From a virus, in IMG/VR virus record IMGVR_UViG_3300018018_000009, positions 1-56,246 of that record: 56,246 nucleotides of DNA. One strand, written 5' to 3'. The translations under genes and the position numbers were made by a program. The first letter of the stretch is position 1; every line of letters starts with the position of its first letter. The notes beneath the pieces are model-generated. The model ran no database searches. It was not told the origin of the DNA and was given only the letters and a program-made list of their open reading frames with translations. This document shows, piece by piece, positions 1 to 56,246 of this stretch.

Positions 1-9
1 AGGTAAATT

Positions 10-114
10 ATGTTACGAATCTGGCGTAGTCAGAAAAGGTATCAGAGGTTTAATCCGTTTACACTCATTATGGTGCTGATAGTTATTGCAGTCACGTATC
101 TCTTATCAAGGTAG
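10..114 (+). CDS. Small single-pass membrane protein
   Basis: A 34-residue reading frame with AGG a few bases before the ATG. The N-terminal half is basic (several Arg and Lys), followed by a hydrophobic stretch (about residues 18-33: FTLIMVLIVIAVTYLL) that would span a membrane with the basic end in the cytoplasm. No family recognised. The stop codon lies within the ribosome binding site of the next tiny gene, so the two are probably co-translated. It is short enough to be chance, but the RBS, the strand and the TM pattern favour a real gene. Confidence 0.45.
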   Translation: MLRIWRSQKRYQRFNPFTLIMVLIVIAVTYLLSR

Positions 115-125
115 GAGGTGAGTTT

Positions 126-185
126 ATGATTCCTTACATAGTGGTAGGACTTTTAGTGATAGGTGTAATTTGGAGAAATTGGTAA
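126..185 (+). CDS. Tiny hydrophobic peptide
   Basis: A 19-residue frame, almost entirely hydrophobic (IPYIVVGLLVIGVIW), with a strong TAGGAGGTGAG ribosome binding site. The stop overlaps the next start (TAATG), which is typical of coupled translation in this genome. No function can be assigned; a small membrane peptide is the only visible property. Confidence 0.35.
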   Translation: MIPYIVVGLLVIGVIWRNW

Positions 186-382
186 TGATAGAAGGCTTAA
201 CATCATTGGAGAATACTATCTTTTCTTTATGTCTTTCTGTGTATAACGAAGCGGTCGCTGAAGAACATTTAGGTCCCCCTGTTAGATTGAAGAAAGCTAT
301 CGGTGAATTGAAAAGACATATCATATCTCAGACTTACAAAACACCGTGGCAAAAGGATAATAGCGATGGAACTCGATCCTAA
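185..382 (+). CDS. Hypothetical small soluble protein
   Basis: 65 residues from ATG 185, preferred over the upstream in-frame TTG at 170 because GGAG lies about ten bases upstream and the ATG overlaps the previous stop. The protein is probably alpha-helical, with no Cys motif or transmembrane segment. Its length, helicity and position suggest a small regulatory or accessory phage protein, but no family is recognised. It overlaps the next gene by 17 bases. Confidence 0.6.
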   Translation: MIEGLTSLENTIFSLCLSVYNEAVAEEHLGPPVRLKKAIGELKRHIISQTYKTPWQKDNSDGTRS

Positions 383-572
383 TAAATTTAAAGTTGATGA
401 GAGCAGATCAAACCCGATGGTTGCAGCCATGCAGTATTTAGATTGTCCAAGTGGAAGGGAAATTTGCGCTTACGTGATTGTTGGTTTTGGAAGTATTGCA
501 GAGCAATGCGAATACTTTAAGTCTGACCCTAAAACAGAACAAGCAGAATGTTTGTTTGAAAAGAAAGATTAG
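366..572 (+). CDS. Hypothetical small protein
   Basis: 68 residues. It has several Cys (C27, C34, C49, C62 region) but not in clear CxxC pairs, and a short hydrophobic centre (AYVIVGFGSIAEQ). It overlaps the preceding gene and is followed at once by another small Cys-containing gene. No family is recognised and no catalytic motif is visible. Confidence 0.6.
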   Translation: MELDPNKFKVDESRSNPMVAAMQYLDCPSGREICAYVIVGFGSIAEQCEYFKSDPKTEQAECLFEKKD

Positions 573-575
573 CCA

Positions 576-737
576 ATGAATCCTCTTATATTTTTGAAAA
601 TGCCTGAACGTTGTCCGAACGGAAAGTTTGATACCGATGAACAATGTTGGGAATGTGGATTTGTTGAATATGTAGGTGGAGAAAAGAACTATTACAAGTG
701 TCCTTATACTCAAGTTATTTTTGTTAAGGGAGGGTGA
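576..737 (+). CDS. Small Cys-rich (zinc-ribbon-like) protein
   Basis: 53 residues from ATG 576, three bases after the previous stop. It contains a cysteine at residue 13, a CWEC pair around residues 24-27 and a further Cys near residue 42, consistent with a single zinc-binding knuckle. This is one of about a dozen very small Cys-pair proteins in the window. It ends in the strong RBS (AAGGGAGGGTGAA) of the next gene. Function unknown. Confidence 0.55.
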   Translation: MNPLIFLKMPERCPNGKFDTDEQCWECGFVEYVGGEKNYYKCPYTQVIFVKGG

Positions 738-738
738 A

Positions 739-1017
739 ATGGATAATGAAAATGCTCGTGAAGCATGGCTATTGCAGATAGAAAGAACTAAAAATGGTTA
801 TATACTTTTAGGGAATGATGGCCTGAGTGTTATTGAAGAAGATGATCAAGATGAACTTAAAGAACACGAGAAACTACTTTGGGCAGTCATGGAATATTTT
901 GGTTTTCAAGGAAGCAAACATGACAAGCAACGTTTACGAGTCATGCGAGAACAACAAGAGATTGGAATAGGAGACCAGACAATTAGGAGGGATAATGAAA
1001 GTTCAGGATGTAATTAG
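739..1017 (+). CDS. Hypothetical acidic protein
   Basis: 92 residues starting at ATG 739, chosen over the in-frame ATG at 676 because AGGGAGGG lies just upstream and the longer form would overlap the previous gene. It starts with a helix (NAREAWLLQIERT), has a short Gly-containing beta-like segment, an acidic stretch (IEEDDQDELKEHEK), and a basic C-terminus. The C-terminus overlaps the next gene by 23 bases. No known family recognised. Confidence 0.65.
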   Translation: MDNENAREAWLLQIERTKNGYILLGNDGLSVIEEDDQDELKEHEKLLWAVMEYFGFQGSKHDKQRLRVMREQQEIGIGDQTIRRDNESSGCN

Positions 1018-1435
1018 CATCGGTGATCTTTATAAGGCCGTAGGTCATAAATATTTTAGCAAGAAACCAATCGGAGGAGGAAAATACAGATACAAGTATG
1101 TTTACCCTGAAGTTGTTTCAGGCAAGGAAGTCCTGGCTGCAGGTGAAGGCAAACCATCCCAGGCAGCTTTAACAAAGGTTAGAGAAGAAAAGAAAGTAGA
1201 GAAGACTTTGTGGGATCACTTAAACAGAGCAAAGACAGAAATCAAAGAAAAGTTTGGAAAGTTTGATATAGAACCGAGTCATGGAGGCCATGCTGTCATC
1301 CTAAAGTTTAAAGACGGAGCCAAGGCTTTAGCCCATATGTCAGGGCGAACTAAAGATGATAAGCTTTTGATTGATACCGAGTGGCGAAGCGAACCTTATG
1401 TTCCAAAGCAACCCACATTTTATGTGAAAGAATAA
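995..1435 (+). CDS. Cassette-bearing small protein with leader and KYRYKY motif
   Basis: 146 residues, strong AGGAGG RBS. Residues 1-15 match the leader seen on many proteins here (M-K-V-Q-D-V-I-S-I-G-D-L-Y-K-A), and residues about 18-40 carry the second recurring cassette (KYFSKKPIGGGKYRYKYVYP), also present in the 2230-residue protein at 34852. The middle is helical and Lys/Glu-rich; the C-terminal 55 residues look like a small beta domain (GGHAVILKFKDGAKALAHMS). No enzyme family recognised. The shared cassettes suggest a virion-packaged or co-delivered protein; that role is an inference. Confidence 0.75.
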   Translation: MKVQDVISIGDLYKAVGHKYFSKKPIGGGKYRYKYVYPEVVSGKEVLAAGEGKPSQAALTKVREEKKVEKTLWDHLNRAKTEIKEKFGKFDIEPSHGGHAVILKFKDGAKALAHMSGRTKDDKLLIDTEWRSEPYVPKQPTFYVKE

Positions 1436-1437
1436 AT

Positions 1438-1896
1438 ATGACAAAATATAATAGTCTGGGAAAATTTGGAAAAGATTATTCTAATAAACGTTATAATGAT
1501 AGAAAAGATGACCCTGAGTTCAAAGAACTTAAAAGTAATCAATCAAAGAGATTTTATAAAAAGCACACTACTCGAGTTCTTGAAAAATGTAAAAAACGGA
1601 GAGATGATTTAAGAGACCAGGTTTTAAAGGCCTTTGGCCCATGGTGTGCAAATCTTTGGAATTGTCCGATTCCGAGTGAAAAATTGGATGTGCGAAGCTT
1701 GCAAATAGATCATATCAATAATGATGGTTATGAAGATAGAAAAAAGTATAAAGGTAGAGGAGCAGCATATTATAAAAAAGTTTTAGCTCATCAAGAGGAT
1801 TATCAACTTCTGTGTCCTTACTGTAATTGGATGAAGTTTATTAAACAGGATAAAACTAAGGCTGGAAAGAAGTCTTGGGTTCTGAGGAGAAAATGA
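1438..1896 (+). CDS. HNH endonuclease
   Basis: 152 residues from ATG 1438, just after the previous stop; the in-frame ATG at 1381 would lie inside the upstream gene. The N-terminal half is basic and helical. The C-terminal half has an HNH (beta-beta-alpha metal) arrangement: a LQIDHINNDG segment with the catalytic His, then LLCPYCNWMK with the Cys pair of the structural zinc knuckle. A second Cys pair upstream (CANLWNC) could complete the zinc site. HNH proteins of this size in phages are usually free-standing homing endonucleases or nicking enzymes that spread into intergenic sites. The ATGA overlap with the next gene shows it is embedded in the operon. Confidence 0.82.
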   Translation: MTKYNSLGKFGKDYSNKRYNDRKDDPEFKELKSNQSKRFYKKHTTRVLEKCKKRRDDLRDQVLKAFGPWCANLWNCPIPSEKLDVRSLQIDHINNDGYEDRKKYKGRGAAYYKKVLAHQEDYQLLCPYCNWMKFIKQDKTKAGKKSWVLRRK

Positions 1897-2105
1897 AAGC
1901 AGTAATTCAAACCATTGACGAGTTTATAAAATCAAGAACTAAAGGTGCTAAAGACAAATTTAAAAGAAGACATAAGCCTAGTCCACCTGTTAATCTTGGT
2001 GAAAAGATAACAGCTTCTTTAGGCCAACAGATAAAAGAGCTCGAAACTCTGCAAGAGCGGAACAGAAGATTAGATAAACTCTTATCAGAGCAGGATAAAG
2101 AGTAA
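1893..2105 (+). CDS. Short leader-bearing basic helical protein
   Basis: 70 residues from ATG 1893 (GAGGAGAAA just upstream; ATGA overlap with the HNH gene). Residues 1-14 (M-K-A-V-I-Q-T-I-D-E-F-I-K-S) are another copy of the recurring leader. The rest is basic (KDKFKRRHKP) and then a heptad-like coiled coil (IKELETLQERNRRLDKLL). Like the small internal proteins of T4, it consists of little more than a leader and a basic helical body, so a packaged DNA-associated protein is plausible. No sequence family is recognised. Confidence 0.65.
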   Translation: MKAVIQTIDEFIKSRTKGAKDKFKRRHKPSPPVNLGEKITASLGQQIKELETLQERNRRLDKLLSEQDKE

Positions 2106-2122
2106 AAGAAAGAGGCGTCAGC

Positions 2123-3007
2123 ATGAAAGACAAAATGCGTAAGAAAGTTAAAAACACAAAAGCCTGGAAAGTACGGCATGTGATTGCTGTTAAGGAAGAG
2201 GCTAAGACAAAAAAAGACATGATTGAAAAGGGAGTCAGTATGAAAGTTCAAGTTATTAGTTTAGATGAGGAGTTTGAAAAATCAACCGAGTCTGCCAAGA
2301 AAGCTTGGAAGAAAAGAAAACATGGGAAAGCATTCCAGTTCGGAGAAGGACGTGGTTATGTAGGAGGCCCGCCAGAGGGAGATCCATTTCCTCATAAGAG
2401 ATCGTTAGGCTGGAAGAAATGGATAGAGAGAAATCCGGACTGGATTAAAGAGCATCCAAAATGGAAACCCCCAAAAGTGACAGGTATAACTTTTAGGAGA
2501 CCAGGCTCAAAACTAAAGAAAGCCGAAGGACAAGTTGTTATTCCGGCTCACATGGCAACCGTCCATGGTAAGAAAGTTATGGTTCAGCAATCAATACCTT
2601 TCATGGCTCCTGGAAGACACGGAGATTATACCAAGAAAGTTCACACAACGGAGAGGGAAGAAGGGGGTAAAACTCATATCAAATATCATACAACTGATGT
2701 AGTGTCTTTTGATTCCAATGAGATAACCTTAAGAGATGGTGGATGGATGACAAGTTCCACAAAGAAGAGAATTAACCAAGCTTCAACAGAGCATGGACTT
2801 GGCATTAGCATCTTTCAGCATAAGAATGATTGGTTTGTTGCATACAAAGGAAAGACTATTCCTTTCAGAGACGAAATGACAATCAATCGTGAAAGAGGAG
2901 ATACTCATTATGACAAATGGTTTGATATGACAGAGAAGGAAAAGAAAACTCTGGCAAGTTATGAAAAACGGTATCATCGAGCGGAAGAGATGGCAGGCCG
3001 CAAATAG
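2123..3007 (+). CDS. Leader- and cassette-bearing protein of unknown function
   Basis: 294 residues from ATG 2123 (AAAGAGGCG upstream), or 255 from ATG 2240, which has its own GGGAG site and begins exactly at the recurring leader (M-K-V-Q-V-I-S-L-D-E). I consider 2240 at least as likely. The leader is followed by a variant AKKAW cassette (TESAKKAWKKRKHGK), then a basic Trp-rich region and a segment around VIPAHMATVHGKKVMVQQS that resembles a similar piece near the start of the 10389 protein. The C-terminal half looks beta-rich. It belongs to the cassette-tagged group; no catalytic motif is visible. Confidence 0.7.
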   Translation: MKDKMRKKVKNTKAWKVRHVIAVKEEAKTKKDMIEKGVSMKVQVISLDEEFEKSTESAKKAWKKRKHGKAFQFGEGRGYVGGPPEGDPFPHKRSLGWKKWIERNPDWIKEHPKWKPPKVTGITFRRPGSKLKKAEGQVVIPAHMATVHGKKVMVQQSIPFMAPGRHGDYTKKVHTTEREEGGKTHIKYHTTDVVSFDSNEITLRDGGWMTSSTKKRINQASTEHGLGISIFQHKNDWFVAYKGKTIPFRDEMTINRERGDTHYDKWFDMTEKEKKTLASYEKRYHRAEEMAGRK

Positions 3008-3008
3008 C

Positions 3009-6000
3009 ATGGAACAGATACAAGCTGTAAAGAAAACAATTTATGGGACTCCTGTTTACTTTGTTAAATCCTCTGAAGGATCAAAGAAGGCATGGGAAAC
3101 AAGAAGATATGGCGGAAGTCGCAAAGACCTTACTAAGATAAAGCAAGATCATGAAGACCTAAAGAACAAATACAAAGACCTTATAGAATGGAGTAGAACA
3201 GACTCATGGGAGAGGCCAGAGTTCTCTGGTTCGCCCGAGACCGTAAAGAAGTTCATAGCAGACGTTCAAACTCATCATACGAAGATGGTCGATGCTTTTG
3301 GAAAGAACAAAACGAACATAGGTATCGAGGAGGATTTAGGAAGAGCAACCAAGAACCCTAATGTTCAAGGATCGTTTGGTAATGCTTTAAGTGCTCTTTA
3401 TGGGATGGAAGATAAGATAAGATGGCTTAACCGCTATCTCCCAAAGGAACAAGAGAAAGGGTGGAAAGGCAAGGAAAGATCAGAGGCAAGCTGGAAGGAG
3501 CTCATGTCAAAGTCATCTGAAGGAGCAAAGAAAGCATGGCTAACAAGAAAATATGGCGGAAGTCACGCAGCATTAGAAGACAAGAAGTCTAGAGAATCTT
3601 TCAAGAAAGAGTTTTCGCTCAGTGATGTTGAAGGCGGTTCTAAAGATGATGTTCAGAGGCTTCACGAATCTTTAAAAAAGATAAATGAAAAAATACAGAT
3701 TGATGGGAGAGGTAAACTATCCTTCAGTATTAAAGCCCCTCTTCAAAAGACTTGGTTCGGAGATTTCGATGAGGGAAATGATACCATAGAGATACATCCG
3801 AAACATCTTGAGAAAGTTGAACATGAGTATCTTCATTTTGTTTTTAAATACAGATTTGGAAATCCTATGAGAATAGGCCCAGATCATTACGATAAGTTTG
3901 GAAGTAAAAGATTTAGTATTCTTGACCAAAAAGAAATACCCGATTATGAATCGTTTAAAAAGGTAAAGTCAAAAGGATCATACGAGGATTATCATAAATT
4001 TGCAAGGGCGTTCGGTCGAAAATTATTTAAAAAGATAACTCCTGAAGGTTTAGAAGATTCATTTGATGCATTTATTAAAAAGGTTGCAGATAATAAATCT
4101 TTAGATGGGGGGAAGAAAAAAGCGTTTACAGAACTTCTTCAAATATATAGGAACTTTTATACGAAACCTGGTATCTTAAAAAAGATGCAAGATTTGGTAG
4201 ATCTCCCTGTTTATGCATTAGAACCTACAGAACTCTTTGCGAGAGCTGGGGAACTTTACATGCATGGAACAACTTGGTCTTTGGATGTTATCGAAGCTGA
4301 TCTTACAGGAGAACAGGATTTAAAAGAGGACAAAGCCAAGAACGTAGCTTCAACTAAATTATTTCAAAGTCAGATTAAAGGGTGGGGAAACAAATATCTT
4401 AAAACCGGAGTTATGAGTAAATCTCTTTTTGTTATCTTTGAGAAATCTTCGGAGGGGGCAAAGAAAGCTTGGTTGACAAGGAAGTTCGGAGGAAGTCACA
4501 AAGGAGAAGAGAAGCCAAGTCTTAAGGGTCTTTCTTCTAAAGCTATTTTAGAGATGAGTCCAGAGGATCGTGAGAAATATCTCAAAGACATGGATTCATG
4601 GAATGAAAAGTTTGGCATTCCTAAAAAGATTGAGGTATCCGAAGCCAACATTAACAGATTTGTCGATAAACCAGATGAGGCTATAAGAGAGTATAACAGC
4701 ATCCAGCAGAAGTATGAGATAAAAAAGAAAACAAGTGTTAAGAAAACAAAGAAGTCTAAATCTAAACCTAAACCATTTAAGATGCAACTGGTCATTCCTC
4801 ATGAGGAGACTGAAAGGAGAATTCATGAACATCTTCAACAAGCGAAAAGAGAATCGTCAACGACACGTTACTTGGAAGGACGTACTCACGATGTGGACAT
4901 ATGGACAAAAGAGGATTTATTGGCTGCAGTGCCTAAGTCTCCAAAAGGTTCTCAATTCTATGCCAAAACAAATGTCCAAAACATCAAGCGGGTCTTAGAG
5001 TTTAAAAAACCAAATGAAGTAGGTGGGATTCATACAATCGTTGTTCTCGAGAATGGTAAACCAGTTTATCAATACATTGATACCACAACAGAGAAGAACT
5101 CAAGGAAGAAATTTGTACGATCAAAGAATGTCGAAAAGAATATTGGGGAGATACGAGCCTTCTATAAGAAAGGAATGGGCAAAACTGGATATGACAAGCA
5201 GATGGGTACTATCCTTTCATTGATTGACCTGTATACTATTCGGGTAGGAAGCAAAGCAGATGTTGATGAAGGTGTGAGGAAAGTTGAAGACTTAAAGAAT
5301 AGAGCTCTTATTAAAGCGCCAAAAGATATAGCAAGAGTACCATATGGGCTACCATATGATCGAAACACGGTTTATTACGTTTTTATTAAAGATGGGCAAA
5401 GGCTTATCGGCCCATCCGAGAGAATGGATGAGATCAGCGATGAGATCAACGAAGCCAGGAAGATAAAAGATAAAGCTAAAGTAGAAACTCTTAAGCAAGA
5501 GAAGAAAGACCTTGTTAAACCAATGCCCGAGGATTGGAAGGAAGTTTATAAGTTAGGACACTTTGGAGCAACCCAGTTAGAGGCCAGGCATGTCAAGATC
5601 GAGCCCGAGTATAAAGGAGTTGGAACTAATTTTGGAAGTGTTGTTCACCTTGATTTCATTGGTAAATCTGGGGTTCATTGGGAGTTCCCAGTTAATGATA
5701 CTGGAATTGCAGAAGCTTTAGCCGATCTGTCCAAAGGTAAGTCCGGGCGTGATCCTATATTCCCGGATGTTAAATATCAAAAGGTTACGGGTTTGCTCAA
5801 AGATAATTGGAAGTGTCTTGCAAAAGATTTTAGAACTTATCATGCAACAAAAACATTTGCTGAAGCAACTAAAGATTTTCCAGTCCCAAAGACAGAGCAG
5901 GAACTCAAATCAATAGAAGGTCAGATATTGGAAAGAGTTTCTGGTTTGCTCTGGAACACGAAGGGAATGGCTAAGAAGTCTTATATTGACCCTGCTGTCT

Positions 6001-6473
6001 ATGGAGCGTGGAGAGCAGGCTTATTAAAAGTAATGATGGAAGCTGCCCCGATTAAGAAGTCATTGCTTTTTAATGTGATCTTAGAGAAATCAGTTGAAGG
6101 CACAAAGAAAGCATGGCTAACAAGAAAGTATGGAGGTTCCCACAGAGAGCAGAAAAGCTACTATACAACTTCTGGTGCTATGACGATGAAGGAGTTTATA
6201 GAAACTGAAGTTGAAGATAGAGGGAACTATCCTTTATCTGAGGTTAGAGGCTGGATTAAAAAGTATGGTATCAAAAGAGATCAGCAAATTATGTGGGTAT
6301 CCCCCAAGAAGTGGAGAGCTTATAGCTATACTCTTCCGGCAGAGGAAATGGATTCTGCAAGAGATGTAGATGAATCTAAAATGGATGTTACCGAAGTCAA
6401 AGGTAAAGAAGGTTTTATAATTCCAGAGTCAGACGATGGAAGCGAAGGTTTTTTATTTGTTTTCAAGAATTAA
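3009..6473 (+). CDS. Polyvalent protein: HExxH metallopeptidase plus type IB topoisomerase
   Basis: 1154 residues from ATG 3009, one base after the previous stop (an ATG at 2961 would overlap it). Domains in order: an N-terminal AKKAW cassette (about 20-40); a second cassette near 166-186; a zincin domain with HEYLH at H272 and a downstream P-T-E-L-F-A-R-A motif supplying the likely third zinc ligand; a third cassette near 470-497; then a type IB topoisomerase domain from about 595 to 1010. The latter shows DLYTIRVGS, GATQLEARHVKIE, a GKSGV segment, KDFRTYHATKTF and the catalytic tyrosine in KKSYIDPAV (Y992), matching the poxvirus/bacterial small topoisomerase IB pattern. A fourth cassette (about 1018-1045) precedes a 100-residue unknown C-terminal domain. 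Such multidomain layouts are known as polyvalent proteins, thought to be delivered with phage DNA. The ATG at 3504 inside it has a good Shine-Dalgarno (AAGGAGCTC), so an internal start is possible. Confidence 0.85.
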   Translation: MEQIQAVKKTIYGTPVYFVKSSEGSKKAWETRRYGGSRKDLTKIKQDHEDLKNKYKDLIEWSRTDSWERPEFSGSPETVKKFIADVQTHHTKMVDAFGKNKTNIGIEEDLGRATKNPNVQGSFGNALSALYGMEDKIRWLNRYLPKEQEKGWKGKERSEASWKELMSKSSEGAKKAWLTRKYGGSHAALEDKKSRESFKKEFSLSDVEGGSKDDVQRLHESLKKINEKIQIDGRGKLSFSIKAPLQKTWFGDFDEGNDTIEIHPKHLEKVEHEYLHFVFKYRFGNPMRIGPDHYDKFGSKRFSILDQKEIPDYESFKKVKSKGSYEDYHKFARAFGRKLFKKITPEGLEDSFDAFIKKVADNKSLDGGKKKAFTELLQIYRNFYTKPGILKKMQDLVDLPVYALEPTELFARAGELYMHGTTWSLDVIEADLTGEQDLKEDKAKNVASTKLFQSQIKGWGNKYLKTGVMSKSLFVIFEKSSEGAKKAWLTRKFGGSHKGEEKPSLKGLSSKAILEMSPEDREKYLKDMDSWNEKFGIPKKIEVSEANINRFVDKPDEAIREYNSIQQKYEIKKKTSVKKTKKSKSKPKPFKMQLVIPHEETERRIHEHLQQAKRESSTTRYLEGRTHDVDIWTKEDLLAAVPKSPKGSQFYAKTNVQNIKRVLEFKKPNEVGGIHTIVVLENGKPVYQYIDTTTEKNSRKKFVRSKNVEKNIGEIRAFYKKGMGKTGYDKQMGTILSLIDLYTIRVGSKADVDEGVRKVEDLKNRALIKAPKDIARVPYGLPYDRNTVYYVFIKDGQRLIGPSERMDEISDEINEARKIKDKAKVETLKQEKKDLVKPMPEDWKEVYKLGHFGATQLEARHVKIEPEYKGVGTNFGSVVHLDFIGKSGVHWEFPVNDTGIAEALADLSKGKSGRDPIFPDVKYQKVTGLLKDNWKCLAKDFRTYHATKTFAEATKDFPVPKTEQELKSIEGQILERVSGLLWNTKGMAKKSYIDPAVYGAWRAGLLKVMMEAAPIKKSLLFNVILEKSVEGTKKAWLTRKYGGSHREQKSYYTTSGAMTMKEFIETEVEDRGNYPLSEVRGWIKKYGIKRDQQIMWVSPKKWRAYSYTLPAEEMDSARDVDESKMDVTEVKGKEGFIIPESDDGSEGFLFVFKN

Positions 6474-6496
6474 GATCGACCTACAAAGAAGGTTAT

Positions 6497-6604
6497 ATGA
6501 CCGATAAAGAATTTGGAGAACTATTGGATAAACTTTGGCCGTCAACTGAATTTGACGATGACGAACTACTCGATGAATCTTTAGAGGAAGAGGAGGATGA
6601 CTAA
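6497..6604 (+). CDS. Tiny acidic protein
   Basis: 35 residues from ATG 6497 with AGAAGG upstream. Strongly acidic, especially the second half (FDDDELLDESLEEEEDD). The stop overlaps the next start (TAATG). No family; the extreme charge may simply be a small accessory or DNA-mimic-like peptide, which cannot be tested here. Confidence 0.45.
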   Translation: MTDKEFGELLDKLWPSTEFDDDELLDESLEEEEDD

Positions 6605-6678
6605 TGAACTACTTTATGGGCGGAGCAATAATTTTTCTTTGGCTGCTGATATTCATATATCTTCCATACAGAATATAG
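6604..6678 (+). CDS. Tiny membrane peptide
   Basis: 24 residues from ATG 6604, overlapping the previous stop; the acidic codons of the upstream gene double as its RBS (GAGGAAGAGGAGG). One hydrophobic segment (AIIFLWLLIFIYL) ends in a basic residue. Function unknown. Confidence 0.4.
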   Translation: MNYFMGGAIIFLWLLIFIYLPYRI

Positions 6679-6687
6679 AGGAATAGA

Positions 6688-7236
6688 GTGTATTACGTCA
6701 TCTTAGAGAAATCGAGTGAGTCAGCAAAGAAAGCGTGGGAGACCAGGCGAAGAGGTCTTGGCAAACAAAAGCCTACAAAGAAACAATCTGAGAAGAAATC
6801 TGAAGCTGAGTCGCTGGCGAGAGCTAAAAGAATTATAGCAAAATACCCCACATGGGAATCTTATCATGAATCCCAGAAGGGCACGAAGTATAAAGATTTC
6901 ATCGGTAGAACTCAAGTCGTAAGAGATGCTGAACACGACAAACGCAATTCAAGATATATGTGGGAAGCAGCAAAGCAATGGGTTGATGCAGGTGGAAGCC
7001 CGGCAAAGAAATCAGCTATCAAATGGGATAAAACTCTTTCTGTAGCCCCGGGAGGAAAAGGTTATTTCTATACAGCAAACACTCCGAGAGGAAGAGTTTG
7101 GGTTGTATGGGATAGGGTCAACAAGAAGTGGAAAGTAGATCATGATTCTGGTAAGCCAAGTCATGAATCTATAAAACACGAACGTTTCAAAACTGCCGAA
7201 GAGGGATTGAAGGCCGTGGCTAAGTGGCTTGAATAA
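6688..7236 (+). CDS. VILEKS/AKKAW cassette-tagged protein
   Basis: 182 residues from GTG 6688 with GAGGAA upstream. It begins with one of the best copies of the tag: M-Y-Y-V-I-L-E-K-S then SESAKKAWETRRRG. Residues 30-60 are a Lys/Glu-rich linker; residues about 60-182 form a compact domain with a WEAAKQWVDAGG helix and a beta-like segment (GRVWVVWDRVNKKWKVDHD). No family recognised. The layout of tag, linker, then single domain matches a passenger protein carrying an N-terminal signal. Confidence 0.75.
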   Translation: MYYVILEKSSESAKKAWETRRRGLGKQKPTKKQSEKKSEAESLARAKRIIAKYPTWESYHESQKGTKYKDFIGRTQVVRDAEHDKRNSRYMWEAAKQWVDAGGSPAKKSAIKWDKTLSVAPGGKGYFYTANTPRGRVWVVWDRVNKKWKVDHDSGKPSHESIKHERFKTAEEGLKAVAKWLE

Positions 7237-7248
7237 TCAGGAGGATGT

Positions 7249-7794
7249 ATGATGAAGATTGAAGTCTTGATTCCGTTAATTGCAGCTTGTATAGCGTTTA
7301 TCGGTTTGATCTATACTTATTTTTGGCCTTTCTCAGAAATAAAGAAAGAACTCGGAGAAATTTTAGGTCAATTAAAGAACGTAGACTTTAAAGAGATAAG
7401 CGAGTTTGTAGGAAAATTCAAGCTCATAAACTTCGAAGATATCTTTCATAGATTAGTTGGCATAGAGACAAGAAGTACGGCCATAGAAACAAGATTGGGA
7501 AGCGTAGATATCCCAGACATGGCTGCAAAGATGGCTATCTTTTGGTTAGCGATAGAGCCCTCCATCAAATCTATTATTAAGCAGCCTATCCATTTAAGGA
7601 AGGATGACTTGGTAGACAGATTTCCAAGTTTAACGGATGAAGAGCTTTGTGAGTTGAAAGATATATTACAGGCAGAGATGCAAGAATTTTCAACAAAGAA
7701 ATCGGACCCAGTAGCACTTTCAAAAACTCTTGCATATGCTTTGATGATGGCAAGAGTAGATACTGTTCTTTACGAGAATGGCAAAAAATGTTAG
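7249..7794 (+). CDS. Membrane-anchored helical protein
   Basis: 181 residues; ATG 7249 and the adjacent ATG 7252 are both possible, AGGAGG lying at 7239-7244. Residues 5-25 (VLIPLIAACIAFIGLIYTYFW) form an N-terminal membrane anchor, followed by an amphipathic, coiled-coil-like region (FSEIKKELGEILGQLKNV; LVGIETRSTAIETRLGSV) and a helical C-terminal domain. First of three consecutive membrane-protein genes, probably a functional unit. No known family. Confidence 0.7.
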   Translation: MMKIEVLIPLIAACIAFIGLIYTYFWPFSEIKKELGEILGQLKNVDFKEISEFVGKFKLINFEDIFHRLVGIETRSTAIETRLGSVDIPDMAAKMAIFWLAIEPSIKSIIKQPIHLRKDDLVDRFPSLTDEELCELKDILQAEMQEFSTKKSDPVALSKTLAYALMMARVDTVLYENGKKC

Positions 7795-7802
7795 GAGATG
7801 CT

Positions 7803-8378
7803 ATGGATTTTTTAAAAGAGATAGAATTTTGGCTATCTATATTTGCATTCTTTGGTCAAATTGGTGTTTTGTTTCTGGTTAGGAGAATGATTAGATTCGC
7901 TGCAAAGTATGGAAAGCCTTGGGCGTTTGCTTTCAAAGTCTTCTTTGCAGCTATGTCAATTTGTCTACTAAGACGAGTAGCTATATTACTATGGACTTTA
8001 GGAGTAGATGGAGGTTTTAAGGAAGCAATCATTTGGTACGATCGGTATATTTCAAATCCTATTCTAACCTGTTTGTATTTACTTTTTCTTATCCTCTTGG
8101 TTAGATGGTGGAAATTCTTTTTTGGTAGTTTAGTTGGGTTGATTACAGGTCGTGAAAATAATGTTGGAAAGAGGGAAGAGGTTGCTAAGAACAGAGAAGA
8201 TACAGTTACTAAACGTGAAGATGTAGTCCGACTGCGAGAGATTAAACTTGTAGAGGGTGAAAAACTTATTGTCATAGAACTCAAAAATGCTGAAATCGAA
8301 AAGCCCAAAATAGTTGTAATTGAAGGGCAGACGTTATCAGTAAGAGGCGCTGGAAAGATTTTAATTGAAAAGGAGTAA
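7803..8378 (+). CDS. Multi-pass membrane protein with coiled-coil tail
   Basis: 191 residues from ATG 7803 (TAGGAGATGCT immediately upstream), preferred over ATG 7788, which overlaps the preceding gene. Three to four hydrophobic segments lie within residues 1-115 (ending LTCLYLLFLILLVRWW). They are followed by a charged repeat-like helix, in which N-V-G-K-R-E-E-V, N-R-E-D-T-V and K-R-E-D-V-V recur with a period of seven to eight residues, and a short beta-like C-terminus. Adjacent membrane genes on both sides suggest a joint role; holin or superinfection-exclusion functions are possible but unsupported. Confidence 0.68.
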   Translation: MDFLKEIEFWLSIFAFFGQIGVLFLVRRMIRFAAKYGKPWAFAFKVFFAAMSICLLRRVAILLWTLGVDGGFKEAIIWYDRYISNPILTCLYLLFLILLVRWWKFFFGSLVGLITGRENNVGKREEVAKNREDTVTKREDVVRLREIKLVEGEKLIVIELKNAEIEKPKIVVIEGQTLSVRGAGKILIEKE

Positions 8379-8382
8379 GATC

Positions 8383-8715
8383 GTGTTATTTTGGATAAAC
8401 ATAATACTTGGATTAGGATCTATTGTTGCTCAATCGCTTGTTGTTTATTATGGCTTGCGACTTTTTAAAGTTGTTGGGCACACAGAGCATTGGTCTTTGG
8501 GATGGAAATTTTATCTTGCAGCCAATGGTGTTATACTTTTACGAAGAGTCATTAATTTTGCAACTTTGGTGTTAGTCACATGCGAATACAAACTATTGAA
8601 ATACATAATGACTGAAGAAGTTTTAGCTATTGTTATAAGTGTTCTCCTCCTTTTGTTCGGAAGAGAATTGTCTAAACTTTTTTCCAAATATGTTTTTAAA
8701 TCAAATGGGTGCTAA
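8383..8715 (+). CDS. Multi-pass membrane protein
   Basis: 110 residues from GTG 8383, chosen because AGGAG sits at 8371-8375 with normal spacing; the in-frame TTG 8365 would overlap the previous gene. At least three hydrophobic segments (near residues 2-25, 45-68 and 78-98). No family recognised. It resembles the preceding gene in size and topology (both have an LLRR segment after a TM helix), so the two may be diverged paralogues. Confidence 0.62.
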   Translation: MLFWINIILGLGSIVAQSLVVYYGLRLFKVVGHTEHWSLGWKFYLAANGVILLRRVINFATLVLVTCEYKLLKYIMTEEVLAIVISVLLLLFGRELSKLFSKYVFKSNGC

Positions 8716-8733
8716 AAGTAAAGAGAGATCAAT

Positions 8734-9063
8734 GTGTTTAATGTAAGTGAAAGGCAAATTCAGATTGAAGAAAGAGAGTTGCAAACAATGGAAACTGAAC
8801 AACTAACAAAATGGACATTGGAAGTCACAAAGGACGGAATTGGTTTGAAGATGAAAGGTGGATATTTGTGTAAAGAAGATGCTTTATCTTTAGCGTCTGC
8901 TTTAACCAGGTCTGTTGATCTCTTCAAGCAATTGGCTTTAGGAGCTTCAGAACCGATAATGACTTTGGCTGATCGGCAATTTCAAGCAAGATGCGATGGA
9001 ATCCCGGGGTTGATAATAAAGAAGAAGTGGATCCCAAGTCGTAAGAAAAAGAAGAGGGGATAG
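8734..9063 (+). CDS. Hypothetical protein with basic C-terminus
   Basis: 109 residues from GTG 8734; ATG 8788 is an alternative start. It starts with a charged helix (SERQIQIEERELQ), contains a beta-like pair (WTLEVTKDGIGLKMKGG) and a helix, and ends in a basic tail (KKKWIPSRKKKKRG) that could contact nucleic acid. No family recognised. Confidence 0.55.
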   Translation: MFNVSERQIQIEERELQTMETEQLTKWTLEVTKDGIGLKMKGGYLCKEDALSLASALTRSVDLFKQLALGASEPIMTLADRQFQARCDGIPGLIIKKKWIPSRKKKKRG

Positions 9064-9064
9064 T

Positions 9065-9220
9065 ATGGAAGCACAATGTACTAAACCAACTCCTGGTTTC
9101 ATATGTCATAAAGAAGGGGGCTATGATAAGAAACATTATCAATGTAAGCCTTGCCGTTTTAATTCAGTAGCAGAGTATAAAAAAGAATTAGACAGAAAGA
9201 GGGCTGAAAATGAAAATTAA
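9065..9220 (+). CDS. Small zinc-knuckle-like protein
   Basis: 51 residues from ATG 9065, one base after the preceding stop. Cys5 and Cys14 (C with FICHKEGGY) and the CKPC pair at 27-30 give four Cys and several His, consistent with one zinc site. The C-terminus is a short charged helix. It overlaps the next gene by 11 bases. Function unknown. Confidence 0.5.
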   Translation: MEAQCTKPTPGFICHKEGGYDKKHYQCKPCRFNSVAEYKKELDRKRAENEN

Positions 9221-9365
9221 AAACTTGGAAGAATGGCTAAGGCAATTTCCAGGTGATTGTGATATCTCTGGAAAGATTCTTGTGAAGACATCGGATGAGA
9301 TATTCTGTTCTTGGGAAGAGTCATATGAAGAGATGATTGAAAAATGCAAACTAAAAGCGAAATAA
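9210..9365 (+). CDS. Small hypothetical protein
   Basis: 51 residues from ATG 9210, GAGGG upstream inside the previous gene. Composition suggests a small alpha/beta domain (NLEEWLRQFPGDCDISGKILVK). The pattern E-W-L-x-x-F-P-x-D-x-x-V seen here is common in small phage proteins of unknown function. It overlaps both neighbours. Confidence 0.5.
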   Translation: MKIKNLEEWLRQFPGDCDISGKILVKTSDEIFCSWEESYEEMIEKCKLKAK

Positions 9366-9535
9366 AAATAAAACTAAGAGACTGGATGACAGCCTCAAGT
9401 CAACTATTGAAAGTGGCTGCTCCGGATAAGATAGGGGTTAGCGACATATCTTTTATGTTTCGAGCTCAGTACGGAATTAAGATGACGGACAAATGGGTGG
9501 AACGTGCTCTATATGGTATCAAGAAGAAACCTTGA
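9344..9535 (+). CDS. Small helical, possibly DNA-binding protein
   Basis: 63 residues from ATG 9344. Predicted as several short helices ending in a segment (ISFMFRAQYGIKMTDKWVERALYGIKKK) that could be a helix-turn-helix with a basic C-terminus. This resemblance is weak. It sits in a chain of overlapping small genes before a short intergenic region with promoter-like bases. Confidence 0.5.
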   Translation: MQTKSEIKIKLRDWMTASSQLLKVAAPDKIGVSDISFMFRAQYGIKMTDKWVERALYGIKKKP

Positions 9536-9539
9536 TGTT

Positions 9540-9716
9540 ATGTTAGGTCACTTATGCCTTGAACAAATGGCTTTAGCGTCCGATCTTAAAACAGAGTATC
9601 TAAAGCTTTATGAAAAACATCTTAGAAAATTGGGCAAGACCGATGAAGGAATATTCAAAGCAAAGCTCAAACTTTTAAAGTTAGTTGCGGATGCAGATTG
9701 GGCGAAAATTGAATGA
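9540..9716 (+). CDS. Small helical hypothetical protein
   Basis: 58 residues from ATG 9540; an in-frame upstream start at 9504 would overlap the preceding gene by 32 bases. Entirely helical by composition (LKTEYLKLYEKHLRKLGKTDEG). No family recognised. Last gene before the short 80-base intergenic gap. Confidence 0.5.
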   Translation: MLGHLCLEQMALASDLKTEYLKLYEKHLRKLGKTDEGIFKAKLKLLKLVADADWAKIE

Positions 9717-9796
9717 CAATTTCCGCCTATTTATAAACAATAATGTTTTTAATTGTTTACACAGAAAAGTGTACCAAAAGGTACAGGGAGGAAAAC
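9717..9796 (+). promoter_or_regulatory. AT-rich promoter-like gap
   Basis: One of the few gaps in the first 15 kb. It holds ACAATAATGTTTTTAATTG near 9736-9754, related to the ACCATAATGTTTTC element found twice at 19.8-20.2 kb, and ends in GGGAGG, the RBS of the next gene. A promoter is plausible; no convincing -35 box is seen. Confidence 0.3.
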
Positions 9797-10177
9797 ATGA
9801 GCGATGAAATCTTATCCAAGGACCAATGGCTTGACAGTTTAAATGTAAAAGAGTGGACTGATTACAAGAGAGTGACAGACAGATATAATAAATTTAAGCC
9901 TCCTTCTAAACCGACACAAGAGGAGATTGATGAACGGCTAAGAAAAGCTTTTGAAGCATTAGATAATTTATCAAAACCCGCTCCTTCTCCAAGAGATGTT
10001 CTTCCGTCAAGACCATCTCCATTTCGACCAGGCCACGAACCGGGAAGAGATGCTCGAGAAACAGAAGCCATAGAGAAGATGATTGAAAAGATTCTTAGTG
10101 GAGATAAAGATCAACGACCAAAAGAAGTTGAAAAGCCAAAAGAAGAAAAGCCAAGACCACGGAGAGTTATAAGATAA
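9797..10177 (+). CDS. Proline-rich low-complexity protein
   Basis: 126 residues from ATG 9797 with a strong GGGAGG site; the longer frame from 9743 starts in the promoter-like gap. A helical N-terminus (SKDQWLDSLNVKEWTDYKRV) is followed by a Pro/Arg/Lys/Glu-rich region (PSRPSPFRPG; PKEVEKPKEEKPRPRR) that is probably disordered. No family recognised. It may be a small structural or scaffolding-type protein. Confidence 0.6.
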   Translation: MSDEILSKDQWLDSLNVKEWTDYKRVTDRYNKFKPPSKPTQEEIDERLRKAFEALDNLSKPAPSPRDVLPSRPSPFRPGHEPGRDARETEAIEKMIEKILSGDKDQRPKEVEKPKEEKPRPRRVIR

Positions 10178-10179
10178 GT

Positions 10180-10389
10180 ATGAGCACTCTTGAAATAAAA
10201 TGTTCGATTTGCGGTGAAAATGTGGTATGGATTAGCGATATAGGCACTTCTAATGACCTATTTCGTGACCATTTGAAAACTCATAAAGAGCATGACGTTG
10301 AAACCTTATACCCTGCGACATTTAAAAATATGAAAATGATGGGATACTTTGAAGCTCCTATGGTCAGAAGGGTAATAAGGACAAGCTAA
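10180..10389 (+). CDS. Small C2H2-like zinc finger protein
   Basis: 69 residues from ATG 10180. CSICG (Cys8, Cys11) is followed by DHLKTHKEHD, giving a C2H2-like spacing, so a single zinc finger is likely. The C-terminal half is basic. It shares its last base with the start of the metallopeptidase gene that follows. Possibly nucleic-acid binding; no named family. Confidence 0.62.
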   Translation: MSTLEIKCSICGENVVWISDIGTSNDLFRDHLKTHKEHDVETLYPATFKNMKMMGYFEAPMVRRVIRTS

Positions 10390-12584
10390 TGCTTTTTAAT
10401 GTTATTGATTTAGGAAAATCAAAGTCATCTCATGAAGGCATGATCTTGGTGCCAACAGTTATTAATCTTCGTGGAAAGCAGGTTACAGTTGGCTATTGGA
10501 GATATCCAGAGGGAGTTAAAGGGCCTAAAGGAACCCGCAAGCCAACTATAAAAGTTCCCCGGGAACCGGTTCCAGAACCTAAGACTTCTTACGAAAAGAA
10601 AATATATGATGAGGCAGTTAGGATTCAAGAGACCGTTGAGGCCGCAGAAGATAAGTTAGATCAAGCTAAGAGAGAATTAAAAAAGATCAAGTCCCCGGAA
10701 GCTGGAAGCGAACATGCCGTCTCTTTAGTTCGTCAAGTTCACGAACTTGAAAGTCTTCTTAGTGAGTCTAAAGCAATAAAGACAGAGCTGAAATTAAATA
10801 GAATTCATCTTGAAGAGGAGTTATCAAAAAAGTTTCCAAAGTTTTCAAGAGAAGTTGGTGCAGGGGAGCATGGAGTAATAACTCATAAACCAGGATACGA
10901 CATATATGTTGATCCAGACTCTGAACAGTTGATTTTAGTTTATAGATATCCAAAAGTTATAAAACATGAAACTCATCAAGAAATTGCTGGGCTCACGAAA
11001 GTTCCTGATCTTGTTGCCAGGGATATAACTTCTAAGGAAGTTAGAGACAAAGATTTTAAAGTTTTAGCAAACACAGTATCCTCAATGCTTGATAAAAGAG
11101 GATGGGACTTTACTGTTGATTCGGCTGGAAGACAAATAAGAATTACAGGATATGCAGGTGGTGGGGTAACAAAGCATATCATTGATCTGAATGAAGCAGA
11201 GGAGAAATGGAGATTAAAAAAGGGACTCCCGGGGTTAGTTGCAAAGAAAGTTACTATAATGATGAGCGGTCATCCCTACCAAGGAGTCAGATGGGTTAAT
11301 CCAAATCCTAAAACTGAATGGCGAAGAATTTTTATAGACAAATACAATCTTGGAGGATTCGGATCAGAGCTTGGATTTAGCCCAGACGTTACAAAGAAAA
11401 TAGATAAGGCTTTTGATCATCTTAGCAAAGCTTTAGTTGTTGATGGCAAAGGAGAATTAAAGATAACTGTTGGGCCGGAGATAGAAGGCGTAGAGAATGC
11501 TGAATACTTTACCGGTAAACATATTATACAGGTTTATGGAAAAGATAATACCGAAAGCTTGGCGCATGAGTATGGTCATTGGATGTTTGATGCCAATATT
11601 CCTGACTTTCCATCGGTTTTTCCGAAGTCTTGGGATAAGGCAGATGTTATATCCTGGAAGAGCAAAGTAGAGAAGGTTGCAAAGACTGAACCTATCTTTG
11701 ACCTTGTTTCTAAAGTTGTTGATTTCTATAAAAAGAATCTTTATGAGTTTAAAGAGTTTAGTGATCGATGGGCTGCAACTCAACCAGACCCAAAAGAATT
11801 TGGGGATTCCATTAGGATGTATCTCTTTACTCCTCAGGAAATATTTGCCAGGGCTGTCAATGCTTATGTGGAGCAGGATATTTCAAGATCGTTCTTTACA
11901 GAACTTGAAGACGATCCTGCCTACTGGTCGATTGTCAATTCGTGGGGAGCCAAGTATCTTAAGACAGGAATTGTCAAAAGCTTAGTAGAGTCATTTACTC
12001 GTGTTTCCCGAGGAAAGTTTCAAAAGGTTAAAGAGTTTTTTAGGAGGGGAGAAGAGAGATTAGAGGATCGTAACATTAGAACTTTTATTAAGCAACGTGA
12101 TAAGCTACCGGATAAATTTAAGCCTTACGTTACTCCTTATACATTCGATGAAATAAAGAAAGGAAAGTTTAAAGTTTTTCTTGTAGCTCACAATACTGCA
12201 GGCGTACTTGTAAAGCCGGATGGAGAAATTGCTAATCTTTTTAGTCTTAAAAAAGGAAACGGCAAGCTTGCTCATAAAATAGCGCATGAGAATGGTGGAA
12301 CATGGGGATATTGTTTTGATGGAAAACTTGTGAAGTATTATAAGGAGTTAGGATCACCAGAATTTCATCGAGAGCCTAATTGGGAAAAGGGCAAACCTGA
12401 TATAGTCTTCACAGGATATAAAAAGGATGTTATGAAAGCCTTAGACAAATTAAGAAACGACAAAAATATTAAGGCAGCCAAGGAGCGTTATAAAGAACTC
12501 AAGGCAAGGCTTGAAGGTACTGAGATTGATTATGCCAAGCTTGAGGACGATATGTTGGAAATGATGGGAGAACCTACAGAATAA
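10389..12584 (+). CDS. Polyvalent protein with HEYGH metallopeptidase domain
   Basis: 731 residues. It starts with a leader copy (M-L-F-N-V-I-D-L-G-K-S), followed by a short module (LVPTVINLRGKQVTVGYWR) related to one in the 2123 protein. Residues about 65-145 are a coiled coil. The zincin domain spans about 300-530, with HEYGH at H393 and a downstream FTPQEIFARAVNAYV motif supplying the likely Glu ligand; it ends in WGAKYLKTGIVKS, the same closing sequence as in the 3009 and 29737 proteins, so the three are paralogous modules. The C-terminal 190 residues form a separate domain (KVFLVAHNTAGVLVKPDGEI) of unknown type. The role is probably virion-delivered proteolysis; this is inferred from domain type only. 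Confidence 0.78.
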   Translation: MLFNVIDLGKSKSSHEGMILVPTVINLRGKQVTVGYWRYPEGVKGPKGTRKPTIKVPREPVPEPKTSYEKKIYDEAVRIQETVEAAEDKLDQAKRELKKIKSPEAGSEHAVSLVRQVHELESLLSESKAIKTELKLNRIHLEEELSKKFPKFSREVGAGEHGVITHKPGYDIYVDPDSEQLILVYRYPKVIKHETHQEIAGLTKVPDLVARDITSKEVRDKDFKVLANTVSSMLDKRGWDFTVDSAGRQIRITGYAGGGVTKHIIDLNEAEEKWRLKKGLPGLVAKKVTIMMSGHPYQGVRWVNPNPKTEWRRIFIDKYNLGGFGSELGFSPDVTKKIDKAFDHLSKALVVDGKGELKITVGPEIEGVENAEYFTGKHIIQVYGKDNTESLAHEYGHWMFDANIPDFPSVFPKSWDKADVISWKSKVEKVAKTEPIFDLVSKVVDFYKKNLYEFKEFSDRWAATQPDPKEFGDSIRMYLFTPQEIFARAVNAYVEQDISRSFFTELEDDPAYWSIVNSWGAKYLKTGIVKSLVESFTRVSRGKFQKVKEFFRRGEERLEDRNIRTFIKQRDKLPDKFKPYVTPYTFDEIKKGKFKVFLVAHNTAGVLVKPDGEIANLFSLKKGNGKLAHKIAHENGGTWGYCFDGKLVKYYKELGSPEFHREPNWEKGKPDIVFTGYKKDVMKALDKLRNDKNIKAAKERYKELKARLEGTEIDYAKLEDDMLEMMGEPTE

Positions 12585-12625
12585 AGGAGTAGCTATGGAG
12601 ATAAAACATTGGAGGGAAATACAAA

Positions 12626-13669
12626 ATGGAGCTTAGAGTCTTTTCAGTAGACGAATTACTTAAAGCCAGAAGAGCAATGCAAATAACAACAGCATCTGAG
12701 GCAGCAAAGAAAGCTTGGGAAACACGGAAGTTCGGCGGATCGCATAAAACAGAACTTCCGGCAAAAGGCCAAGTTCTGAAACCAAGAGAAGAAGTAAAAC
12801 ATGAAATCCCAGAGGCTTCTAAAAAGGATTATTCTAAATTTAGAAACAACCTTAGAGAGTATTTCACAACACAGAATGAATACAGAGATCTTCAAGGTCA
12901 GATTGAAGGCAAGAAGGCTGAGCTCGAAGATCAGATGAAAGTCATAAGGCCTTACTTGGCTAAGATGCAGAACTTGGAAACAAAGGAGAATAAGTTCCGA
13001 GCTAAGTTCGAAGACGATGGATTCAAATATGAATTTCTTCAATTTACTTTGACAAGAACTCCTTATAAAGAACTCTATACAGAGGCCTTTAGTAAATTGA
13101 ACGACCAGGCTAAGGCAGAGATGACAGCTATTCAGAAAAAGCTTGGGCAGACTTATGCTCAAGAGAAATTTGAAAGAGAATCACTTACAAAGGCTGAAAG
13201 CATTGTTGATCATTTAAAGAAATTGTGTGCTATCAAAGAGAAGGGCTTAGAACTCTTGAAGAAGATTGCAACTCCGGGACTTAGGAAGGCTATTATGCTT
13301 AAATTAGCCCCGGAAGTCTTTGAAGAATATAAGAGAGGAAACAGATTAGTTGTTGTAAGTCCAATGGTCGGTGAAGCCGACTTAGAAAAAGATGAGGAGG
13401 ATGACATGGAAATAATAACATTGGATGAAGCATTGATGGAGAAGTCCAAAGAAAAGCAACCTTTTCAGATTGATGGTAAAATCAACAAAGAACTACTTGC
13501 TCAGATCGAAGAGGATAAGGGCAAGATAAAAGCACATTATAGAGGGGATTTTGTAGTTAAAGAGCCTGGCGTTCCTGATCACAAAGGAAGACCATCGGCT
13601 ATTATCGAAATGACTTCCGGAAAGTGGAAGGGCGGAACTTTTGAAATTTTTCTAAACGGAATTGAATAA
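12626..13669 (+). CDS. Leader/AKKAW cassette coiled-coil protein
   Basis: 347 residues with GGAGGG upstream. Residues 1-15 match the leader (M-E-L-R-V-F-S-V-D-E-L-L-K-A) and residues 23-41 the cassette (SEAAKKAWETRKFGGSH). The middle (about 70-250) is a long coiled coil. At codon 261 (base 13407) an ATG preceded by GAGGAGGATGAC begins a second leader copy (M-E-I-I-T-L-D-E-A-L-M-E-K-S) and an 87-residue C-terminal domain, so the gene may produce a short second protein by internal initiation, or it may be a recent in-frame fusion. No enzymatic motif is visible. Confidence 0.72.
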   Translation: MELRVFSVDELLKARRAMQITTASEAAKKAWETRKFGGSHKTELPAKGQVLKPREEVKHEIPEASKKDYSKFRNNLREYFTTQNEYRDLQGQIEGKKAELEDQMKVIRPYLAKMQNLETKENKFRAKFEDDGFKYEFLQFTLTRTPYKELYTEAFSKLNDQAKAEMTAIQKKLGQTYAQEKFERESLTKAESIVDHLKKLCAIKEKGLELLKKIATPGLRKAIMLKLAPEVFEEYKRGNRLVVVSPMVGEADLEKDEEDDMEIITLDEALMEKSKEKQPFQIDGKINKELLAQIEEDKGKIKAHYRGDFVVKEPGVPDHKGRPSAIIEMTSGKWKGGTFEIFLNGIE

Positions 13670-13681
13670 CAGGAGGATAGA

Positions 13682-14860
13682 ATGGCAGACAAAGAAGAAA
13701 AGGACAAAAAGAAAAAGTTAACCTTTAGCAAGTTCAAGCCTAAAGAAGCGGACGAAGAAGAAAAGGACACATCCGAAGACGAAGAGGAATCTGGAAAAAA
13801 GAAAAAGAAAAAGGGATTCCCTTTTAAGAAGAAAGACGAAGAGGGAAAGAAACCTAAGCCCGGTGAAGATGCGGACAAAGGCGACGAAGACCCCGAGAAG
13901 AAAGAAGCTCTCGATAAGATCGATGAGATAGAAGGCGACGAGGACGAAGAGGGTGAGCCTAAAGAGGGTGACGAAGATGAGGGTGAGGAAGGTAAGGAGT
14001 CTCCTTTTGAAAAACCTGAAGAGGGCGAAGAAGGTGATGAGAAACCTGAAGACTTCCAAGAAGCCCCTCCTGGCGGGCCTGCTGGGCCTCAGGCCAATGT
14101 CATTATAAGTAAAGTCCAGATCGGTGATACCATTGTCATTGATGAAAAAGAAGCCGAAGTCATAGCTATTGGGAAAGATGGAGTCACAGCCAAAGGAGAA
14201 AATGATATAAGATATCAGGTTCTCCATGAGGATGTAGTAACCCCGGAAGAAGCCAATGCTAAAGGCGAACTTGATGGTAAGGAAAAAGAAGGCGAACTCA
14301 AGTCACCTGCAGAAACAAAAGAAGGTGAAGCCGATAAGGATAAAGATAAATCTCAGGAGAAAGAGGGAGACAAGAAGGGCGAAGAAGGTAAAGAACTTGG
14401 GACTCCTAAAGAGGGACAGACGACAGCGAACTTAGTTCTTAAAGATATGAAGCTTTCTTTAACCGCCTCATTCAAAGATAAGGTAGATAACTTCCCTAAT
14501 GATGAGGATGGGAAACCCCATAATCATTTCGTTATAACCGTTCAAACAGAGAAAGGGAAGGAAGATTTTGATTACTATGATTCAAATGCAAATTTTGAGG
14601 CCAAGAAACAAACTCTTGACGAACCTGATGTGAAAGAGGCCTTCAATTCAATTCTGCAAGATGCAAATGATGCGACTAAAACTTTTGAAGACTTTGTTGG
14701 AGCTCTGGGTCTTAAAACTCAAGACCGTGCCAAGGCGAAAAAGATTTATGAAGTTGCGGTTGAGAATCTCAATAAACTTCTTAAATTGGGAATTAAACGT
14801 GAGGACTTGGAATCGTTGGTTGAAGAGTTTGGGAAACAGAATCCTTCAGAAAAGAAGTAG
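13682..14860 (+). CDS. Highly charged low-complexity protein with two small domains
   Basis: 392 residues, AGGAGG upstream. The first 135 residues are almost only Lys, Glu, Asp and Gly and must be disordered. Residues about 140-190 form a small beta domain (VQIGDTIVIDEKEAEVIAIG then KDGVTA) that recurs at the C-terminus of the 34852 protein. After another charged linker, residues about 255-390 carry a domain whose pattern (HNHFVITVQTEKGKEDFDYY; TFEDFVGALGLKTQDRAKAK; YEVAVENLNKLLKLG) resembles a small protein common in phage genomes. Its function is unknown. The composition suits a scaffold, an internal virion protein, or a DNA-mimic protein. Confidence 0.7.
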   Translation: MADKEEKDKKKKLTFSKFKPKEADEEEKDTSEDEEESGKKKKKKGFPFKKKDEEGKKPKPGEDADKGDEDPEKKEALDKIDEIEGDEDEEGEPKEGDEDEGEEGKESPFEKPEEGEEGDEKPEDFQEAPPGGPAGPQANVIISKVQIGDTIVIDEKEAEVIAIGKDGVTAKGENDIRYQVLHEDVVTPEEANAKGELDGKEKEGELKSPAETKEGEADKDKDKSQEKEGDKKGEEGKELGTPKEGQTTANLVLKDMKLSLTASFKDKVDNFPNDEDGKPHNHFVITVQTEKGKEDFDYYDSNANFEAKKQTLDEPDVKEAFNSILQDANDATKTFEDFVGALGLKTQDRAKAKKIYEVAVENLNKLLKLGIKREDLESLVEEFGKQNPSEKK

Positions 14861-14880
14861 TTAATTCTGTTATATACTAT

Positions 14881-15078
14881 ATGAAGCTTGCAAAAGTTTT
14901 AAAAGACGTGGGAGTAGTATCATATTGGATCGTAATGTGTCCAAAATGCAAATTGGATAATGTTTTTAAAGATACTTGGATCATAGATGAAATTTTTGCC
15001 GAACGAGCAGGTGGATGTATTTGGGTATGCCCCTGGTGTGGTTTTGAAACAATGATAACAAAGGAGAATGTAAAGTGA
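14881..15078 (+). CDS. Small zinc-ribbon protein
   Basis: 65 residues. Two Cys pairs (CPKC near residue 20 and CPWC near residue 50) separated by about 27 residues define a classic zinc ribbon. There is no Shine-Dalgarno before the ATG; instead TTATATACTATATG immediately precedes it, so the mRNA may be nearly leaderless or the start lies elsewhere. The end overlaps the next gene by 4 bases. Confidence 0.65.
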   Translation: MKLAKVLKDVGVVSYWIVMCPKCKLDNVFKDTWIIDEIFAERAGGCIWVCPWCGFETMITKENVK

Positions 15079-15287
15079 AAGAGATAGACGAGAACGAAGC
15101 ACACTTCTTAAAACAATTACTCATCTATAATCATGAGATGAGACTAAAAATTGGGGCAAGATTGGTTGTTATAATGAGCGATCATTGCAAAGGTTGTGTT
15201 AATCAACCTCCTTGTTGGAATGGACTTATTTTATTTAATGATTTGACTATATCCAACAAGAGATGTGTTAATAGGAGAACGAAATGA
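15075..15287 (+). CDS. Small Cys-containing protein
   Basis: 70 residues from GTG 15075 with AAGGAG upstream. An N-terminal helix is followed by HCKGCVNQPPC, a compact Cys/His cluster reminiscent of cysteine-rich metal or Fe-S binding small proteins, and a C-terminal Cys. Comparable short proteins are widespread in phages without known function. Confidence 0.55.
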   Translation: MKEIDENEAHFLKQLLIYNHEMRLKIGARLVVIMSDHCKGCVNQPPCWNGLILFNDLTISNKRCVNRRTK

Positions 15288-15499
15288 GAAGAGGAAAAGT
15301 ACCAGGCGAATATTATGTTATCTTAGAGAAATCTCGAAGGAGTGGAGGGTTTAGACTCGCAAGGCATGAACTTGGTGAAGAAGAATCTGCTGCTGGAAGA
15401 AAACGAAGACGCAAAGAAGGAAGTTGGACTCCTCACCTTGAAAGATTTAGGGAGCGGGCAAGAGAAAGAAGAGAGGAGCAAGAAGCCCCTGAGGCCTAA
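15284..15499 (+). CDS. VILEKS-tagged small basic protein
   Basis: 71 residues from ATG 15284, overlapping the previous stop. Residues 8-18 contain the tag E-Y-Y-V-I-L-E-K-S, then a strongly basic, Arg-rich body (GRKRRRKEG; RFRERARERREE). Tag plus basic body makes it a candidate small packaged DNA-binding protein. A competing frame at 15342-15563 overlaps it; I prefer this one because it carries the tag and begins at a coupled start. Confidence 0.6.
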   Translation: MRRGKVPGEYYVILEKSRRSGGFRLARHELGEEESAAGRKRRRKEGSWTPHLERFRERARERREEQEAPEA

Positions 15500-15525
15500 G
15501 GGTGTGCAAGTTGTTTTCACCCTTA
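15497..15525 (+). terminator. Hairpin at end of small gene, no U-tract
   Basis: TAAGGGTG at 15497-15504 pairs perfectly with CACCCTTA at 15518-15525 across a 13-base loop, starting at the stop codon. No T-run follows, so it may be an RNA-processing or attenuating hairpin rather than an intrinsic terminator. A second small inverted repeat (GTTCAT...ATGAAC) follows near 15551-15567. Confidence 0.4.
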
Positions 15526-15581
15526 AATGGGTGTGTTCAGAAAATCAACGTGTTCATAAATAATGAACAAGGAGTTAACCA

Positions 15582-15791
15582 ATGGAAAAGTTAAAGTATG
15601 AAGACGGAGCTTACATTGATGTTGTGATTGATCGGATCAATGAACTTATTGATACGGTCAATGGTTTAGAAGATAGGATAGATAACCATTGGTCATTCCA
15701 TCGCCACAAGTTTATGGAAGAGAAGAAAGCGAAATCAGAGAAAGAAAAAAATGGAAGAGAATCTAAAGAAGAAAACAGCAAATCTTCTTAG
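15582..15791 (+). CDS. Small coiled-coil protein
   Basis: 69 residues, AAGGAG upstream. The first half (VVIDRINELIDTVNGLEDRI) is a heptad-repeat helix, followed by a His-rich segment and a Lys/Glu/Ser tail. The 3' end overlaps the homing endonuclease gene by 41 bases, which suggests the endonuclease start may be internal to, or inserted at, this gene's end. Confidence 0.58.
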   Translation: MEKLKYEDGAYIDVVIDRINELIDTVNGLEDRIDNHWSFHRHKFMEEKKAKSEKEKNGRESKEENSKSS

Positions 15792-16272
15792 TGGATATTT
15801 GGAAGAACGGCGAAAAGATGGTCGTCTGGCAAAGCATATAGAACGTCTTGCAGCTATGTCCCGGGGTAAATCTAAGCCTCAGCATAGTAAATTAATGAAG
15901 CAAGTTATGAAGGGTAAAAATATTGAATCCACTAAAAGACTTTGGCAAGATGAAAACTATGCTAAAAATTGGGCACAAAAGTGTGGGCTAAAACCTAATA
16001 AACTTGAAAAAAGTTTCATGATCTTTTTGGGAGAAGAGGCTCCGAACGAATGGAGATATGTGGGCGATGGTTCAGTATGGATTGCAGGTAAAAATCCTGA
16101 TTTCATTCATAAGGTAGAACGCAGAGTTATAGAATTGTTTGGTTCTTATTGGCACAAGAAAGAAGAAGAGAAAGAAAGAGTTTCTCATTTCGAGAAATAC
16201 GGTTTTGAATGTATTATTGTTTGGGATAAACAATTTAAAGATTGGAAACAAAGTCTTGGCTATGTATTTTAG
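15751..16272 (+). CDS. Vsr-like (EDxHD-type) homing endonuclease
   Basis: 173 residues. The C-terminal 75 residues match the restriction-fold family related to Vsr and to EDxHD homing endonucleases: VWIAGKNPDFIH supplies the catalytic Asp, KVERRVIELFGSYWH the helix and conserved Trp-His, and FEKYGFECIIVWDKQF the last strand. The N-terminal part (MSRGKSKPQHSKLMKQVMKG) resembles NUMOD-type DNA-binding modules. Such enzymes are free-standing selfish nucleases in phage genomes. It lies within the operon with no visible intron or intein around it. Confidence 0.78.
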   Translation: MEENLKKKTANLLSGYLEERRKDGRLAKHIERLAAMSRGKSKPQHSKLMKQVMKGKNIESTKRLWQDENYAKNWAQKCGLKPNKLEKSFMIFLGEEAPNEWRYVGDGSVWIAGKNPDFIHKVERRVIELFGSYWHKKEEEKERVSHFEKYGFECIIVWDKQFKDWKQSLGYVF

Positions 16273-16288
16273 CCGAAGGAGGAGACAA

Positions 16289-16957
16289 ATGGCGATAAAG
16301 GGAATAGTAAGAACTCTGGACGAGATCAAAAAGAGTGACAAGAAACCTAAGTTAACAAAAGATGAAGCCTTACAATGGCTAAGAGTCAGAATATCACGTA
16401 GGGTCAAAGATGAACTTCGCTATCCGGACAAAGATTCCCCGCCTACAATAGATAATGTAGCCCAAAAGGTCTACGAGAACATTGTTGACGATTGGACTTA
16501 CAACTCGGAGATTTTGGCAGCTTGTCGTGCAGTTGGATTTAACCAAGCATATGTTTCGTCTATCGTAACTGGATTCTTTGATGGCGAAGGAAAACCACTT
16601 CCTATAAAGGGTAGTAGCGGGCCTGAAGTTGCGAAGACGGCTGGCGAACCAGCTGTAGAACTTGGAAGGTCGCTTTCAAATCTTACGACTATAGATGATG
16701 AGTTTGATGAATTGGCTAAGACATCCGAAGGAGCCAAGAAGGCATGGTTAACAAGAAGAGGTGGTTCTTCTCATAAAAAAGCTGGCAAGTCTGCTAAATG
16801 GAGCAAACTTGATAGTATCTTTAAGAAGCATCATGGAGGTAGAGGTGCTCTTGTTAAAAAAGTTAAAGCAGCTGGTATGACAGAGAAAGACCTTGATAGG
16901 TATCTCAATCTTACAGATACTAAAGCTGCAAGGGCTGAGTTTGCGAGAGGGAAATAA
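16289..16957 (+). CDS. Leader-bearing protein with internal AKKAW cassette
   Basis: 222 residues from ATG 16289 (GGAGGAGACAA upstream), which excludes the longer frame from 16139. Leader at residues 4-16 (G-I-V-R-T-L-D-E-I-K-K-S); a helical domain about 20-120; a Gly/Ala/Pro linker; then the cassette TSEGAKKAWLTRRGGSSH at about 144-161; and a short basic helical C-terminal domain (KWSKLDSIFKKHH). The cassette here separates two domains, as in the large polyvalent proteins. No enzyme family recognised. Confidence 0.7.
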   Translation: MAIKGIVRTLDEIKKSDKKPKLTKDEALQWLRVRISRRVKDELRYPDKDSPPTIDNVAQKVYENIVDDWTYNSEILAACRAVGFNQAYVSSIVTGFFDGEGKPLPIKGSSGPEVAKTAGEPAVELGRSLSNLTTIDDEFDELAKTSEGAKKAWLTRRGGSSHKKAGKSAKWSKLDSIFKKHHGGRGALVKKVKAAGMTEKDLDRYLNLTDTKAARAEFARGK

Positions 16958-17176
16958 ATGTTCTCTAATCAACTGCAGGTGGAATTACTGAATGCGTTTG
17001 TTGTTCCTGAGAAAGACATCGAGATATGTCTTTTCACAAGTATATTTGGCAACTTCTCTGTTGTTGTTCGTGAAGGCAAAGAAGTAAAAAGCAATATCTG
17101 TGTTTCACAATCGCAAGCACAGAAGTTATTTGAGGACTGTGTTAAACGAACCGTTAATAGATTTCAACTTAACTAA
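16958..17176 (+). CDS. Small hypothetical protein
   Basis: 72 residues from ATG 16958, directly after the previous stop. A beta-rich first half (IEICLFTSIFGNFSVVVREG) and helical C-terminus. No motif or family recognised. It belongs to the run of small genes leading to the portal gene. Confidence 0.55.
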   Translation: MFSNQLQVELLNAFVVPEKDIEICLFTSIFGNFSVVVREGKEVKSNICVSQSQAQKLFEDCVKRTVNRFQLN

Positions 17177-17184
17177 AGGTGAAT

Positions 17185-17415
17185 ATGGTTAGAGGATTCG
17201 TTGTTAAAGTTAAGATGATCCCTGACAATGTGACGAGGGGAGAAAGATCAGCCGTCAAATTTATGAAACCAGATTTTCCTTATTCTATCTTAGATGTTCA
17301 CAAGTTCAGGGATAAGGATGGACTCTTTTGGACTTGGTTTCTTGTTGGAGATCAAGAGACCGGAGAACTTATCTGGGTAGATGCCAACAAAGTTAGCTTT
17401 GTAGGAGTTGTCTAA
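17185..17415 (+). CDS. Small beta-rich hypothetical protein
   Basis: 76 residues from ATG 17185 with AAAGGTGA upstream; in-frame GTG 17179 is an alternative. Strands such as FVVKVKMI, YSILDVHKF, FWTWFLVGDQ and GELIWVDANKVSFVGVV suggest a small beta-barrel. No family recognised. Confidence 0.58.
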   Translation: MVRGFVVKVKMIPDNVTRGERSAVKFMKPDFPYSILDVHKFRDKDGLFWTWFLVGDQETGELIWVDANKVSFVGVV

Positions 17416-17417
17416 CT

Positions 17418-17684
17418 ATGACTGTGATTTATGATTATTTTGGGGATGGAGAACACTGCCAGGTTTGTAGCAAGATTTATTTTCCGCATCATAGCCATCA
17501 GAATTCATGTTCTGATTGTGAAGAGTTGAATTTTGTGATTCCTGGCGTTACGTTCTATTGTAAGTGTGGCTGGGAAGTTGATAAAGACAAGTTTGAACTT
17601 GTTTATACACCGAAAGGTCTAAGAAGGGATCATAGATGCCCTGAATGTGGCAGGAAGATTTCTCAGGTTTCTTCCCGGGGTTGA
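17418..17684 (+). CDS. Double zinc-ribbon protein
   Basis: 88 residues. CQVC and CSDC pairs near residues 14-34 form one zinc site, and CKC plus CPEC near residues 48-80 form a second. Possibly nucleic-acid or protein binding; no specific family. Last gene before the portal-gene promoter region. Confidence 0.62.
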   Translation: MTVIYDYFGDGEHCQVCSKIYFPHHSHQNSCSDCEELNFVIPGVTFYCKCGWEVDKDKFELVYTPKGLRRDHRCPECGRKISQVSSRG

Positions 17685-17781
17685 TATAATGATGCATGTA
17701 TAAGACGTAAAACCATGTCTATACGACATCTTTTGAAAAGTTCCATAATCCGATACGGATTGAGGGTTTAGGAGAAAAACG
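17685..17781 (+). promoter_or_regulatory. Leader region of the portal gene
   Basis: A perfect TATAAT (17685-17690) overlaps the stop of the upstream gene and could serve as a -10 element for the portal transcript; no clear -35 is seen. A short inverted repeat (ATCCG-ATA-CGGAT) lies near 17747-17759, and TAGGAG precedes the ATG. Promoter call is tentative. Confidence 0.35.
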
Positions 17782-19452
17782 ATGGGCTTATTGGACAGAT
17801 TTTTTAAGACAAGACTTGCAGCCGAAGTTGCAAAAGTAGAAGAACGTATGATTGGAGTATCAGAGTCAAGAGCACTTGAGAAGGCCAAAGAGATTCATCA
17901 AGTTTGGCTTGATGACTTAAGCAAGTCGAATGATGCTCAGCCAAAAACTCTTTTGCATGATCCTTTCCAGTTGCTCGAGTCGATGGGATACAAAGAACGT
18001 CCTATGATGATAACTTATGATACACTTAGGACTATGTCTGAAAGAAACCCGATCATAGCTGCAGTCATCAATACAAGAGTTAACCAGATTGCTGCTTTCT
18101 CGTCTCCTCCGAAGACTAAGTACGATATTGGTTACTCGGTAGAGATGAGAGATGACGAAGCAGAGCCCACGATTGAAGACGAGCGAAGGATGAAAGAGAT
18201 CGAGAGCATGCTTGAGAATACCGGTGTTACTTCTTTGGCTCCTGAGGAACGAGATGACTTTGATTCTTTCTTAAGAAAGTTAGGAAGGGATTCATTGACC
18301 TTTGACCAAAGCTGTTTTGAAATAGTAGATGGTCGTGGAGGAAAGCCTGTTGCTTTCTATGCGGTTGATGCATCAACTATACGTCTTGCGACAACTCCTA
18401 AATACATGAAGGATGTTAGGGACTTTACTCTTCAAGACATTGGCCCGGAACCTCAAAGATCAAAGGACACAAGATATGTTCAAGTTATAAGTGGAAAGGT
18501 TGTAAACACTTATACGGAAGATGAGATGTCTTTTGGTATTCGGAACCCAAGAACAAACATCAAGCAAAATGGGTATGGGACTGCCGAGCTGGAGATTCTG
18601 GTCAATACGGTAACGGCTCATCTATGGGCAGAAGAGTACAACCGAAGATTCTTTAGTCAAGGTAGTGCTCCTAAAGGGATTATACATTTTGAAGGTAACG
18701 TTCCAGAGAATCAATTACTTGCTTTTAGAAGACAATGGCATGCTCAAGTTATGGGAGTCTTTAATGCTTGGAGAACCCCTGTTATTGCGGCCCCGGCTAA
18801 ACTTCAGTATACAAATCTTCAGATGTCTAACAGACAGATGGAATATAGTAACTGGATTGATTATTTGATCAAACTGATTTGTGCAGTTTATCTTATTGAT
18901 CCATCTGAGATTAATTTTGAACTAAGAGGCGGAGCCCAGTCTCAGGAAGGCCCACTGTTTGAAAGTCATTCAGAAACAAAATTGAAGATGAGCCGAGATC
19001 GTGGCTTAAGACCTTTCTTAAAGTTTATTCAATCTTGTATTAACAAGGACTTGATTTTTAGAATAGACCCAAGATATGAAATGAGGTTTACAGGATTGGA
19101 TGCCAAGACCGAAGAGCAAATGTTAGAGTTAAGAATAAAGGAGATCACGAACTACAAGACCATAGATGAAGTTAGAGCTCTTGATGACCTGGAAGCTCTT
19201 GGCCCGGAGAGAGGTGGCGACTTGATCATGAATCCTTCGTATATCACATTCATGACACAGAAAGCTATGGCTCAGCAAATGGGCGGTGGTGGCGGAGCGA
19301 TGCCTGGTAAAGAAGGAATGGACTTTGGAGAAGAGGGTCACGGATACGAAGGTATTGATTTTGGTGCCGAAGAAGGAATTGATTTTGGAAATCCAAATGT
19401 GGAACATCCAAATAAACTTGACTTCGGAAGGGAAGAGAAGGGACAAATCTAA
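17782..19452 (+). CDS. Phage portal protein
   Basis: 556 residues, TTAGGAG upstream. The signature lies near residues 75-110 (TYDTLRTMSERNPIIAAV; INTRVNQIA), typical of tailed-phage portals, followed by FLRKLGRDSLTFDQSCFEIV and a stem/wing region (YRIDP-like FRIDPRYEMRFTG near the end). The portal is the dodecameric ring at the capsid vertex through which DNA is packaged and ejected. The last 60 residues are Gly/Asp/Glu-rich with repeated G-M-D-F-G and G-I-D-F-G units. Length fits the family. No terminase is adjacent; the next genes are small unknowns. Confidence 0.88.
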   Translation: MGLLDRFFKTRLAAEVAKVEERMIGVSESRALEKAKEIHQVWLDDLSKSNDAQPKTLLHDPFQLLESMGYKERPMMITYDTLRTMSERNPIIAAVINTRVNQIAAFSSPPKTKYDIGYSVEMRDDEAEPTIEDERRMKEIESMLENTGVTSLAPEERDDFDSFLRKLGRDSLTFDQSCFEIVDGRGGKPVAFYAVDASTIRLATTPKYMKDVRDFTLQDIGPEPQRSKDTRYVQVISGKVVNTYTEDEMSFGIRNPRTNIKQNGYGTAELEILVNTVTAHLWAEEYNRRFFSQGSAPKGIIHFEGNVPENQLLAFRRQWHAQVMGVFNAWRTPVIAAPAKLQYTNLQMSNRQMEYSNWIDYLIKLICAVYLIDPSEINFELRGGAQSQEGPLFESHSETKLKMSRDRGLRPFLKFIQSCINKDLIFRIDPRYEMRFTGLDAKTEEQMLELRIKEITNYKTIDEVRALDDLEALGPERGGDLIMNPSYITFMTQKAMAQQMGGGGGAMPGKEGMDFGEEGHGYEGIDFGAEEGIDFGNPNVEHPNKLDFGREEKGQI

Positions 19453-19742
19453 TGACTGAAGAATTCTACCGCATCCAGCCGATTGAGCAAGAGGAACGTG
19501 GAAATCTCAAAATGCTTGGACTTGGGGAAGCAGTTCTACTAACAGATATAAATGCAGATGTCTTAGTAGTTCATATCCGAACTACTTTGGATCACAGCCA
19601 GTTGGATAATTTGAATGCCCAGTTGAAGATGATCTTCGGACAGAATACTTTAGTCTTTGCCTTTGAGGAAAAGATCGATTTTCTTAAAGCTACAAAGATG
19701 ACCGAAGCAGAAGTTCTGAAGGAGATTGGGAAACCAAGTTAA
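19452..19742 (+). CDS. Small hypothetical protein
   Basis: 96 residues sharing its first base with the portal stop. Alternating hydrophobic pattern (ADVLVVHIRTTLDHSQLDNL; QNTLVFAFEEKIDFLK) suggests an alpha/beta fold. Its coupling to the portal gene suggests a head-related or assembly role. No family recognised. Confidence 0.6.
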   Translation: MTEEFYRIQPIEQEERGNLKMLGLGEAVLLTDINADVLVVHIRTTLDHSQLDNLNAQLKMIFGQNTLVFAFEEKIDFLKATKMTEAEVLKEIGKPS

Positions 19743-19755
19743 ATGGAAGTAACTT

Positions 19756-19783
19756 CCAGGGGAAAATTTACCATAATGTTTTC
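19756..19783 (+). promoter_or_regulatory. Promoter-like repeated element, copy 1
   Basis: CCAGGGG, an AAAAT tract, then ACCATAATGTTTTC; a second copy with the same modules lies at 20143-20173. The two flank the small gene at 19814. The CATAAT core resembles a -10 box. A small hairpin (GGAAG-TAA-CTTCC, 19745-19757) lies just upstream. Likely a phage promoter or operator. Confidence 0.45.
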
Positions 19784-19813
19784 AATAATTTAAGTTCTCG
19801 AGGAGCTGAAGAA

Positions 19814-20134
19814 ATGAACGACGTTAAAGAATTAATAGAACAGAATGACAAAGTTCTTACCGAACATGAAGAGAAACTAATTAAAGCGATAAATGTTGCG
19901 TACCAGAAAGCTCTGAAGGCGTGTACGAAAGAGTTTAAGGAACTCGAAGGTCTTGACCCAGGAGTGAAACTTGGTTCGCAGCAGGTTAAAGAAATCCTGG
20001 CTAAAGCCATGACAAACTTCCAAGATGAATATCAAGTGCTTATCAAACCGATCCGTGAAGCCATGCTGAAATGCTATGATGAGGGATTAAAAGAGGCAGG
20101 GCAATTCTTAGAATCTTTAGAAAATAAAATGTAA
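19814..20134 (+). CDS. Helical hypothetical protein
   Basis: 106 residues with GAGGAG upstream. Entirely helical (ELIEQNDKVLTEHEEKLIKA; QQVKEILAKAMTNFQDEYQV), with no motif. It lies alone between the two copies of the promoter-like repeat, so it may be transcribed separately from the portal operon. Confidence 0.6.
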   Translation: MNDVKELIEQNDKVLTEHEEKLIKAINVAYQKALKACTKEFKELEGLDPGVKLGSQQVKEILAKAMTNFQDEYQVLIKPIREAMLKCYDEGLKEAGQFLESLENKM

Positions 20135-20142
20135 GATTTTAC

Positions 20143-20173
20143 CCAGGGGTCTGGAAAATACCATAATGTTTTC
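20143..20173 (+). promoter_or_regulatory. Promoter-like repeated element, copy 2
   Basis: Same modules as at 19756: CCAGGGG, GGAAAAT, then ACCATAATGTTTTC. It precedes the third metallopeptidase gene. Confidence 0.45.
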
Positions 20174-20211
20174 GGTTGATTATAAAATGTTGTTCACCTA
20201 AATGTTCAAAA

Positions 20212-20278
20212 TGAAGCCAAAAAAGCAGAAAAGTTCCGGAATTCCGGAAGTGATTCTTCATTTTGAAGCCAAAAGCAG
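20212..20278. repeat. Palindrome and direct repeat upstream of metallopeptidase gene
   Basis: A perfect 16-bp palindrome made of two tandem TTCCGGAA units spans 20234-20249. It is bracketed by a direct repeat TGAAGCCAAAA(AA)GCAGAA (near 20212-20230 and 20264-20281). Nothing similar is seen elsewhere in the window. Candidate operator or protein-binding site; it lies in the 180-base gap between genes. Confidence 0.55.
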
Positions 20279-20313
20279 AATAAATTCTCAAATTGAGGAT
20301 GGAAATCTCAAAA

Positions 20314-21783
20314 ATGACTCTACTTTTTCATGTAATCGATCTTCAAAAATCTTCAGAGGGGGCCAAGAAGGCCTGGGAAACAAGAAGACATGGAGGTTCC
20401 CATCAGAAGATTAAGTTAACAAAGCAGCAAGCTTGGGATTTGAGAGAACAAGAACGCAAAGCTCAAATGAATCTTCCTCTTAAAGAGAGGGCAAAGTTAA
20501 AACAAAGATATGATGAACTAAAACAAGATGCGGAATTATCTTCCGAAGAATACGCAAAGAAGTATTCAAAGGAATACGGAGAAAAGTATTTAAAAGAATA
20601 TCCGTATGCACTTGAATATCGGCAAAAGATGGCAAAAGAAATTGTTTCTAAGCCATTTGAAGAACAACTTAAACTCTTCTCTGAGAAAAAGAAGCCTGAA
20701 GACATGACCTGGACAGAATACTTTGAACACAGAAAAGCTACTCCAAAGGGTCAAATGCCAGGGCAGTTCTATGCCGGAGATGTGAACCGAATACGAAAAG
20801 ATTACAAGAAACTTCAGGAGAAGAAACAACTTAAACTCTTCCCAGAGAAGAAGCCCGAGAAATCTTTAAAACAAAAACAGATAGATGCTATGACTAAGGA
20901 AGAACGAAAGAAATATATGGCTCCGTGGGGAGGACGAATAGGAAAGCCGAAGATCGAGAGTAGCAAAGCTCACTTTACACCAAAAGAAGTTAGTTCTGCA
21001 ATCGATAAATTGAAGACTGCTACTATTGAAGATGTTCAGGGTGGAAAAATCCCTCTTGCTTTTTACGGGGGAAATGAACTTGGCCCAGAGATTGTTGCCC
21101 AGTTTAGTAATGGCAAGATTCGTTTGTTCGATGGTTTTTTTAAGATGCCTGCGGAAGATCGCCCCTCATTGCTTTACCATGAATTTGGGCATGAGGTTAC
21201 ACGTATAGCATTTGGTTATCATTCAGATGAGACTAACTCCATGTTAAAACCATTCCAGTTGGGTACAATGAGATATGACAATTTTGCAGGAGCCAGTTAT
21301 CGTCCAGATGAAATGATAGCGGATATCTACTCAGAGGCGATGACCGTCAAGGAACCGATATGGGAGAGCGGTGGGAAGTATGAGCGAATGACAGATTACA
21401 TTCTTAATATTGCTCATAGTGCAGGGTTACCCACTCCAAAATGGTTTACTTCTAAGTCCGTTCCTGAAAAGGTTTACCCTGCAGGTTATAAACCAGAATC
21501 AATAGATGAATGGATGGATTGGCACGAGAAGCATAAAGATGAGTTAGAACGGAAGCAAGAGAAGCGAGATGTCTTATTTAAGAAGAGTTTTTATCCTGGA
21601 ACATTAGCGATGACCGCTGGTAAAGATTTACCACGTCCTCGGAAGATAAAGGATGTAGAGAGGTTGATAAGAAAAGTCGAAAAGAATGAAAAGGACCGAA
21701 AGAAAATGTTAACGGCTGATATATTACCAGAAAATCCTTTGAAGCAAACAACAGGAAGCGGCTCTCAAGCAGTTCTTGGGTAA
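20314..21783 (+). CDS. Cassette-tagged HEFGH metallopeptidase protein
   Basis: 489 residues from ATG 20314, which places the leader at the N-terminus (M-T-L-L-F-H-V-I-D-L-Q-K-S) exactly as in the 10389 protein; upstream in-frame starts at 20293 (TTG) and 20299 are possible and no start has a good RBS. The cassette SSEGAKKAWETRRHGGSH follows. The next 180 residues are Lys/Glu-rich helices, including a repeated QLKLF(S/P)EKK element. The zincin domain has HEFGH at H289 and a downstream RPDEMIADIYSEA motif for the third ligand. Presumed virion-delivered peptidase. Confidence 0.78.
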   Translation: MTLLFHVIDLQKSSEGAKKAWETRRHGGSHQKIKLTKQQAWDLREQERKAQMNLPLKERAKLKQRYDELKQDAELSSEEYAKKYSKEYGEKYLKEYPYALEYRQKMAKEIVSKPFEEQLKLFSEKKKPEDMTWTEYFEHRKATPKGQMPGQFYAGDVNRIRKDYKKLQEKKQLKLFPEKKPEKSLKQKQIDAMTKEERKKYMAPWGGRIGKPKIESSKAHFTPKEVSSAIDKLKTATIEDVQGGKIPLAFYGGNELGPEIVAQFSNGKIRLFDGFFKMPAEDRPSLLYHEFGHEVTRIAFGYHSDETNSMLKPFQLGTMRYDNFAGASYRPDEMIADIYSEAMTVKEPIWESGGKYERMTDYILNIAHSAGLPTPKWFTSKSVPEKVYPAGYKPESIDEWMDWHEKHKDELERKQEKRDVLFKKSFYPGTLAMTAGKDLPRPRKIKDVERLIRKVEKNEKDRKKMLTADILPENPLKQTTGSGSQAVLG

Positions 21784-21858
21784 CTAAGGAAGACTGATTT
21801 CTGCATACAACTACTTATAACTGAAAGCAGAGCTCGAGTCGCCCATGAAATTTCTGGG

Positions 21859-22257
21859 ATGATTCTATTGGGCTCAAAAGAAGTGGATGTGCCCTTCGGG
21901 GCAATCAGTCTGGTTCTAAATATTATGTTTAATCAAGAAGATAAAGAGTTTTTAGAAGTTATGAATCTTAGGAAGCATATCCTGTCTAAAATGGATAAGC
22001 ATCCAGATGAGATGTTTTACGCTTTTTCCTGGGTTCTACTTGAAGGGGTAAAAGATGGATACTTAGAATTTACTAAAGATTTGGATTTGACAGCAAAAGA
22101 TTGTGAAGAAATCTTTAAAGGCATGCTCGAGAAAGAGTTCAATTCATTAGATGATTTAGATGTTGCCATTGATTTCGGCCAGAAAGTTTTAAAAAAGTTT
22201 GATGAAGTCTTTAGACTATTAAAAAAGGAAAAGAGAGGTAAAGAGAGAAGTCTTTAA
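21859..22257 (+). CDS. Helical hypothetical protein
   Basis: 132 residues from ATG 21859; the RBS is poor and ATG 21925 (M-F-N-Q-E-D-K) is a possible later start. Helical, acidic (EEIFKGMLEKEFNSLDDLDV). The upstream CGCCCATGAAA also occurs at 22289 before the next gene, so this pair of genes shares a short leader element. No family recognised. Confidence 0.55.
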   Translation: MILLGSKEVDVPFGAISLVLNIMFNQEDKEFLEVMNLRKHILSKMDKHPDEMFYAFSWVLLEGVKDGYLEFTKDLDLTAKDCEEIFKGMLEKEFNSLDDLDVAIDFGQKVLKKFDEVFRLLKKEKRGKERSL

Positions 22258-22326
22258 AGCATTACGTGAAAATTGAAACTTGAATAACCGCCCATGAAAA
22301 ATTGATACTCTCTTTTGTGGGTTAGT

Positions 22327-22983
22327 ATGCTTATTAATGCAGCAGATATTCTTAACATTATAGGAACGTCTGGTTATTCAGGGTTAGGAACGTCAGGCTA
22401 TTCTGGAACAGGTTATTCTGGTTATTCTGGAGCAGGTTACTCTGGGGCATCTGGTTACTCAGGATACGATGCCAGGGCAGGATATTCTGGTATTTCTGGA
22501 TACTCTGGGATAGTTAAAACCAGGCTGGATTATTCGCCTGAACTTGTTTTTACAGTTGATGTCACTGGTACGACAGAACCAATCACAGAAGTACGCTTAA
22601 CTATTCATGACAATAGAAAGGTTAGCTATACAGGACAATATAAAGAAGGTAGGGCTTTCTTTAAGCTGGATGAACTTAAAAAATATTTTAAAGTTGGAGC
22701 ATTTAAGTATGATCTTGAAATATTTATTGGTAATCAATTCTTTGTTCCTTTGTCTGGTCAAATAGAGTTTACTGAACCAATAAGAGTGACAGCCGATAAA
22801 GAGTCCCTCAAAGAGCCTCCTGTTGCGATAGTCCAGGCTGGAATTTCTATGGCTAAGGCTTTAGACTTCGGGATTCCAAAACCAGAACCCAAAGTTGTTA
22901 AAAAAAGTGAGAGTGAAAAAGTTGTAAGAAGAAAAACAAAACAAAGATTTGTAGTTTTAGATTTTAAAGAGAAGAGGGGTTAA
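22327..22983 (+). CDS. Collagen-like GYSG-repeat protein with beta domain
   Basis: 218 residues from ATG 22327. Residues about 12-60 consist of a repeated G-Y-S-G / G-T-S-G-Y-S-G unit (around ten copies), a Gly-rich low-complexity repeat of the kind found in phage fibre or appendage proteins. Residues about 65-165 form a beta-sandwich-like domain (RLTIHDNRKVSYTGQ; FKYDLEIFIGNQFFVPLSG), and the tail is basic. A short relative of the repeat (GISGYTGHQGLSG) occurs in the 28324 protein. Probably a virion surface or head-associated protein; not assigned to a named family. Confidence 0.65.
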   Translation: MLINAADILNIIGTSGYSGLGTSGYSGTGYSGYSGAGYSGASGYSGYDARAGYSGISGYSGIVKTRLDYSPELVFTVDVTGTTEPITEVRLTIHDNRKVSYTGQYKEGRAFFKLDELKKYFKVGAFKYDLEIFIGNQFFVPLSGQIEFTEPIRVTADKESLKEPPVAIVQAGISMAKALDFGIPKPEPKVVKKSESEKVVRRKTKQRFVVLDFKEKRG

Positions 22984-24080
22984 TGACAGAACCTGTTAGG
23001 CGTTGGGATGATTGGAGATGGCAGTTAAGAAATCGTATTACGACTAAAGAAGAATTAGAGAAATTAATTGAACTTATCCCTGAAGAAATAAAAGGGATAG
23101 AATCATTGCAAGGTAAAGGTATGGGGTTAAACATAACGCCTTACTATGCTTCTTTAGTTGACCCGAAGTCTCCCAACGATCCTATAAGAAGAACCGTTGT
23201 TCCAAGGATTGAGGAGACAATTATCAAGCCTTGCGAGATGGAAGACCCTTTAGCTGAAGATAGGATGAGTCCGGTTCCAGGGTTAGTCCGTAGATATCCA
23301 GATCGGGTTCTTTTGCTTGTAACAGACCATTGTGCGAGCTATTGTCGTTATTGTACCAGGCGGAGACTGGTAGGTCACAAGGAAAGACCAATAACAAAGA
23401 CTGATTTTAAAGAGGTTGTTCGTTGGCTTAAGGAGCATAGAGAAATAAAGGATGTTCTTATATCAGGTGGTGATCCTTTGACTTTAGAAACAACAAAGTT
23501 GGAGGACTTTTTAAGAGACCTCTATGCTATACCTCATATTGATTTAATTCGCATAGGAACGAAAGCTCCTGTGACTATGCCTATGAGAATAACATCGAGT
23601 CTTTGTAATACTTTGAGAAGTTATCATCCTTTGTTTATCTCAATAAATTTTATTCACCCAAAGGAGATAACTGATGAGTGCAAGGAGGCTTGTATAAAAC
23701 TTGCGGAGGCTGGGATACCGTTAGGAAGTCAAACTGTTCTTCTTAAAGGAGTCAATGATGATGTTCCCACAATGAGAAAGCTAATGCATGAACTTCTTAA
23801 AATCAGAGTCAAGCCATACTATATTTATCAGTGTGATCTTGCTCAAGGAACAGATCATTTTAGAACTCCTGTGTCTACAGGTATAAAAATTATTAATAAG
23901 CTCCGTGGATTTACAACAGGATTTGGAGTACCAACTTATGTTATTGATGGCCCCGGAGGTCTTGGAAAGATTCCAGTTTCGCCAGACTATGTTGTAAGCA
24001 GAGATGAAAAGAAAATTATTCTAAGAAATTTTAAAGATAAGACATGCGAATATCCGGAGGTTGAAAATGAAAGTAATTAG
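22983..24080 (+). CDS. kamA: Lysine 2,3-aminomutase family radical SAM enzyme
   Basis: 365 residues, coupled to the previous gene (TAATG). The radical SAM [4Fe-4S] motif is C117-A-S-Y-C121-R-Y-C124, followed by the SAM-binding glycines ISGGDPLTL. The PLP-lysine region (DGPGGLGKIPV) and the substrate-contact segment (YIYQCDLAQGTDHFRT) match lysine 2,3-aminomutase, which converts L-lysine to L-beta-lysine; the EF-P-modifying relative EpmB is the main alternative. All key residues are present, so it looks active. No partner such as YodP/AblB acetyltransferase is adjacent; an ATP-grasp-like and an AdoMet decarboxylase-like gene follow within 5 kb. Rare as a phage gene to my knowledge. Confidence 0.88.
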   Translation: MTEPVRRWDDWRWQLRNRITTKEELEKLIELIPEEIKGIESLQGKGMGLNITPYYASLVDPKSPNDPIRRTVVPRIEETIIKPCEMEDPLAEDRMSPVPGLVRRYPDRVLLLVTDHCASYCRYCTRRRLVGHKERPITKTDFKEVVRWLKEHREIKDVLISGGDPLTLETTKLEDFLRDLYAIPHIDLIRIGTKAPVTMPMRITSSLCNTLRSYHPLFISINFIHPKEITDECKEACIKLAEAGIPLGSQTVLLKGVNDDVPTMRKLMHELLKIRVKPYYIYQCDLAQGTDHFRTPVSTGIKIINKLRGFTTGFGVPTYVIDGPGGLGKIPVSPDYVVSRDEKKIILRNFKDKTCEYPEVENESN

Positions 24081-24282
24081 TGATTATGATGAGCACGCAG
24101 ATGTTCTTTATTTAACTTTTGATGATGCAGAGCCTGCAATCTGCTATGAGTTAGAGGAAAAATTCAGAAGTGCCATTTTAGTCCGTTATAATCCAGCAAC
24201 TGATAGAGTTTCTGGAATAACAATTTTAAATTTGAAAGACATTAAACCAAAGGATGAACATGAAAATTTCGGATTTTTTTAA
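24067..24282 (+). CDS. DUF2283-like small protein
   Basis: 71 residues from ATG 24067 (CCGGAGG upstream), overlapping the aminomutase gene by 14 bases. The sequence DYDEHADVLYLTFDDAEPA followed by a Val/Ile-rich strand pattern and ITILNLKDIKP matches the small DUF2283 family, common in bacteria and phages, function unknown. Confidence 0.72.
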   Translation: MKVISDYDEHADVLYLTFDDAEPAICYELEEKFRSAILVRYNPATDRVSGITILNLKDIKPKDEHENFGFF

Positions 24283-24469
24283 TCCCCAAAGTTTAGAACA
24301 TATGATGGCTTACAAACATCTTCAGGAGAAAGGATTTTGGCCTGAGGGTTTTATTCCGGAGAGAATGGAATTTGAACCTGCCTGGCAAATCATTCTTCAA
24401 GGAAAGATGGCCGAAGAGTATATGAAGCAGTTAGAGAAAGGATGGGATTGTGAATGGATGGAGGGGTAA
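24260..24469 (+). CDS. Small hypothetical protein
   Basis: 69 residues from ATG 24260 (AAAGGATGAAC upstream), overlapping the previous gene. Helical, Trp- and Met-containing, with a motif-like segment GKMAEEYMKQLEKGWD. No family recognised. It ends directly against the next gene. Confidence 0.55.
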   Translation: MKISDFFNPQSLEHMMAYKHLQEKGFWPEGFIPERMEFEPAWQIILQGKMAEEYMKQLEKGWDCEWMEG

Positions 24470-24871
24470 ATGGCTGATTGGAGCATTGTTCGTTTTGACC
24501 CTGACTATCCAGAGAAACTTGATCCAGAAATCATTCCTCTCTGTGATGCTTTGAATGCAGCCGGTTTTGTAACGACTGCCTCTTGTTGTGGTCACGTGCG
24601 GGATTGGCCTATTGTATGGTTTGAACATAGTACCGATGAGCGTACCGAGAGCTTAGCAAGATTCATTATCAAAGAAGAACAAGGGGATTACCGTCCTCAT
24701 TTTTCAGTCTTTAGAAAAGAAATTTTACTTGAAGGATATATCTGGTGTTTAGAAATACATTGCAATAATGTGTATAGTGATACACCGCAGAACATAGTTC
24801 ATAAAGAATATGAACAAGCTTTGGTTAAAGTCACTCAGTTGATTGATGAATGGAGGGAACATAATGGCTGA
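24470..24871 (+). CDS. Hypothetical protein with SCCGH motif
   Basis: 133 residues, GGAGGGGTAA upstream. The N-terminal part reads PLCDALNAAGFVTTASCCGH, a pattern I associate with a small phage protein family in which a T-x-x-S-C-C-G-H motif follows a helix; the Cys/His may bind metal. The rest is alpha/beta with conserved-looking Trp residues. Function unknown; distant resemblance to the TYW3-type S-C-S-G motif is weak. Confidence 0.6.
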   Translation: MADWSIVRFDPDYPEKLDPEIIPLCDALNAAGFVTTASCCGHVRDWPIVWFEHSTDERTESLARFIIKEEQGDYRPHFSVFRKEILLEGYIWCLEIHCNNVYSDTPQNIVHKEYEQALVKVTQLIDEWREHNG

Positions 24872-25028
24872 TCTTATAAAGATTCTTAAGCTTGAATGTT
24901 TGATATGCGGTACTGTCTTTGACTTGGAGACCCCGACAGGTTTTATAAGATGGCAGTATTGTCCTGCATGTAAGAACTCCGGGAAGTTTAAGCAACTTGG
25001 AATGACAATAAAAGAGGAGAAGAAATAG
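24864..25028 (+). CDS. Small zinc-ribbon protein
   Basis: 54 residues from ATG 24864 (GGAGGGAACATA upstream). CLICG and CPAC pairs separated by about 21 residues form a zinc ribbon. It overlaps the preceding gene and shares its last base with the next start (GTG). Confidence 0.6.
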   Translation: MADLIKILKLECLICGTVFDLETPTGFIRWQYCPACKNSGKFKQLGMTIKEEKK

Positions 25029-26350
25029 TGAGAGCAGTTATAAGAAGACCCCAATCTGAATCATATATTATTTTGGAAAAGGCCAAGAAGACGCCTTCAA
25101 AGAAAGTTCTTATTTGGGACTGCGATTATGGGACAGAACTTGCGGCCAGATTTGCTAAAGATGGACATGATACTCTTTATTATACGGAGTGGCCTGAGTC
25201 CCATTCCCATTTTAATAAGTTTGCCGTCGGCTTAGGAATGGATGGCATTAAGAAGATTAAGCATTTCTTTAAATACTACAAAGATGTTGATTATATTATT
25301 TTTATGGAAACGGGACGTGGAGACTTGTGCAACGATCTTAGAAAAGAAAAAATTGCTAATCCTGATTCCTCTTTACCTTATATCTTCGGTGCTGGTCTCG
25401 GTGAGAAGTTAGAACTGAAGCGTGCCTGGGCCAAAGAGATTCAAAAGCAGGTGGGACTTCCAGTCGCACCTTATAAGATAATTAAAGGAGTTGAAGGAGT
25501 TATTAACTATCTGAAGAAGAATCCTGGGAAGTGGATTAAACAGGATATCTTTAGAGGAGATAAAGAAACTTTCTATGCTGAGGATGAATACGGGGCAAGA
25601 ACAGAACTTAATTATTTGCGTCCCAAAATCGGGCCGTTTGAAGAAACGTATGAGTTCATAGTAGAAGACCCGGTCAAAGATGCTGTAGAAGCTGGTTGGG
25701 ATTTATTTTTTAATGGTAATGATTTTCTTAAGCCTTACTTATGGGGATATTGCCAAGACTGGTTTTATGTTGGCAAATTTACCGATAAAATGCCTCCTGT
25801 ATTGGAGGATGTGGCTGTGAGAATAAAACCTATCCTTCAAGAGTTGAATTACAGAGGAATTATATCAATAGAATGCCAAGTTGTAAAAGACGGCACAGGA
25901 TTTGTAACCGATTGGACTACAAGATTTCCTTTGCCGTTAGGTTTTGCTTATGAATACGGCTTAAAGAACTTTTCCGATGTCATGTTTGCGGTTGCCGAAG
26001 GCAAAGATATAGAACTTGACATTAAGAACAAGTATATTGGTTACATGGAAGTTCAATCTATGGATGTTCAAGATAGTTGGCTTAAAGTAACCTTCCCAGA
26101 GAAGTATAAAGATAATATCAAATTAAGAAAGCCGACTAAGGTTGAAGGAAATTACTATGCTATCCCGACCATCGATGAAGTTTTATGTGCTGTAGTTGAT
26201 TCTAATTCAAATATGAAAAATATGTTTGAGAGGATTTGTGATATAGGAACACAAATTAAAGCATCTGGATGTGATGCTGGTCAAGCTTCCGATGCTTACG
26301 GAATTTATGAAGAGATAAAAAAAGGGAAGAAGAGGGGGCTTGATTTCTAA
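25028..26350 (+). CDS. ATP-grasp-like ligase, VILEK-tagged
   Basis: 440 residues from GTG 25028 (AGGAGAAG upstream). Residues 11-21 carry the tag (S-Y-I-I-L-E-K-A). A Rossmann-like N-domain (KVLIWDCDYGTELAARFAKD) is followed by a probable ATP-grasp domain: GLPVAPYKIIKG, KWIKQDIFRGDKETF and, late, NYRGIISIECQVV plus TDWTTRFPLPLG, which resembles the metal/ATP-binding end of PurD-like enzymes (carboxylate-amine ligases). The exact substrate is unknown; the true PurD glycine-ligase context is absent. Neighbouring aminomutase and AdoMet decarboxylase-like genes hint at amino-acid or polyamine ligation, which is an inference. Confidence 0.65.
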   Translation: MRAVIRRPQSESYIILEKAKKTPSKKVLIWDCDYGTELAARFAKDGHDTLYYTEWPESHSHFNKFAVGLGMDGIKKIKHFFKYYKDVDYIIFMETGRGDLCNDLRKEKIANPDSSLPYIFGAGLGEKLELKRAWAKEIQKQVGLPVAPYKIIKGVEGVINYLKKNPGKWIKQDIFRGDKETFYAEDEYGARTELNYLRPKIGPFEETYEFIVEDPVKDAVEAGWDLFFNGNDFLKPYLWGYCQDWFYVGKFTDKMPPVLEDVAVRIKPILQELNYRGIISIECQVVKDGTGFVTDWTTRFPLPLGFAYEYGLKNFSDVMFAVAEGKDIELDIKNKYIGYMEVQSMDVQDSWLKVTFPEKYKDNIKLRKPTKVEGNYYAIPTIDEVLCAVVDSNSNMKNMFERICDIGTQIKASGCDAGQASDAYGIYEEIKKGKKRGLDF

Positions 26351-27090
26351 TGATAGTCTATGTTGATGACCGATTAATGAAAGCTGACCGTAGCCATGTT
26401 GCCTTTGAAAGAACTGTTAAAGGCAAGCAACAACATATCAAACAAAAGGGTTCGAAGAAAGAAGAAGAGACTGAGCAAAAAAATAAAAAGCCTAAAGGCG
26501 AGCAGGCCAGAACCGAAGCCAAAGGGATAGTCGATAGTATAGGAAATACTATGAAAATATTTAAACAGTCTGAAGGGATGTGCGGGCCGACGAGTGTTAG
26601 CATGGCATTGACAAAATTCAGAAAAAATTATTCTCCGGAACAAATAGCCAAGATTGCCCACTCTACGGCTTCGGAAGGAACAGATAGCGGTGAGTTGGTA
26701 AAGGCAATTAAATCTGTTGGTATAGATGTTGTTGAATATAAAAATTTAAGTAGGTTACATGCCTTGCATGTTCTTAGGAATCATACCAAGAATGGAGAGC
26801 CTTGTATCGTATCTTGGCTTAAAACAAAACTCGTATCTTCAAGTGAGTCCAGTATAAAGGGGTCAGAAGGGATGAAGCCTGGTTTTGAAGAAGTCCCGGA
26901 CATGAAGACGATATCGAAAAAGCAAGCAGAAGAAGCAGAGCATTATTCAGTTGTTAAAAGTGTAGACGATAAGTATGTTCATATGCTTGATCCGTTGGAA
27001 GACAAAGAACAATCACTTCCAATTAAATATTTTTTGGATAGATGGTGGGATTCAGAGGATAAGAGATGGTTCCTGGTCTTAACAAAATAG
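26350..27090 (+). CDS. C39-like (papain-fold) peptidase
   Basis: 246 residues, start overlapping the previous stop. A charged Lys/Glu linker (about 20-60) leads to a papain-like domain of the peptidase C39 type: SEGMCGPTSVSMALTKF gives the Gln-x-Cys region (Cys near residue 77) and EHYSVVKSVDDKYVHMLDP gives the catalytic His and Asp. C39 peptidases usually cut leader peptides after a double Gly; several cassettes here contain R-x-G-G-S-H, so cassette processing is a conceivable but unproved function. Confidence 0.72.
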   Translation: MIVYVDDRLMKADRSHVAFERTVKGKQQHIKQKGSKKEEETEQKNKKPKGEQARTEAKGIVDSIGNTMKIFKQSEGMCGPTSVSMALTKFRKNYSPEQIAKIAHSTASEGTDSGELVKAIKSVGIDVVEYKNLSRLHALHVLRNHTKNGEPCIVSWLKTKLVSSSESSIKGSEGMKPGFEEVPDMKTISKKQAEEAEHYSVVKSVDDKYVHMLDPLEDKEQSLPIKYFLDRWWDSEDKRWFLVLTK

Positions 27091-27100
27091 GAGGAGAAAC

Positions 27101-27508
27101 ATGGAAGAAAGAGCTTGGAGGAACATAAGTATCGGAAAGACAGATCGCCCTGTGTTATGTCCTGATCTTATTCGTCAGAGATGTGTCATCGAGTTTTTGA
27201 CTGATTTGGACATGAATGACTTTGATTTCATGGAGAAACACCTAACGAAGTTTCTCCATGATTTGTCAAAAACCTTGGATATGAGGATATTCATGGGGCC
27301 GATTATAGGGAACGACAGAAACGAACTTACTGGCGAGAATGGTCCCTCAGCACTTGTAGGATGGACTACTTCGGGTTGCCAGATTCACTCTTGGCCTTTC
27401 AGAAAGTTTGTATCGATTGATATCTATAGCTGCAAAGCGTACGATGTATTAAAGGCATTCAAACTTGTGACTAAATATTTTAATCCTGTTATTGTGGACA
27501 TTCGTTAA
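27101..27508 (+). CDS. speD: S-adenosylmethionine decarboxylase-like protein
   Basis: 135 residues, AGGAGGAG upstream. The C-terminal half aligns with the prokaryotic SpeD core: TTSGCQIHSWP followed by SIDIYSCKAYDVLKAF. S91 sits where the self-cleaving, pyruvoyl-forming serine lies, H96 five residues later, and C111 fifteen after that, the same spacing as the catalytic Ser/His/Cys of the bacterial enzyme. The residue before the Ser is Thr instead of the usual Glu, and the following His is Gly, so substrate or processing may differ; SpeD homologues with arginine or ornithine decarboxylase activity are known. Likely role: polyamine synthesis. Confidence 0.75.
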   Translation: MEERAWRNISIGKTDRPVLCPDLIRQRCVIEFLTDLDMNDFDFMEKHLTKFLHDLSKTLDMRIFMGPIIGNDRNELTGENGPSALVGWTTSGCQIHSWPFRKFVSIDIYSCKAYDVLKAFKLVTKYFNPVIVDIR

Positions 27509-28323
27509 TGAGGATGCAAGTCTATTTAAGAAAGTTGTTTAAAGTCGTTAGTGAACGGAGGCTTTGGCTTACTGTTCTTGGGAAAACAGGACGCCAGTAT
27601 ATCTGGATTGTTCGATCAACTTTAGAGTTTGATCATGACAGGCCAAACTTTTTAATTGCTGCAGGTTTTCATGGAGAGGAGATTGCCGGGCCTTTTGCGA
27701 TTCTGAAATGGCTTGAAACTGCAACTCCAAATCAACTTGCAAAGGCCAATTTTACATTTTTACCAGTTATGAACCCGATCGGATTTAACAGAGGTTCTCG
27801 GTATGCTCGAGCAGGAGAGAAAACAAATGCTGGCTTCTATCACGTAGAAGAAAGCAAAGATGTTCTTTCAACAGAGGGTCAGATTCTTATGGAGAATGTT
27901 GACTTTCTGATTAAGGCTGCCAGGGATGGCTTTCTTAGTTTGCATGAGGATGAGACTGTAGATAAGTTCTATGTTTATGATTATGTAGCAGAGGAGCGAG
28001 CCAAGCCAAGTTCTTTTGCAAGAGCTATGAGAGATGAGGAGAAGAAGTTTTTTGATGTCATTGCGGATAATACCCCTGTCAATGAGGAAGGCGATCCGAA
28101 TGCAGTTGTTTGGGATGGGATTGTTTATCATTTGTGCGATGGTAGTTTTGAAGACATGTTAATGCATAACGGAATACCAAGAGCTATAACTACAGAGACC
28201 CCATCACTTGGCATCGGATTGGAAAAAAGAGTTGAAGCTGGGGTTGCGTTAATAACAAAATTTGTTAATTTATCTGTTAGACGTTCCAGGGTTATGTCAA
28301 AATATAGGAGAGATAAAGAATAA
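27508..28323 (+). CDS. M14-type zinc carboxypeptidase/deacylase-like protein
   Basis: 271 residues, start shared with the previous stop. Pattern of the M14/succinylglutamate-desuccinylase superfamily: AAGFHGEEIAGPFA (zinc ligands H and E), NPIGFNRGSRYARAGEKTN (Arg/Asn substrate contacts), FLSLHEDE (third zinc ligand) and AITTETPSLG (catalytic Glu). All parts are in the expected order, so the enzyme looks complete. Substrate is unknown: peptide, murein peptide or an N-acyl amino acid. Its strict coupling to the SpeD-like gene suggests a joint pathway. Confidence 0.75.
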   Translation: MRMQVYLRKLFKVVSERRLWLTVLGKTGRQYIWIVRSTLEFDHDRPNFLIAAGFHGEEIAGPFAILKWLETATPNQLAKANFTFLPVMNPIGFNRGSRYARAGEKTNAGFYHVEESKDVLSTEGQILMENVDFLIKAARDGFLSLHEDETVDKFYVYDYVAEERAKPSSFARAMRDEEKKFFDVIADNTPVNEEGDPNAVVWDGIVYHLCDGSFEDMLMHNGIPRAITTETPSLGIGLEKRVEAGVALITKFVNLSVRRSRVMSKYRRDKE

Positions 28324-29082
28324 ATGGGAAGAGAAGTTAAATGTTTTATGTTAGAACCGACAGATCGAGTTAGAAGGCATCTTCGAAGATTTGTATCTTT
28401 TAAAGTCTCGCAAGCTGACCGAGAATGTAAAGTAGCTGAACATGGCTATCATCAGGCACGACAAATGATTGAAGATGCACCAGCTCAGATGACCAGAAGA
28501 ATTATTCAAACAGAGAACGGAATAAAAGAAGTAGGCGATCCTATCTATATTGAATGCGAACAGCCAGGAAGATTTAGAGTTTTAGAATTTGTTGGAATAT
28601 CGGGATATACAGGGCATCAGGGCCTCTCTGGTGTTTGCAATGCTGATGAAACCGATCACCAAGTTTATTCCGGAAAGGAAGATCCGAGATGGCCATGGCA
28701 CTGCCCATGTGGTTATAAGTTTACTCCTGAAGATGAATGGCAGGTGTTTACGAATCTTATCTACAAGCGGAAGGATACCGGCGAGTTGATGACATTGCAA
28801 GAGTCTCCTCCCGGGGCTATGTGGGATGCCGATTGGATGCATGACCTAATCGAGTATTACGGTAGTGATCATAGAGGAGAGAGATTGGACGATGGCATGA
28901 TTCTGGTCGTTAAAACTCCTGCTGGGGAATGGCTGATTGATGGGCCGTCGAGCGACAAACCTTCTAAACGATGGACAAGAAGTGGAGTTCCTCCACTTAT
29001 AACGGTTCAAGGTTCTATTGGAATTGGAAGTCCGCAGAAATATCATGGGATGCTTATTGAAGGAGTTTTGAGAGATGTATAA
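28324..29082 (+). CDS. Conserved phage protein of unknown function
   Basis: 252 residues, directly following the M14 gene. The second half (PPGAMWDADWMHD; DDGMILVVKTPAGEWLIDGP; WTRSGVPPLITVQGSIGIG; YHGMLIEGVL) matches a conserved but uncharacterised protein often found in tailed phages. A short G-x-S-G-Y-T-G element (GISGYTGHQGLSG) interrupts the middle, as in the GYSG-repeat protein. The CPCGYKF segment may contribute to metal binding. Confidence 0.62.
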   Translation: MGREVKCFMLEPTDRVRRHLRRFVSFKVSQADRECKVAEHGYHQARQMIEDAPAQMTRRIIQTENGIKEVGDPIYIECEQPGRFRVLEFVGISGYTGHQGLSGVCNADETDHQVYSGKEDPRWPWHCPCGYKFTPEDEWQVFTNLIYKRKDTGELMTLQESPPGAMWDADWMHDLIEYYGSDHRGERLDDGMILVVKTPAGEWLIDGPSSDKPSKRWTRSGVPPLITVQGSIGIGSPQKYHGMLIEGVLRDV

Positions 29083-29608
29083 GTTTGTTATTTTAGAAAA
29101 ATCTAAGGACTTTCCAGGAGGCTATTACTATATAGACCTTGACAAGACGCTCGCATATCATAAAACCGAATGGGGGGCAGATGTCATAGGTAAGCCACTT
29201 CCTAAGATGTTGAAAAAACTTAAGGGCTTATTGCGGAATGGAAAGAAGATAAAGATTTTCACTGCAAGAGCTACCGATAAAAAAGCTGTTAAAGAAATTC
29301 AAGCTTGGTTGAAGGAAAATAAATTACCCCGCTTTGAAGTTACCAATATAAAGGGAACTGATGTCATTGAGATATGGGATGATAGAGCAAGACAAGTTGA
29401 TCCTAATACTGGAGAGTTTACAAAAGCGCAGGGTGGATACGGGGGCTCTCGAGTTCCTTTGATTGGATTAGGCCTACCAGGTTCTGGACAGTTTCGTTCT
29501 CATAAATTGGGGAGATCAGAACGGAAGAGGTTAGCTAAAAGAAAACGTATAGAGCGAAAGAAAGAACGGAAGGAAGATATAGAAGCATATGGCGAAGCTC
29601 TTGACTAA
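29075..29608 (+). CDS. HAD-family phosphatase, VILEKS-tagged
   Basis: 177 residues. Residues 1-10 are the tag (M-Y-K-F-V-I-L-E-K-S). The HAD core has YYIDLDKTLAY (catalytic Asp nucleophile and second Asp), GKKIKIFTARATDKK (motif II Ser/Thr) and TDVIEIWDDRARQVDPNTG (acidic motif), as in phage polynucleotide-kinase/5'-nucleotidase-like HAD proteins. The basic C-terminal tail is RKRLAKRKRIERKKER-rich. Possible substrate: nucleotides or nucleic-acid ends. The tag suggests packaging in or delivery by the virion. Confidence 0.75.
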   Translation: MYKFVILEKSKDFPGGYYYIDLDKTLAYHKTEWGADVIGKPLPKMLKKLKGLLRNGKKIKIFTARATDKKAVKEIQAWLKENKLPRFEVTNIKGTDVIEIWDDRARQVDPNTGEFTKAQGGYGGSRVPLIGLGLPGSGQFRSHKLGRSERKRLAKRKRIERKKERKEDIEAYGEALD

Positions 29609-29756
29609 TTATGTCATTTTGAAAAAGGCTGAGAAGAAGTTACCAGATCATAACTCTATGCAATTTCACAAGGAACTTTTTGAAGTAGAAGATGATCTGA
29701 TGGATTACTTAGACACATTGGAGAAAGAACCAAAGCATGAGGCTCGTAATTCTTAA
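29589..29756 (+). CDS. Short VILKKA-tagged protein
   Basis: 55 residues from ATG 29589, overlapping both neighbours. Residues 8-15 carry the tag (Y-V-I-L-K-K-A), then a short helical, acidic tail (ELFEVEDDLMDYLDTLEKE). It is little more than a tag plus helix, comparable to the 1893 protein. No family. Confidence 0.55.
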   Translation: MAKLLTNYVILKKAEKKLPDHNSMQFHKELFEVEDDLMDYLDTLEKEPKHEARNS

Positions 29757-31569
29757 ATCAAGCGAAAGTGCACGTAGGGCATGGGAAACAAGAAGATATG
29801 GAGGTTCTCATACAACCCTATCGACCGAACGCTCTGAATATTACAAAGAAAGAGAAAAGCTTGACAAAGAGGTTTTTCTTAATGAGCTTCCAAAGTTTAG
29901 GGAAGAACTTAACATAAAAAAGTTTTATACAAAATTTCCTAAAGTGTCTTCTCAGATCGAAGAGAAGTTTCGAACTATTACTGAAAGTTACAGAAGCGGT
30001 GGTTTAGATGACTTGGGTGCTAAACCAGAAGAAGTAAGAGAGAAGATGCAAGTTGTTAAAGATGAAATAAAATCGTGGGGCGACAAACTTCAATTTAATG
30101 GAAGAGGTAGACTGTCTATTAAAGTCGGCACCATACCAAAAAGAGGAAGACATAAAACCTATGGTATGTACTACCCTGGGATTCAAGTTTTAGAAGTGGA
30201 TCAAAGATACAAAAATTCTATAGCTCATGAGTATGCTCATTTTATTTTTGATGACAATGGATGGGAAGATAGCTACAAAGATAGTTTAGTTCATGGGAAT
30301 TTCGATGAGGCTTATGAATTTGGGTTTACGAATTTTTTAGAGAAATTTTCTCAAGATATGGAATTTGTTCCCTCTGACATAAGTTCTGCAGGCACAGCTG
30401 CTACAATTAAAAATCAAGGGAAAGCACTTATAGAACTTTTCGCTCAGCTAAAAGATTTTTATAAACTTCCAGATGTTATGGAAAAATTTAAGAAAAGTCA
30501 AGACCCTCCTATCATTTGGGCGTCTACTGAGGCTTTATCGGATAAGCAAAAGCTTACTCGAGAACGGATTGAACGGACGTTCGCCAGAGGAGTTTATAAA
30601 AGAGTTCAGAATCGTATGAAGTATCTATTTCGTCCAACCGAAATATTTGCAAGAGCTGTTGGGTCATATGTATCAGAGGATTTTATTTCTAACCCGGTTG
30701 AAAAAGATGATAGATACAAGGCAATTGTAAAAGCCTGGGGTGATAAGTATCTGAAGACTGGTATTGTGAAGAGTTATGTGATTCTTGAAAAAGCCCAGAT
30801 ACAGATTAAGCCTTCTTTTAGGCATACGGCTTCTGGTAAGATAGTTCCTGTCAAAGGATTTACAGTTGAAAGGGAAACTTTTGAGCATGCCGTTCTTGCC
30901 GATGAATTTTTCAAATCACTTAAGGAGATTGAAGGATCAGATTGGCAATTTGAACCCGGCGAAGTTTTTGATATGGGTGATAAAATAAATGTTGAAGTTA
31001 GATTGTGGGACCGAAGTAAGAATATCACAGAACTTGAACCTTATAGAGCAAAGGGAACTTCTTTAACACGCTATAAAAAGATGTCTGGATACATTGGTCG
31101 TTTTGAATTGAATTTTCTTAAGAATGGGAAAGATGTGTATCTATCATCTTTATTTTTAAAAGACGAGTGGCAAGGTAAAGGTGTTGGCAATGATTTAATG
31201 AAGCGAGCTATAGACTTTGGAATTTCTAAAGGCTTCAAAAGTTTTGAACTCTTTGCAAATGGGGATGTCGGAACTTATGCGTGGGCTATCCAAGGATGGG
31301 ATTTTGTTAAGAAAACAGAGAAACAAGATTTGCTTGGAGACTTTTGTAAATGGCTAAAGAAAAAATATAATGTAGAGAAAAATCCTCTGGATTTTCCTCA
31401 TGCTTGGAATATAGCAGCGTTTAGAATAGGAGATGAGAAAGTCGGAAAAAAATTTATGACTGGAGATGGTCATAATGATTTCTGGGAAGGCGCTCTTAAC
31501 GTTGGTAGCAAAGGCTACAAATTGTTTAAGGAATATCATAGATTAAGGTTACTAAGGAAAATGAGTTAG
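29737..31569 (+). CDS. Polyvalent protein: HEYAH metallopeptidase fused to GNAT acetyltransferase
   Basis: 610 residues. N-terminal tag M-R-L-V-I-L-K-S followed by SESARRAWETRRYGGSH. Zincin domain about 115-345: HEYAH at H164, the FRPTEIFARAVGSYV motif, and the shared ending WGDKYLKTGIVKS. An internal second tag (S-Y-V-I-L-E-K-A, near residue 346) starts a GNAT N-acetyltransferase domain, recognisable by LFLKDEWQGKGVGNDLMKRA (acetyl-CoA pyrophosphate loop) and DFVKKTEK. So the tag marks the domain boundary here. Targets unknown; host-protein modification and proteolysis after delivery are plausible. Confidence 0.8.
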   Translation: MRLVILKSSESARRAWETRRYGGSHTTLSTERSEYYKEREKLDKEVFLNELPKFREELNIKKFYTKFPKVSSQIEEKFRTITESYRSGGLDDLGAKPEEVREKMQVVKDEIKSWGDKLQFNGRGRLSIKVGTIPKRGRHKTYGMYYPGIQVLEVDQRYKNSIAHEYAHFIFDDNGWEDSYKDSLVHGNFDEAYEFGFTNFLEKFSQDMEFVPSDISSAGTAATIKNQGKALIELFAQLKDFYKLPDVMEKFKKSQDPPIIWASTEALSDKQKLTRERIERTFARGVYKRVQNRMKYLFRPTEIFARAVGSYVSEDFISNPVEKDDRYKAIVKAWGDKYLKTGIVKSYVILEKAQIQIKPSFRHTASGKIVPVKGFTVERETFEHAVLADEFFKSLKEIEGSDWQFEPGEVFDMGDKINVEVRLWDRSKNITELEPYRAKGTSLTRYKKMSGYIGRFELNFLKNGKDVYLSSLFLKDEWQGKGVGNDLMKRAIDFGISKGFKSFELFANGDVGTYAWAIQGWDFVKKTEKQDLLGDFCKWLKKKYNVEKNPLDFPHAWNIAAFRIGDEKVGKKFMTGDGHNDFWEGALNVGSKGYKLFKEYHRLRLLRKMS

Positions 31570-31577
31570 GAGATAAA

Positions 31578-32591
31578 ATGAAAGTTCTGTTTATTTGCAA
31601 AGTAAGAGAATATTCTGAAGACTACTCGGATTGGGGTTATTCTGATTGGGCATCTGGATTGCTTATTTCTGCAAAGCTTCTTTCAGATATGCTTAACAAA
31701 ATAGGAATTTCTTCCAAGGTAGTTCGAGTTGTTGATAATAATGATATAGATAGGGAAGTTCATAAATACAGACCTAATTATGTTATCATTGAAGCTCTAT
31801 GGGTTGTTCCGGAAAAGTTTCATATCTTGAGACGGCTTCACCCACATGTAAAATGGGTAGTTAGAATCCATAGCGAGATTCCCTTTTTAGCAAACGAAGG
31901 AATAGCTATGAAGTGGCTTTATGGATACAGAGATTTGGGTTTTGTTCACATAGGTGTGAACAGTAAAAGAATAGGAGAAGCTCTTAAAGGTTTAGGATTT
32001 GATGTTCTGATGCTTCCTAACTATTACCCAGTTGATCCGAGAAGAGCAAGGCTTTCAAGAAGAGGGTCAGAGTTGAGAGTGGGATGCTTCGGAGCAATTC
32101 GACCTCTTAAAAATCAGCTTATGCAGGCTATAGCTGCGATTAGATGTGCAGAAGAGTTGAAATTACATCTTGAATTTCATATTAACCACAATAGAGTAGA
32201 GAACAGAGGAATAGAAGTTCTTAAAAACATAAGAGATTTATTTGCCAATAATATTAACTGCGAATTGGTGGAGCATTCTTGGATGAGTCACCATAAATTT
32301 ATTGAGCTACTTAAAACAATGGACATTGGAATGAATGTGAGTTTAAGTGAGACATATAGCGTTATTACCGCAGACATGGTTTCTCATAATGTACCTATAG
32401 TCGTATCACATGAAGTAGCATGGGCACATACTTTAAGCAAGGCAAATCCAAACGATTTAGATGATATAGTAAAAAAGATGAAAATAGCTTTTCATAATGA
32501 AGAACTTATTTACGACAATAAATCATTGCTTAGATTGAACGGAAGATTATCTAAACAAGAATGGAAGAGATTTTTGTTACAAAAAATTTAA
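31578..32591 (+). CDS. Glycosyltransferase, GT-B type
   Basis: 337 residues, AGGAGATAAA upstream. GT-B pattern: MKVLFICKVREY N-terminus, acceptor-side Rossmann (WVVRIHSEIPFL), a middle ELRVGCFGAIRPLKNQ segment and the donor-binding SLSETYSVITADMVSHNVP segment with the conserved Glu. Family 1/4-like. It may modify host or phage surface glycan or phage DNA; the sugar donor is unknown. It sits between the metallopeptidase-GNAT protein and a papain-like protease. Confidence 0.75.
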   Translation: MKVLFICKVREYSEDYSDWGYSDWASGLLISAKLLSDMLNKIGISSKVVRVVDNNDIDREVHKYRPNYVIIEALWVVPEKFHILRRLHPHVKWVVRIHSEIPFLANEGIAMKWLYGYRDLGFVHIGVNSKRIGEALKGLGFDVLMLPNYYPVDPRRARLSRRGSELRVGCFGAIRPLKNQLMQAIAAIRCAEELKLHLEFHINHNRVENRGIEVLKNIRDLFANNINCELVEHSWMSHHKFIELLKTMDIGMNVSLSETYSVITADMVSHNVPIVVSHEVAWAHTLSKANPNDLDDIVKKMKIAFHNEELIYDNKSLLRLNGRLSKQEWKRFLLQKI

Positions 32592-32602
32592 GGAGGAATG
32601 TT

Positions 32603-33424
32603 ATGAGTATATTTGAGACGATTAAAGAAGATGTTGTTGGATTATTTGAAAAGAAAGTCCCAAAGAAATTTGGAGGATACGGTTGGATTAAAGATGCTTC
32701 CGATCCGAGAGACTTCAAGTTTGTATCTCCTATAAAGACTCTCCCAAAATCTGTTAACATGAGACCTTATATGCCGCCGATTTTGGATCAGGGAAACTTA
32801 GGAAGTTGCACAGCTAATGCAATAGCAAATGATTTTTATGCCGAGATGTTGAGACAGCTTTCGTTAAAGACTATCAACCACGCCTGGCTTCCGTCAAGAC
32901 TTCTCATTTATTTCAATGAGAGAACTTTAGAAGGAACCGTTAAACAAGACTCCGGAGCCAGCGTACGTGATGGATTTAAAACTATCAACACGCTGGGTGT
33001 TTGCCCGGAAACAGAGTGGCCTTATATTATTAGCAACTTTGCTGTAAAACCTCCGGCAAAGTGTTACATAGATGCATTAAGAGATAAGACAGTTCAGTAT
33101 TTGAGTATACCTCAGGTTCTCACTCAAATGAAGGGATGCCTTGCTTCTGGATATCCATTTGTTTTTGGATTTAATGTCTATGAAAGTTTCGAGAGCGATG
33201 AAGTGGCCAAGACAGGTATTGTACCAATGCCAGTAAAGGGAGAAGCACTCTTAGGTGGGCACTGTGTTTTGGCTTGTGGCTATGATGATTATTATCAAAG
33301 GTTTATGGTTATGAACAGCTGGGGTTCAGGCTGGGGTATTAAGGGATATTTTACAATCCCTTATGCTTACCTGACAAGTGCAAATTTGGCGTCAGATTTT
33401 TGGACAATACGATTGGTATCGTAA
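32603..33424 (+). CDS. Papain-family (C1) cysteine protease
   Basis: 273 residues from ATG 32603 (AAGGAGGAATGTT upstream), not the longer frame at 32561 that overlaps the glycosyltransferase. After a short helical N-terminus comes the C1A catalytic set: PPILDQGNLGSCTANAIAN with the oxyanion Gln and active Cys, GGHCVLACGYDD with the catalytic His, and MVMNSWGSGWGIKGYF with the Asn. The enzyme looks intact. Proteases of this type occur in some phages. The target is unknown: virion processing, cell wall or host proteins. No signal peptide is evident. Confidence 0.85.
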   Translation: MSIFETIKEDVVGLFEKKVPKKFGGYGWIKDASDPRDFKFVSPIKTLPKSVNMRPYMPPILDQGNLGSCTANAIANDFYAEMLRQLSLKTINHAWLPSRLLIYFNERTLEGTVKQDSGASVRDGFKTINTLGVCPETEWPYIISNFAVKPPAKCYIDALRDKTVQYLSIPQVLTQMKGCLASGYPFVFGFNVYESFESDEVAKTGIVPMPVKGEALLGGHCVLACGYDDYYQRFMVMNSWGSGWGIKGYFTIPYAYLTSANLASDFWTIRLVS

Positions 33425-33431
33425 GAGGTTT

Positions 33432-33557
33432 ATGGAACTTATTACATGTCCTATTTGTGGTAATCAGGTAATGTGGATAATTTGGGATGACTATGAAAAT
33501 AGGATTCCTGCTATGTGCATTGACTGTTATGAACTTGAAAGGATGATCAATCTATGA
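33432..33557 (+). CDS. Small zinc-ribbon protein
   Basis: 41 residues from ATG 33432. CPICG (residues 6-10) and CIDC (29-32) give a minimal zinc ribbon. AGAGG upstream. Its stop overlaps the next start (ATGA). Confidence 0.5.
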   Translation: MELITCPICGNQVMWIIWDDYENRIPAMCIDCYELERMINL

Positions 33558-33718
33558 AAAAGGACAATCATAAATTTGTTATTCTAAAGAAGAGCGTATC
33601 GTGCCCCATTTGTGGTAAAGCTAACGCTATACAGATGGGAACCCGGTATAAAAGGGATAATCTTTGGGCCAGAAGATTCCGTTGCTCTAAGGGTCACGTC
33701 TTTGAAGAAATTCAATAG
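33554..33718 (+). CDS. Small VILKKS-tagged zinc-ribbon protein
   Basis: 54 residues from ATG 33554. The tag F-V-I-L-K-K-S at residues 8-14 is followed by CPICG and a single C near residue 44 plus His 48 (C-S-K-G-H), so the zinc site is C2 plus C/H. The combination of tag and zinc ribbon is unique in the window. Confidence 0.55.
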   Translation: MKKDNHKFVILKKSVSCPICGKANAIQMGTRYKRDNLWARRFRCSKGHVFEEIQ

Positions 33719-33727
33719 GAGATTCCT

Positions 33728-33913
33728 ATGAAGATCAAAAGATGTTTGAGATGCGGGAGATCTGTTCTTTTACCGAAGGAATTTTTTACTTGCAAAGAAT
33801 GTCGGAAAGAAAACAATGAAGTGTTAGACTTGGCTGCGAGATATGTTTCACATCACATGGAAGTTATTCGTGAGTTAAGAAAGAGAGGAGCGTGGGAAGG
33901 AGCATGGACATAG
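33728..33913 (+). CDS. Small zinc-ribbon protein
   Basis: 61 residues, AGGAGATTCCT upstream. CLRCG (residues 6-10) and CKEC (22-25) form a ribbon, then a helical tail. Overlaps the next gene by 10 bases. Confidence 0.6.
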   Translation: MKIKRCLRCGRSVLLPKEFFTCKECRKENNEVLDLAARYVSHHMEVIRELRKRGAWEGAWT

Positions 33914-34158
33914 AAATTGGAAAACCAAAACCTGAGAAACCTTGGAAGTGGGCAGAAACAGAAGAAGGAATCCGAATTCCAATTCCTTCGAGTAAGCAGA
34001 TAAAACCTTCAAAATACAGACCGGATAGAGGGAAGAGGATTCTTAATAGGCACGATCCTCACTGCTTTATTGAAAAGTCTAAGATGGATAACAATCCCTG
34101 CAACAACTTGCCCAAATGCAAGAGTTGTATGTGGAGATTTAATTGTAAGAAGGAGTAG
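33904..34158 (+). CDS. Small Cys-rich protein
   Basis: 84 residues from ATG 33904 (AAGGAGC upstream). A Pro/Lys-rich N-terminal half is followed by HCFIEKSK and CNNLPKCKSCMWRFNCKK, a C-terminal four-Cys cluster that likely binds metal. No family recognised. Confidence 0.55.
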   Translation: MDIEIGKPKPEKPWKWAETEEGIRIPIPSSKQIKPSKYRPDRGKRILNRHDPHCFIEKSKMDNNPCNNLPKCKSCMWRFNCKKE

Positions 34159-34160
34159 AT

Positions 34161-34511
34161 ATGAAAAAAAGAATTTTGAGAATGTTAATTATTGGTCTTA
34201 TTGCAACCCTTGTTATATGTGTATGGCAAATTACAGCTCAGCAAACAGGGCCACAAGCGGGAGCACAAACACGAGTAATCTTTCTGTGTGGGCAAACAAG
34301 TCAACAAGTTATGTCTCAGATGGTTCCAATGATTCCGAAGATTACAAAAGATACTTATGGGTTTATCTACTTGAGCTATAACTTTGATGGGGTGATTTTT
34401 ATCTTTCAATTTTACAATGATAAATTGGCAGGCATACTGATTGGTGCCCCGGCCGTACCTCTTGAGCAGGAGAATAAAGCCCCGCAGGAGAAAAGATACA
34501 GGGGGAAATAA
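34161..34511 (+). CDS. Exported or membrane-anchored small protein
   Basis: 116 residues. N-terminal KKR followed by a hydrophobic stretch (ILRMLIIGLIATLVICVWQ) then polar, Gln/Ala-rich linker: a signal peptide or a signal anchor. The C-terminal part is beta-rich (GFIYLSYNFDGVIFIFQFYN). It might be a spanin-like or envelope protein, but no motif supports that. Paired with a second single-TM gene. Confidence 0.6.
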   Translation: MKKRILRMLIIGLIATLVICVWQITAQQTGPQAGAQTRVIFLCGQTSQQVMSQMVPMIPKITKDTYGFIYLSYNFDGVIFIFQFYNDKLAGILIGAPAVPLEQENKAPQEKRYRGK

Positions 34512-34513
34512 CG

Positions 34514-34852
34514 ATGAAAAAGAAACCAAAAAGTTTTTTAACCTTTGAAAGTTTTAGGGATAAGATAACTGTTATTTCAAGCATCTTGCTTATATTTGGT
34601 ATGCTATTTGCAGCATGGATGTTTCTCGATAATAGATATGCCCAAAAGAAAGTTGAACAGAAACTGGATTATGTAAAATATAGCCTGCAGTTTCAAATGA
34701 ACAACGATAAGATTTCGACATTGATGTCTTTGTACCCAAAAATAGAAACTGCTGATCCAGTCGTAAAGCAGCAACTTCAAACTTATATGGATACAAAGTT
34801 AGAACTCGTCCGTAAGATGGAAGTTTTAGAAAAGTTGGGGATAGGTCTATAA
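34514..34852 (+). CDS. Membrane-anchored helical protein
   Basis: 112 residues. One transmembrane segment (about residues 18-38: VISSILLIFGMLFAAWMFLD) followed by a coiled-coil C-terminal (KKVEQKLDYVKYSLQFQMNN). A Lys-rich cytoplasmic N-terminus. It shares its last base with the start of the giant gene. Holin- or spanin-like role is conceivable but not shown. Confidence 0.58.
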   Translation: MKKKPKSFLTFESFRDKITVISSILLIFGMLFAAWMFLDNRYAQKKVEQKLDYVKYSLQFQMNNDKISTLMSLYPKIETADPVVKQQLQTYMDTKLELVRKMEVLEKLGIGL

Positions 34853-37800
34853 TGCCAAGGGTAAGGTTTGAACCTTTAAAGATAACAACTCTCTACGAAG
34901 AGAAAGTTGCTCAAAGCGTTAAGGATCGCTATAAGAGTCACATTAATAGAGAATCCCTTCGTCTCGTAAGTAACATCACGGATGACATGAGGGATAGGAT
35001 TGCTGGATTAATGCACGAGGGTATTGACGAAGGTAGGTCAGTTAGTGCAACTGCCAGCACACTTCTTAAGACTGGTCTGGACAAAGGAGTTTTTAGATCG
35101 GCAAGACGAAGAGCCTATCTCATATCAAGAACTGAATTACATAGAGCAAGACAACAAGGAGCTTTTGATCTTTATAGAGCAAATCATATTGATCTTGTTA
35201 AGTGGATTGCCATAGGAGATGAAAGAACATGCGATACGTGTGCACCCCGAAACAACCATGTTTATAGGCTTAGCGAGATAGAGGGAGACTTACCGCCTAT
35301 TCATCCAAGATGTAGGTGTAGAGTTGTGCCTTCAGATTTTCAACTCGAGATAAGTGTTAGACGTGATCGAAGAGGAAAGATAATGGAAACAAGAATTTCT
35401 CCAACTCCTCAGAACTACAAATACTATGTGAGTCTTGACAGGAAGCCAAGAAGACGAGTTAAGAAGTCACTCGAGAAGGCTGTTTCAGTCAGAGCATTTA
35501 CAAGGTACGTTCCAGGCAGAGGGTTTCAAAGATATAAACAGTTTCAAAGGGATGTAGCTGTTATTGATAAACCTGTTCCAAGGGATTTTTCATATGAGAT
35601 AGCTAACTCTGGGGAAGATGTAGCAAATAAGATTGAGGAACGAAGAGAAGGAAAAGTTCGAGCTACTTATGCCGTTAATGCGGTTAGGGCTTGGAACATG
35701 GAAGCAAAAAATAAGTATCCTAACACTAATTATCTCGGTGACGTTGGCGTTAGAGAATGCTTACAAAATAGTTTGGATGCGGTCACAGAATCTTTAGAAA
35801 AAGGAGAGATAAAGAGGGGCAAGATCGAAATAGAACTTACTCCTCATAAAGAAAAGTACTCTGTCAAAGATAATGGAATAGGAATGTCCGATACAGACAT
35901 TCGTGACAAGTTCCTTGCTCTTTACGGAACAGGGAAAGATATCAAAGGTAGATTCGGAGGATTTGGAATCGCTAAGGCTGTTATCTTGGCTCCTTCTGAA
36001 AGTTCACATTGGCAACTCAAAACAAGAGATAATTTCTTTGATGACAAGATGGCCTCTGCAAATGATCAGATTAAAGCCATTCCAAAAATTCAAGGAACAC
36101 AAATTGATGTTTGGGCAGGGGAGGATATTGTTAGCGAAGATGCCAAGAAATATGTGGAGACGACTGAAGTTCCTAAAAATATAGGTATAAGATTTAAGTG
36201 GGCACTTGATGATTGGGAAACTTTAAAGAATCCTTTTCTGAAATTAAAGAGTGAAGTAAGTCATACTACGGCAAAGGGTTCTGAAATAACAATGTCTTTC
36301 TTTCCAAGACCGCCATCGGAATACAGAAATCATATGATTTTGAGACTTGTTGACAAAAAGACCGGGGCTAAATTAACTCAGGCCATAAACCCTATATTTG
36401 GAGATTTTAAAGGGGCTTTAGTTGTTGATATAGAAACAAGTGCAACCCCGGGCTCCGGTGGATATCCTCTTACCGATTCGAGAATGGGATTGAAGTGGGG
36501 AGAAGTTCAAGATTTTGTTAACACAGAAATAAGTCAAAGAACAAGAGAAAAGAAATCAGCTGAGCGAGTTGGTCAACAAGAGAAGTGGCTGGACTTACCG
36601 GAAGTTCCTGGCTGGAAAGATACTCTCGAGAGAATTAAAACAGATACAGGTTATGCATATCTTAAAGACACAATAGATAAAATTTGGCAAAAAGATTTTG
36701 TGTCGCAACATTTAAAAGGTATAGTATCAACAGATATAGGAGAACAACCTTTTACCTCTCTTGAAAATATAAAGATACTTAGGGATGTTGGCTTTAAAGG
36801 TTCGGATGGCGGGACTGTTGCTCAAGCAAAGTTGATGCTGGCATTTGAGTCTTTAGCTCAGATGTATTCACAAACTTTGCAAAAAGCTGGTATGCATTGT
36901 CCGTTGTTTGGATTTCATGCTCTGTTGTCTAAAGCTACATCGACCGGAGTGAGACTTGCACATTTTAGCAGACAAGAACATACTTTAGGTTTGGATATTA
37001 AATCTTTTCCTAAGAGTGCTTTCGCAAGTCCGGTTAGTCTTGCCTTAGAAATGGTCAACACTATTCAGCATGAGTTCACTCATAATTGGAGGAGGGAACA
37101 CGACGAAGGTTTCACTTCTCAACTTGGGCAAATACAAACGGTAACAGCGCCCTTATTTAATAGGGCTTTAGAGGTTGCAGGAGCGCTTCTCGGCAAGGAT
37201 ACCAGAATAACTATAGATACACCGCAAGGAATAGAAAAAATCAAGAGAAGCCATATTTGGACAATAGGAGAAAAACCAAAACAGCCTGAATGGAGAGCAG
37301 AACTTTTTCAGTTGTACAAGGAGATAGGGGGAAAGTCAGGAGCGACTGCAGTTTACAAGATTGCTGAAAAATATAACATTCCAGAGAAACGTGTAAGAAT
37401 GGTTCTTGCCGGATACAAAGCGGCACAAAGCCGAAAGGAGAAGAAAGATGTCACTAAATCCATTACAGAAAGCAGCGTTGGATTCCGAGGCCCCGAGAGA
37501 ACAAGTCATCCAAGGTTTGTTATCCAACTTGATAAACGATTGCCTGATGAAAGCAGGGATCGATCCCAATGGGCCGATAGCAGGATCGATGCGGAAGCTG
37601 GGACAGGACGTTTGGGACTTGAGGGACGCTCTGGAAGAAGAGGGTTATTGGTAATAGAGAAAGCCAGATCTCACAAGTATCTCAGAAAAATACCGAGAGG
37701 ATCGGGAAGATATGAATATATCTATCAGAGACCAGATGTAGGTTTTCACGGAACCACTTCTAAGTTTTTAGAAACTATTCTTAAAGAAGGTTTAAGAAGT

Positions 37801-40800
37801 TCAAAAGATACCGGAGTTGCGTTGTATAGTGGAGAATCACAATTTGGCCCAAAAGCTAAGAGATATGGAGTTTATTTCGCAAAAACTCCGGAAAGAGCTT
37901 TTGGTATTGCTGAAGTGGCAACAAAAAAATTTGGTGGGAAGCCTGTAATTTTTATTGCTAAAGTTGATCCTAAAAAAGCAGAATCGGATGAAGATTTTGC
38001 AGTTGTCTTGGGTGATCTCTTTCGTGATATTTCTCGAGACAAACCTCCTCTTTTAACGGGTAATGAAATTAGGCAGCGTCTCAAGGATTATAAATTAAGC
38101 TATGGGGAGACCTATTATATACCGCAAGATACGCAATATAGATTGAATACGTTATCTGACGGAAAATTGGAACGTCTGTACGATAATTGGCGGAAGGGAG
38201 GTTCTAAAGCGATAGATGAGGAGCTCACATCCAAAGATAGTTGGAAAATATTTGGGAGTGCTGCATTTCCTGGTGATAAGCCAGAAGATATCAGAGCTGC
38301 TATTTTTTGGGATTGGGCTGAACATAAATATACAAGAATAGGATCACCTTTTGAAAAGAAATTAGATAAAGCTTTAAGAAGGTTAAACTTAAGAGAAGTA
38401 ACTAAACTTCCAGGGGCCCACGTTGTTGAAAATCCGGCCTTTATAAAAGCTTTAGAAGAGTTTGGATTCTTTGCGACATCTACCGGACTTTTGAAATCAG
38501 TTATGGGAGAAGATTTAAAGAAAGCCAGAAGCTATGTAAGATTCAGACATGGGAAGTATGAGCATGTTAAAGGATGGTCTGGAAAACCAAGATTATTTGA
38601 TTTATCATCAGAGGACAAAATTCACCGTTATCTTCTTGACGCATCTTCCCCTGAAATAGAAAAAGCACTTCAAGTAGTTCAGGAAATACATGCTGTCGGT
38701 GGGCAAACTTTATTTATTGGAGGTTGCGTTAGAGATGCTTTGCTTGGCAAGAAGAGTAAAGATATCGATCTTGAAGTTTACAATGTGAAACCGGAAGAAG
38801 TTCGAGCAATTCTTGACCGAGCCGGAAAAGTAGATCAGGTAGGAAAGAGTTTTGGAGTTTTTAAACTCTCTTTTCCCGGAATGGAGGCTATTGATGTAGC
38901 CATTCCAAGAAGGGAAAGTAAAACTGGCAAAGGACATAAAGGATTTATGGTAGATCATGATCCTTCAATGACTTTCAAGGAAGCTGCGGGACGTAGAGAT
39001 TTAACTATCAATGCTTTGGCATACAATCCTATAGAGGACAAGATAATTGATGAATATGGAGGCCTTCAGGACATTAAGGACAAGATATTAAGAGCTACAA
39101 ACCCAGAAACCTTTGGAGAAGATTCATTAAGAGTATTGCGAGTTATGAGATTCGCTGCCCAGTTAGAATTCTCTCCGGATTTTAATCTTGCATGGCTTTG
39201 CAGGCAGATCGATCTGACCGATCTTCCAAAGGAGAGAATTTTTGGGGAAGTTGCTGGAATGCTTCTTAAAGCAAAGAGACCAAGTATAGGATTAAGATTG
39301 ATTCACATACTTGGAATTAATAAGATTCTCCCAGAGCTCGATGAACTTAAAGGAACAGAACAGGATGAGAAATGGCATCCTGAAGGGGATGTATGGGAGC
39401 ACACATTATTGGCGGTAGACGAAGCCGCCAAGATGAAGAAGCAACTCGCAAATAATCAAGATAGACTGGTTTATATGCTTGGCGTCCTATGCCATGACAT
39501 GGGAAAGCCAGAAACAACAGATGTTAATGAGGAGGGGAGAACAATCAGTCATGGGCATGACGAGATGGGAGCGAAGGTAGCTCAGGATTTTCTTGGAAGA
39601 TTAACTGACGAGACAGATATTTTAGAAAGAGTTGAAGGTTTGGTAAGACATCACATGAGACCTACCTTCTTCTTTCATGACAAGGTTCCGGATTCAGCTA
39701 TTAGAAGACTTGCAAAGAAAGTCGATATTCCAATGCTCCTTATGGTATCGGCTGCCGATAAATCCGGTAGAGGGGATAAAGACATTGATCTAAGTGCCGA
39801 GAGATGGATGATGAGAAAGTTCAAGAATCTAAAACTCGCACATCCTGAAACTCTCGAGCCGAAAGTCATGGGAAGACATCTCATTCCATTAGGCATTAAA
39901 CCTGGCCCGGAGATGGGAAGAATTCTAGACAAGATTTACAATGCTCAGCTGGAAGGTAAGTTTGAAACCACAGATGCTGGTTTGGAATATGCTAATCAGC
40001 AAGGATGGTTAAAGACAGAAGAAGATACTGTCATTAAAGCTGTTCCCGTTAAGAAACTTATAACAAGTAGAGGGAAAACTTTTCTCCATACTTACTATGA
40101 AAATAGAAGTGGCTTAGGCCCCGGATTTTTTGCAGGAGCCGAGCCTTTGGTTGTAAATAAAATGTCTTTCAAGCAAAGTGAGGATCAGAAAAGATGGGGA
40201 GAAGAAGTTGTTCTTGTTGATGTTTCTAAATTTGATGCTGAATGGAGTAAAGACGAAGGATTTTATATTTCTTCTTCTGGAAAGAATGAGATTAGCAATA
40301 GGAGAGAAAAATTCCAAGAGTTTCTCAAAACTGGAAAGCCTATTATAATGCCTTCGGTCTCTGTAAGAGATATCGGATCGAGGGGTCTTATAGGTTTTAC
40401 AAATGGAAGACATAGATTTGCAGTTCTCAGAGATATGGGCTTTACAGAAATTCCTGTATCTGTGGATGCGAAATCTGCGAAGATGGCAAAGGAACTCTTT
40501 AAAGCCCCAAGTTTAAAGGAGAAACTGGAAGCGCAAAATTACTGGTGGAAAACCGTTGCCGGAGGAATCGAAAGCAAGTATGAGGGGGTTAAAATAGTTT
40601 ACGCAGGAAAGAAGACATCTGAAGGGTTTACCCATACTTATGCAGATGAGCAGTTCCAAGATGCAATAGATATGATTCCGGAAGAGCATAGGAAGCTTAT
40701 TGATTCAGTGATTCTTGAGCCTGGGAGTGTATTGGGTGAAGATGGCAAAGCTGAATTTGGTCGTGTTTTTGAAGGAACAAGTTCTATTCACATATACCGT

Positions 40801-41544
40801 GGGGTTCAACTTCATGAGTATGGAACCAGTTTTGAAGAACAGTTTGCCCACGAAGTGGGACATTTGGTAGCACGAAAAGTGTTTGGAAGCATAGAAGCTG
40901 AGAAGTGGGGCGATGTTATTAAAGGAGAGAATCCTGTTTCTCATAGAGGTAGAGAAAATGCTGCAGAAGATTTTGCAGAAACTTATTCTCTTTATCTTAA
41001 TGATGAATTAAATAAGGATGATTATCCACAGAGATATAAAGCAATAAAGAATATAGTAGATAGGGCAAGGAAGCCCAGAAAAGTTTCAAAATTAAAATGG
41101 GAAGTCAAAGATTTGAAAGATGAGTTTGAAGAGAAGACTCCTTTGCTTCATACTACTTATGACAGATTAGCTGCAGGTGGGAAAGCTAAATATACTTCGA
41201 AGCCAAGTCCTGAAGCTGAAGCCGCTTTGAAAAAATTATTTGGGAAGGGTATGGTGATAGATATGGTAAAATCCAGAAAGAAGATAGTTGAAATGAAAAA
41301 ATCCAGACTCGAGAATAAGTTTGTGCCTCACAAGATAGATGGAAAAGTTTCATGGGTTAAAGTTAAACATGGAGGCATGCTTGTTAAGAGTGCTAAACTT
41401 ATCCAAGTCGGACAAGAGATTTTAGCCAAGTCTGGTTTAGCTACAATAACTGCGGTCGGGAAAGATGGAGTTACGGCAAGAACATCTAAAGGAGATAAAA
41501 TACTTCTCCTTATGAAAGATGTTCTACCTTATGTAAGAGGATAA
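34852..41544 (+). CDS. Giant polyvalent protein led by minor head (Mu F-like) domain
   Basis: 2230 residues. Domains in order: (1) about 1-165, Mu-F/SPP1-gp7 minor head protein, with AIGDERTCDTCAPRN and HPPIHPRCRCR-type ending; (2) about 260-400, GHKL (HSP90-like) ATPase with RECLQNSLDAV, VKDNGIGMSD and GRFGGFGIAKA; (3) zincin, HEFTH at H740; (4) from about 960, an ADP-ribosyltransferase-like domain (FHGTTSKFLETILKEGL, RYGVYFAKTPERA); (5) about 1265-1650, CCA-adding/poly(A)-polymerase-type nucleotidyltransferase with FIGGCVRDALLG, DIDLEVY, RRDLTINALAY and an HD domain (CHDMGKP, about 1546); (6) ParB/Srx-like (GFTNGRHRFAVLRDMGF, about 1847); (7) HEVGH zincin, H2000; (8) C-terminal small beta domain with GKDGVTA. 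Short basic cassettes separate the domains. It would be built in via the head domain and is probably processed or co-injected. Confidence 0.87.
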   Translation: MPRVRFEPLKITTLYEEKVAQSVKDRYKSHINRESLRLVSNITDDMRDRIAGLMHEGIDEGRSVSATASTLLKTGLDKGVFRSARRRAYLISRTELHRARQQGAFDLYRANHIDLVKWIAIGDERTCDTCAPRNNHVYRLSEIEGDLPPIHPRCRCRVVPSDFQLEISVRRDRRGKIMETRISPTPQNYKYYVSLDRKPRRRVKKSLEKAVSVRAFTRYVPGRGFQRYKQFQRDVAVIDKPVPRDFSYEIANSGEDVANKIEERREGKVRATYAVNAVRAWNMEAKNKYPNTNYLGDVGVRECLQNSLDAVTESLEKGEIKRGKIEIELTPHKEKYSVKDNGIGMSDTDIRDKFLALYGTGKDIKGRFGGFGIAKAVILAPSESSHWQLKTRDNFFDDKMASANDQIKAIPKIQGTQIDVWAGEDIVSEDAKKYVETTEVPKNIGIRFKWALDDWETLKNPFLKLKSEVSHTTAKGSEITMSFFPRPPSEYRNHMILRLVDKKTGAKLTQAINPIFGDFKGALVVDIETSATPGSGGYPLTDSRMGLKWGEVQDFVNTEISQRTREKKSAERVGQQEKWLDLPEVPGWKDTLERIKTDTGYAYLKDTIDKIWQKDFVSQHLKGIVSTDIGEQPFTSLENIKILRDVGFKGSDGGTVAQAKLMLAFESLAQMYSQTLQKAGMHCPLFGFHALLSKATSTGVRLAHFSRQEHTLGLDIKSFPKSAFASPVSLALEMVNTIQHEFTHNWRREHDEGFTSQLGQIQTVTAPLFNRALEVAGALLGKDTRITIDTPQGIEKIKRSHIWTIGEKPKQPEWRAELFQLYKEIGGKSGATAVYKIAEKYNIPEKRVRMVLAGYKAAQSRKEKKDVTKSITESSVGFRGPERTSHPRFVIQLDKRLPDESRDRSQWADSRIDAEAGTGRLGLEGRSGRRGLLVIEKARSHKYLRKIPRGSGRYEYIYQRPDVGFHGTTSKFLETILKEGLRSSKDTGVALYSGESQFGPKAKRYGVYFAKTPERAFGIAEVATKKFGGKPVIFIAKVDPKKAESDEDFAVVLGDLFRDISRDKPPLLTGNEIRQRLKDYKLSYGETYYIPQDTQYRLNTLSDGKLERLYDNWRKGGSKAIDEELTSKDSWKIFGSAAFPGDKPEDIRAAIFWDWAEHKYTRIGSPFEKKLDKALRRLNLREVTKLPGAHVVENPAFIKALEEFGFFATSTGLLKSVMGEDLKKARSYVRFRHGKYEHVKGWSGKPRLFDLSSEDKIHRYLLDASSPEIEKALQVVQEIHAVGGQTLFIGGCVRDALLGKKSKDIDLEVYNVKPEEVRAILDRAGKVDQVGKSFGVFKLSFPGMEAIDVAIPRRESKTGKGHKGFMVDHDPSMTFKEAAGRRDLTINALAYNPIEDKIIDEYGGLQDIKDKILRATNPETFGEDSLRVLRVMRFAAQLEFSPDFNLAWLCRQIDLTDLPKERIFGEVAGMLLKAKRPSIGLRLIHILGINKILPELDELKGTEQDEKWHPEGDVWEHTLLAVDEAAKMKKQLANNQDRLVYMLGVLCHDMGKPETTDVNEEGRTISHGHDEMGAKVAQDFLGRLTDETDILERVEGLVRHHMRPTFFFHDKVPDSAIRRLAKKVDIPMLLMVSAADKSGRGDKDIDLSAERWMMRKFKNLKLAHPETLEPKVMGRHLIPLGIKPGPEMGRILDKIYNAQLEGKFETTDAGLEYANQQGWLKTEEDTVIKAVPVKKLITSRGKTFLHTYYENRSGLGPGFFAGAEPLVVNKMSFKQSEDQKRWGEEVVLVDVSKFDAEWSKDEGFYISSSGKNEISNRREKFQEFLKTGKPIIMPSVSVRDIGSRGLIGFTNGRHRFAVLRDMGFTEIPVSVDAKSAKMAKELFKAPSLKEKLEAQNYWWKTVAGGIESKYEGVKIVYAGKKTSEGFTHTYADEQFQDAIDMIPEEHRKLIDSVILEPGSVLGEDGKAEFGRVFEGTSSIHIYRGVQLHEYGTSFEEQFAHEVGHLVARKVFGSIEAEKWGDVIKGENPVSHRGRENAAEDFAETYSLYLNDELNKDDYPQRYKAIKNIVDRARKPRKVSKLKWEVKDLKDEFEEKTPLLHTTYDRLAAGGKAKYTSKPSPEAEAALKKLFGKGMVIDMVKSRKKIVEMKKSRLENKFVPHKIDGKVSWVKVKHGGMLVKSAKLIQVGQEILAKSGLATITAVGKDGVTARTSKGDKILLLMKDVLPYVRG

Positions 41545-41545
41545 A

Positions 41546-41758
41546 ATGGTAGACTGCCCAAAGTGCGGGAATACGATTGTAAAATCATATCCCGGCAATA
41601 AAGTAAAATTAAGGACTAACATAATTATATGGGAGTCTGGTGGAAAGGCCTTTTGCAAATGCAACAAGTGTCACGAGGAAGTTTGCATCCCTGTGTCTAT
41701 TGAATTACCTACTGGAAAAAAATTAGGCCACGTAATTATTCAAGGAAAGAAAAAATAA
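41546..41758 (+). CDS. Small zinc-ribbon protein
   Basis: 70 residues, start one base after the giant gene's stop. CPKCG (residues 4-8) and CKCNKCHEEVC (around 38-48) form a zinc ribbon. Last gene before the 41798 terminator. Confidence 0.6.
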   Translation: MVDCPKCGNTIVKSYPGNKVKLRTNIIIWESGGKAFCKCNKCHEEVCIPVSIELPTGKKLGHVIIQGKKK

Positions 41759-41797
41759 TGATCATCATTGTGTTATATTTATTAGAGATTTCATCTT

Positions 41798-41818
41798 GCC
41801 CTTTAAGTAGGGCTTTTT
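41798..41818 (+). terminator. Intrinsic terminator
   Basis: GCCCT (41798-41802), a six-base TTAAGT loop, AGGGC (41809-41813) then a run of five T. It ends the transcript of the giant gene; the next ATG is only seven bases beyond, so that gene may need its own initiation. Confidence 0.75.
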
Positions 41819-41824
41819 GTGCTT

Positions 41825-42151
41825 ATGAAAACAGAAATATTGAGAGGACGTAGATACAATATCTATCCCGATCGGCCTAAGAAGTGCCCGTTTTGTGGAT
41901 ATAGGATAGTATGGTCGAACGCAGATAGATGGAAATGTGGAAAATGCTATAAGAGCTGGGGCAAGAAAACTTTTCCAAGACGCAAAGATTTAGGAGATCG
42001 TCCAAAGTGCTTATGCGGGGCTTCAAATCCTATATCGGAAGGAGTAAACTGGTTATGTACTGAATGCGGACGGCATTGGCTGAAGATTTATAGAATAGAA
42101 AAACAACTTACCCAAAGGGAGGTTTTAAGCGCTCAAGTTTTTGAAATATGA
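41825..42151 (+). CDS. Double zinc-ribbon protein
   Basis: 108 residues from ATG 41825; in-frame GTG 41819 lies inside the terminator. No RBS is visible. Two ribbons: CPFCG with CGKC (about 20-40) and CLCG with CTEC (about 60-80), each followed by a W/K/R-rich segment; similar ribbons occur at the N-terminus of transposon and homing-endonuclease DNA-binding regions, which fits its NUMOD3 neighbour. Confidence 0.62.
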   Translation: MKTEILRGRRYNIYPDRPKKCPFCGYRIVWSNADRWKCGKCYKSWGKKTFPRRKDLGDRPKCLCGASNPISEGVNWLCTECGRHWLKIYRIEKQLTQREVLSAQVFEI

Positions 42152-42483
42152 TTATCTACAAAGCTAAGAAGAAGTTATCCAAAGCTTTAAAAGGAAAGCC
42201 TAAATCTGAGGAGATGAAGAGAAAGATATCTGACTTTTTTAAGGGTAAATCTCTTTCGGAAGAGTTAAAGAAAAAGATGAGTGAAGCTCATATGGGCAAG
42301 CCTTGGAGTGAATTCAGAAAAGTTAGTTACTATCGTCATTCAGAAGCGACAAAGAAAAAGTTATCCGATGCCATTAAAGGAAAATGTTGTTCTGAAGGAG
42401 CAAAGAGAAAAGTGTCCGAATTTTGGGCAAAAAGGAGAAGAACCCAATGCGAAAATCGAAATCTGACAGTGGTTTGGAAATGA
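42148..42483 (+). CDS. NUMOD3 repeat protein lacking a nuclease domain
   Basis: 111 residues. It contains about four copies of the NUMOD3-type motif (SKALKGKPKSEEMKRKI; SDFFKGKSLSEELKKKM; SEAHMGKPWSEF; SDAIKGKCCSEGAKRKV), the helical DNA-contact module of GIY-YIG/HNH homing endonucleases, but no GIY-YIG or HNH catalytic residues. Either a nuclease remnant or a stand-alone DNA-binding protein. It overlaps the metallophosphoesterase gene by 37 bases and ends in a different frame. Confidence 0.72.
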   Translation: MIIYKAKKKLSKALKGKPKSEEMKRKISDFFKGKSLSEELKKKMSEAHMGKPWSEFRKVSYYRHSEATKKKLSDAIKGKCCSEGAKRKVSEFWAKRRRTQCENRNLTVVWK

Positions 42484-43331
42484 TTAAAAGCTTTAAAATC
42501 AAGGAGTTACGAAAGTTTTTTGTAAGACGTATTGCAGCAGTTGGGGATTTACATTTGATGTCGAGGTATTCATTATTTCCTCCGGAGTTTGAGACAGAAC
42601 AAGGAAATATATTTAAAGCAAGTCCGGGGCAACAACAAATATGGGAATCTTATCAAAACTTTCTTCATGTTTGTGATGAATGGGAGGTCGATACAGTTCT
42701 TGTTGCATCTGATTTGGTTCATGGACAGAATGCAAAAGAAAGAGGAATGGGTCTGATAAGCACAAACATGAATGAACAAATTCAGTTAGCAGAGCTAACT
42801 TTGAGGCCTCTCCTTAAAGGAAGGGAGTCTCACTGGGTTAGTGGATCGGGATACCATAACTCTGTTCAGGGAATGTATGTTGAAGAAGAACTTTGCACGA
42901 AGTTGGGAAAGGAGAAGGACATAACTACAAATTGGTATGGCACCGTAGCAAACTTAAAGGTTAAGCCTTTCGATAAGATAATCAATTTAACTCACGGTGG
43001 TGGAAGAGCGATGTATTATCGAGAGACATTGGCTGCCAGAGAAATCATTTATGGTAAGGTAGCAGAAGTTAATCAAAAACTTCCAAGAATTGATATGTAT
43101 GTTCATGGTCACTTCCATTGGTATTGCTACATGCATCAAGGGAATGTCCATCATTTACAATTACCAGGATTTACTGCTTATGAACCGGTTCCGATATTCA
43201 CCCCTTCTTACACAAGGGCCCAGCCAGACATTGGGGGAGCTCTAATTATGTTTGATCAGAGCGGAAGAATCACGGTTTGGCACTTCTTGTATCCTCTTCC
43301 TCATATTAGCGATGAGGTGACAGGGATTTAA
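42447..43331 (+). CDS. Calcineurin-like metallophosphoesterase
   Basis: 294 residues from ATG 42447 (AAGGAGAAGAACC upstream), the frame from 42423 being too long. Metal motifs: VGDLHL near residue 34 (D-x-H), LVASDLVHG, SGSGYHNSV (G-N/x-H-like), and DMYVHGHFHW (G-H-x-H) near 220. These fit the calcineurin-type phosphoesterase superfamily of DNA- or nucleotide-cleaving enzymes (e.g. Mre11/SbcD-like, or bacterial phosphodiesterases). Because a NUMOD3 protein precedes it, a nuclease pair is conceivable, but the enzyme itself is not a canonical homing nuclease. Confidence 0.74.
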   Translation: MRKSKSDSGLEMIKSFKIKELRKFFVRRIAAVGDLHLMSRYSLFPPEFETEQGNIFKASPGQQQIWESYQNFLHVCDEWEVDTVLVASDLVHGQNAKERGMGLISTNMNEQIQLAELTLRPLLKGRESHWVSGSGYHNSVQGMYVEEELCTKLGKEKDITTNWYGTVANLKVKPFDKIINLTHGGGRAMYYRETLAAREIIYGKVAEVNQKLPRIDMYVHGHFHWYCYMHQGNVHHLQLPGFTAYEPVPIFTPSYTRAQPDIGGALIMFDQSGRITVWHFLYPLPHISDEVTGI

Positions 43332-43333
43332 AA

Positions 43334-43498
43334 ATGAAGATTACAGAAAAGCAAGCCGTAGTGATGTTTGATATTTTGAGGCACGCAATTCAGTTCGCAG
43401 GTGGATTTGCTGGATATCCCACAAAAACACTTATAGATGTCTACGATCAAATAATCAATCAACAGAGTAATGATCTTGTGGAGTTAGACAAGACATAG
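43334..43498 (+). CDS. Small hypothetical protein
   Basis: 54 residues from ATG 43334, three bases after the previous stop. Helical (EKQAVVMFDILRHAIQFAGG) with a Gly-rich turn. No family recognised. Last gene before the repeat/terminator gap. Confidence 0.5.
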   Translation: MKITEKQAVVMFDILRHAIQFAGGFAGYPTKTLIDVYDQIINQQSNDLVELDKT

Positions 43499-43501
43499 AG
43501 A

Positions 43502-43535
43502 GACACAAGGACATCCTTATATAATTAATAATGTA
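43502..43535 (+). promoter_or_regulatory. Promoter-like direct repeat, copy 1
   Basis: Begins GACACAAGGACATC and continues TTATATAATTAATAATG; its TATAAT core is a plausible -10. A related copy lies at 43609-43644, downstream of an intrinsic terminator. Confidence 0.45.
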
Positions 43536-43569
43536 GACTAAGAATACCTTAGAGAGACATAGAACCAGA

Positions 43570-43600
43570 AGCCAGGGGTTGTCTTGATCCTTGGCTTTTT
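43570..43600 (+). terminator. Intrinsic terminator
   Basis: AGCCAGGGG (43570-43578) pairs with TCCTTGGCT (43588-43596, one to two G-T pairs) across a nine-base loop, followed by TTTTT. It lies between the two promoter-like repeats and separates the metallophosphoesterase operon from the capsid operon. Confidence 0.65.
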
Positions 43601-43608
43601 CTTCAAGG

Positions 43609-43644
43609 GACACATAAGCACATCATTATATAAATTAAAGTATA
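43609..43644 (+). promoter_or_regulatory. Promoter-like direct repeat, copy 2
   Basis: GACACATAAGCACATC followed by ATTATATAAATTAAAG; same modules as 43502-43535 but ending TATAAAT, a sequence that also serves as a T4-type late -10. It lies just before the capsid-cluster gene at 43654. Confidence 0.45.
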
Positions 43645-43653
43645 GGCAAATGT

Positions 43654-43959
43654 ATGTCAGTTGCTTTAGAGATAATCCGAAGGACAATTCAATCTGATCT
43701 GGATAGATTTAAAAAGGCAATCCAAGAAAAAGAATTAGAACATAAGAAACATCATGTCCATGATACGATAGATGATGTCATGAAAAGAAACTTGGAAATG
43801 CAGGGCTATCCAGTAGACGATGTCATATCTCAAGATGAGGCTAAGTTCCAGTTAGATTATGATGCTCTTGAGAAGACGGAAGTGCCAAAGACTGAGTCTG
43901 GTGAACAACCCAAATCGGGAGCTGAAGTCTATGAAAAGTTCTTAGACTCAATGAAATAA
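43654..43959 (+). CDS. Helical protein preceding the protease
   Basis: 101 residues from ATG 43654. Helical, charged (RRTIQSDLDRFKKAIQEKELE), with H-K-K-H-H-V-H and an acidic/Pro tail. First gene after the terminator. It may be a head-assembly chaperone or scaffold factor; no family recognised. Confidence 0.6.
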   Translation: MSVALEIIRRTIQSDLDRFKKAIQEKELEHKKHHVHDTIDDVMKRNLEMQGYPVDDVISQDEAKFQLDYDALEKTEVPKTESGEQPKSGAEVYEKFLDSMK

Positions 43960-43969
43960 AGGGAATTTT

Positions 43970-45517
43970 ATGGAAAAAGGCGGATGCGGAGCGATAGAGA
44001 GGGACTTTAGTTTTTGGATGCCTCTTGAAGTAGTTAAGGGGCAGAAGGGCGAAATGAGAATTGGAGGGATAGCTTCCGATGAAGAGTCCCATGATCTCCA
44101 AGGTGAAAAAGTTTTTGTCGATGGTTTAGATACTTCATATTTGCTTCAAAGAGGTGCTTTTAATTGGGATCATCTAAAAGGCCCAGAAGATATACTTGGC
44201 GAGATTGATACTGTTCAAAAGCAAGAAAAGAAGCTTTATGTTGAAGGTTTTTTATATCCCAAAGTTAAGAAGGCCATTGATGTATTCGATTTGATGCAAT
44301 CTCTTAAAGAGTCTGGTAGTAATAGGAAGTTAGGGCTCTCCTTGGAAGGTAAAGTTAAAGAAAGAGATGAAAAAGATGCTAAGGTCATAAAAAAGGCCTG
44401 GATTAAGAACGTTGCCATAACATACAACCCAATTAATCAAGGTGCCTGGGTTGATATGATTAAATCGTTGGGAAACTTTACTTTTGATAGTTGTGATAAA
44501 GACTGTTCCCGTTGTCCATTATGTGAAGCCAAAAAAGAAGTTAAATTGGAGCCGGTTAAGAAGGCAACAGCAACGCCTCCTTCTTTTATAGTTCAGGACG
44601 GTATCAAATACTATCCAAAAGATTTTGGTGAGTTAAAGAAAGCTGGCGAAGGTGGAACAAGTGGTTCCGGAGGAGCTGCTCCTGCACCGCCACAAAGTGG
44701 TGGTCTTGCTGCTGGACATGATAACCCGGCATCGTCCGGAGGGATTAGTGGTTCGGCTCTTAGGAGACAATCCTTAGATAAGAAAAAGAAAAAGACGACT
44801 TACGATGAAGAGCATGTAGGTCAGAAGGTTGAACCCGAGAAGTCCGAGACAGACAAGAAGAAAAAGAAAAAGATGACTAAGTCTGAAGTCTTTGAGTTTA
44901 TTAAGTCTGAGGGAAATTCGGAGGATAGAGCTAATCTTCTTACTGATTTAGTATTTGCAATGATTGAAGTTGCACCGATCTTAGCAAAATCCAGCGAAGG
45001 AGCCAAGAAAGCTTGGATAACCAGACGTAAAGGTTTGATTTCTCTTGCTCAGCAAAAGAAAAAGAAGAAAGACCCAAGAGATACCCCTGAATTTTGGGAA
45101 GAACGATACGGAAAGAAGAAAAAGGGTGCTGATGTTAGAACAACTGGAAAGGGAGTAACTCCAAGTCCTATTTTAAGTGTTAAAGAAAAGGAAGATTGGA
45201 AGAGGCATTCAAAGATGCCTAAGAAAGTACAGAAGGAAGCACCTAAAGAACTTGCTCCGACAGGGACAGCCAAACTTGTTGCTCATGAAATTCATAGAAT
45301 AACTTCCATGTCTGATAAGGCCTTACTTAATCGAGCTACCAAGATTACCGATCCTAATAAAATGAAGAACTTTTATCTTGCTGCAAAGTTGAAAGGAAAA
45401 GGCGATTTAGCCGGAGCAATAATTACTGCCGGTGGGAGAATTGGTATTAACCCGCATGAATTTGGTACTAATGCCAAAGAAACTACTAAAGAATTCCGAA
45501 GACAACTGTCGGCGTAG
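43970..45517 (+). CDS. Prohead protease (XkdF-like) with scaffold-like tail and AKKAW cassette
   Basis: 515 residues. Residues about 1-170 match XkdF-like/prohead proteases: a WMPLEVVKGQKGEMRIGGIA start, then RGAFNWDHLKGPEDILGEID (catalytic His) and SNRKLGLSLEGKV (catalytic Ser). A Gly/Ser/Lys-rich linker follows; residues about 246-268 (AAGHDNPASSGG then ISGSALR) match residues 28-50 of the capsid protein, suggesting a shared processing or assembly signal. Then an acidic/basic linker, the cassette SSEGAKKAWITRRKGL (about 339-354), and a basic C-terminal domain. Protease activity in head maturation is well supported by synteny with the scaffold and capsid genes. Confidence 0.8.
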   Translation: MEKGGCGAIERDFSFWMPLEVVKGQKGEMRIGGIASDEESHDLQGEKVFVDGLDTSYLLQRGAFNWDHLKGPEDILGEIDTVQKQEKKLYVEGFLYPKVKKAIDVFDLMQSLKESGSNRKLGLSLEGKVKERDEKDAKVIKKAWIKNVAITYNPINQGAWVDMIKSLGNFTFDSCDKDCSRCPLCEAKKEVKLEPVKKATATPPSFIVQDGIKYYPKDFGELKKAGEGGTSGSGGAAPAPPQSGGLAAGHDNPASSGGISGSALRRQSLDKKKKKTTYDEEHVGQKVEPEKSETDKKKKKKMTKSEVFEFIKSEGNSEDRANLLTDLVFAMIEVAPILAKSSEGAKKAWITRRKGLISLAQQKKKKKDPRDTPEFWEERYGKKKKGADVRTTGKGVTPSPILSVKEKEDWKRHSKMPKKVQKEAPKELAPTGTAKLVAHEIHRITSMSDKALLNRATKITDPNKMKNFYLAAKLKGKGDLAGAIITAGGRIGINPHEFGTNAKETTKEFRRQLSA

Positions 45518-45526
45518 GAGATAACA

Positions 45527-45730
45527 ATGAAGCGAGACGAAGCAATAGCTTATTTAAGAGGCCAGAATTATTCAAGAAGATTAAGTGCTAAGTTAGCTGA
45601 TATTGCTTTGCTTCGTAAGACAAATAGTATTTTTGCTGATGCTATTAAGTCGGCACTTGAGAAGGCTAAGCCTAAGAAAAAAGGAAAAAAGATTAAAGGC
45701 CAGGATAAACAAGGTAATTTAGGATGTTAA
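45527..45730 (+). CDS. Small basic protein
   Basis: 67 residues, AGGAGATAAC upstream. N-terminal helical domain with an Arg/Tyr-rich start (MKRDEAIAYLRGQNYSRRLS), C-terminal Lys-rich tail (KPKKKGKKIKG). It overlaps the next gene. Possibly a small virion DNA-binding protein. Confidence 0.52.
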   Translation: MKRDEAIAYLRGQNYSRRLSAKLADIALLRKTNSIFADAIKSALEKAKPKKKGKKIKGQDKQGNLGC

Positions 45731-45996
45731 CCGAACAAGATAAGGTAAACATTGAATTTGTAAATAAGTATTTCGAGAAAGCTGGGGTTCCTAAAGGACT
45801 CAGAAAGTGGGTAGGGGAACATGGGTTTAATGAGTGCGTTGCTAAGCTCTCCGGCAAAAGAGGTATTGATAGTGCAAAGGCTGTTTGTGGTAGTTTGAAA
45901 GGCAAAGCAAGAGAAGCCGGAGAACTAAAACCCAAACATATGGGGCGGATCGAGAAGCAGAAATATTTAAAACGAAAAAAGACTAAAAAGAGTTAG
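45724..45996 (+). CDS. Small phage protein with paired-Cys motif
   Basis: 90 residues from ATG 45724. The core GFNECVAKLSGKRGIDSAKA then VCGSLKGKA has the Cys...A-x-x-x-C spacing of a motif found in head-gene-associated phage proteins and at the ends of XkdF-like proteases. The C-terminal tail is basic. Head-related; exact role unknown. Confidence 0.62.
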   Translation: MLTEQDKVNIEFVNKYFEKAGVPKGLRKWVGEHGFNECVAKLSGKRGIDSAKAVCGSLKGKAREAGELKPKHMGRIEKQKYLKRKKTKKS

Positions 45997-46014
45997 ACGT
46001 ATATATAGACGTGA

Positions 46015-46051
46015 GGATACAGTCCAAAAAAGGCGGTGTTATAAAAGAATG
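46015..46051 (+). promoter_or_regulatory. Conserved 5' leader, copy 1 (before scaffold)
   Basis: GGATAC, then TCCAAAAAAGGC, GGTGT, ATAAAA and finally AATG. The copy at 46808-46844, before the capsid gene, has the same elements and exactly the same distance (34 nt) from GGATAC to the ATG. A purine-rich SD-like core is embedded (AAGGCGGTG). Probably an mRNA element controlling high or co-ordinated translation. Confidence 0.6.
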
Positions 46052-46744
46052 GCAAAAGAAGAAGAAAAGAAAGAAGAAAAAAAGGAAGATTTGAAAAAGG
46101 TCGATGAGAAGATTGAAAAGAAAGAGCCCGAGATCACTGAGGACGAACTTAAGAAATCTCTCAAAGACTTAACTGACATTATCAAGGCTGGACGTGCTCC
46201 CGTAGTTACCGAAGAAGAGGAAGAGGACGAAGACGAGGAAGAACTTGAAGAATCCTTTACCGGAAACTTTGAAGAAAACGAGACCATTGCGAAAGCTATT
46301 GAAGTGTCTGACTTCCTTGCCGATCTCGTAGAACAGACAGAGACATCTCTGGAAGCTGTTGGAAAATTGGTTAAATCACTTCAAAAATCTGAGGAAGTTT
46401 TCGATCAGAAGTTCGTTGATGCCCTTGGAAATATTTCCAAGAAATTTGACGACATGGATGCTCGTCTAAAGAAAATTGAAGATACACCAGTTGCCGCAGG
46501 ACCAAAGACAATTCAGAAGTCGGTTCAGAAGATCGAAAAATCATTTACGGCTTCCGGGAAAGAGGTTGAAGGAACAGATGAGTTAGCCGCTTTACCGAAG
46601 AGACAGGTCATGGCCCTTTTGGAGAAAGCAGTTGCAGATAACAAGATCAAAGATTCAACGTTATTTGCTTACGAAGGATCGCCTGGCGTGTTTAAATTTA
46701 ATAGTGAGGACGAAGAAATCCTCAAGTCCTATATCAAGAAGTAA
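46049..46744 (+). CDS. Scaffold-like acidic coiled-coil protein
   Basis: 231 residues. An extremely charged N-terminus (Lys/Glu-rich, then EEEEEDEDEEELEE), long helical/coiled-coil middle (VSDFLADLVEQTETSLEAVG; KFDDMDARLKKIEDT) and a small C-terminal domain (FAYEGSPGVFKFNSEDEEIL). Position between the protease and the capsid gene plus composition fits a scaffolding protein that guides procapsid assembly. Shares its leader element with the capsid gene. No exact family recognised. Confidence 0.7.
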   Translation: MAKEEEKKEEKKEDLKKVDEKIEKKEPEITEDELKKSLKDLTDIIKAGRAPVVTEEEEEDEDEEELEESFTGNFEENETIAKAIEVSDFLADLVEQTETSLEAVGKLVKSLQKSEEVFDQKFVDALGNISKKFDDMDARLKKIEDTPVAAGPKTIQKSVQKIEKSFTASGKEVEGTDELAALPKRQVMALLEKAVADNKIKDSTLFAYEGSPGVFKFNSEDEEILKSYIKK

Positions 46745-46757
46745 AATAGGATTCTCT

Positions 46758-46785
46758 CACAGGGTTTTAACAACCTGTGTTTTTT
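46758..46785 (+). terminator. Intrinsic terminator
   Basis: CACAGG (46758-46763) pairs with CCTGTG (46774-46779), followed by six T. It separates the scaffold from the capsid gene, so the capsid gene must be transcribed either by read-through or from a promoter in 46786-46841. Confidence 0.78.
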
Positions 46786-46807
46786 AGATTCAAAATTTTT
46801 GAAATAC

Positions 46808-46844
46808 GGATACTTCCAAAAAAGGCAGGTGTAATAAAATAATG
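46808..46844 (+). promoter_or_regulatory. Conserved 5' leader, copy 2 (before major capsid gene)
   Basis: Same elements as at 46015 (GGATAC, TCCAAAAAAGGC, AGGTGT, ATAAAA, AATG) with identical spacing. It lies downstream of the 46758 terminator and may mark a transcription start as well as an RBS. Confidence 0.6.
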
Positions 46845-48254
46845 ATCTCAATGAAGGACTACGAGCAGACTGATGGTTTTGGGATGGCTACCTGGGAAGA
46901 AGTTGCAGAGTTGAACAAGGCTCTTGCTGCGGGCTATGATATTCCTGCTACGTCAGGAGGTATCAGCGGTTCCGCTTTAAGGGTTGAGTCACTTGAATCT
47001 TCTTTGAAGGTGATCACTTACCAAATGCAACACATTAAGTTCTGGCAGAAGATCCCCAAATTGCCTGCTTATAGTACCGTTGAAGAGTACAACCAGTTGA
47101 CTTCTTATGGTTCAGAAGCTGGTGCGTTTACTCCTGAAGGAGAACTTGGTGAATTCGATGATGCTACTTATCAAAGAAAGGTTTCATTAGTGAAATACCT
47201 CCAAACCGTTCGAAAAGTTACCCATCCGTTAACATTGGTTAGGGCAGCTCACGGCGACGTTGTAGGAAATGAAATCCGAAATGGTATCATGTGGTTAATC
47301 GGAAAAATCGAGAACTACCTATTCTGGGGAAACAGCAAGCTGAGACCTACGGGTGCAGAGGGTTATGAGTGGGATGGAATCAATATTTTGATTGATCCCT
47401 CTATGGTGATTGATGCTAAGGGAGAACCCCTTGGAGAAGACATCTTAGAAAGCGCTTCTAACACTATTGTTGAAAACTACGGTTTTCCAACTGATATCTT
47501 TATAGGTACAAGGCCGTTGGCGGATTTAGCTAAAGTAATGTTCCCTAAAGAAAGGATAGTTGTTCCTTACAAGGAAGGTCAAGTTGGTGTGCCTTTAAAT
47601 ACCTTCGCTTCACAGGCTGGTATTTTGGCATTCAATCCTGACGTTTTCTTGAAGAAGAAGGCTTGTCCTGTTGCTGCCACTTCAGGCAAAGCACCTACCG
47701 CACCCTCAAGTGTTACTATAGCACAGCGAACAACTACAGGGCTGGGAGGCGATTGGACGAAGACTGGCAACGCTTATGGAACTTACTACTATGTTGCAAC
47801 ATACGGAAACAGATTCGGAGAATCAGCTCCATGTGGTGTTCAGCACAATGCAAATGCTGCAATCACAGCCGATACTGATGAGATTACTGTAGCAGTTATG
47901 ACAACTACCTATTCGATTGCTCCCGATTACGTGAACATCTATAGGTCAGTTGCCAATGATGCAACTGGTACAAGATATCTTGTTTATTCAGGCCCGGTTG
48001 ATGATCCCGGAACAAGCACGACCGGTAAAGCATGGGTTGATGTGAACGCTATCTGTGCTAATTGCCATAAAGTATTCTTGGGCGAGTTAACTCCTCAAGT
48101 TATTGCTTTTAAACAGTTAGCCCCTATGATGAAGATGGATTTGGCGGTTGTTGAGCCAAGTGTCCGTTGGTTACAATTACTCTATGGAGTACCTCAAATA
48201 TATGCTCCTAAAAAGTGGATTATAATCAAGAACATTGGTGAAGCTTCTGTTTAA
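46842..48254 (+). CDS. Major capsid protein with Ig/FN3-like insertion
   Basis: 470 residues from ATG 46842. N-terminal arm with ATSGGISGSALRVESL (36-51) followed by KFWQKIPKLPAYSTVEEYNQ and GNEIRNGIMWLIGKIENYLF, typical of a widespread HK97-fold-type capsid family. Residues about 283-405 form an inserted Ig/FN3-like domain (YYYVATYGNRFGESAP; YVNIYRSVANDATGTRYLVY). The capsid fold resumes in HKVFLGELTPQVIAFKQLAP and VRWLQLLYGVPQIYAPKKW. Residues 28-50 match the protease linker, which suggests the first about 30-50 residues are processed. Followed by a strong terminator, as expected for a highly expressed gene. Confidence 0.87.
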   Translation: MISMKDYEQTDGFGMATWEEVAELNKALAAGYDIPATSGGISGSALRVESLESSLKVITYQMQHIKFWQKIPKLPAYSTVEEYNQLTSYGSEAGAFTPEGELGEFDDATYQRKVSLVKYLQTVRKVTHPLTLVRAAHGDVVGNEIRNGIMWLIGKIENYLFWGNSKLRPTGAEGYEWDGINILIDPSMVIDAKGEPLGEDILESASNTIVENYGFPTDIFIGTRPLADLAKVMFPKERIVVPYKEGQVGVPLNTFASQAGILAFNPDVFLKKKACPVAATSGKAPTAPSSVTIAQRTTTGLGGDWTKTGNAYGTYYYVATYGNRFGESAPCGVQHNANAAITADTDEITVAVMTTTYSIAPDYVNIYRSVANDATGTRYLVYSGPVDDPGTSTTGKAWVDVNAICANCHKVFLGELTPQVIAFKQLAPMMKMDLAVVEPSVRWLQLLYGVPQIYAPKKWIIIKNIGEASV

Positions 48255-48271
48255 TTCCAAAAGTGAATGAA

Positions 48272-48328
48272 AGAAGGGGGAATGATATCCCATCGGATCA
48301 ATGTGTATTCCCCCTTCTATTTTTTTTT
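48272..48328 (+). terminator. Strong intrinsic terminator after capsid gene
   Basis: A perfect 12-bp stem: AGAAGGGGGAAT (48272-48283) with ATTCCCCCTTCT (48307-48318), then a run of nine T (48320-48328). The strongest terminator in the window. Confidence 0.88.
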
Positions 48329-48379
48329 CTCAATAGAACCGAGAATTACTACTTGACTTAAAAGGAGGTTAGAAAAATT

Positions 48380-48937
48380 ATGGCAGCTATTACTTTTACC
48401 TTATTGGATGATTGGTTGATAGCAAATGGGTGGGCAGCAACACCTGCCGCAGCCGTTCAGGTAATGATCAATCGAATGACCGCTGCATTTCCGACCGTTG
48501 CTCTTGATGTTGGTCTGATCCAGATGCTTTCTAAGACATTCACAGATCTTCAAGCGGTGGTTAAGGGAGTATATGAAGCAGGTGATGTAACTATTCCACC
48601 TTCAGTAGCTCATATCGATGCCTGGATTTTGGCAAACAGACCTGATTTGGTTGGGCTTGATGCGATGTTTGAAGGCCTAATCCGAACAGATCTTTATGCT
48701 TTGATCCCAGCAATACCCGCTGCAGAGTCTTCTCCAAACGGAACTTCAACAACTTGGAGTTCAGAGCAGAGATACCTTGAAGTTGTGACATTGCTTCTGG
48801 AAAAGGTTATTTGGTACACGAGACATTTCGTGACAGTAGCTCAAACCTATCCAGCAGATAGCATGAACGCTGGATTGATGTTGACACCGCCATTCCCGCC
48901 ATCAAGTATTCCGGGAGTGTCTGAATTTTATTGGTAA
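48380..48937 (+). CDS. Structural-type hypothetical protein
   Basis: 185 residues, AAGGAGGTTAG upstream. Hydrophobic helices rich in Ala/Leu (MAAITFTLLDDWLIANGWAA; LDAMFEGLIRTDLYALIPAI) and several Trp, ending in Pro-rich PPFPPSSIPG. Position directly downstream of the capsid gene suggests a head-completion, connector or minor capsid protein. No family recognised. Confidence 0.6.
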   Translation: MAAITFTLLDDWLIANGWAATPAAAVQVMINRMTAAFPTVALDVGLIQMLSKTFTDLQAVVKGVYEAGDVTIPPSVAHIDAWILANRPDLVGLDAMFEGLIRTDLYALIPAIPAAESSPNGTSTTWSSEQRYLEVVTLLLEKVIWYTRHFVTVAQTYPADSMNAGLMLTPPFPPSSIPGVSEFYW

Positions 48938-48953
48938 CAGTTGGTTCTGAAAA

Positions 48954-49214
48954 ATGCCGATTTACGAATTCACGTGTTCAAAAGATAACTTGGTAAAGGA
49001 GGAGATACGAAGGCTCGGGGATGTTTCTCCTCCTAAGTGTCCTGTTTGTGCGTGTGATATGGAGAGGGTCATATCCGGAACGATTGTTATAGATAAGACA
49101 AAAATTCCGGAGAAACTGAAAAAGCGATCTGAGGAACAAGGGAAGAAATTCTTTAGAAGGTATCCTCAATATCAACAGCTTGTAACTAAAACATTAAATA
49201 CTGGAAGGAGATAA
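48954..49214 (+). CDS. FmdB-like zinc-ribbon protein
   Basis: 86 residues. MPIYEFTCSKDN then SPPKCPVCACDMERVISGT is the FmdB-type zinc-ribbon pattern (one Cys early, CxxC later). A basic helical tail with FFRRYPQYQQL follows. Zinc-ribbon proteins of this type are common in phage structural clusters; function unknown. Confidence 0.68.
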   Translation: MPIYEFTCSKDNLVKEEIRRLGDVSPPKCPVCACDMERVISGTIVIDKTKIPEKLKKRSEEQGKKFFRRYPQYQQLVTKTLNTGRR

Positions 49215-49218
49215 AATC

Positions 49219-49500
49219 ATGGCAGAAGATGTGAAAATTAGACTATTAGGTGTTAAGAAAACGACTCCAACGGAGTTTTACTTTCCTTGGATGAGAAAGA
49301 AAGTTTCGTTTGACAAAGACGGCTTTGCTCAAGTTCCTATTTTTGCGGCAGAGAGAATAAAAAAAGAAGCCCCAGATAATTATGAGTATCCAGTAGTTCA
49401 CGTGGATACTGCTCCGCAAAAGAAGCAAGCAAAGGAAGTTAAGGAAGTGCCTTTGGAAGATAAGACAAAGGAGCAAGCATTTGTTGAAGCAATAAAATAA
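49219..49500 (+). CDS. Small head-cluster protein
   Basis: 93 residues, GGAAGGAGATAAAATC upstream. N-terminal beta-rich half (VKIRLLGVKKTTPTEFYFPW; VSFDKDGFAQVPIFAAE), C-terminal Lys/Glu helix. Comparable to short head-tail joining proteins in size and position, but not assigned. Confidence 0.55.
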   Translation: MAEDVKIRLLGVKKTTPTEFYFPWMRKKVSFDKDGFAQVPIFAAERIKKEAPDNYEYPVVHVDTAPQKKQAKEVKEVPLEDKTKEQAFVEAIK

Positions 49501-49522
49501 TTTTTAGGAGGTCAAGATCGAC

Positions 49523-50218
49523 ATGATCACTAACGTATTAGAACGTTCAAGCGACTGTCCTCTCGGTGACGAGTTTAACATTCCTGATATAGTTGGAGCT
49601 TTGCAGAAGAAACAATGGCTTTTCGGAGCCAGAGTAGCTGATGTTGGAGCTATAACTTATCTGACATTGTCCGGAGGTATCGTTAAAAGACTTTATGGGA
49701 ACGTCCAAATTTTAGCCCAAAAGCTAAATGTTGCCCCCAGTAATAAAACCTTTGCTTCCGCTAAGGGAACAAATGGTTTTACCTTGAATGGGGATTCTGG
49801 TGGAGCTTACAGCATTGTTATTCTTGGAACAGAACCTGCTACTGATCCGCCAGGTGGAAAATGGGCTAAAGATTATTGCCCATTTTGTAAGTCTCAAGGG
49901 TATCCAGCTATTCTTGGATCGTCTCTCAAGGAACAGGTAGCATTTGCTTTTTTGCATACTTTAGGAAGTGGTGCAGATGTAATTAGCTTTGCTACAGATA
50001 CAAAACCTTACACTATGTTAGGATTACCCAGAGGCCTTAAGAAAGCGTCTTTAGTTACTCAGATGGCCGATGATGATTATCAGATTATCATTACCAAAGT
50101 CTCGGATGATGGAACAACTGCTCCGTATCCAACTTTGATAACACCAACTGGGTTTACCTTGAATGGAGATCAAAACTCACTTTATGATATTTTCATTCTT
50201 GGGTCAATACTCTACTAA
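49523..50218 (+). CDS. Repeat-domain structural protein
   Basis: 231 residues, AGGAGG upstream. It contains two copies of an about 100-residue domain, each ending in the same pattern (GFTLNGDSGGAYSIVILGT and GFTLNGDQNSLYDIFILGS); the second copy begins KWAKDYCPFCKSQGYPAILG. The next gene is a third copy (KRWIKDYCPFAKDQGFMSIV; GFTIKADASKDYDVVIIGR). Beta-rich, no catalytic motif; a decoration, tail-tube-like or fibre subunit is plausible. Confidence 0.6.
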   Translation: MITNVLERSSDCPLGDEFNIPDIVGALQKKQWLFGARVADVGAITYLTLSGGIVKRLYGNVQILAQKLNVAPSNKTFASAKGTNGFTLNGDSGGAYSIVILGTEPATDPPGGKWAKDYCPFCKSQGYPAILGSSLKEQVAFAFLHTLGSGADVISFATDTKPYTMLGLPRGLKKASLVTQMADDDYQIIITKVSDDGTTAPYPTLITPTGFTLNGDQNSLYDIFILGSILY

Positions 50219-50229
50219 GGAGGATTCAA

Positions 50230-50595
50230 ATGCCGAACAAAAGATGGATTAAAGATTATTGTCCATTTGCCAAAGATCAGGGATTCATGTCCATAGTAGG
50301 AGACGTGGCCCCGGGTGAAACTGTTTTTGGTTTTACTATCCCGGCTGCTTTGATGACTGCTAATACAGGTATAGCGTTAACATTTGCTCAATTAACATCC
50401 GGTTATGGAATGGGAAGCATCAGTAAAGTCACCCAGATGAAAGATGCAGTCTGGCGAGCAATGTGTTCTGCTGTAACTTCTGGTTCTGAAATCCTACTTC
50501 CAAAGATTTATGCTAAGACCAAAGTAGGATTTACCATCAAAGCAGATGCAAGCAAGGATTATGACGTTGTAATTATTGGAAGAATTCTCTACTAA
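50230..50595 (+). CDS. Repeat-domain structural protein, single copy
   Basis: 121 residues, AAGGAGGATTC upstream. One copy of the domain duplicated in the preceding gene, with the same start (WIKDYCPFAKDQG) and ending (GFTIKADASKDYDVVIIG then RILY). Likely a paralogue produced by gene duplication; structural role inferred from position. Confidence 0.6.
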   Translation: MPNKRWIKDYCPFAKDQGFMSIVGDVAPGETVFGFTIPAALMTANTGIALTFAQLTSGYGMGSISKVTQMKDAVWRAMCSAVTSGSEILLPKIYAKTKVGFTIKADASKDYDVVIIGRILY

Positions 50596-50604
50596 GGGGT
50601 TCCC

Positions 50605-50919
50605 ATGGCAAAAAAAATACGAATGGTTTATGATGCAATGGGCTCCCCTATTCAGGGAGCCCTTCATCCAGTTGGAACAGATGTAAAAACTATATCCGCT
50701 TCACCAAATAAGACAACCGCTGGTTTTTTAGATGGTTATGAGGTTGTCGAACTTTTTGCTACAGTGGCTTGTTTCATTAGATTCAGTACCGGGGAAGATG
50801 CCACAGTTAGCGATATGCCTTTCCCAGCTAATATTGTTAAAAGATATTCGCTTAAGGGAGCCACTTATATAGGCGTTATAGGTACGTCCGGTTCTCTTTA
50901 TGTAACCAAGTTTGATTAA
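50605..50919 (+). CDS. Small structural-type protein
   Basis: 104 residues, start nine bases after the previous stop (AAGGGGTTCCC upstream). Beta-rich with Gly turns (YEVVELFATVACFIRFSTGE; GATYIGVIGTSGSLYVTKFD). Looks like a small head or tail beta-barrel protein. No family recognised. Confidence 0.55.
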   Translation: MAKKIRMVYDAMGSPIQGALHPVGTDVKTISASPNKTTAGFLDGYEVVELFATVACFIRFSTGEDATVSDMPFPANIVKRYSLKGATYIGVIGTSGSLYVTKFD

Positions 50920-50960
50920 TTGTTGACAATTTGTTGTCGCTTGAAATTGAAAGGTGAAAC

Positions 50961-53000
50961 ATGAGAAGGCAAGCGAATCACATTCCGTTTGCAAGTAAAA
51001 GTCTCTCTTCTTTTAAAAGCCAGCCTATTCAACAAAGAACTCCTAAAAATGTTATTCCAGCTATTCTTATAAGTCGTCAAACCGGGGGCATAGGCGACAT
51101 GCTTATGATCACCCCTTCAATCAAAGCAATCAAAGAAGCCAATCCAGATACCCCTATCATCCTTAGCACCTCTTCTGCATATGGTGGAGGAAGAGGTGTT
51201 CTCATCGACATCTTGAAATACAATCCCTATATTGATAAGGTCATATCTGTTGATAAGATTGAAGAATATGACTTTAAAAAGACCTATGATTTTGGATCGG
51301 GGCGAGAAGTTGCAATAGAAGCACGAACTAATGAGAATAGAATAGACATATTTGCCAGACTTGCTGAACTTGAGCTTAAAGATAAACAGACGATTTATGT
51401 TGTATCCGAAAGTGAAAAGCAATGGGCAAAGAAATGGATCACAGATCGAATTCCTCCGGAGAGAAGGAAACTTATAGGTATCCAGGTTCATACAACAACA
51501 GCCAAGCGTAATTGGCCTGAAGAAAAATCTCTTCTTTTAGCTTTTCAGATTGCTAATACTTGGAAGGATACTTCTATTCTTCTTTTTTATGAGGGATTAA
51601 CAGAAATCAAATCTTCGACCTATGTTAATATCTATCCGATAGTCAGATTGCCTATTCGATGGGTTGCAGCTTTAATTAATGAATGTGAAATTTTTGTTTC
51701 CCCAGATAGCGGGTTATTGCATATAGCTGGGGCTCTTAAAAAGAAAACATTAGGAATATTTGGTTCTATCAAACCCGAGTCCAGGTTATCTTACTATCCA
51801 AACGCTCAGGGAGTGTATTTGTATTATCCATGCAGCCCTTGTTGGTATAAGACTTGTGAAAATCACTACGAATGTTTAAGAAATATAGATACGAATCTCG
51901 TTTTAAACCGTGTTGAGAAGTTTCTCGGCAAACCCATTGCTCAGGATAAAACAATAGTTCTTCCTAAAAAACTCAAAAAGACTAAGAAAAGTAAGGAACG
52001 TGTTCTTGTTATAAGAATGGGAGGAATGGGGGACATTGCTTGTCTATCTTCTTCCCTTAAAACCTTCAAAAAAGAAAATAAGGATAGCATTGTTGACTTG
52101 GCAACAATGCCGGAGAATGTTCATATACTCAAAGGGGTTTCATTTCTCGATGATGTCTTTTCTTTAAATGATATCCCAAAGAAGGTTCCTTATGATAGGA
52201 CATTTGATTTAAGATATGGTGCGGAGGGTGAAAGAATAGGGGAAGGTAAATTGCTTTGGAATATCTATATGACCCAAGATCGATCAGACATTTTTGATAG
52301 TCTAATGGGTGTCAAAGGGGAAAAAGAATTTGAAGTTGTAGTAGATGCAGACGCCCTTAAAACAATGAAGAAAAGAATAAAATCATTGAAAGGGAGGATA
52401 GTTCTTATTAATCCGACAACAAAAGGAGACGTAAGAGCAATTCCGGTGGAGTACATCGAGCCTCTGTGCGAGATGATTTTAGGTATTCCCAGTGAGCAGG
52501 AAAAGTCTGGTGATCTTCCTCTAAGGGAAGAGCTTAAGAAACCACGTGAGAAACTTTCAATTATTATAGCTGGTACAGATATGGGATGGGGAGATTATAT
52601 AAGAAACCAAGAGCTTAAAGAAGATAAACGAATTCTCAATCTTTTGGGAAAGACATCCGTTCAGGAAATTGTAGCTTTGGTAAACCTTTCGGATATTGTT
52701 ATTTGCCCGGATGCTGGACTTATGCACATAGCCGGAGCTCTTAAAGTTAATTGCGTAGCGATTTTTGGTAACATCGATCCTCAAACCAGAGTTAAATACT
52801 ATCCTTCCGTTTTTCCATTGTATCCCAAGGGTGAATTTCCTTGTATTCCTTGTGGTGACATTCCGGCTGTAGCCGCTGATTGTAAAAAGAGAGTTAGACC
52901 AACACACACCCCCGGGGCTGCTTGCATGAAATTGATCACTCCTGGGAGAATTTACGAAGCTGCCAAGGAGGTTTTAAATATCAAAGATGGAAGACGTTAA
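50961..53000 (+). CDS. Tandem heptosyltransferase-like (GT9) protein
   Basis: 679 residues, AAAGGTGAAAC upstream. Two GT9 (ADP-heptose transferase-like) copies in tandem: first RQTGGIGDMLMITPSIKAIK with SPDSGLLHIAGALKKKTLGI near residue 250, second VIRMGGMGDIACLSSSLKTF near residue 350 with CPDAGLMHIAGALKVNCVAI near residue 590. Each has G-x-G-D near the start and the donor-binding D-S/A-G-x-x-H-I-A. An internal duplication or fusion. Likely to build or modify surface glycan (LPS-like), or a glycoconjugate on the virion; unusual next to the head cluster. Confidence 0.8.
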   Translation: MRRQANHIPFASKSLSSFKSQPIQQRTPKNVIPAILISRQTGGIGDMLMITPSIKAIKEANPDTPIILSTSSAYGGGRGVLIDILKYNPYIDKVISVDKIEEYDFKKTYDFGSGREVAIEARTNENRIDIFARLAELELKDKQTIYVVSESEKQWAKKWITDRIPPERRKLIGIQVHTTTAKRNWPEEKSLLLAFQIANTWKDTSILLFYEGLTEIKSSTYVNIYPIVRLPIRWVAALINECEIFVSPDSGLLHIAGALKKKTLGIFGSIKPESRLSYYPNAQGVYLYYPCSPCWYKTCENHYECLRNIDTNLVLNRVEKFLGKPIAQDKTIVLPKKLKKTKKSKERVLVIRMGGMGDIACLSSSLKTFKKENKDSIVDLATMPENVHILKGVSFLDDVFSLNDIPKKVPYDRTFDLRYGAEGERIGEGKLLWNIYMTQDRSDIFDSLMGVKGEKEFEVVVDADALKTMKKRIKSLKGRIVLINPTTKGDVRAIPVEYIEPLCEMILGIPSEQEKSGDLPLREELKKPREKLSIIIAGTDMGWGDYIRNQELKEDKRILNLLGKTSVQEIVALVNLSDIVICPDAGLMHIAGALKVNCVAIFGNIDPQTRVKYYPSVFPLYPKGEFPCIPCGDIPAVAADCKKRVRPTHTPGAACMKLITPGRIYEAAKEVLNIKDGRR

Positions 53001-53970
53001 AGTTATATTCATTGCTTATAACAGGCCGCAGTATTTCAAGCAAGAGTTGGAGTCTATCAAAGATCAGGTTATGGGTATGGATGTTCATCTTATTCTTGAC
53101 GGCCCTAAAGAGAAACAATTAAAAGGCGAAAGCACAGAATGGATGAGAGATAAATTTAAAGCATATCAGTTTGGATATGAGGAAGATGAGCGGAGAATTA
53201 ATGAGTGTGAACAATTATTTAAAGAAGCTTTTAAGTCCTATCCAGATATAGATAGGAGAGTTCACAGAGAGAAGGAAAATATCGGCGGGGATAGAAATGT
53301 TGGCAAGGCTTATTACGTCGCTTTTGAAGAACTTGGGGCCAAGTATGCTTTTTTTATTGAAGATGATTTTGTTTTTGCCCCTGTCTATGTGGAGCAACTA
53401 AAGATTCTTTTTGACTTTTGTAAAGACGACAAAGATATCGTAATAATGACTTGTTTCGGGTATTTATCAAGGGAATGGCCTCCTGGAATATTGGATAAGC
53501 AGTATTGTAAACTTATAGAACAGTCGTGGCTTTGTGGTTCTTTGTGGAAAAGGGATGCATGGGAGATTCTTAAACCCCATTTTGATATATATTTAGATTT
53601 AATCAAGAATAACCCTTGGGATGTGTTTGTTGAAAAACTAAAGGCGTATACAAAAAGCATTGGCATTCATTATCTTGATAGTGCCGGAGGCGAAGACTCT
53701 TTTCTTGCGAATGTTTTATCTATATATCAGAAATTAAGGGTAAGTACAGCTGGGGAATATCTTTATAACATAGGGAAAACAGGCGCTCATTGTTATGAAG
53801 AGATGATAGGAAATCATCCTATGTTTATCAAAAATATTTATCCTAAAGTTGCCAGAGAACTTTACATCGACAAGCAACACAGAGGTTTTCAACTTCAATT
53901 AACCGGAAGTCTATCGGAGGATTGGGAAGAGAAACGAAAAAAAATAATCGAAAACACTCTTCCTTATTAG
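52987..53970 (+). CDS. Glycosyltransferase family 2-like (GT-A)
   Basis: 327 residues, start overlapping the previous gene by 14 bases. GT-A pattern: VKVIFIAYNRPQYFKQELES at the N-terminus, NIGGDRNVGKAYYVAF, and YAFFIEDDFVFAPVY with the metal-binding D-D/D-x-D element. The C-terminal part contains YLDSAGGEDSFLANVLSIY. Probably transfers a sugar in the same pathway as the GT9 protein. Confidence 0.75.
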   Translation: MEDVKVIFIAYNRPQYFKQELESIKDQVMGMDVHLILDGPKEKQLKGESTEWMRDKFKAYQFGYEEDERRINECEQLFKEAFKSYPDIDRRVHREKENIGGDRNVGKAYYVAFEELGAKYAFFIEDDFVFAPVYVEQLKILFDFCKDDKDIVIMTCFGYLSREWPPGILDKQYCKLIEQSWLCGSLWKRDAWEILKPHFDIYLDLIKNNPWDVFVEKLKAYTKSIGIHYLDSAGGEDSFLANVLSIYQKLRVSTAGEYLYNIGKTGAHCYEEMIGNHPMFIKNIYPKVARELYIDKQHRGFQLQLTGSLSEDWEEKRKKIIENTLPY

Positions 53971-53973
53971 AAA

Positions 53974-54894
53974 ATGGAAAAACTTTACACCAGCACTACA
54001 GCTAAATTGCTTCACAATCTACATCGATTGATCGAGATAAAGAACGGAGTTTTCAGGCCTATATCTGTTCAATTTGCTCCGACTGATAAGTGCAATCTGG
54101 ATTGCGATTTTTGCTCTGTTAAAAATCGGGAAGGTGATGAGATAGAAATTGGAGATGCTAAGAAAGCTGTTTTTGATTTTAAAAATTTAGGGGCCAAGAC
54201 AATCGAATTTACAGGCGGAGGAGAACCCACTTTATATAAAGGGATTAATGAGCTCATTTTGTATTCTCACAATTTGATGTATAGGATAGGATTTATAACT
54301 AATGGGATCAAACTTTCCAAGATTGTGGATGAGAATCTGGATAGGCTCGATTGGCTTAGAATTAGTTTGAACAGCCTGGACTATGTCAAAGATATAGATG
54401 TCCCTAAAATAAAAGGCACTTTGGGATTTAGCTACGTCATAAATGATAGGACAACGGAAAAGACTTTCGAGAAGATCAAGCAATACAAAGAAAAATATGA
54501 AGCGACTTATGTTCGGATAGTTCCGAACTGTTTATCGGTAGACACAATAGAGGAGTCCAGGAAGAAAGCCGAGAACTTATTGAATCAATCAAAGGGATTC
54601 TTTTTTCAGTCTAAAAAATATGATGTTCCGAAGAGATGCTGGATCGGATATCTGAAACCTTTTATAGCTCCGGATGGTTATGTCTATGCGTGTTCTGCAA
54701 ATCCGTTGATAGCAAGAAAGTTTGATCCAAGATTTAGAATAGGTCACATCTCTAATGTTAGGGAGATTTACGACCGTAAAGTTTTTATACCTTTCGATAC
54801 TTCGGTATGCCAGAAAGGCAAATGTTTTTTCAAAGAGCATAATGATCTAATCGAAGACCTACTTTGCGAAATAGAACATGAGGATTTCATATAA
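53974..54894 (+). CDS. Radical SAM protein (SPASM-type)
   Basis: 306 residues. Radical SAM motif C-N-L-D-C-D-F-C (about 39-46, in TDKCNLDCDFCSVKN), glycine motif IEFTGGGEPTLYK, and C-terminal Cys (CWIGYLKPFIAPDGYVYACS; VCQKGKCFFKEH) compatible with an auxiliary cluster as in SPASM maturases. Such enzymes modify peptides or sugars. It is followed by an FkbM-like methyltransferase and a second radical SAM gene, so a modification pathway is likely. Confidence 0.78.
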   Translation: MEKLYTSTTAKLLHNLHRLIEIKNGVFRPISVQFAPTDKCNLDCDFCSVKNREGDEIEIGDAKKAVFDFKNLGAKTIEFTGGGEPTLYKGINELILYSHNLMYRIGFITNGIKLSKIVDENLDRLDWLRISLNSLDYVKDIDVPKIKGTLGFSYVINDRTTEKTFEKIKQYKEKYEATYVRIVPNCLSVDTIEESRKKAENLLNQSKGFFFQSKKYDVPKRCWIGYLKPFIAPDGYVYACSANPLIARKFDPRFRIGHISNVREIYDRKVFIPFDTSVCQKGKCFFKEHNDLIEDLLCEIEHEDFI

Positions 54895-55544
54895 TGGATT
54901 ATAGTGAGGAAGGAGCATTTTTAGTAAATTTCTTTAAAGAGCATCCTGCTAAATACAAGTTCTTGGTAGATGTCGGGGCTTTTACTACGGATGGTTCTAA
55001 TACCCTTAATTTACTCGAGCTTGGATGGTCGGGACTTCTCATAGAACCTATGCCAATAGAAAAGTATTACAGACCCTTGGTTGAAGCTTTAAAAGGAAAT
55101 GATAAAGTTAAATTTTGCAATTTAGCAATTTCGGATTTTTGCGGAACAGCTGAAGGTTTTGAATACTATGACGGTGAAGGCGCCCTGGCTGGTCATAGTT
55201 CGATGATGAATGAAACATATGATACAGGTGCTCAGAAGATGGTTGTTCGCATACCAAAGAAGAAGTTTTTGTTAACTGTTTCTACATTGCCTAAAGTTCT
55301 TGAAGACTATAATGTTCCCCTTGATTTTGATGTTCTTTCTGTGGATGCGGAGGGAATGGATTTTAGGATTCTTAAGCATCTTTTTTTAAAAAGCAGCTAT
55401 CGTCCAAAGATTATAGTAGTTGAATGGGGGAAAGATTTTCCCCATCTTCAAGATTGGGAAACTCTGGAATCCGATGATTCAATTTTTGATGGATATGAAC
55501 TTCTGCTTCAAACACAAGGCAATAGAATAATTTTGAGGAAGTAG
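54894..55544 (+). CDS. FkbM-like methyltransferase
   Basis: 216 residues, start shared with the previous stop. FkbM pattern: KFLVDVGAFTTDGSNTLNLL (SAM-binding), GWSGLLIEPMPIEKYYRPLV, KVKFCNLAISDFCGT, LPKVLEDYNVPLDFDVLSVD then AEGMDFRILKHL. FkbM enzymes O-methylate sugars or related acceptors. Its adjacency to glycosyltransferase and radical SAM genes fits glycan modification. Confidence 0.82.
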   Translation: MDYSEEGAFLVNFFKEHPAKYKFLVDVGAFTTDGSNTLNLLELGWSGLLIEPMPIEKYYRPLVEALKGNDKVKFCNLAISDFCGTAEGFEYYDGEGALAGHSSMMNETYDTGAQKMVVRIPKKKFLLTVSTLPKVLEDYNVPLDFDVLSVDAEGMDFRILKHLFLKSSYRPKIIVVEWGKDFPHLQDWETLESDDSIFDGYELLLQTQGNRIILRK

Positions 55545-55551
55545 AGCCGGG

Positions 55552-56246
55552 ATGATTCCTCTTTTTTCGTCATTGCTTTTAGAAACATTTTCACTTTGTA
55601 ACCGTCGGTGCACAACCTGTATTCGGAATTCTGATCCGGATCGTAAAGCATGGGAACCGTGGTTTGTTCCAAACGAACTTCCGATGGAGACAATAGTCTC
55701 TATTCTGCAGCAAGCTTTTGATCTGGGTTTCAGAGGAGAGGTATCTTTGATAGCAAATAATGAACCGCTTCTTGATAAAAGACTTCCAGAAATTGTTCGA
55801 CTTGTAAAAGAAATGGGATTAATTCCCGAAGTTTTTTCAAATGGAGATTTCTTAACTAAAGAATTGGCGGCTAAATTGGATGGAGTATTAAATCATTTTG
55901 GCATTGCCTTATATGACAAAAAAACCCGAGAGTCAAGAAAACAATGGATCAGTACCCTTTTCTCTAAAACACTTGTCTCTTTTAGCCATGGGCATGTAAT
56001 TAATCATTTCCAAAGAGAAATGCCAAATCCAATAGATGCTCCATGTTCAGACTTGTTGGCAAGATGTATAATCAATCATCGTGGGGATGCAAATCTGTGC
56101 TGCGAAGATGGAATAGGCAGATTTAATTTAGGGAATATTTTTAACATGTCACTTTCTGATCTCTGGTTTTCTGAGAAACGAAAGGTTTTGTTTGAAATCC
56201 TCTCCAAACCAGGCGGACGTAAATTTCATCCGTATTGTGCGATATG
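55552..56246 (+). CDS. Radical SAM protein, partial at window end
   Basis: 231 residues visible, open to the window edge. It begins at ATG 55552, shortly after the methyltransferase stop. Motif C-N-R-R-C-T-T-C (about 18-25), then a Cys-rich C-terminal part (CSDLLARCIINHRG; LCCEDGIG; FHPYCAI) compatible with a SPASM-type second cluster. The N-F-G-N-I-F-N-like segment (LGNIFNMSLSDLWF) is typical of the C-terminal region in SPASM enzymes. Truncated by the window. Confidence 0.72.
   Translation, partial: MIPLFSSLLLETFSLCNRRCTTCIRNSDPDRKAWEPWFVPNELPMETIVSILQQAFDLGFRGEVSLIANNEPLLDKRLPEIVRLVKEMGLIPEVFSNGDFLTKELAAKLDGVLNHFGIALYDKKTRESRKQWISTLFSKTLVSFSHGHVINHFQREMPNPIDAPCSDLLARCIINHRGDANLCCEDGIGRFNLGNIFNMSLSDLWFSEKRKVLFEILSKPGGRKFHPYCAI

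Follow-up and report, generated by a model that had tools for sequence, protein, structure and literature searches.

The window, which is the whole 56,246-nucleotide stretch of the virus record IMGVR_UViG_3300018018_000009, carries a short shared leader at the start of many unrelated proteins, and the leaders, junctions, and head genes mapped here lie on the + strand. A sequence-only reading had listed such a leader on about 15 unrelated proteins, and this claim proved to be real. All 15 listed sites, one of them internal and misplaced by approximately 2 nt, were confirmed by translation, and each was a short hydrophobic leader ending in lysine, followed by serine or alanine. The leaders (arrows mark the putative cut) were MKVQDVISIGDLYK↓A at 995-1036, followed by the basic GHKYFSKKPIGGGKYRYKY; MKAVIQTIDEFIK↓S at 1893-1931, with SLDEAVLEK↓ARTKGAKDKEKRKRK at the same joint of a sister polyprotein; MKVQVISLDEEFEK↓S at 2240-2281, with the sister leaders MKQVYVVSLDEEFEK↓A; VYYVILEK↓S, with a GTG start, at 6688-6711; MLFNVIDLGK↓S at 10389-10418; MELRVFSVDELLK↓A at 12626-12664; MRRGKVPGEYYVILEK↓S at 15284-15331, the same body being found in a sister polyprotein behind EAVLEK↓SKGGFRLARGEKGEEE; and MAIKGIVRTLDEIKK↓S at 16289-16333, with MEKGIVRTLDEVLEK↓G before the same body in the sister (L091:12781). 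The remaining ones were MTLLFHVIDLQK↓S at 20314-20349, ...ESYIILEK↓A with a GTG start at 25028-25081, MYKFVILEK↓S at 29075-29101, MAKLLTNYVILKK↓A at 29589-29627, MRLVILK↓S at 29737-29757, and MKKDNHKFVILKK↓S at 33554-33592. The internal leader, given earlier as 13407, does exist within the 12626 protein as EIITLDEALMEK↓SK, and its actual position is 13409-13444. Additionally, two leaders absent from the earlier list were found: MEQIQAVKKTIYGTPVYFVK↓S at 3009-3068, which begins the polyprotein 3009-6473, and a possible leader, MIVYVDDRLMK↓A, on a peptidase C39-like protein at 26350-26382.

The consensus proposed earlier fits one class of these leaders, the VILEK class (6688, 15284, 25028, 29075, 29589, 29737, and 33554, plus 10389 and 20314 as VIDLGK and VIDLQK); a second class has the form x-h-x-h-D-E-x-h-x-K (1893, 2240, 12626, 16289, and the internal copy at 13409, with 995 fitting only loosely). 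The element common to all leaders is PHI-x-K↓(S/A), and at 15284 and 25028 the leader starts 8-12 residues into the protein. An N-terminal PHI-x-K-[S/A] was present in 16 of the 54 genes of positions 1-34000, compared with 4.65 ± 2.0 expected (0 of 2000 shuffles within the N-terminus), and a stricter leader-plus-site pattern was present in 10 genes of the same region against 1.16 expected (0/2000). The residual expectation of 4.65 means that a few single members could be due to chance and, since PHI-x-K-[S/A] is short, some individual sites are chance matches. None of the nine tail-side genes (48300-56246) had the N-terminal site, and of 119 genes that follow the capsid gene in 11 relatives, nine had it against 6.3 expected, which was not significant. 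Enrichment was seen in the head module only. Copies near C-termini (e.g., GRLEK↓SLFVIVEEE) are suggestive examples with a frequency not above chance, and a leader-like match in G012 was rejected as belonging to a spurious ORF.

At the DNA level, the matches to the leader classes in two contigs (9 and 5) were all on the gene strand and between the terminase and capsid genes, and a reversed-pattern control gave 0. Most of the leaders are found at gene starts that have a good Shine-Dalgarno site, as would be expected if the shared N-terminus were a genetic relic, either a recent duplication of gene starts or an element regulating translation. However, codon agreement among the leaders was 41.7%, against 42.4% predicted from codon usage, indicating that what is conserved is the peptide rather than a recently copied DNA element. 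With the codons randomized in this way, with in-frame internal copies at domain joints, and with the leader kept both by the sister and by SPO1-like phages, a relic is extremely unlikely.

The leader had been described as an N-terminal element, which holds for many proteins, but it also recurs between the domains of polyproteins. Junction copies absent from the earlier list were found in the 3009, 10389, 16289, and 29737 proteins, a 2230-aa MuF protein, and the head protease. The polyprotein 3009-6473 contains the junction ELMSK↓SSEGAKKAW (3498-3512) and the internal leaders K↓SLFVIFEK↓SSEGAKKAW (4422-4445), with a site on each side, and K↓SLLFNVILEK↓SVEGTKKAW (6060-6089); the latter two flank its topoisomerase IB part. 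Other copies were KTGIVK↓SLVESFTRVSRGK (11961-11978), ahead of a phrog_2563 domain; TTIDDEFDELAK↓TSEGAKKAW (16685-16720); K↓SYVILEK↓A (30772-30792), ahead of a GNAT-like domain; and LLVIEK↓A (37645-37662), ahead of an ADP-ribosyltransferase (ART)-like domain. Among Herelleviridae-type phages, the homologue of the GNAT-like domain forms a protein of its own, with a leader, in L055 and in Exiguobacterium phage vB_EalM-132. The ART domain, internal behind VIEK↓A in the window, is likewise a separate protein in the sister, where its leader reads MNYVILEK↓S. Furthermore, the window genes 16289, 1893, and 15284 correspond to one 329-aa sister protein in which the leader and site are kept at each joint.

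The 2230-aa MuF polyprotein (34852-41544) contains junctions at 35467, 37645, 38497, 40018, and 41272. Its PHI-x-K-[SA] sites number 21, compared with an expectation of 7.5 (0/2000 shuffles). Its MuF domain near the portal genes, together with HATPase, ART-like, tRNA nucleotidyltransferase, and HD domains, places it among the polyvalent/MuF proteins. The parts of Iyer et al. 2017 (PMC5512222) considered here describe similar proteins that combine MuF, ART, and metallopeptidase domains, are encoded close to portal genes, and are predicted to be packaged. For P1 DdrB-like polyvalent proteins they propose autoproteolysis, and they were found to mention no prohead-protease site at the joints between domains. 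Large polyvalent proteins are already known as a class, and several polyproteins of the window have HExxH-like metallopeptidase regions, so that the polyproteins might be split by their own metallopeptidase domains, with the leaders unrelated to this process. This explanation is unlikely, as small proteins that have no peptidase domain carry the same joint, and this joint matches the maturation sites of the capsid and scaffold. True NUMOD3 repeats are located at 42148, and the polyprotein labelled 2961 had no match among named phages.

The genes for head assembly provide insight into the protease that might act on these sites. A head maturation protease is encoded at 43970-45517 (phrog_1028, 4.5e-39; BLASTP to Gp94 of phage 812, 7e-19), beside the scaffold and capsid genes. 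The alignment showed an invariant His (44171-44173), an invariant Ser (44339-44341), and K165-S166 at the domain end, and an internal EVAPILAK↓SSEGAKKAW lies at 44966-44989. The window protease itself had no match in Pfam, and its homologues in 812 and EalM-132 match Peptidase_S78. The scaffold protein (46049-46744, phrog_15087) has nine PHI-x-K-[SA] sites, compared with 1.28 expected (0/2000 shuffles), and the scaffolds of six related phages had 9, 9, 11, 14, 7, and 11, with an expectation of about 1 (0/2000 shuffles for each). Over its full length, the capsid protein is homologous to those of the SPO1/812 type (41-47% to SPO1/Lysinibacillus phages and about 27-30% to Staphylococcus phages), and its putative propeptide (46842-46919) ends in ELNK26↓A27, aligned with K24↓S25 of 812. 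K26 is invariant in seven aligned capsid proteins, and K-A is kept in 29/29 among the IMG/VR capsid homologues listed. According to the deposited PDB sequences, the capsid chains of 812 (9row/9rox/9roz) start at S25 behind VVK24, and the mature chains of HK97 gp5 start at S104 behind FNK103; no paper stating the 812 capsid cleavage site was found in the literature. The leader site agrees with both of these mature N-termini (VVK↓S and FNK↓S). The portal protein (17782-19452) has DDLSK↓S at 17893-17925, and related portals have LEK↓SE or IMK↓SE near the N-terminus. Taken together, these comparisons indicate that the K↓(S/A) end of the leader is the predicted site of the phage's own class of head protease.

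In T4, the capsid-targeting sequence of IPI-III and Alt is an N-terminal, core-associated propeptide removed by the prohead protease gp21, which also cuts the scaffold and capsid (PMC5694885). By analogy, the earlier reading proposed head entry and removal of the leader by a cut at L/I-x-E. The comparative evidence supports entry and removal of this kind well, but points away from L/I-x-E as the scissile motif, because the conserved end is K↓(S/A), matching the mature N-termini of 812 and HK97 as well as the scaffold sites. Many leaders do contain ILE, LDE, or IDE, and the LDE, IDE, and VDE triads precede the putative cut by a few residues. However, the triad is missing from the IDLQK, IDLGK, VILKK, and YFVK leaders, the capsid, scaffold, and protease have K↓S/A in common instead, and the window protease is homologous to the S78 proteases of 812. 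A T4-type cut at L/I-x-E is thus very unlikely. The window phage resembles T4 in having a short N-terminal propeptide common to unrelated proteins, which would be internal to the head, but differs in the predicted cut behind K rather than E, in its S78/812-type protease, and in the number of targets (about 16 plus polyprotein joints, compared with a handful in T4).

The residues behind the cut are also conserved in part. A basic module, KSSEGAKKAWxTRRxGGSH, which the earlier list lacked, was identified by alignment in 11 copies in the window (e.g., SSEGSKKAWETRRYGGSR at 3069-3122), and its DNA pattern had nine matches against 0 in shuffles. The mean charge of the 25 aa behind the cut was +4.4, compared with +0.37 (p=1e-6). 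Homology of the SEGAKKAW module to NUMOD3 was considered and rejected, with no Pfam match at E up to 10, and searching the literature for KKAWETRR returned nothing relevant. The leader might be a cleavage site only, serving as a mask or spacer that is cut later, with head entry provided by the basic modules, MuF, or portal contacts. This is possible but doubtful. PHI-x-K alone is enough to match the capsid and scaffold sites, and the basic module next to the cut is conserved; nevertheless, upstream of P3 the conservation of the leader goes much further than cleavage requires (the VILEK and SLDEEFEK classes, with codon saturation), and internal copies are enclosed by two sites (K↓SLFVIFEK↓S), so that the excised peptide itself seems to matter. 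Moreover, some tagged proteins lack a basic module: 29075, 29589, and the sister L092:14001 have no basic stretch behind the cut. Between the orthologues 12626 and L092:9738, the site is kept (FLK↓AR in the sister) and the basic module is swapped for another.

What the sequences show directly is the leader and its enrichment, together with its agreement with known maturation sites and the way it behaves at gene and polyprotein boundaries. From these sequence comparisons we infer recruitment by the leader, cleavage, packaging, and injection, and it is likely that the leader is a portable head-targeting propeptide of an SPO1/812-type phage, which the prohead protease would remove. As the prohead assembles, the leader, hydrophobic and partly acidic, would take its protein into the core with the scaffold and protease. 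The S78-type protease would then cut behind the lysine at PHI-x-K↓(S/A, sometimes G/T); the capsid protein, the scaffold, and the protease itself would be further substrates. Once released, the tagged protein, which in most cases would now begin with a strongly basic module, may stay with the packaged DNA and presumably be injected with it. In fused cargo, every domain joint carries a copy of the element, often bordered by two sites, so that polyproteins would be split into their units within the head.

Comparable systems share parts of this arrangement. In the portions of the phiKZ/SPN3US literature considered here, many head and ejected proteins have propeptides removed in the head by a gp245-type protease, with short N-terminal identity between paralogues; however, cuts are behind A/S-x-E, propeptides are mostly 111-254 residues long, and those portions report no polyprotein joints. 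Another system is the 812/SPO1/HK97 (Peptidase_S78) maturation, with a capsid homologous to 812/SPO1, a protease homologous to that of 812, and the same K↓S/A site, but there the site is known only for capsid maturation and is not described as a cargo tag in the literature found. Similar leaders occur in SPO1 gp5.3 (MDKDILLVIDIEK↓GKSD) and in proteins of vB_EalM-132. A single clearly related sister genome was found (capsid 75%); IMG/VR queries with the protease and the 29737 protein returned only a near-identical contig and one chance match, and the capsid query against bacterial and archaeal genomes returned no match. In virions of Listeria phage CKA15, nine non-structural proteins were detected by mass spectrometry (PMC12282133). 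No clear leader was present in the five of these nine that were examined; therefore, these data were rejected as support, and the tag is not general in Herelleviridae.

A tag ending in lysine on about 16 unrelated proteins and at the joints of fused proteins suggests loading into the head and trimming there, and the tagged proteins are possibly injected with the DNA. We give even chances to a broader reading, an animal-virus-like polyprotein strategy in the head, in which an excisable peptide at N-termini and joints would load dozens of effector domains (ADP-ribosyltransferase, topoisomerase IB, tRNA nucleotidyltransferase, acetyltransferase, and peptidases) and the protease would free co-injected DNA-binding proteins. 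PHI-x-K↓S/A provides a testable cleavage rule for S78 head proteases, for which we found no published cargo rule, and an alternative to autoproteolysis for the division of large MuF/polyvalent proteins. In addition, one could try the lysine-ending tag as a means of bringing proteins into phage heads. If the proposed role is true, the tag would be a readable sequence label for phage-delivered proteins, and sequence alone would be enough to list what SPO1-like phages inject.

Translation of the 15 positions at which a sequence-only reading had placed a shared leader revealed a short hydrophobic stretch followed by K and S or A in each, including an internal copy, EIITLDEALMEK↓SK (13409-13444; ↓, predicted cut point), that had been assigned to 13407. 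The leaders fell into two classes, VILEK-like (including VIDLGK, VIDLQK, and VILKK) and SLDEEFEK-like. The repeated leader is confirmed, and its extent is greater than previously described; the L/I-x-E triad, which that reading noted in most leaders and, by analogy with T4, proposed as the cut site, gives way to PHI-x-K↓(S/A) (PHI = L, I, V, F, or M), which is common to all leaders. An N-terminal site was identified in 16 of 54 genes at 1-34000 (4.65 expected), and a stricter leader-plus-site pattern in 10 genes of this interval (1.16 expected; 0/2000 gene-by-gene shuffles of N-terminal residues for both). None of nine genes on the tail side of the window had an N-terminal site, and across 11 relatives the 119 genes lying 3' of the gene for the capsid protein showed no excess. 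A VILEK-class DNA pattern matched nine times in a near-identical, longer 76-kb contig (IMGVR_UViG_3300038425_000083, locus L089) and five times in the sister phage (IMGVR_UViG_3300032401_001693, capsid 75%; loci L042, L091, L092, L100, and L102), always on the gene strand and in the terminase-to-capsid gene interval; a reversed control pattern had no matches in these two contigs. Leader codons agreed at 41.7%, no more than the 42.4% predicted from codon usage, indicating that the peptide is conserved rather than the DNA recently copied.

The window belongs to an IMG/VR virus record, and its capsid protein (46842) showed 41-47% identity to those of SPO1-type phages and about 27-30% to those of Staphylococcus phages, and PHROGs recognised the portal, MuF protein (34852-41544), head maturation protease (43970-45517), and scaffold (46049-46744). 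For phage 812, the mature capsid chain (PDB 9row, 9rox, and 9roz) begins at S25, just past VVK24, and for HK97 it begins at S104, preceded by FNK103. The window capsid protein has ELNK26↓A27 at the same alignment position, with K26 invariant across seven aligned capsid proteins and K-A kept in 29 of 29 IMG/VR homologues among the matches listed. Prohead proteases are expected to shred scaffold proteins, and PHI-x-K-[SA] sites numbered 9 in the scaffolds of both the window and sister, 11 in L055 (a relative) and SPO1, 14 in Exiguobacterium phage vB_EalM-132 (EalM-132), and 7 in 812, with about one expected in each (0/2000 shuffles for every one of the six). The window protease has a homologue in 812 Gp94 (BLASTP, 7e-19), of the Peptidase_S78 family; the expected His and Ser are invariant in the protease alignment, as is the K-S pair closing the protease domain, and protease N-termini of related phages also have DIxK↓S. 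These matches indicate that each leader closes with a substrate site for the head protease that the phage itself encodes, and we infer that this enzyme cuts there. Additionally, the proteases of the window (GLAAGHDNPASSGGISGSALR), 812, SPO1, and EalM-132 have a copy of the capsid N-terminal arm after the catalytic domain; for 812, the match between protease tail and capsid chain reaches 1e-6. The scaffold C-terminal segment, LLEKAVxDxKIxDSxLFxYEGS...EEExILxSY, recurs in two other small proteins (L089:13203-13664 and 15006-15410).

Comparative gene and polyprotein data provided the strongest evidence for the element, which appears to recur at domain joints. Leader copies were found within long proteins (K↓SLFVIFEK↓SSEGAKKAW, K↓SLLFNVILEK↓SVEGTKKAW, K↓SYVILEK↓A, LLVIEK↓A, and others), and the MuF protein contained 21 sites (7.5 expected; 0/2000 shuffles). 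The bodies of window genes 16289, 1893, and 15284 are combined in one 329-aa sister protein (L091:12781), the joints of which keep leader and site (LDEVLEK↓G at the start, SLDEAVLEK↓ARTKGAKDK, and EAVLEK↓SKGGFRLAR), corresponding to the window gene starts LDEIKK↓S, TIDEFIK↓SRTKGAKDK, and YVILEK↓SRRSGGFRLAR. In the window MuF protein, LLVIEK↓A precedes an ADP-ribosyltransferase-like domain that forms a standalone sister protein starting with MNYVILEK↓S, and in 29737, SYVILEK↓A precedes a GNAT-like domain that is standalone and leader-bearing in Herelleviridae-type phages (MELIIDVSK↓A and MYLYINGDNLTK↓S). The sister topoisomerase IB is also a separate gene, but lacks an N-terminal leader. Since domains fused in one phage are standalone in another, the unit appears to comprise leader, cut site, short module, and body, either free or fused. 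In the sister MuF polyprotein (L042:561-5285), which is likely packaged, a 2H phosphoesterase region gave a weak Acb1-like (anti-CBASS) match (2e-4). The sister portal gene (L091:19533 to L092:2742) has an intein-like insertion of roughly 500 aa, and a sister papain-like peptidase (L092:6742-8694) has an Intein_splicing match (2e-14).

Across 25 tagged proteins from the two phages, the charge of the 25 residues past the site averaged +4.4, versus +0.37 at similar positions in untagged genes (p=1e-6), with the basic stretch absent in three tagged proteins. These post-cut modules vary (SSEGAKKAWETRRxGGSH, RGPDKKPRKKRTR, AKPYTRTRKGKFERVKGY, and GHKYxxRxPxGxGxYxY), are swapped between the orthologues 12626 and L092:9738, and could plausibly bind DNA within the head. 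Unrelated phages (L011, L023, L024, L030, and L039) also have the SEGAKKAWxTR module, but with G/D/N-T in place of the preceding K, and one of these copies lies before a RelA/SpoT domain. The window also encodes a small NUMOD3-repeat protein (42148-42483; Pfam 1.4e-11) with the nuclease domain absent; such repeats usually reside in homing endonucleases.

The exact T4 cut motif is L/I-x-E. T4 internal proteins have a capsid-targeting sequence that gp21 removes after E, and the Alt sites ITE and LTE are consistent with L/I-x-E (PMC5694885); Alt is trimmed at both ends, and in SPN3US and phiKZ-type phages, propeptides are cut off after A/S/G-x-E (PMC5694885, PMC10052503). For polyvalent phage proteins, packaging was predicted, and autoproteolysis was suggested for DdrB (PMC5512222). 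A published lysine-ending cargo tag of this kind was not found in the open-access literature searched, a weak sign of novelty. We consider it quite probable that the leader is a portable prohead-targeting propeptide on internal proteins, free-standing or fused, which the S78 protease would cut at PHI-x-K↓(S/A); confidence is highest for the site and lower for targeting and injection. The outline of the T4-like proposal, head entry and removal on maturation, is retained with this different cut site.

Several small proteins (window 10160 and 10366; L089 3513, 13425, 13893, 15384, and 18954; sister L091 2250 and 6763) have a second short common peptide at or close to their C-terminus, which reads RRVIR(T), or RRMLR in the sister. 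As its coding DNA, AGRAGAGTTATAAGA, is also mostly conserved within the window lineage, this sequence may act either as a peptide tag or as a DNA element. A lysine 2,3-aminomutase-like radical SAM enzyme (22983-24080) without the tag lies within the head gene block.

The leader was not seen in the examined virion proteins from outside the structural module of Listeria phage CKA15 (PMC12282133), indicating that the tag is not universal. SPO1 gp5.3 starts with MDKDILLVIDIEK↓GKSD, and 19 Bacillus phage records contain matches to the first 47 residues of the homologous EalM-132 protein. These sequences indicate that a small form of the system is present in well-known phages and has been expanded in the lineage of the window.
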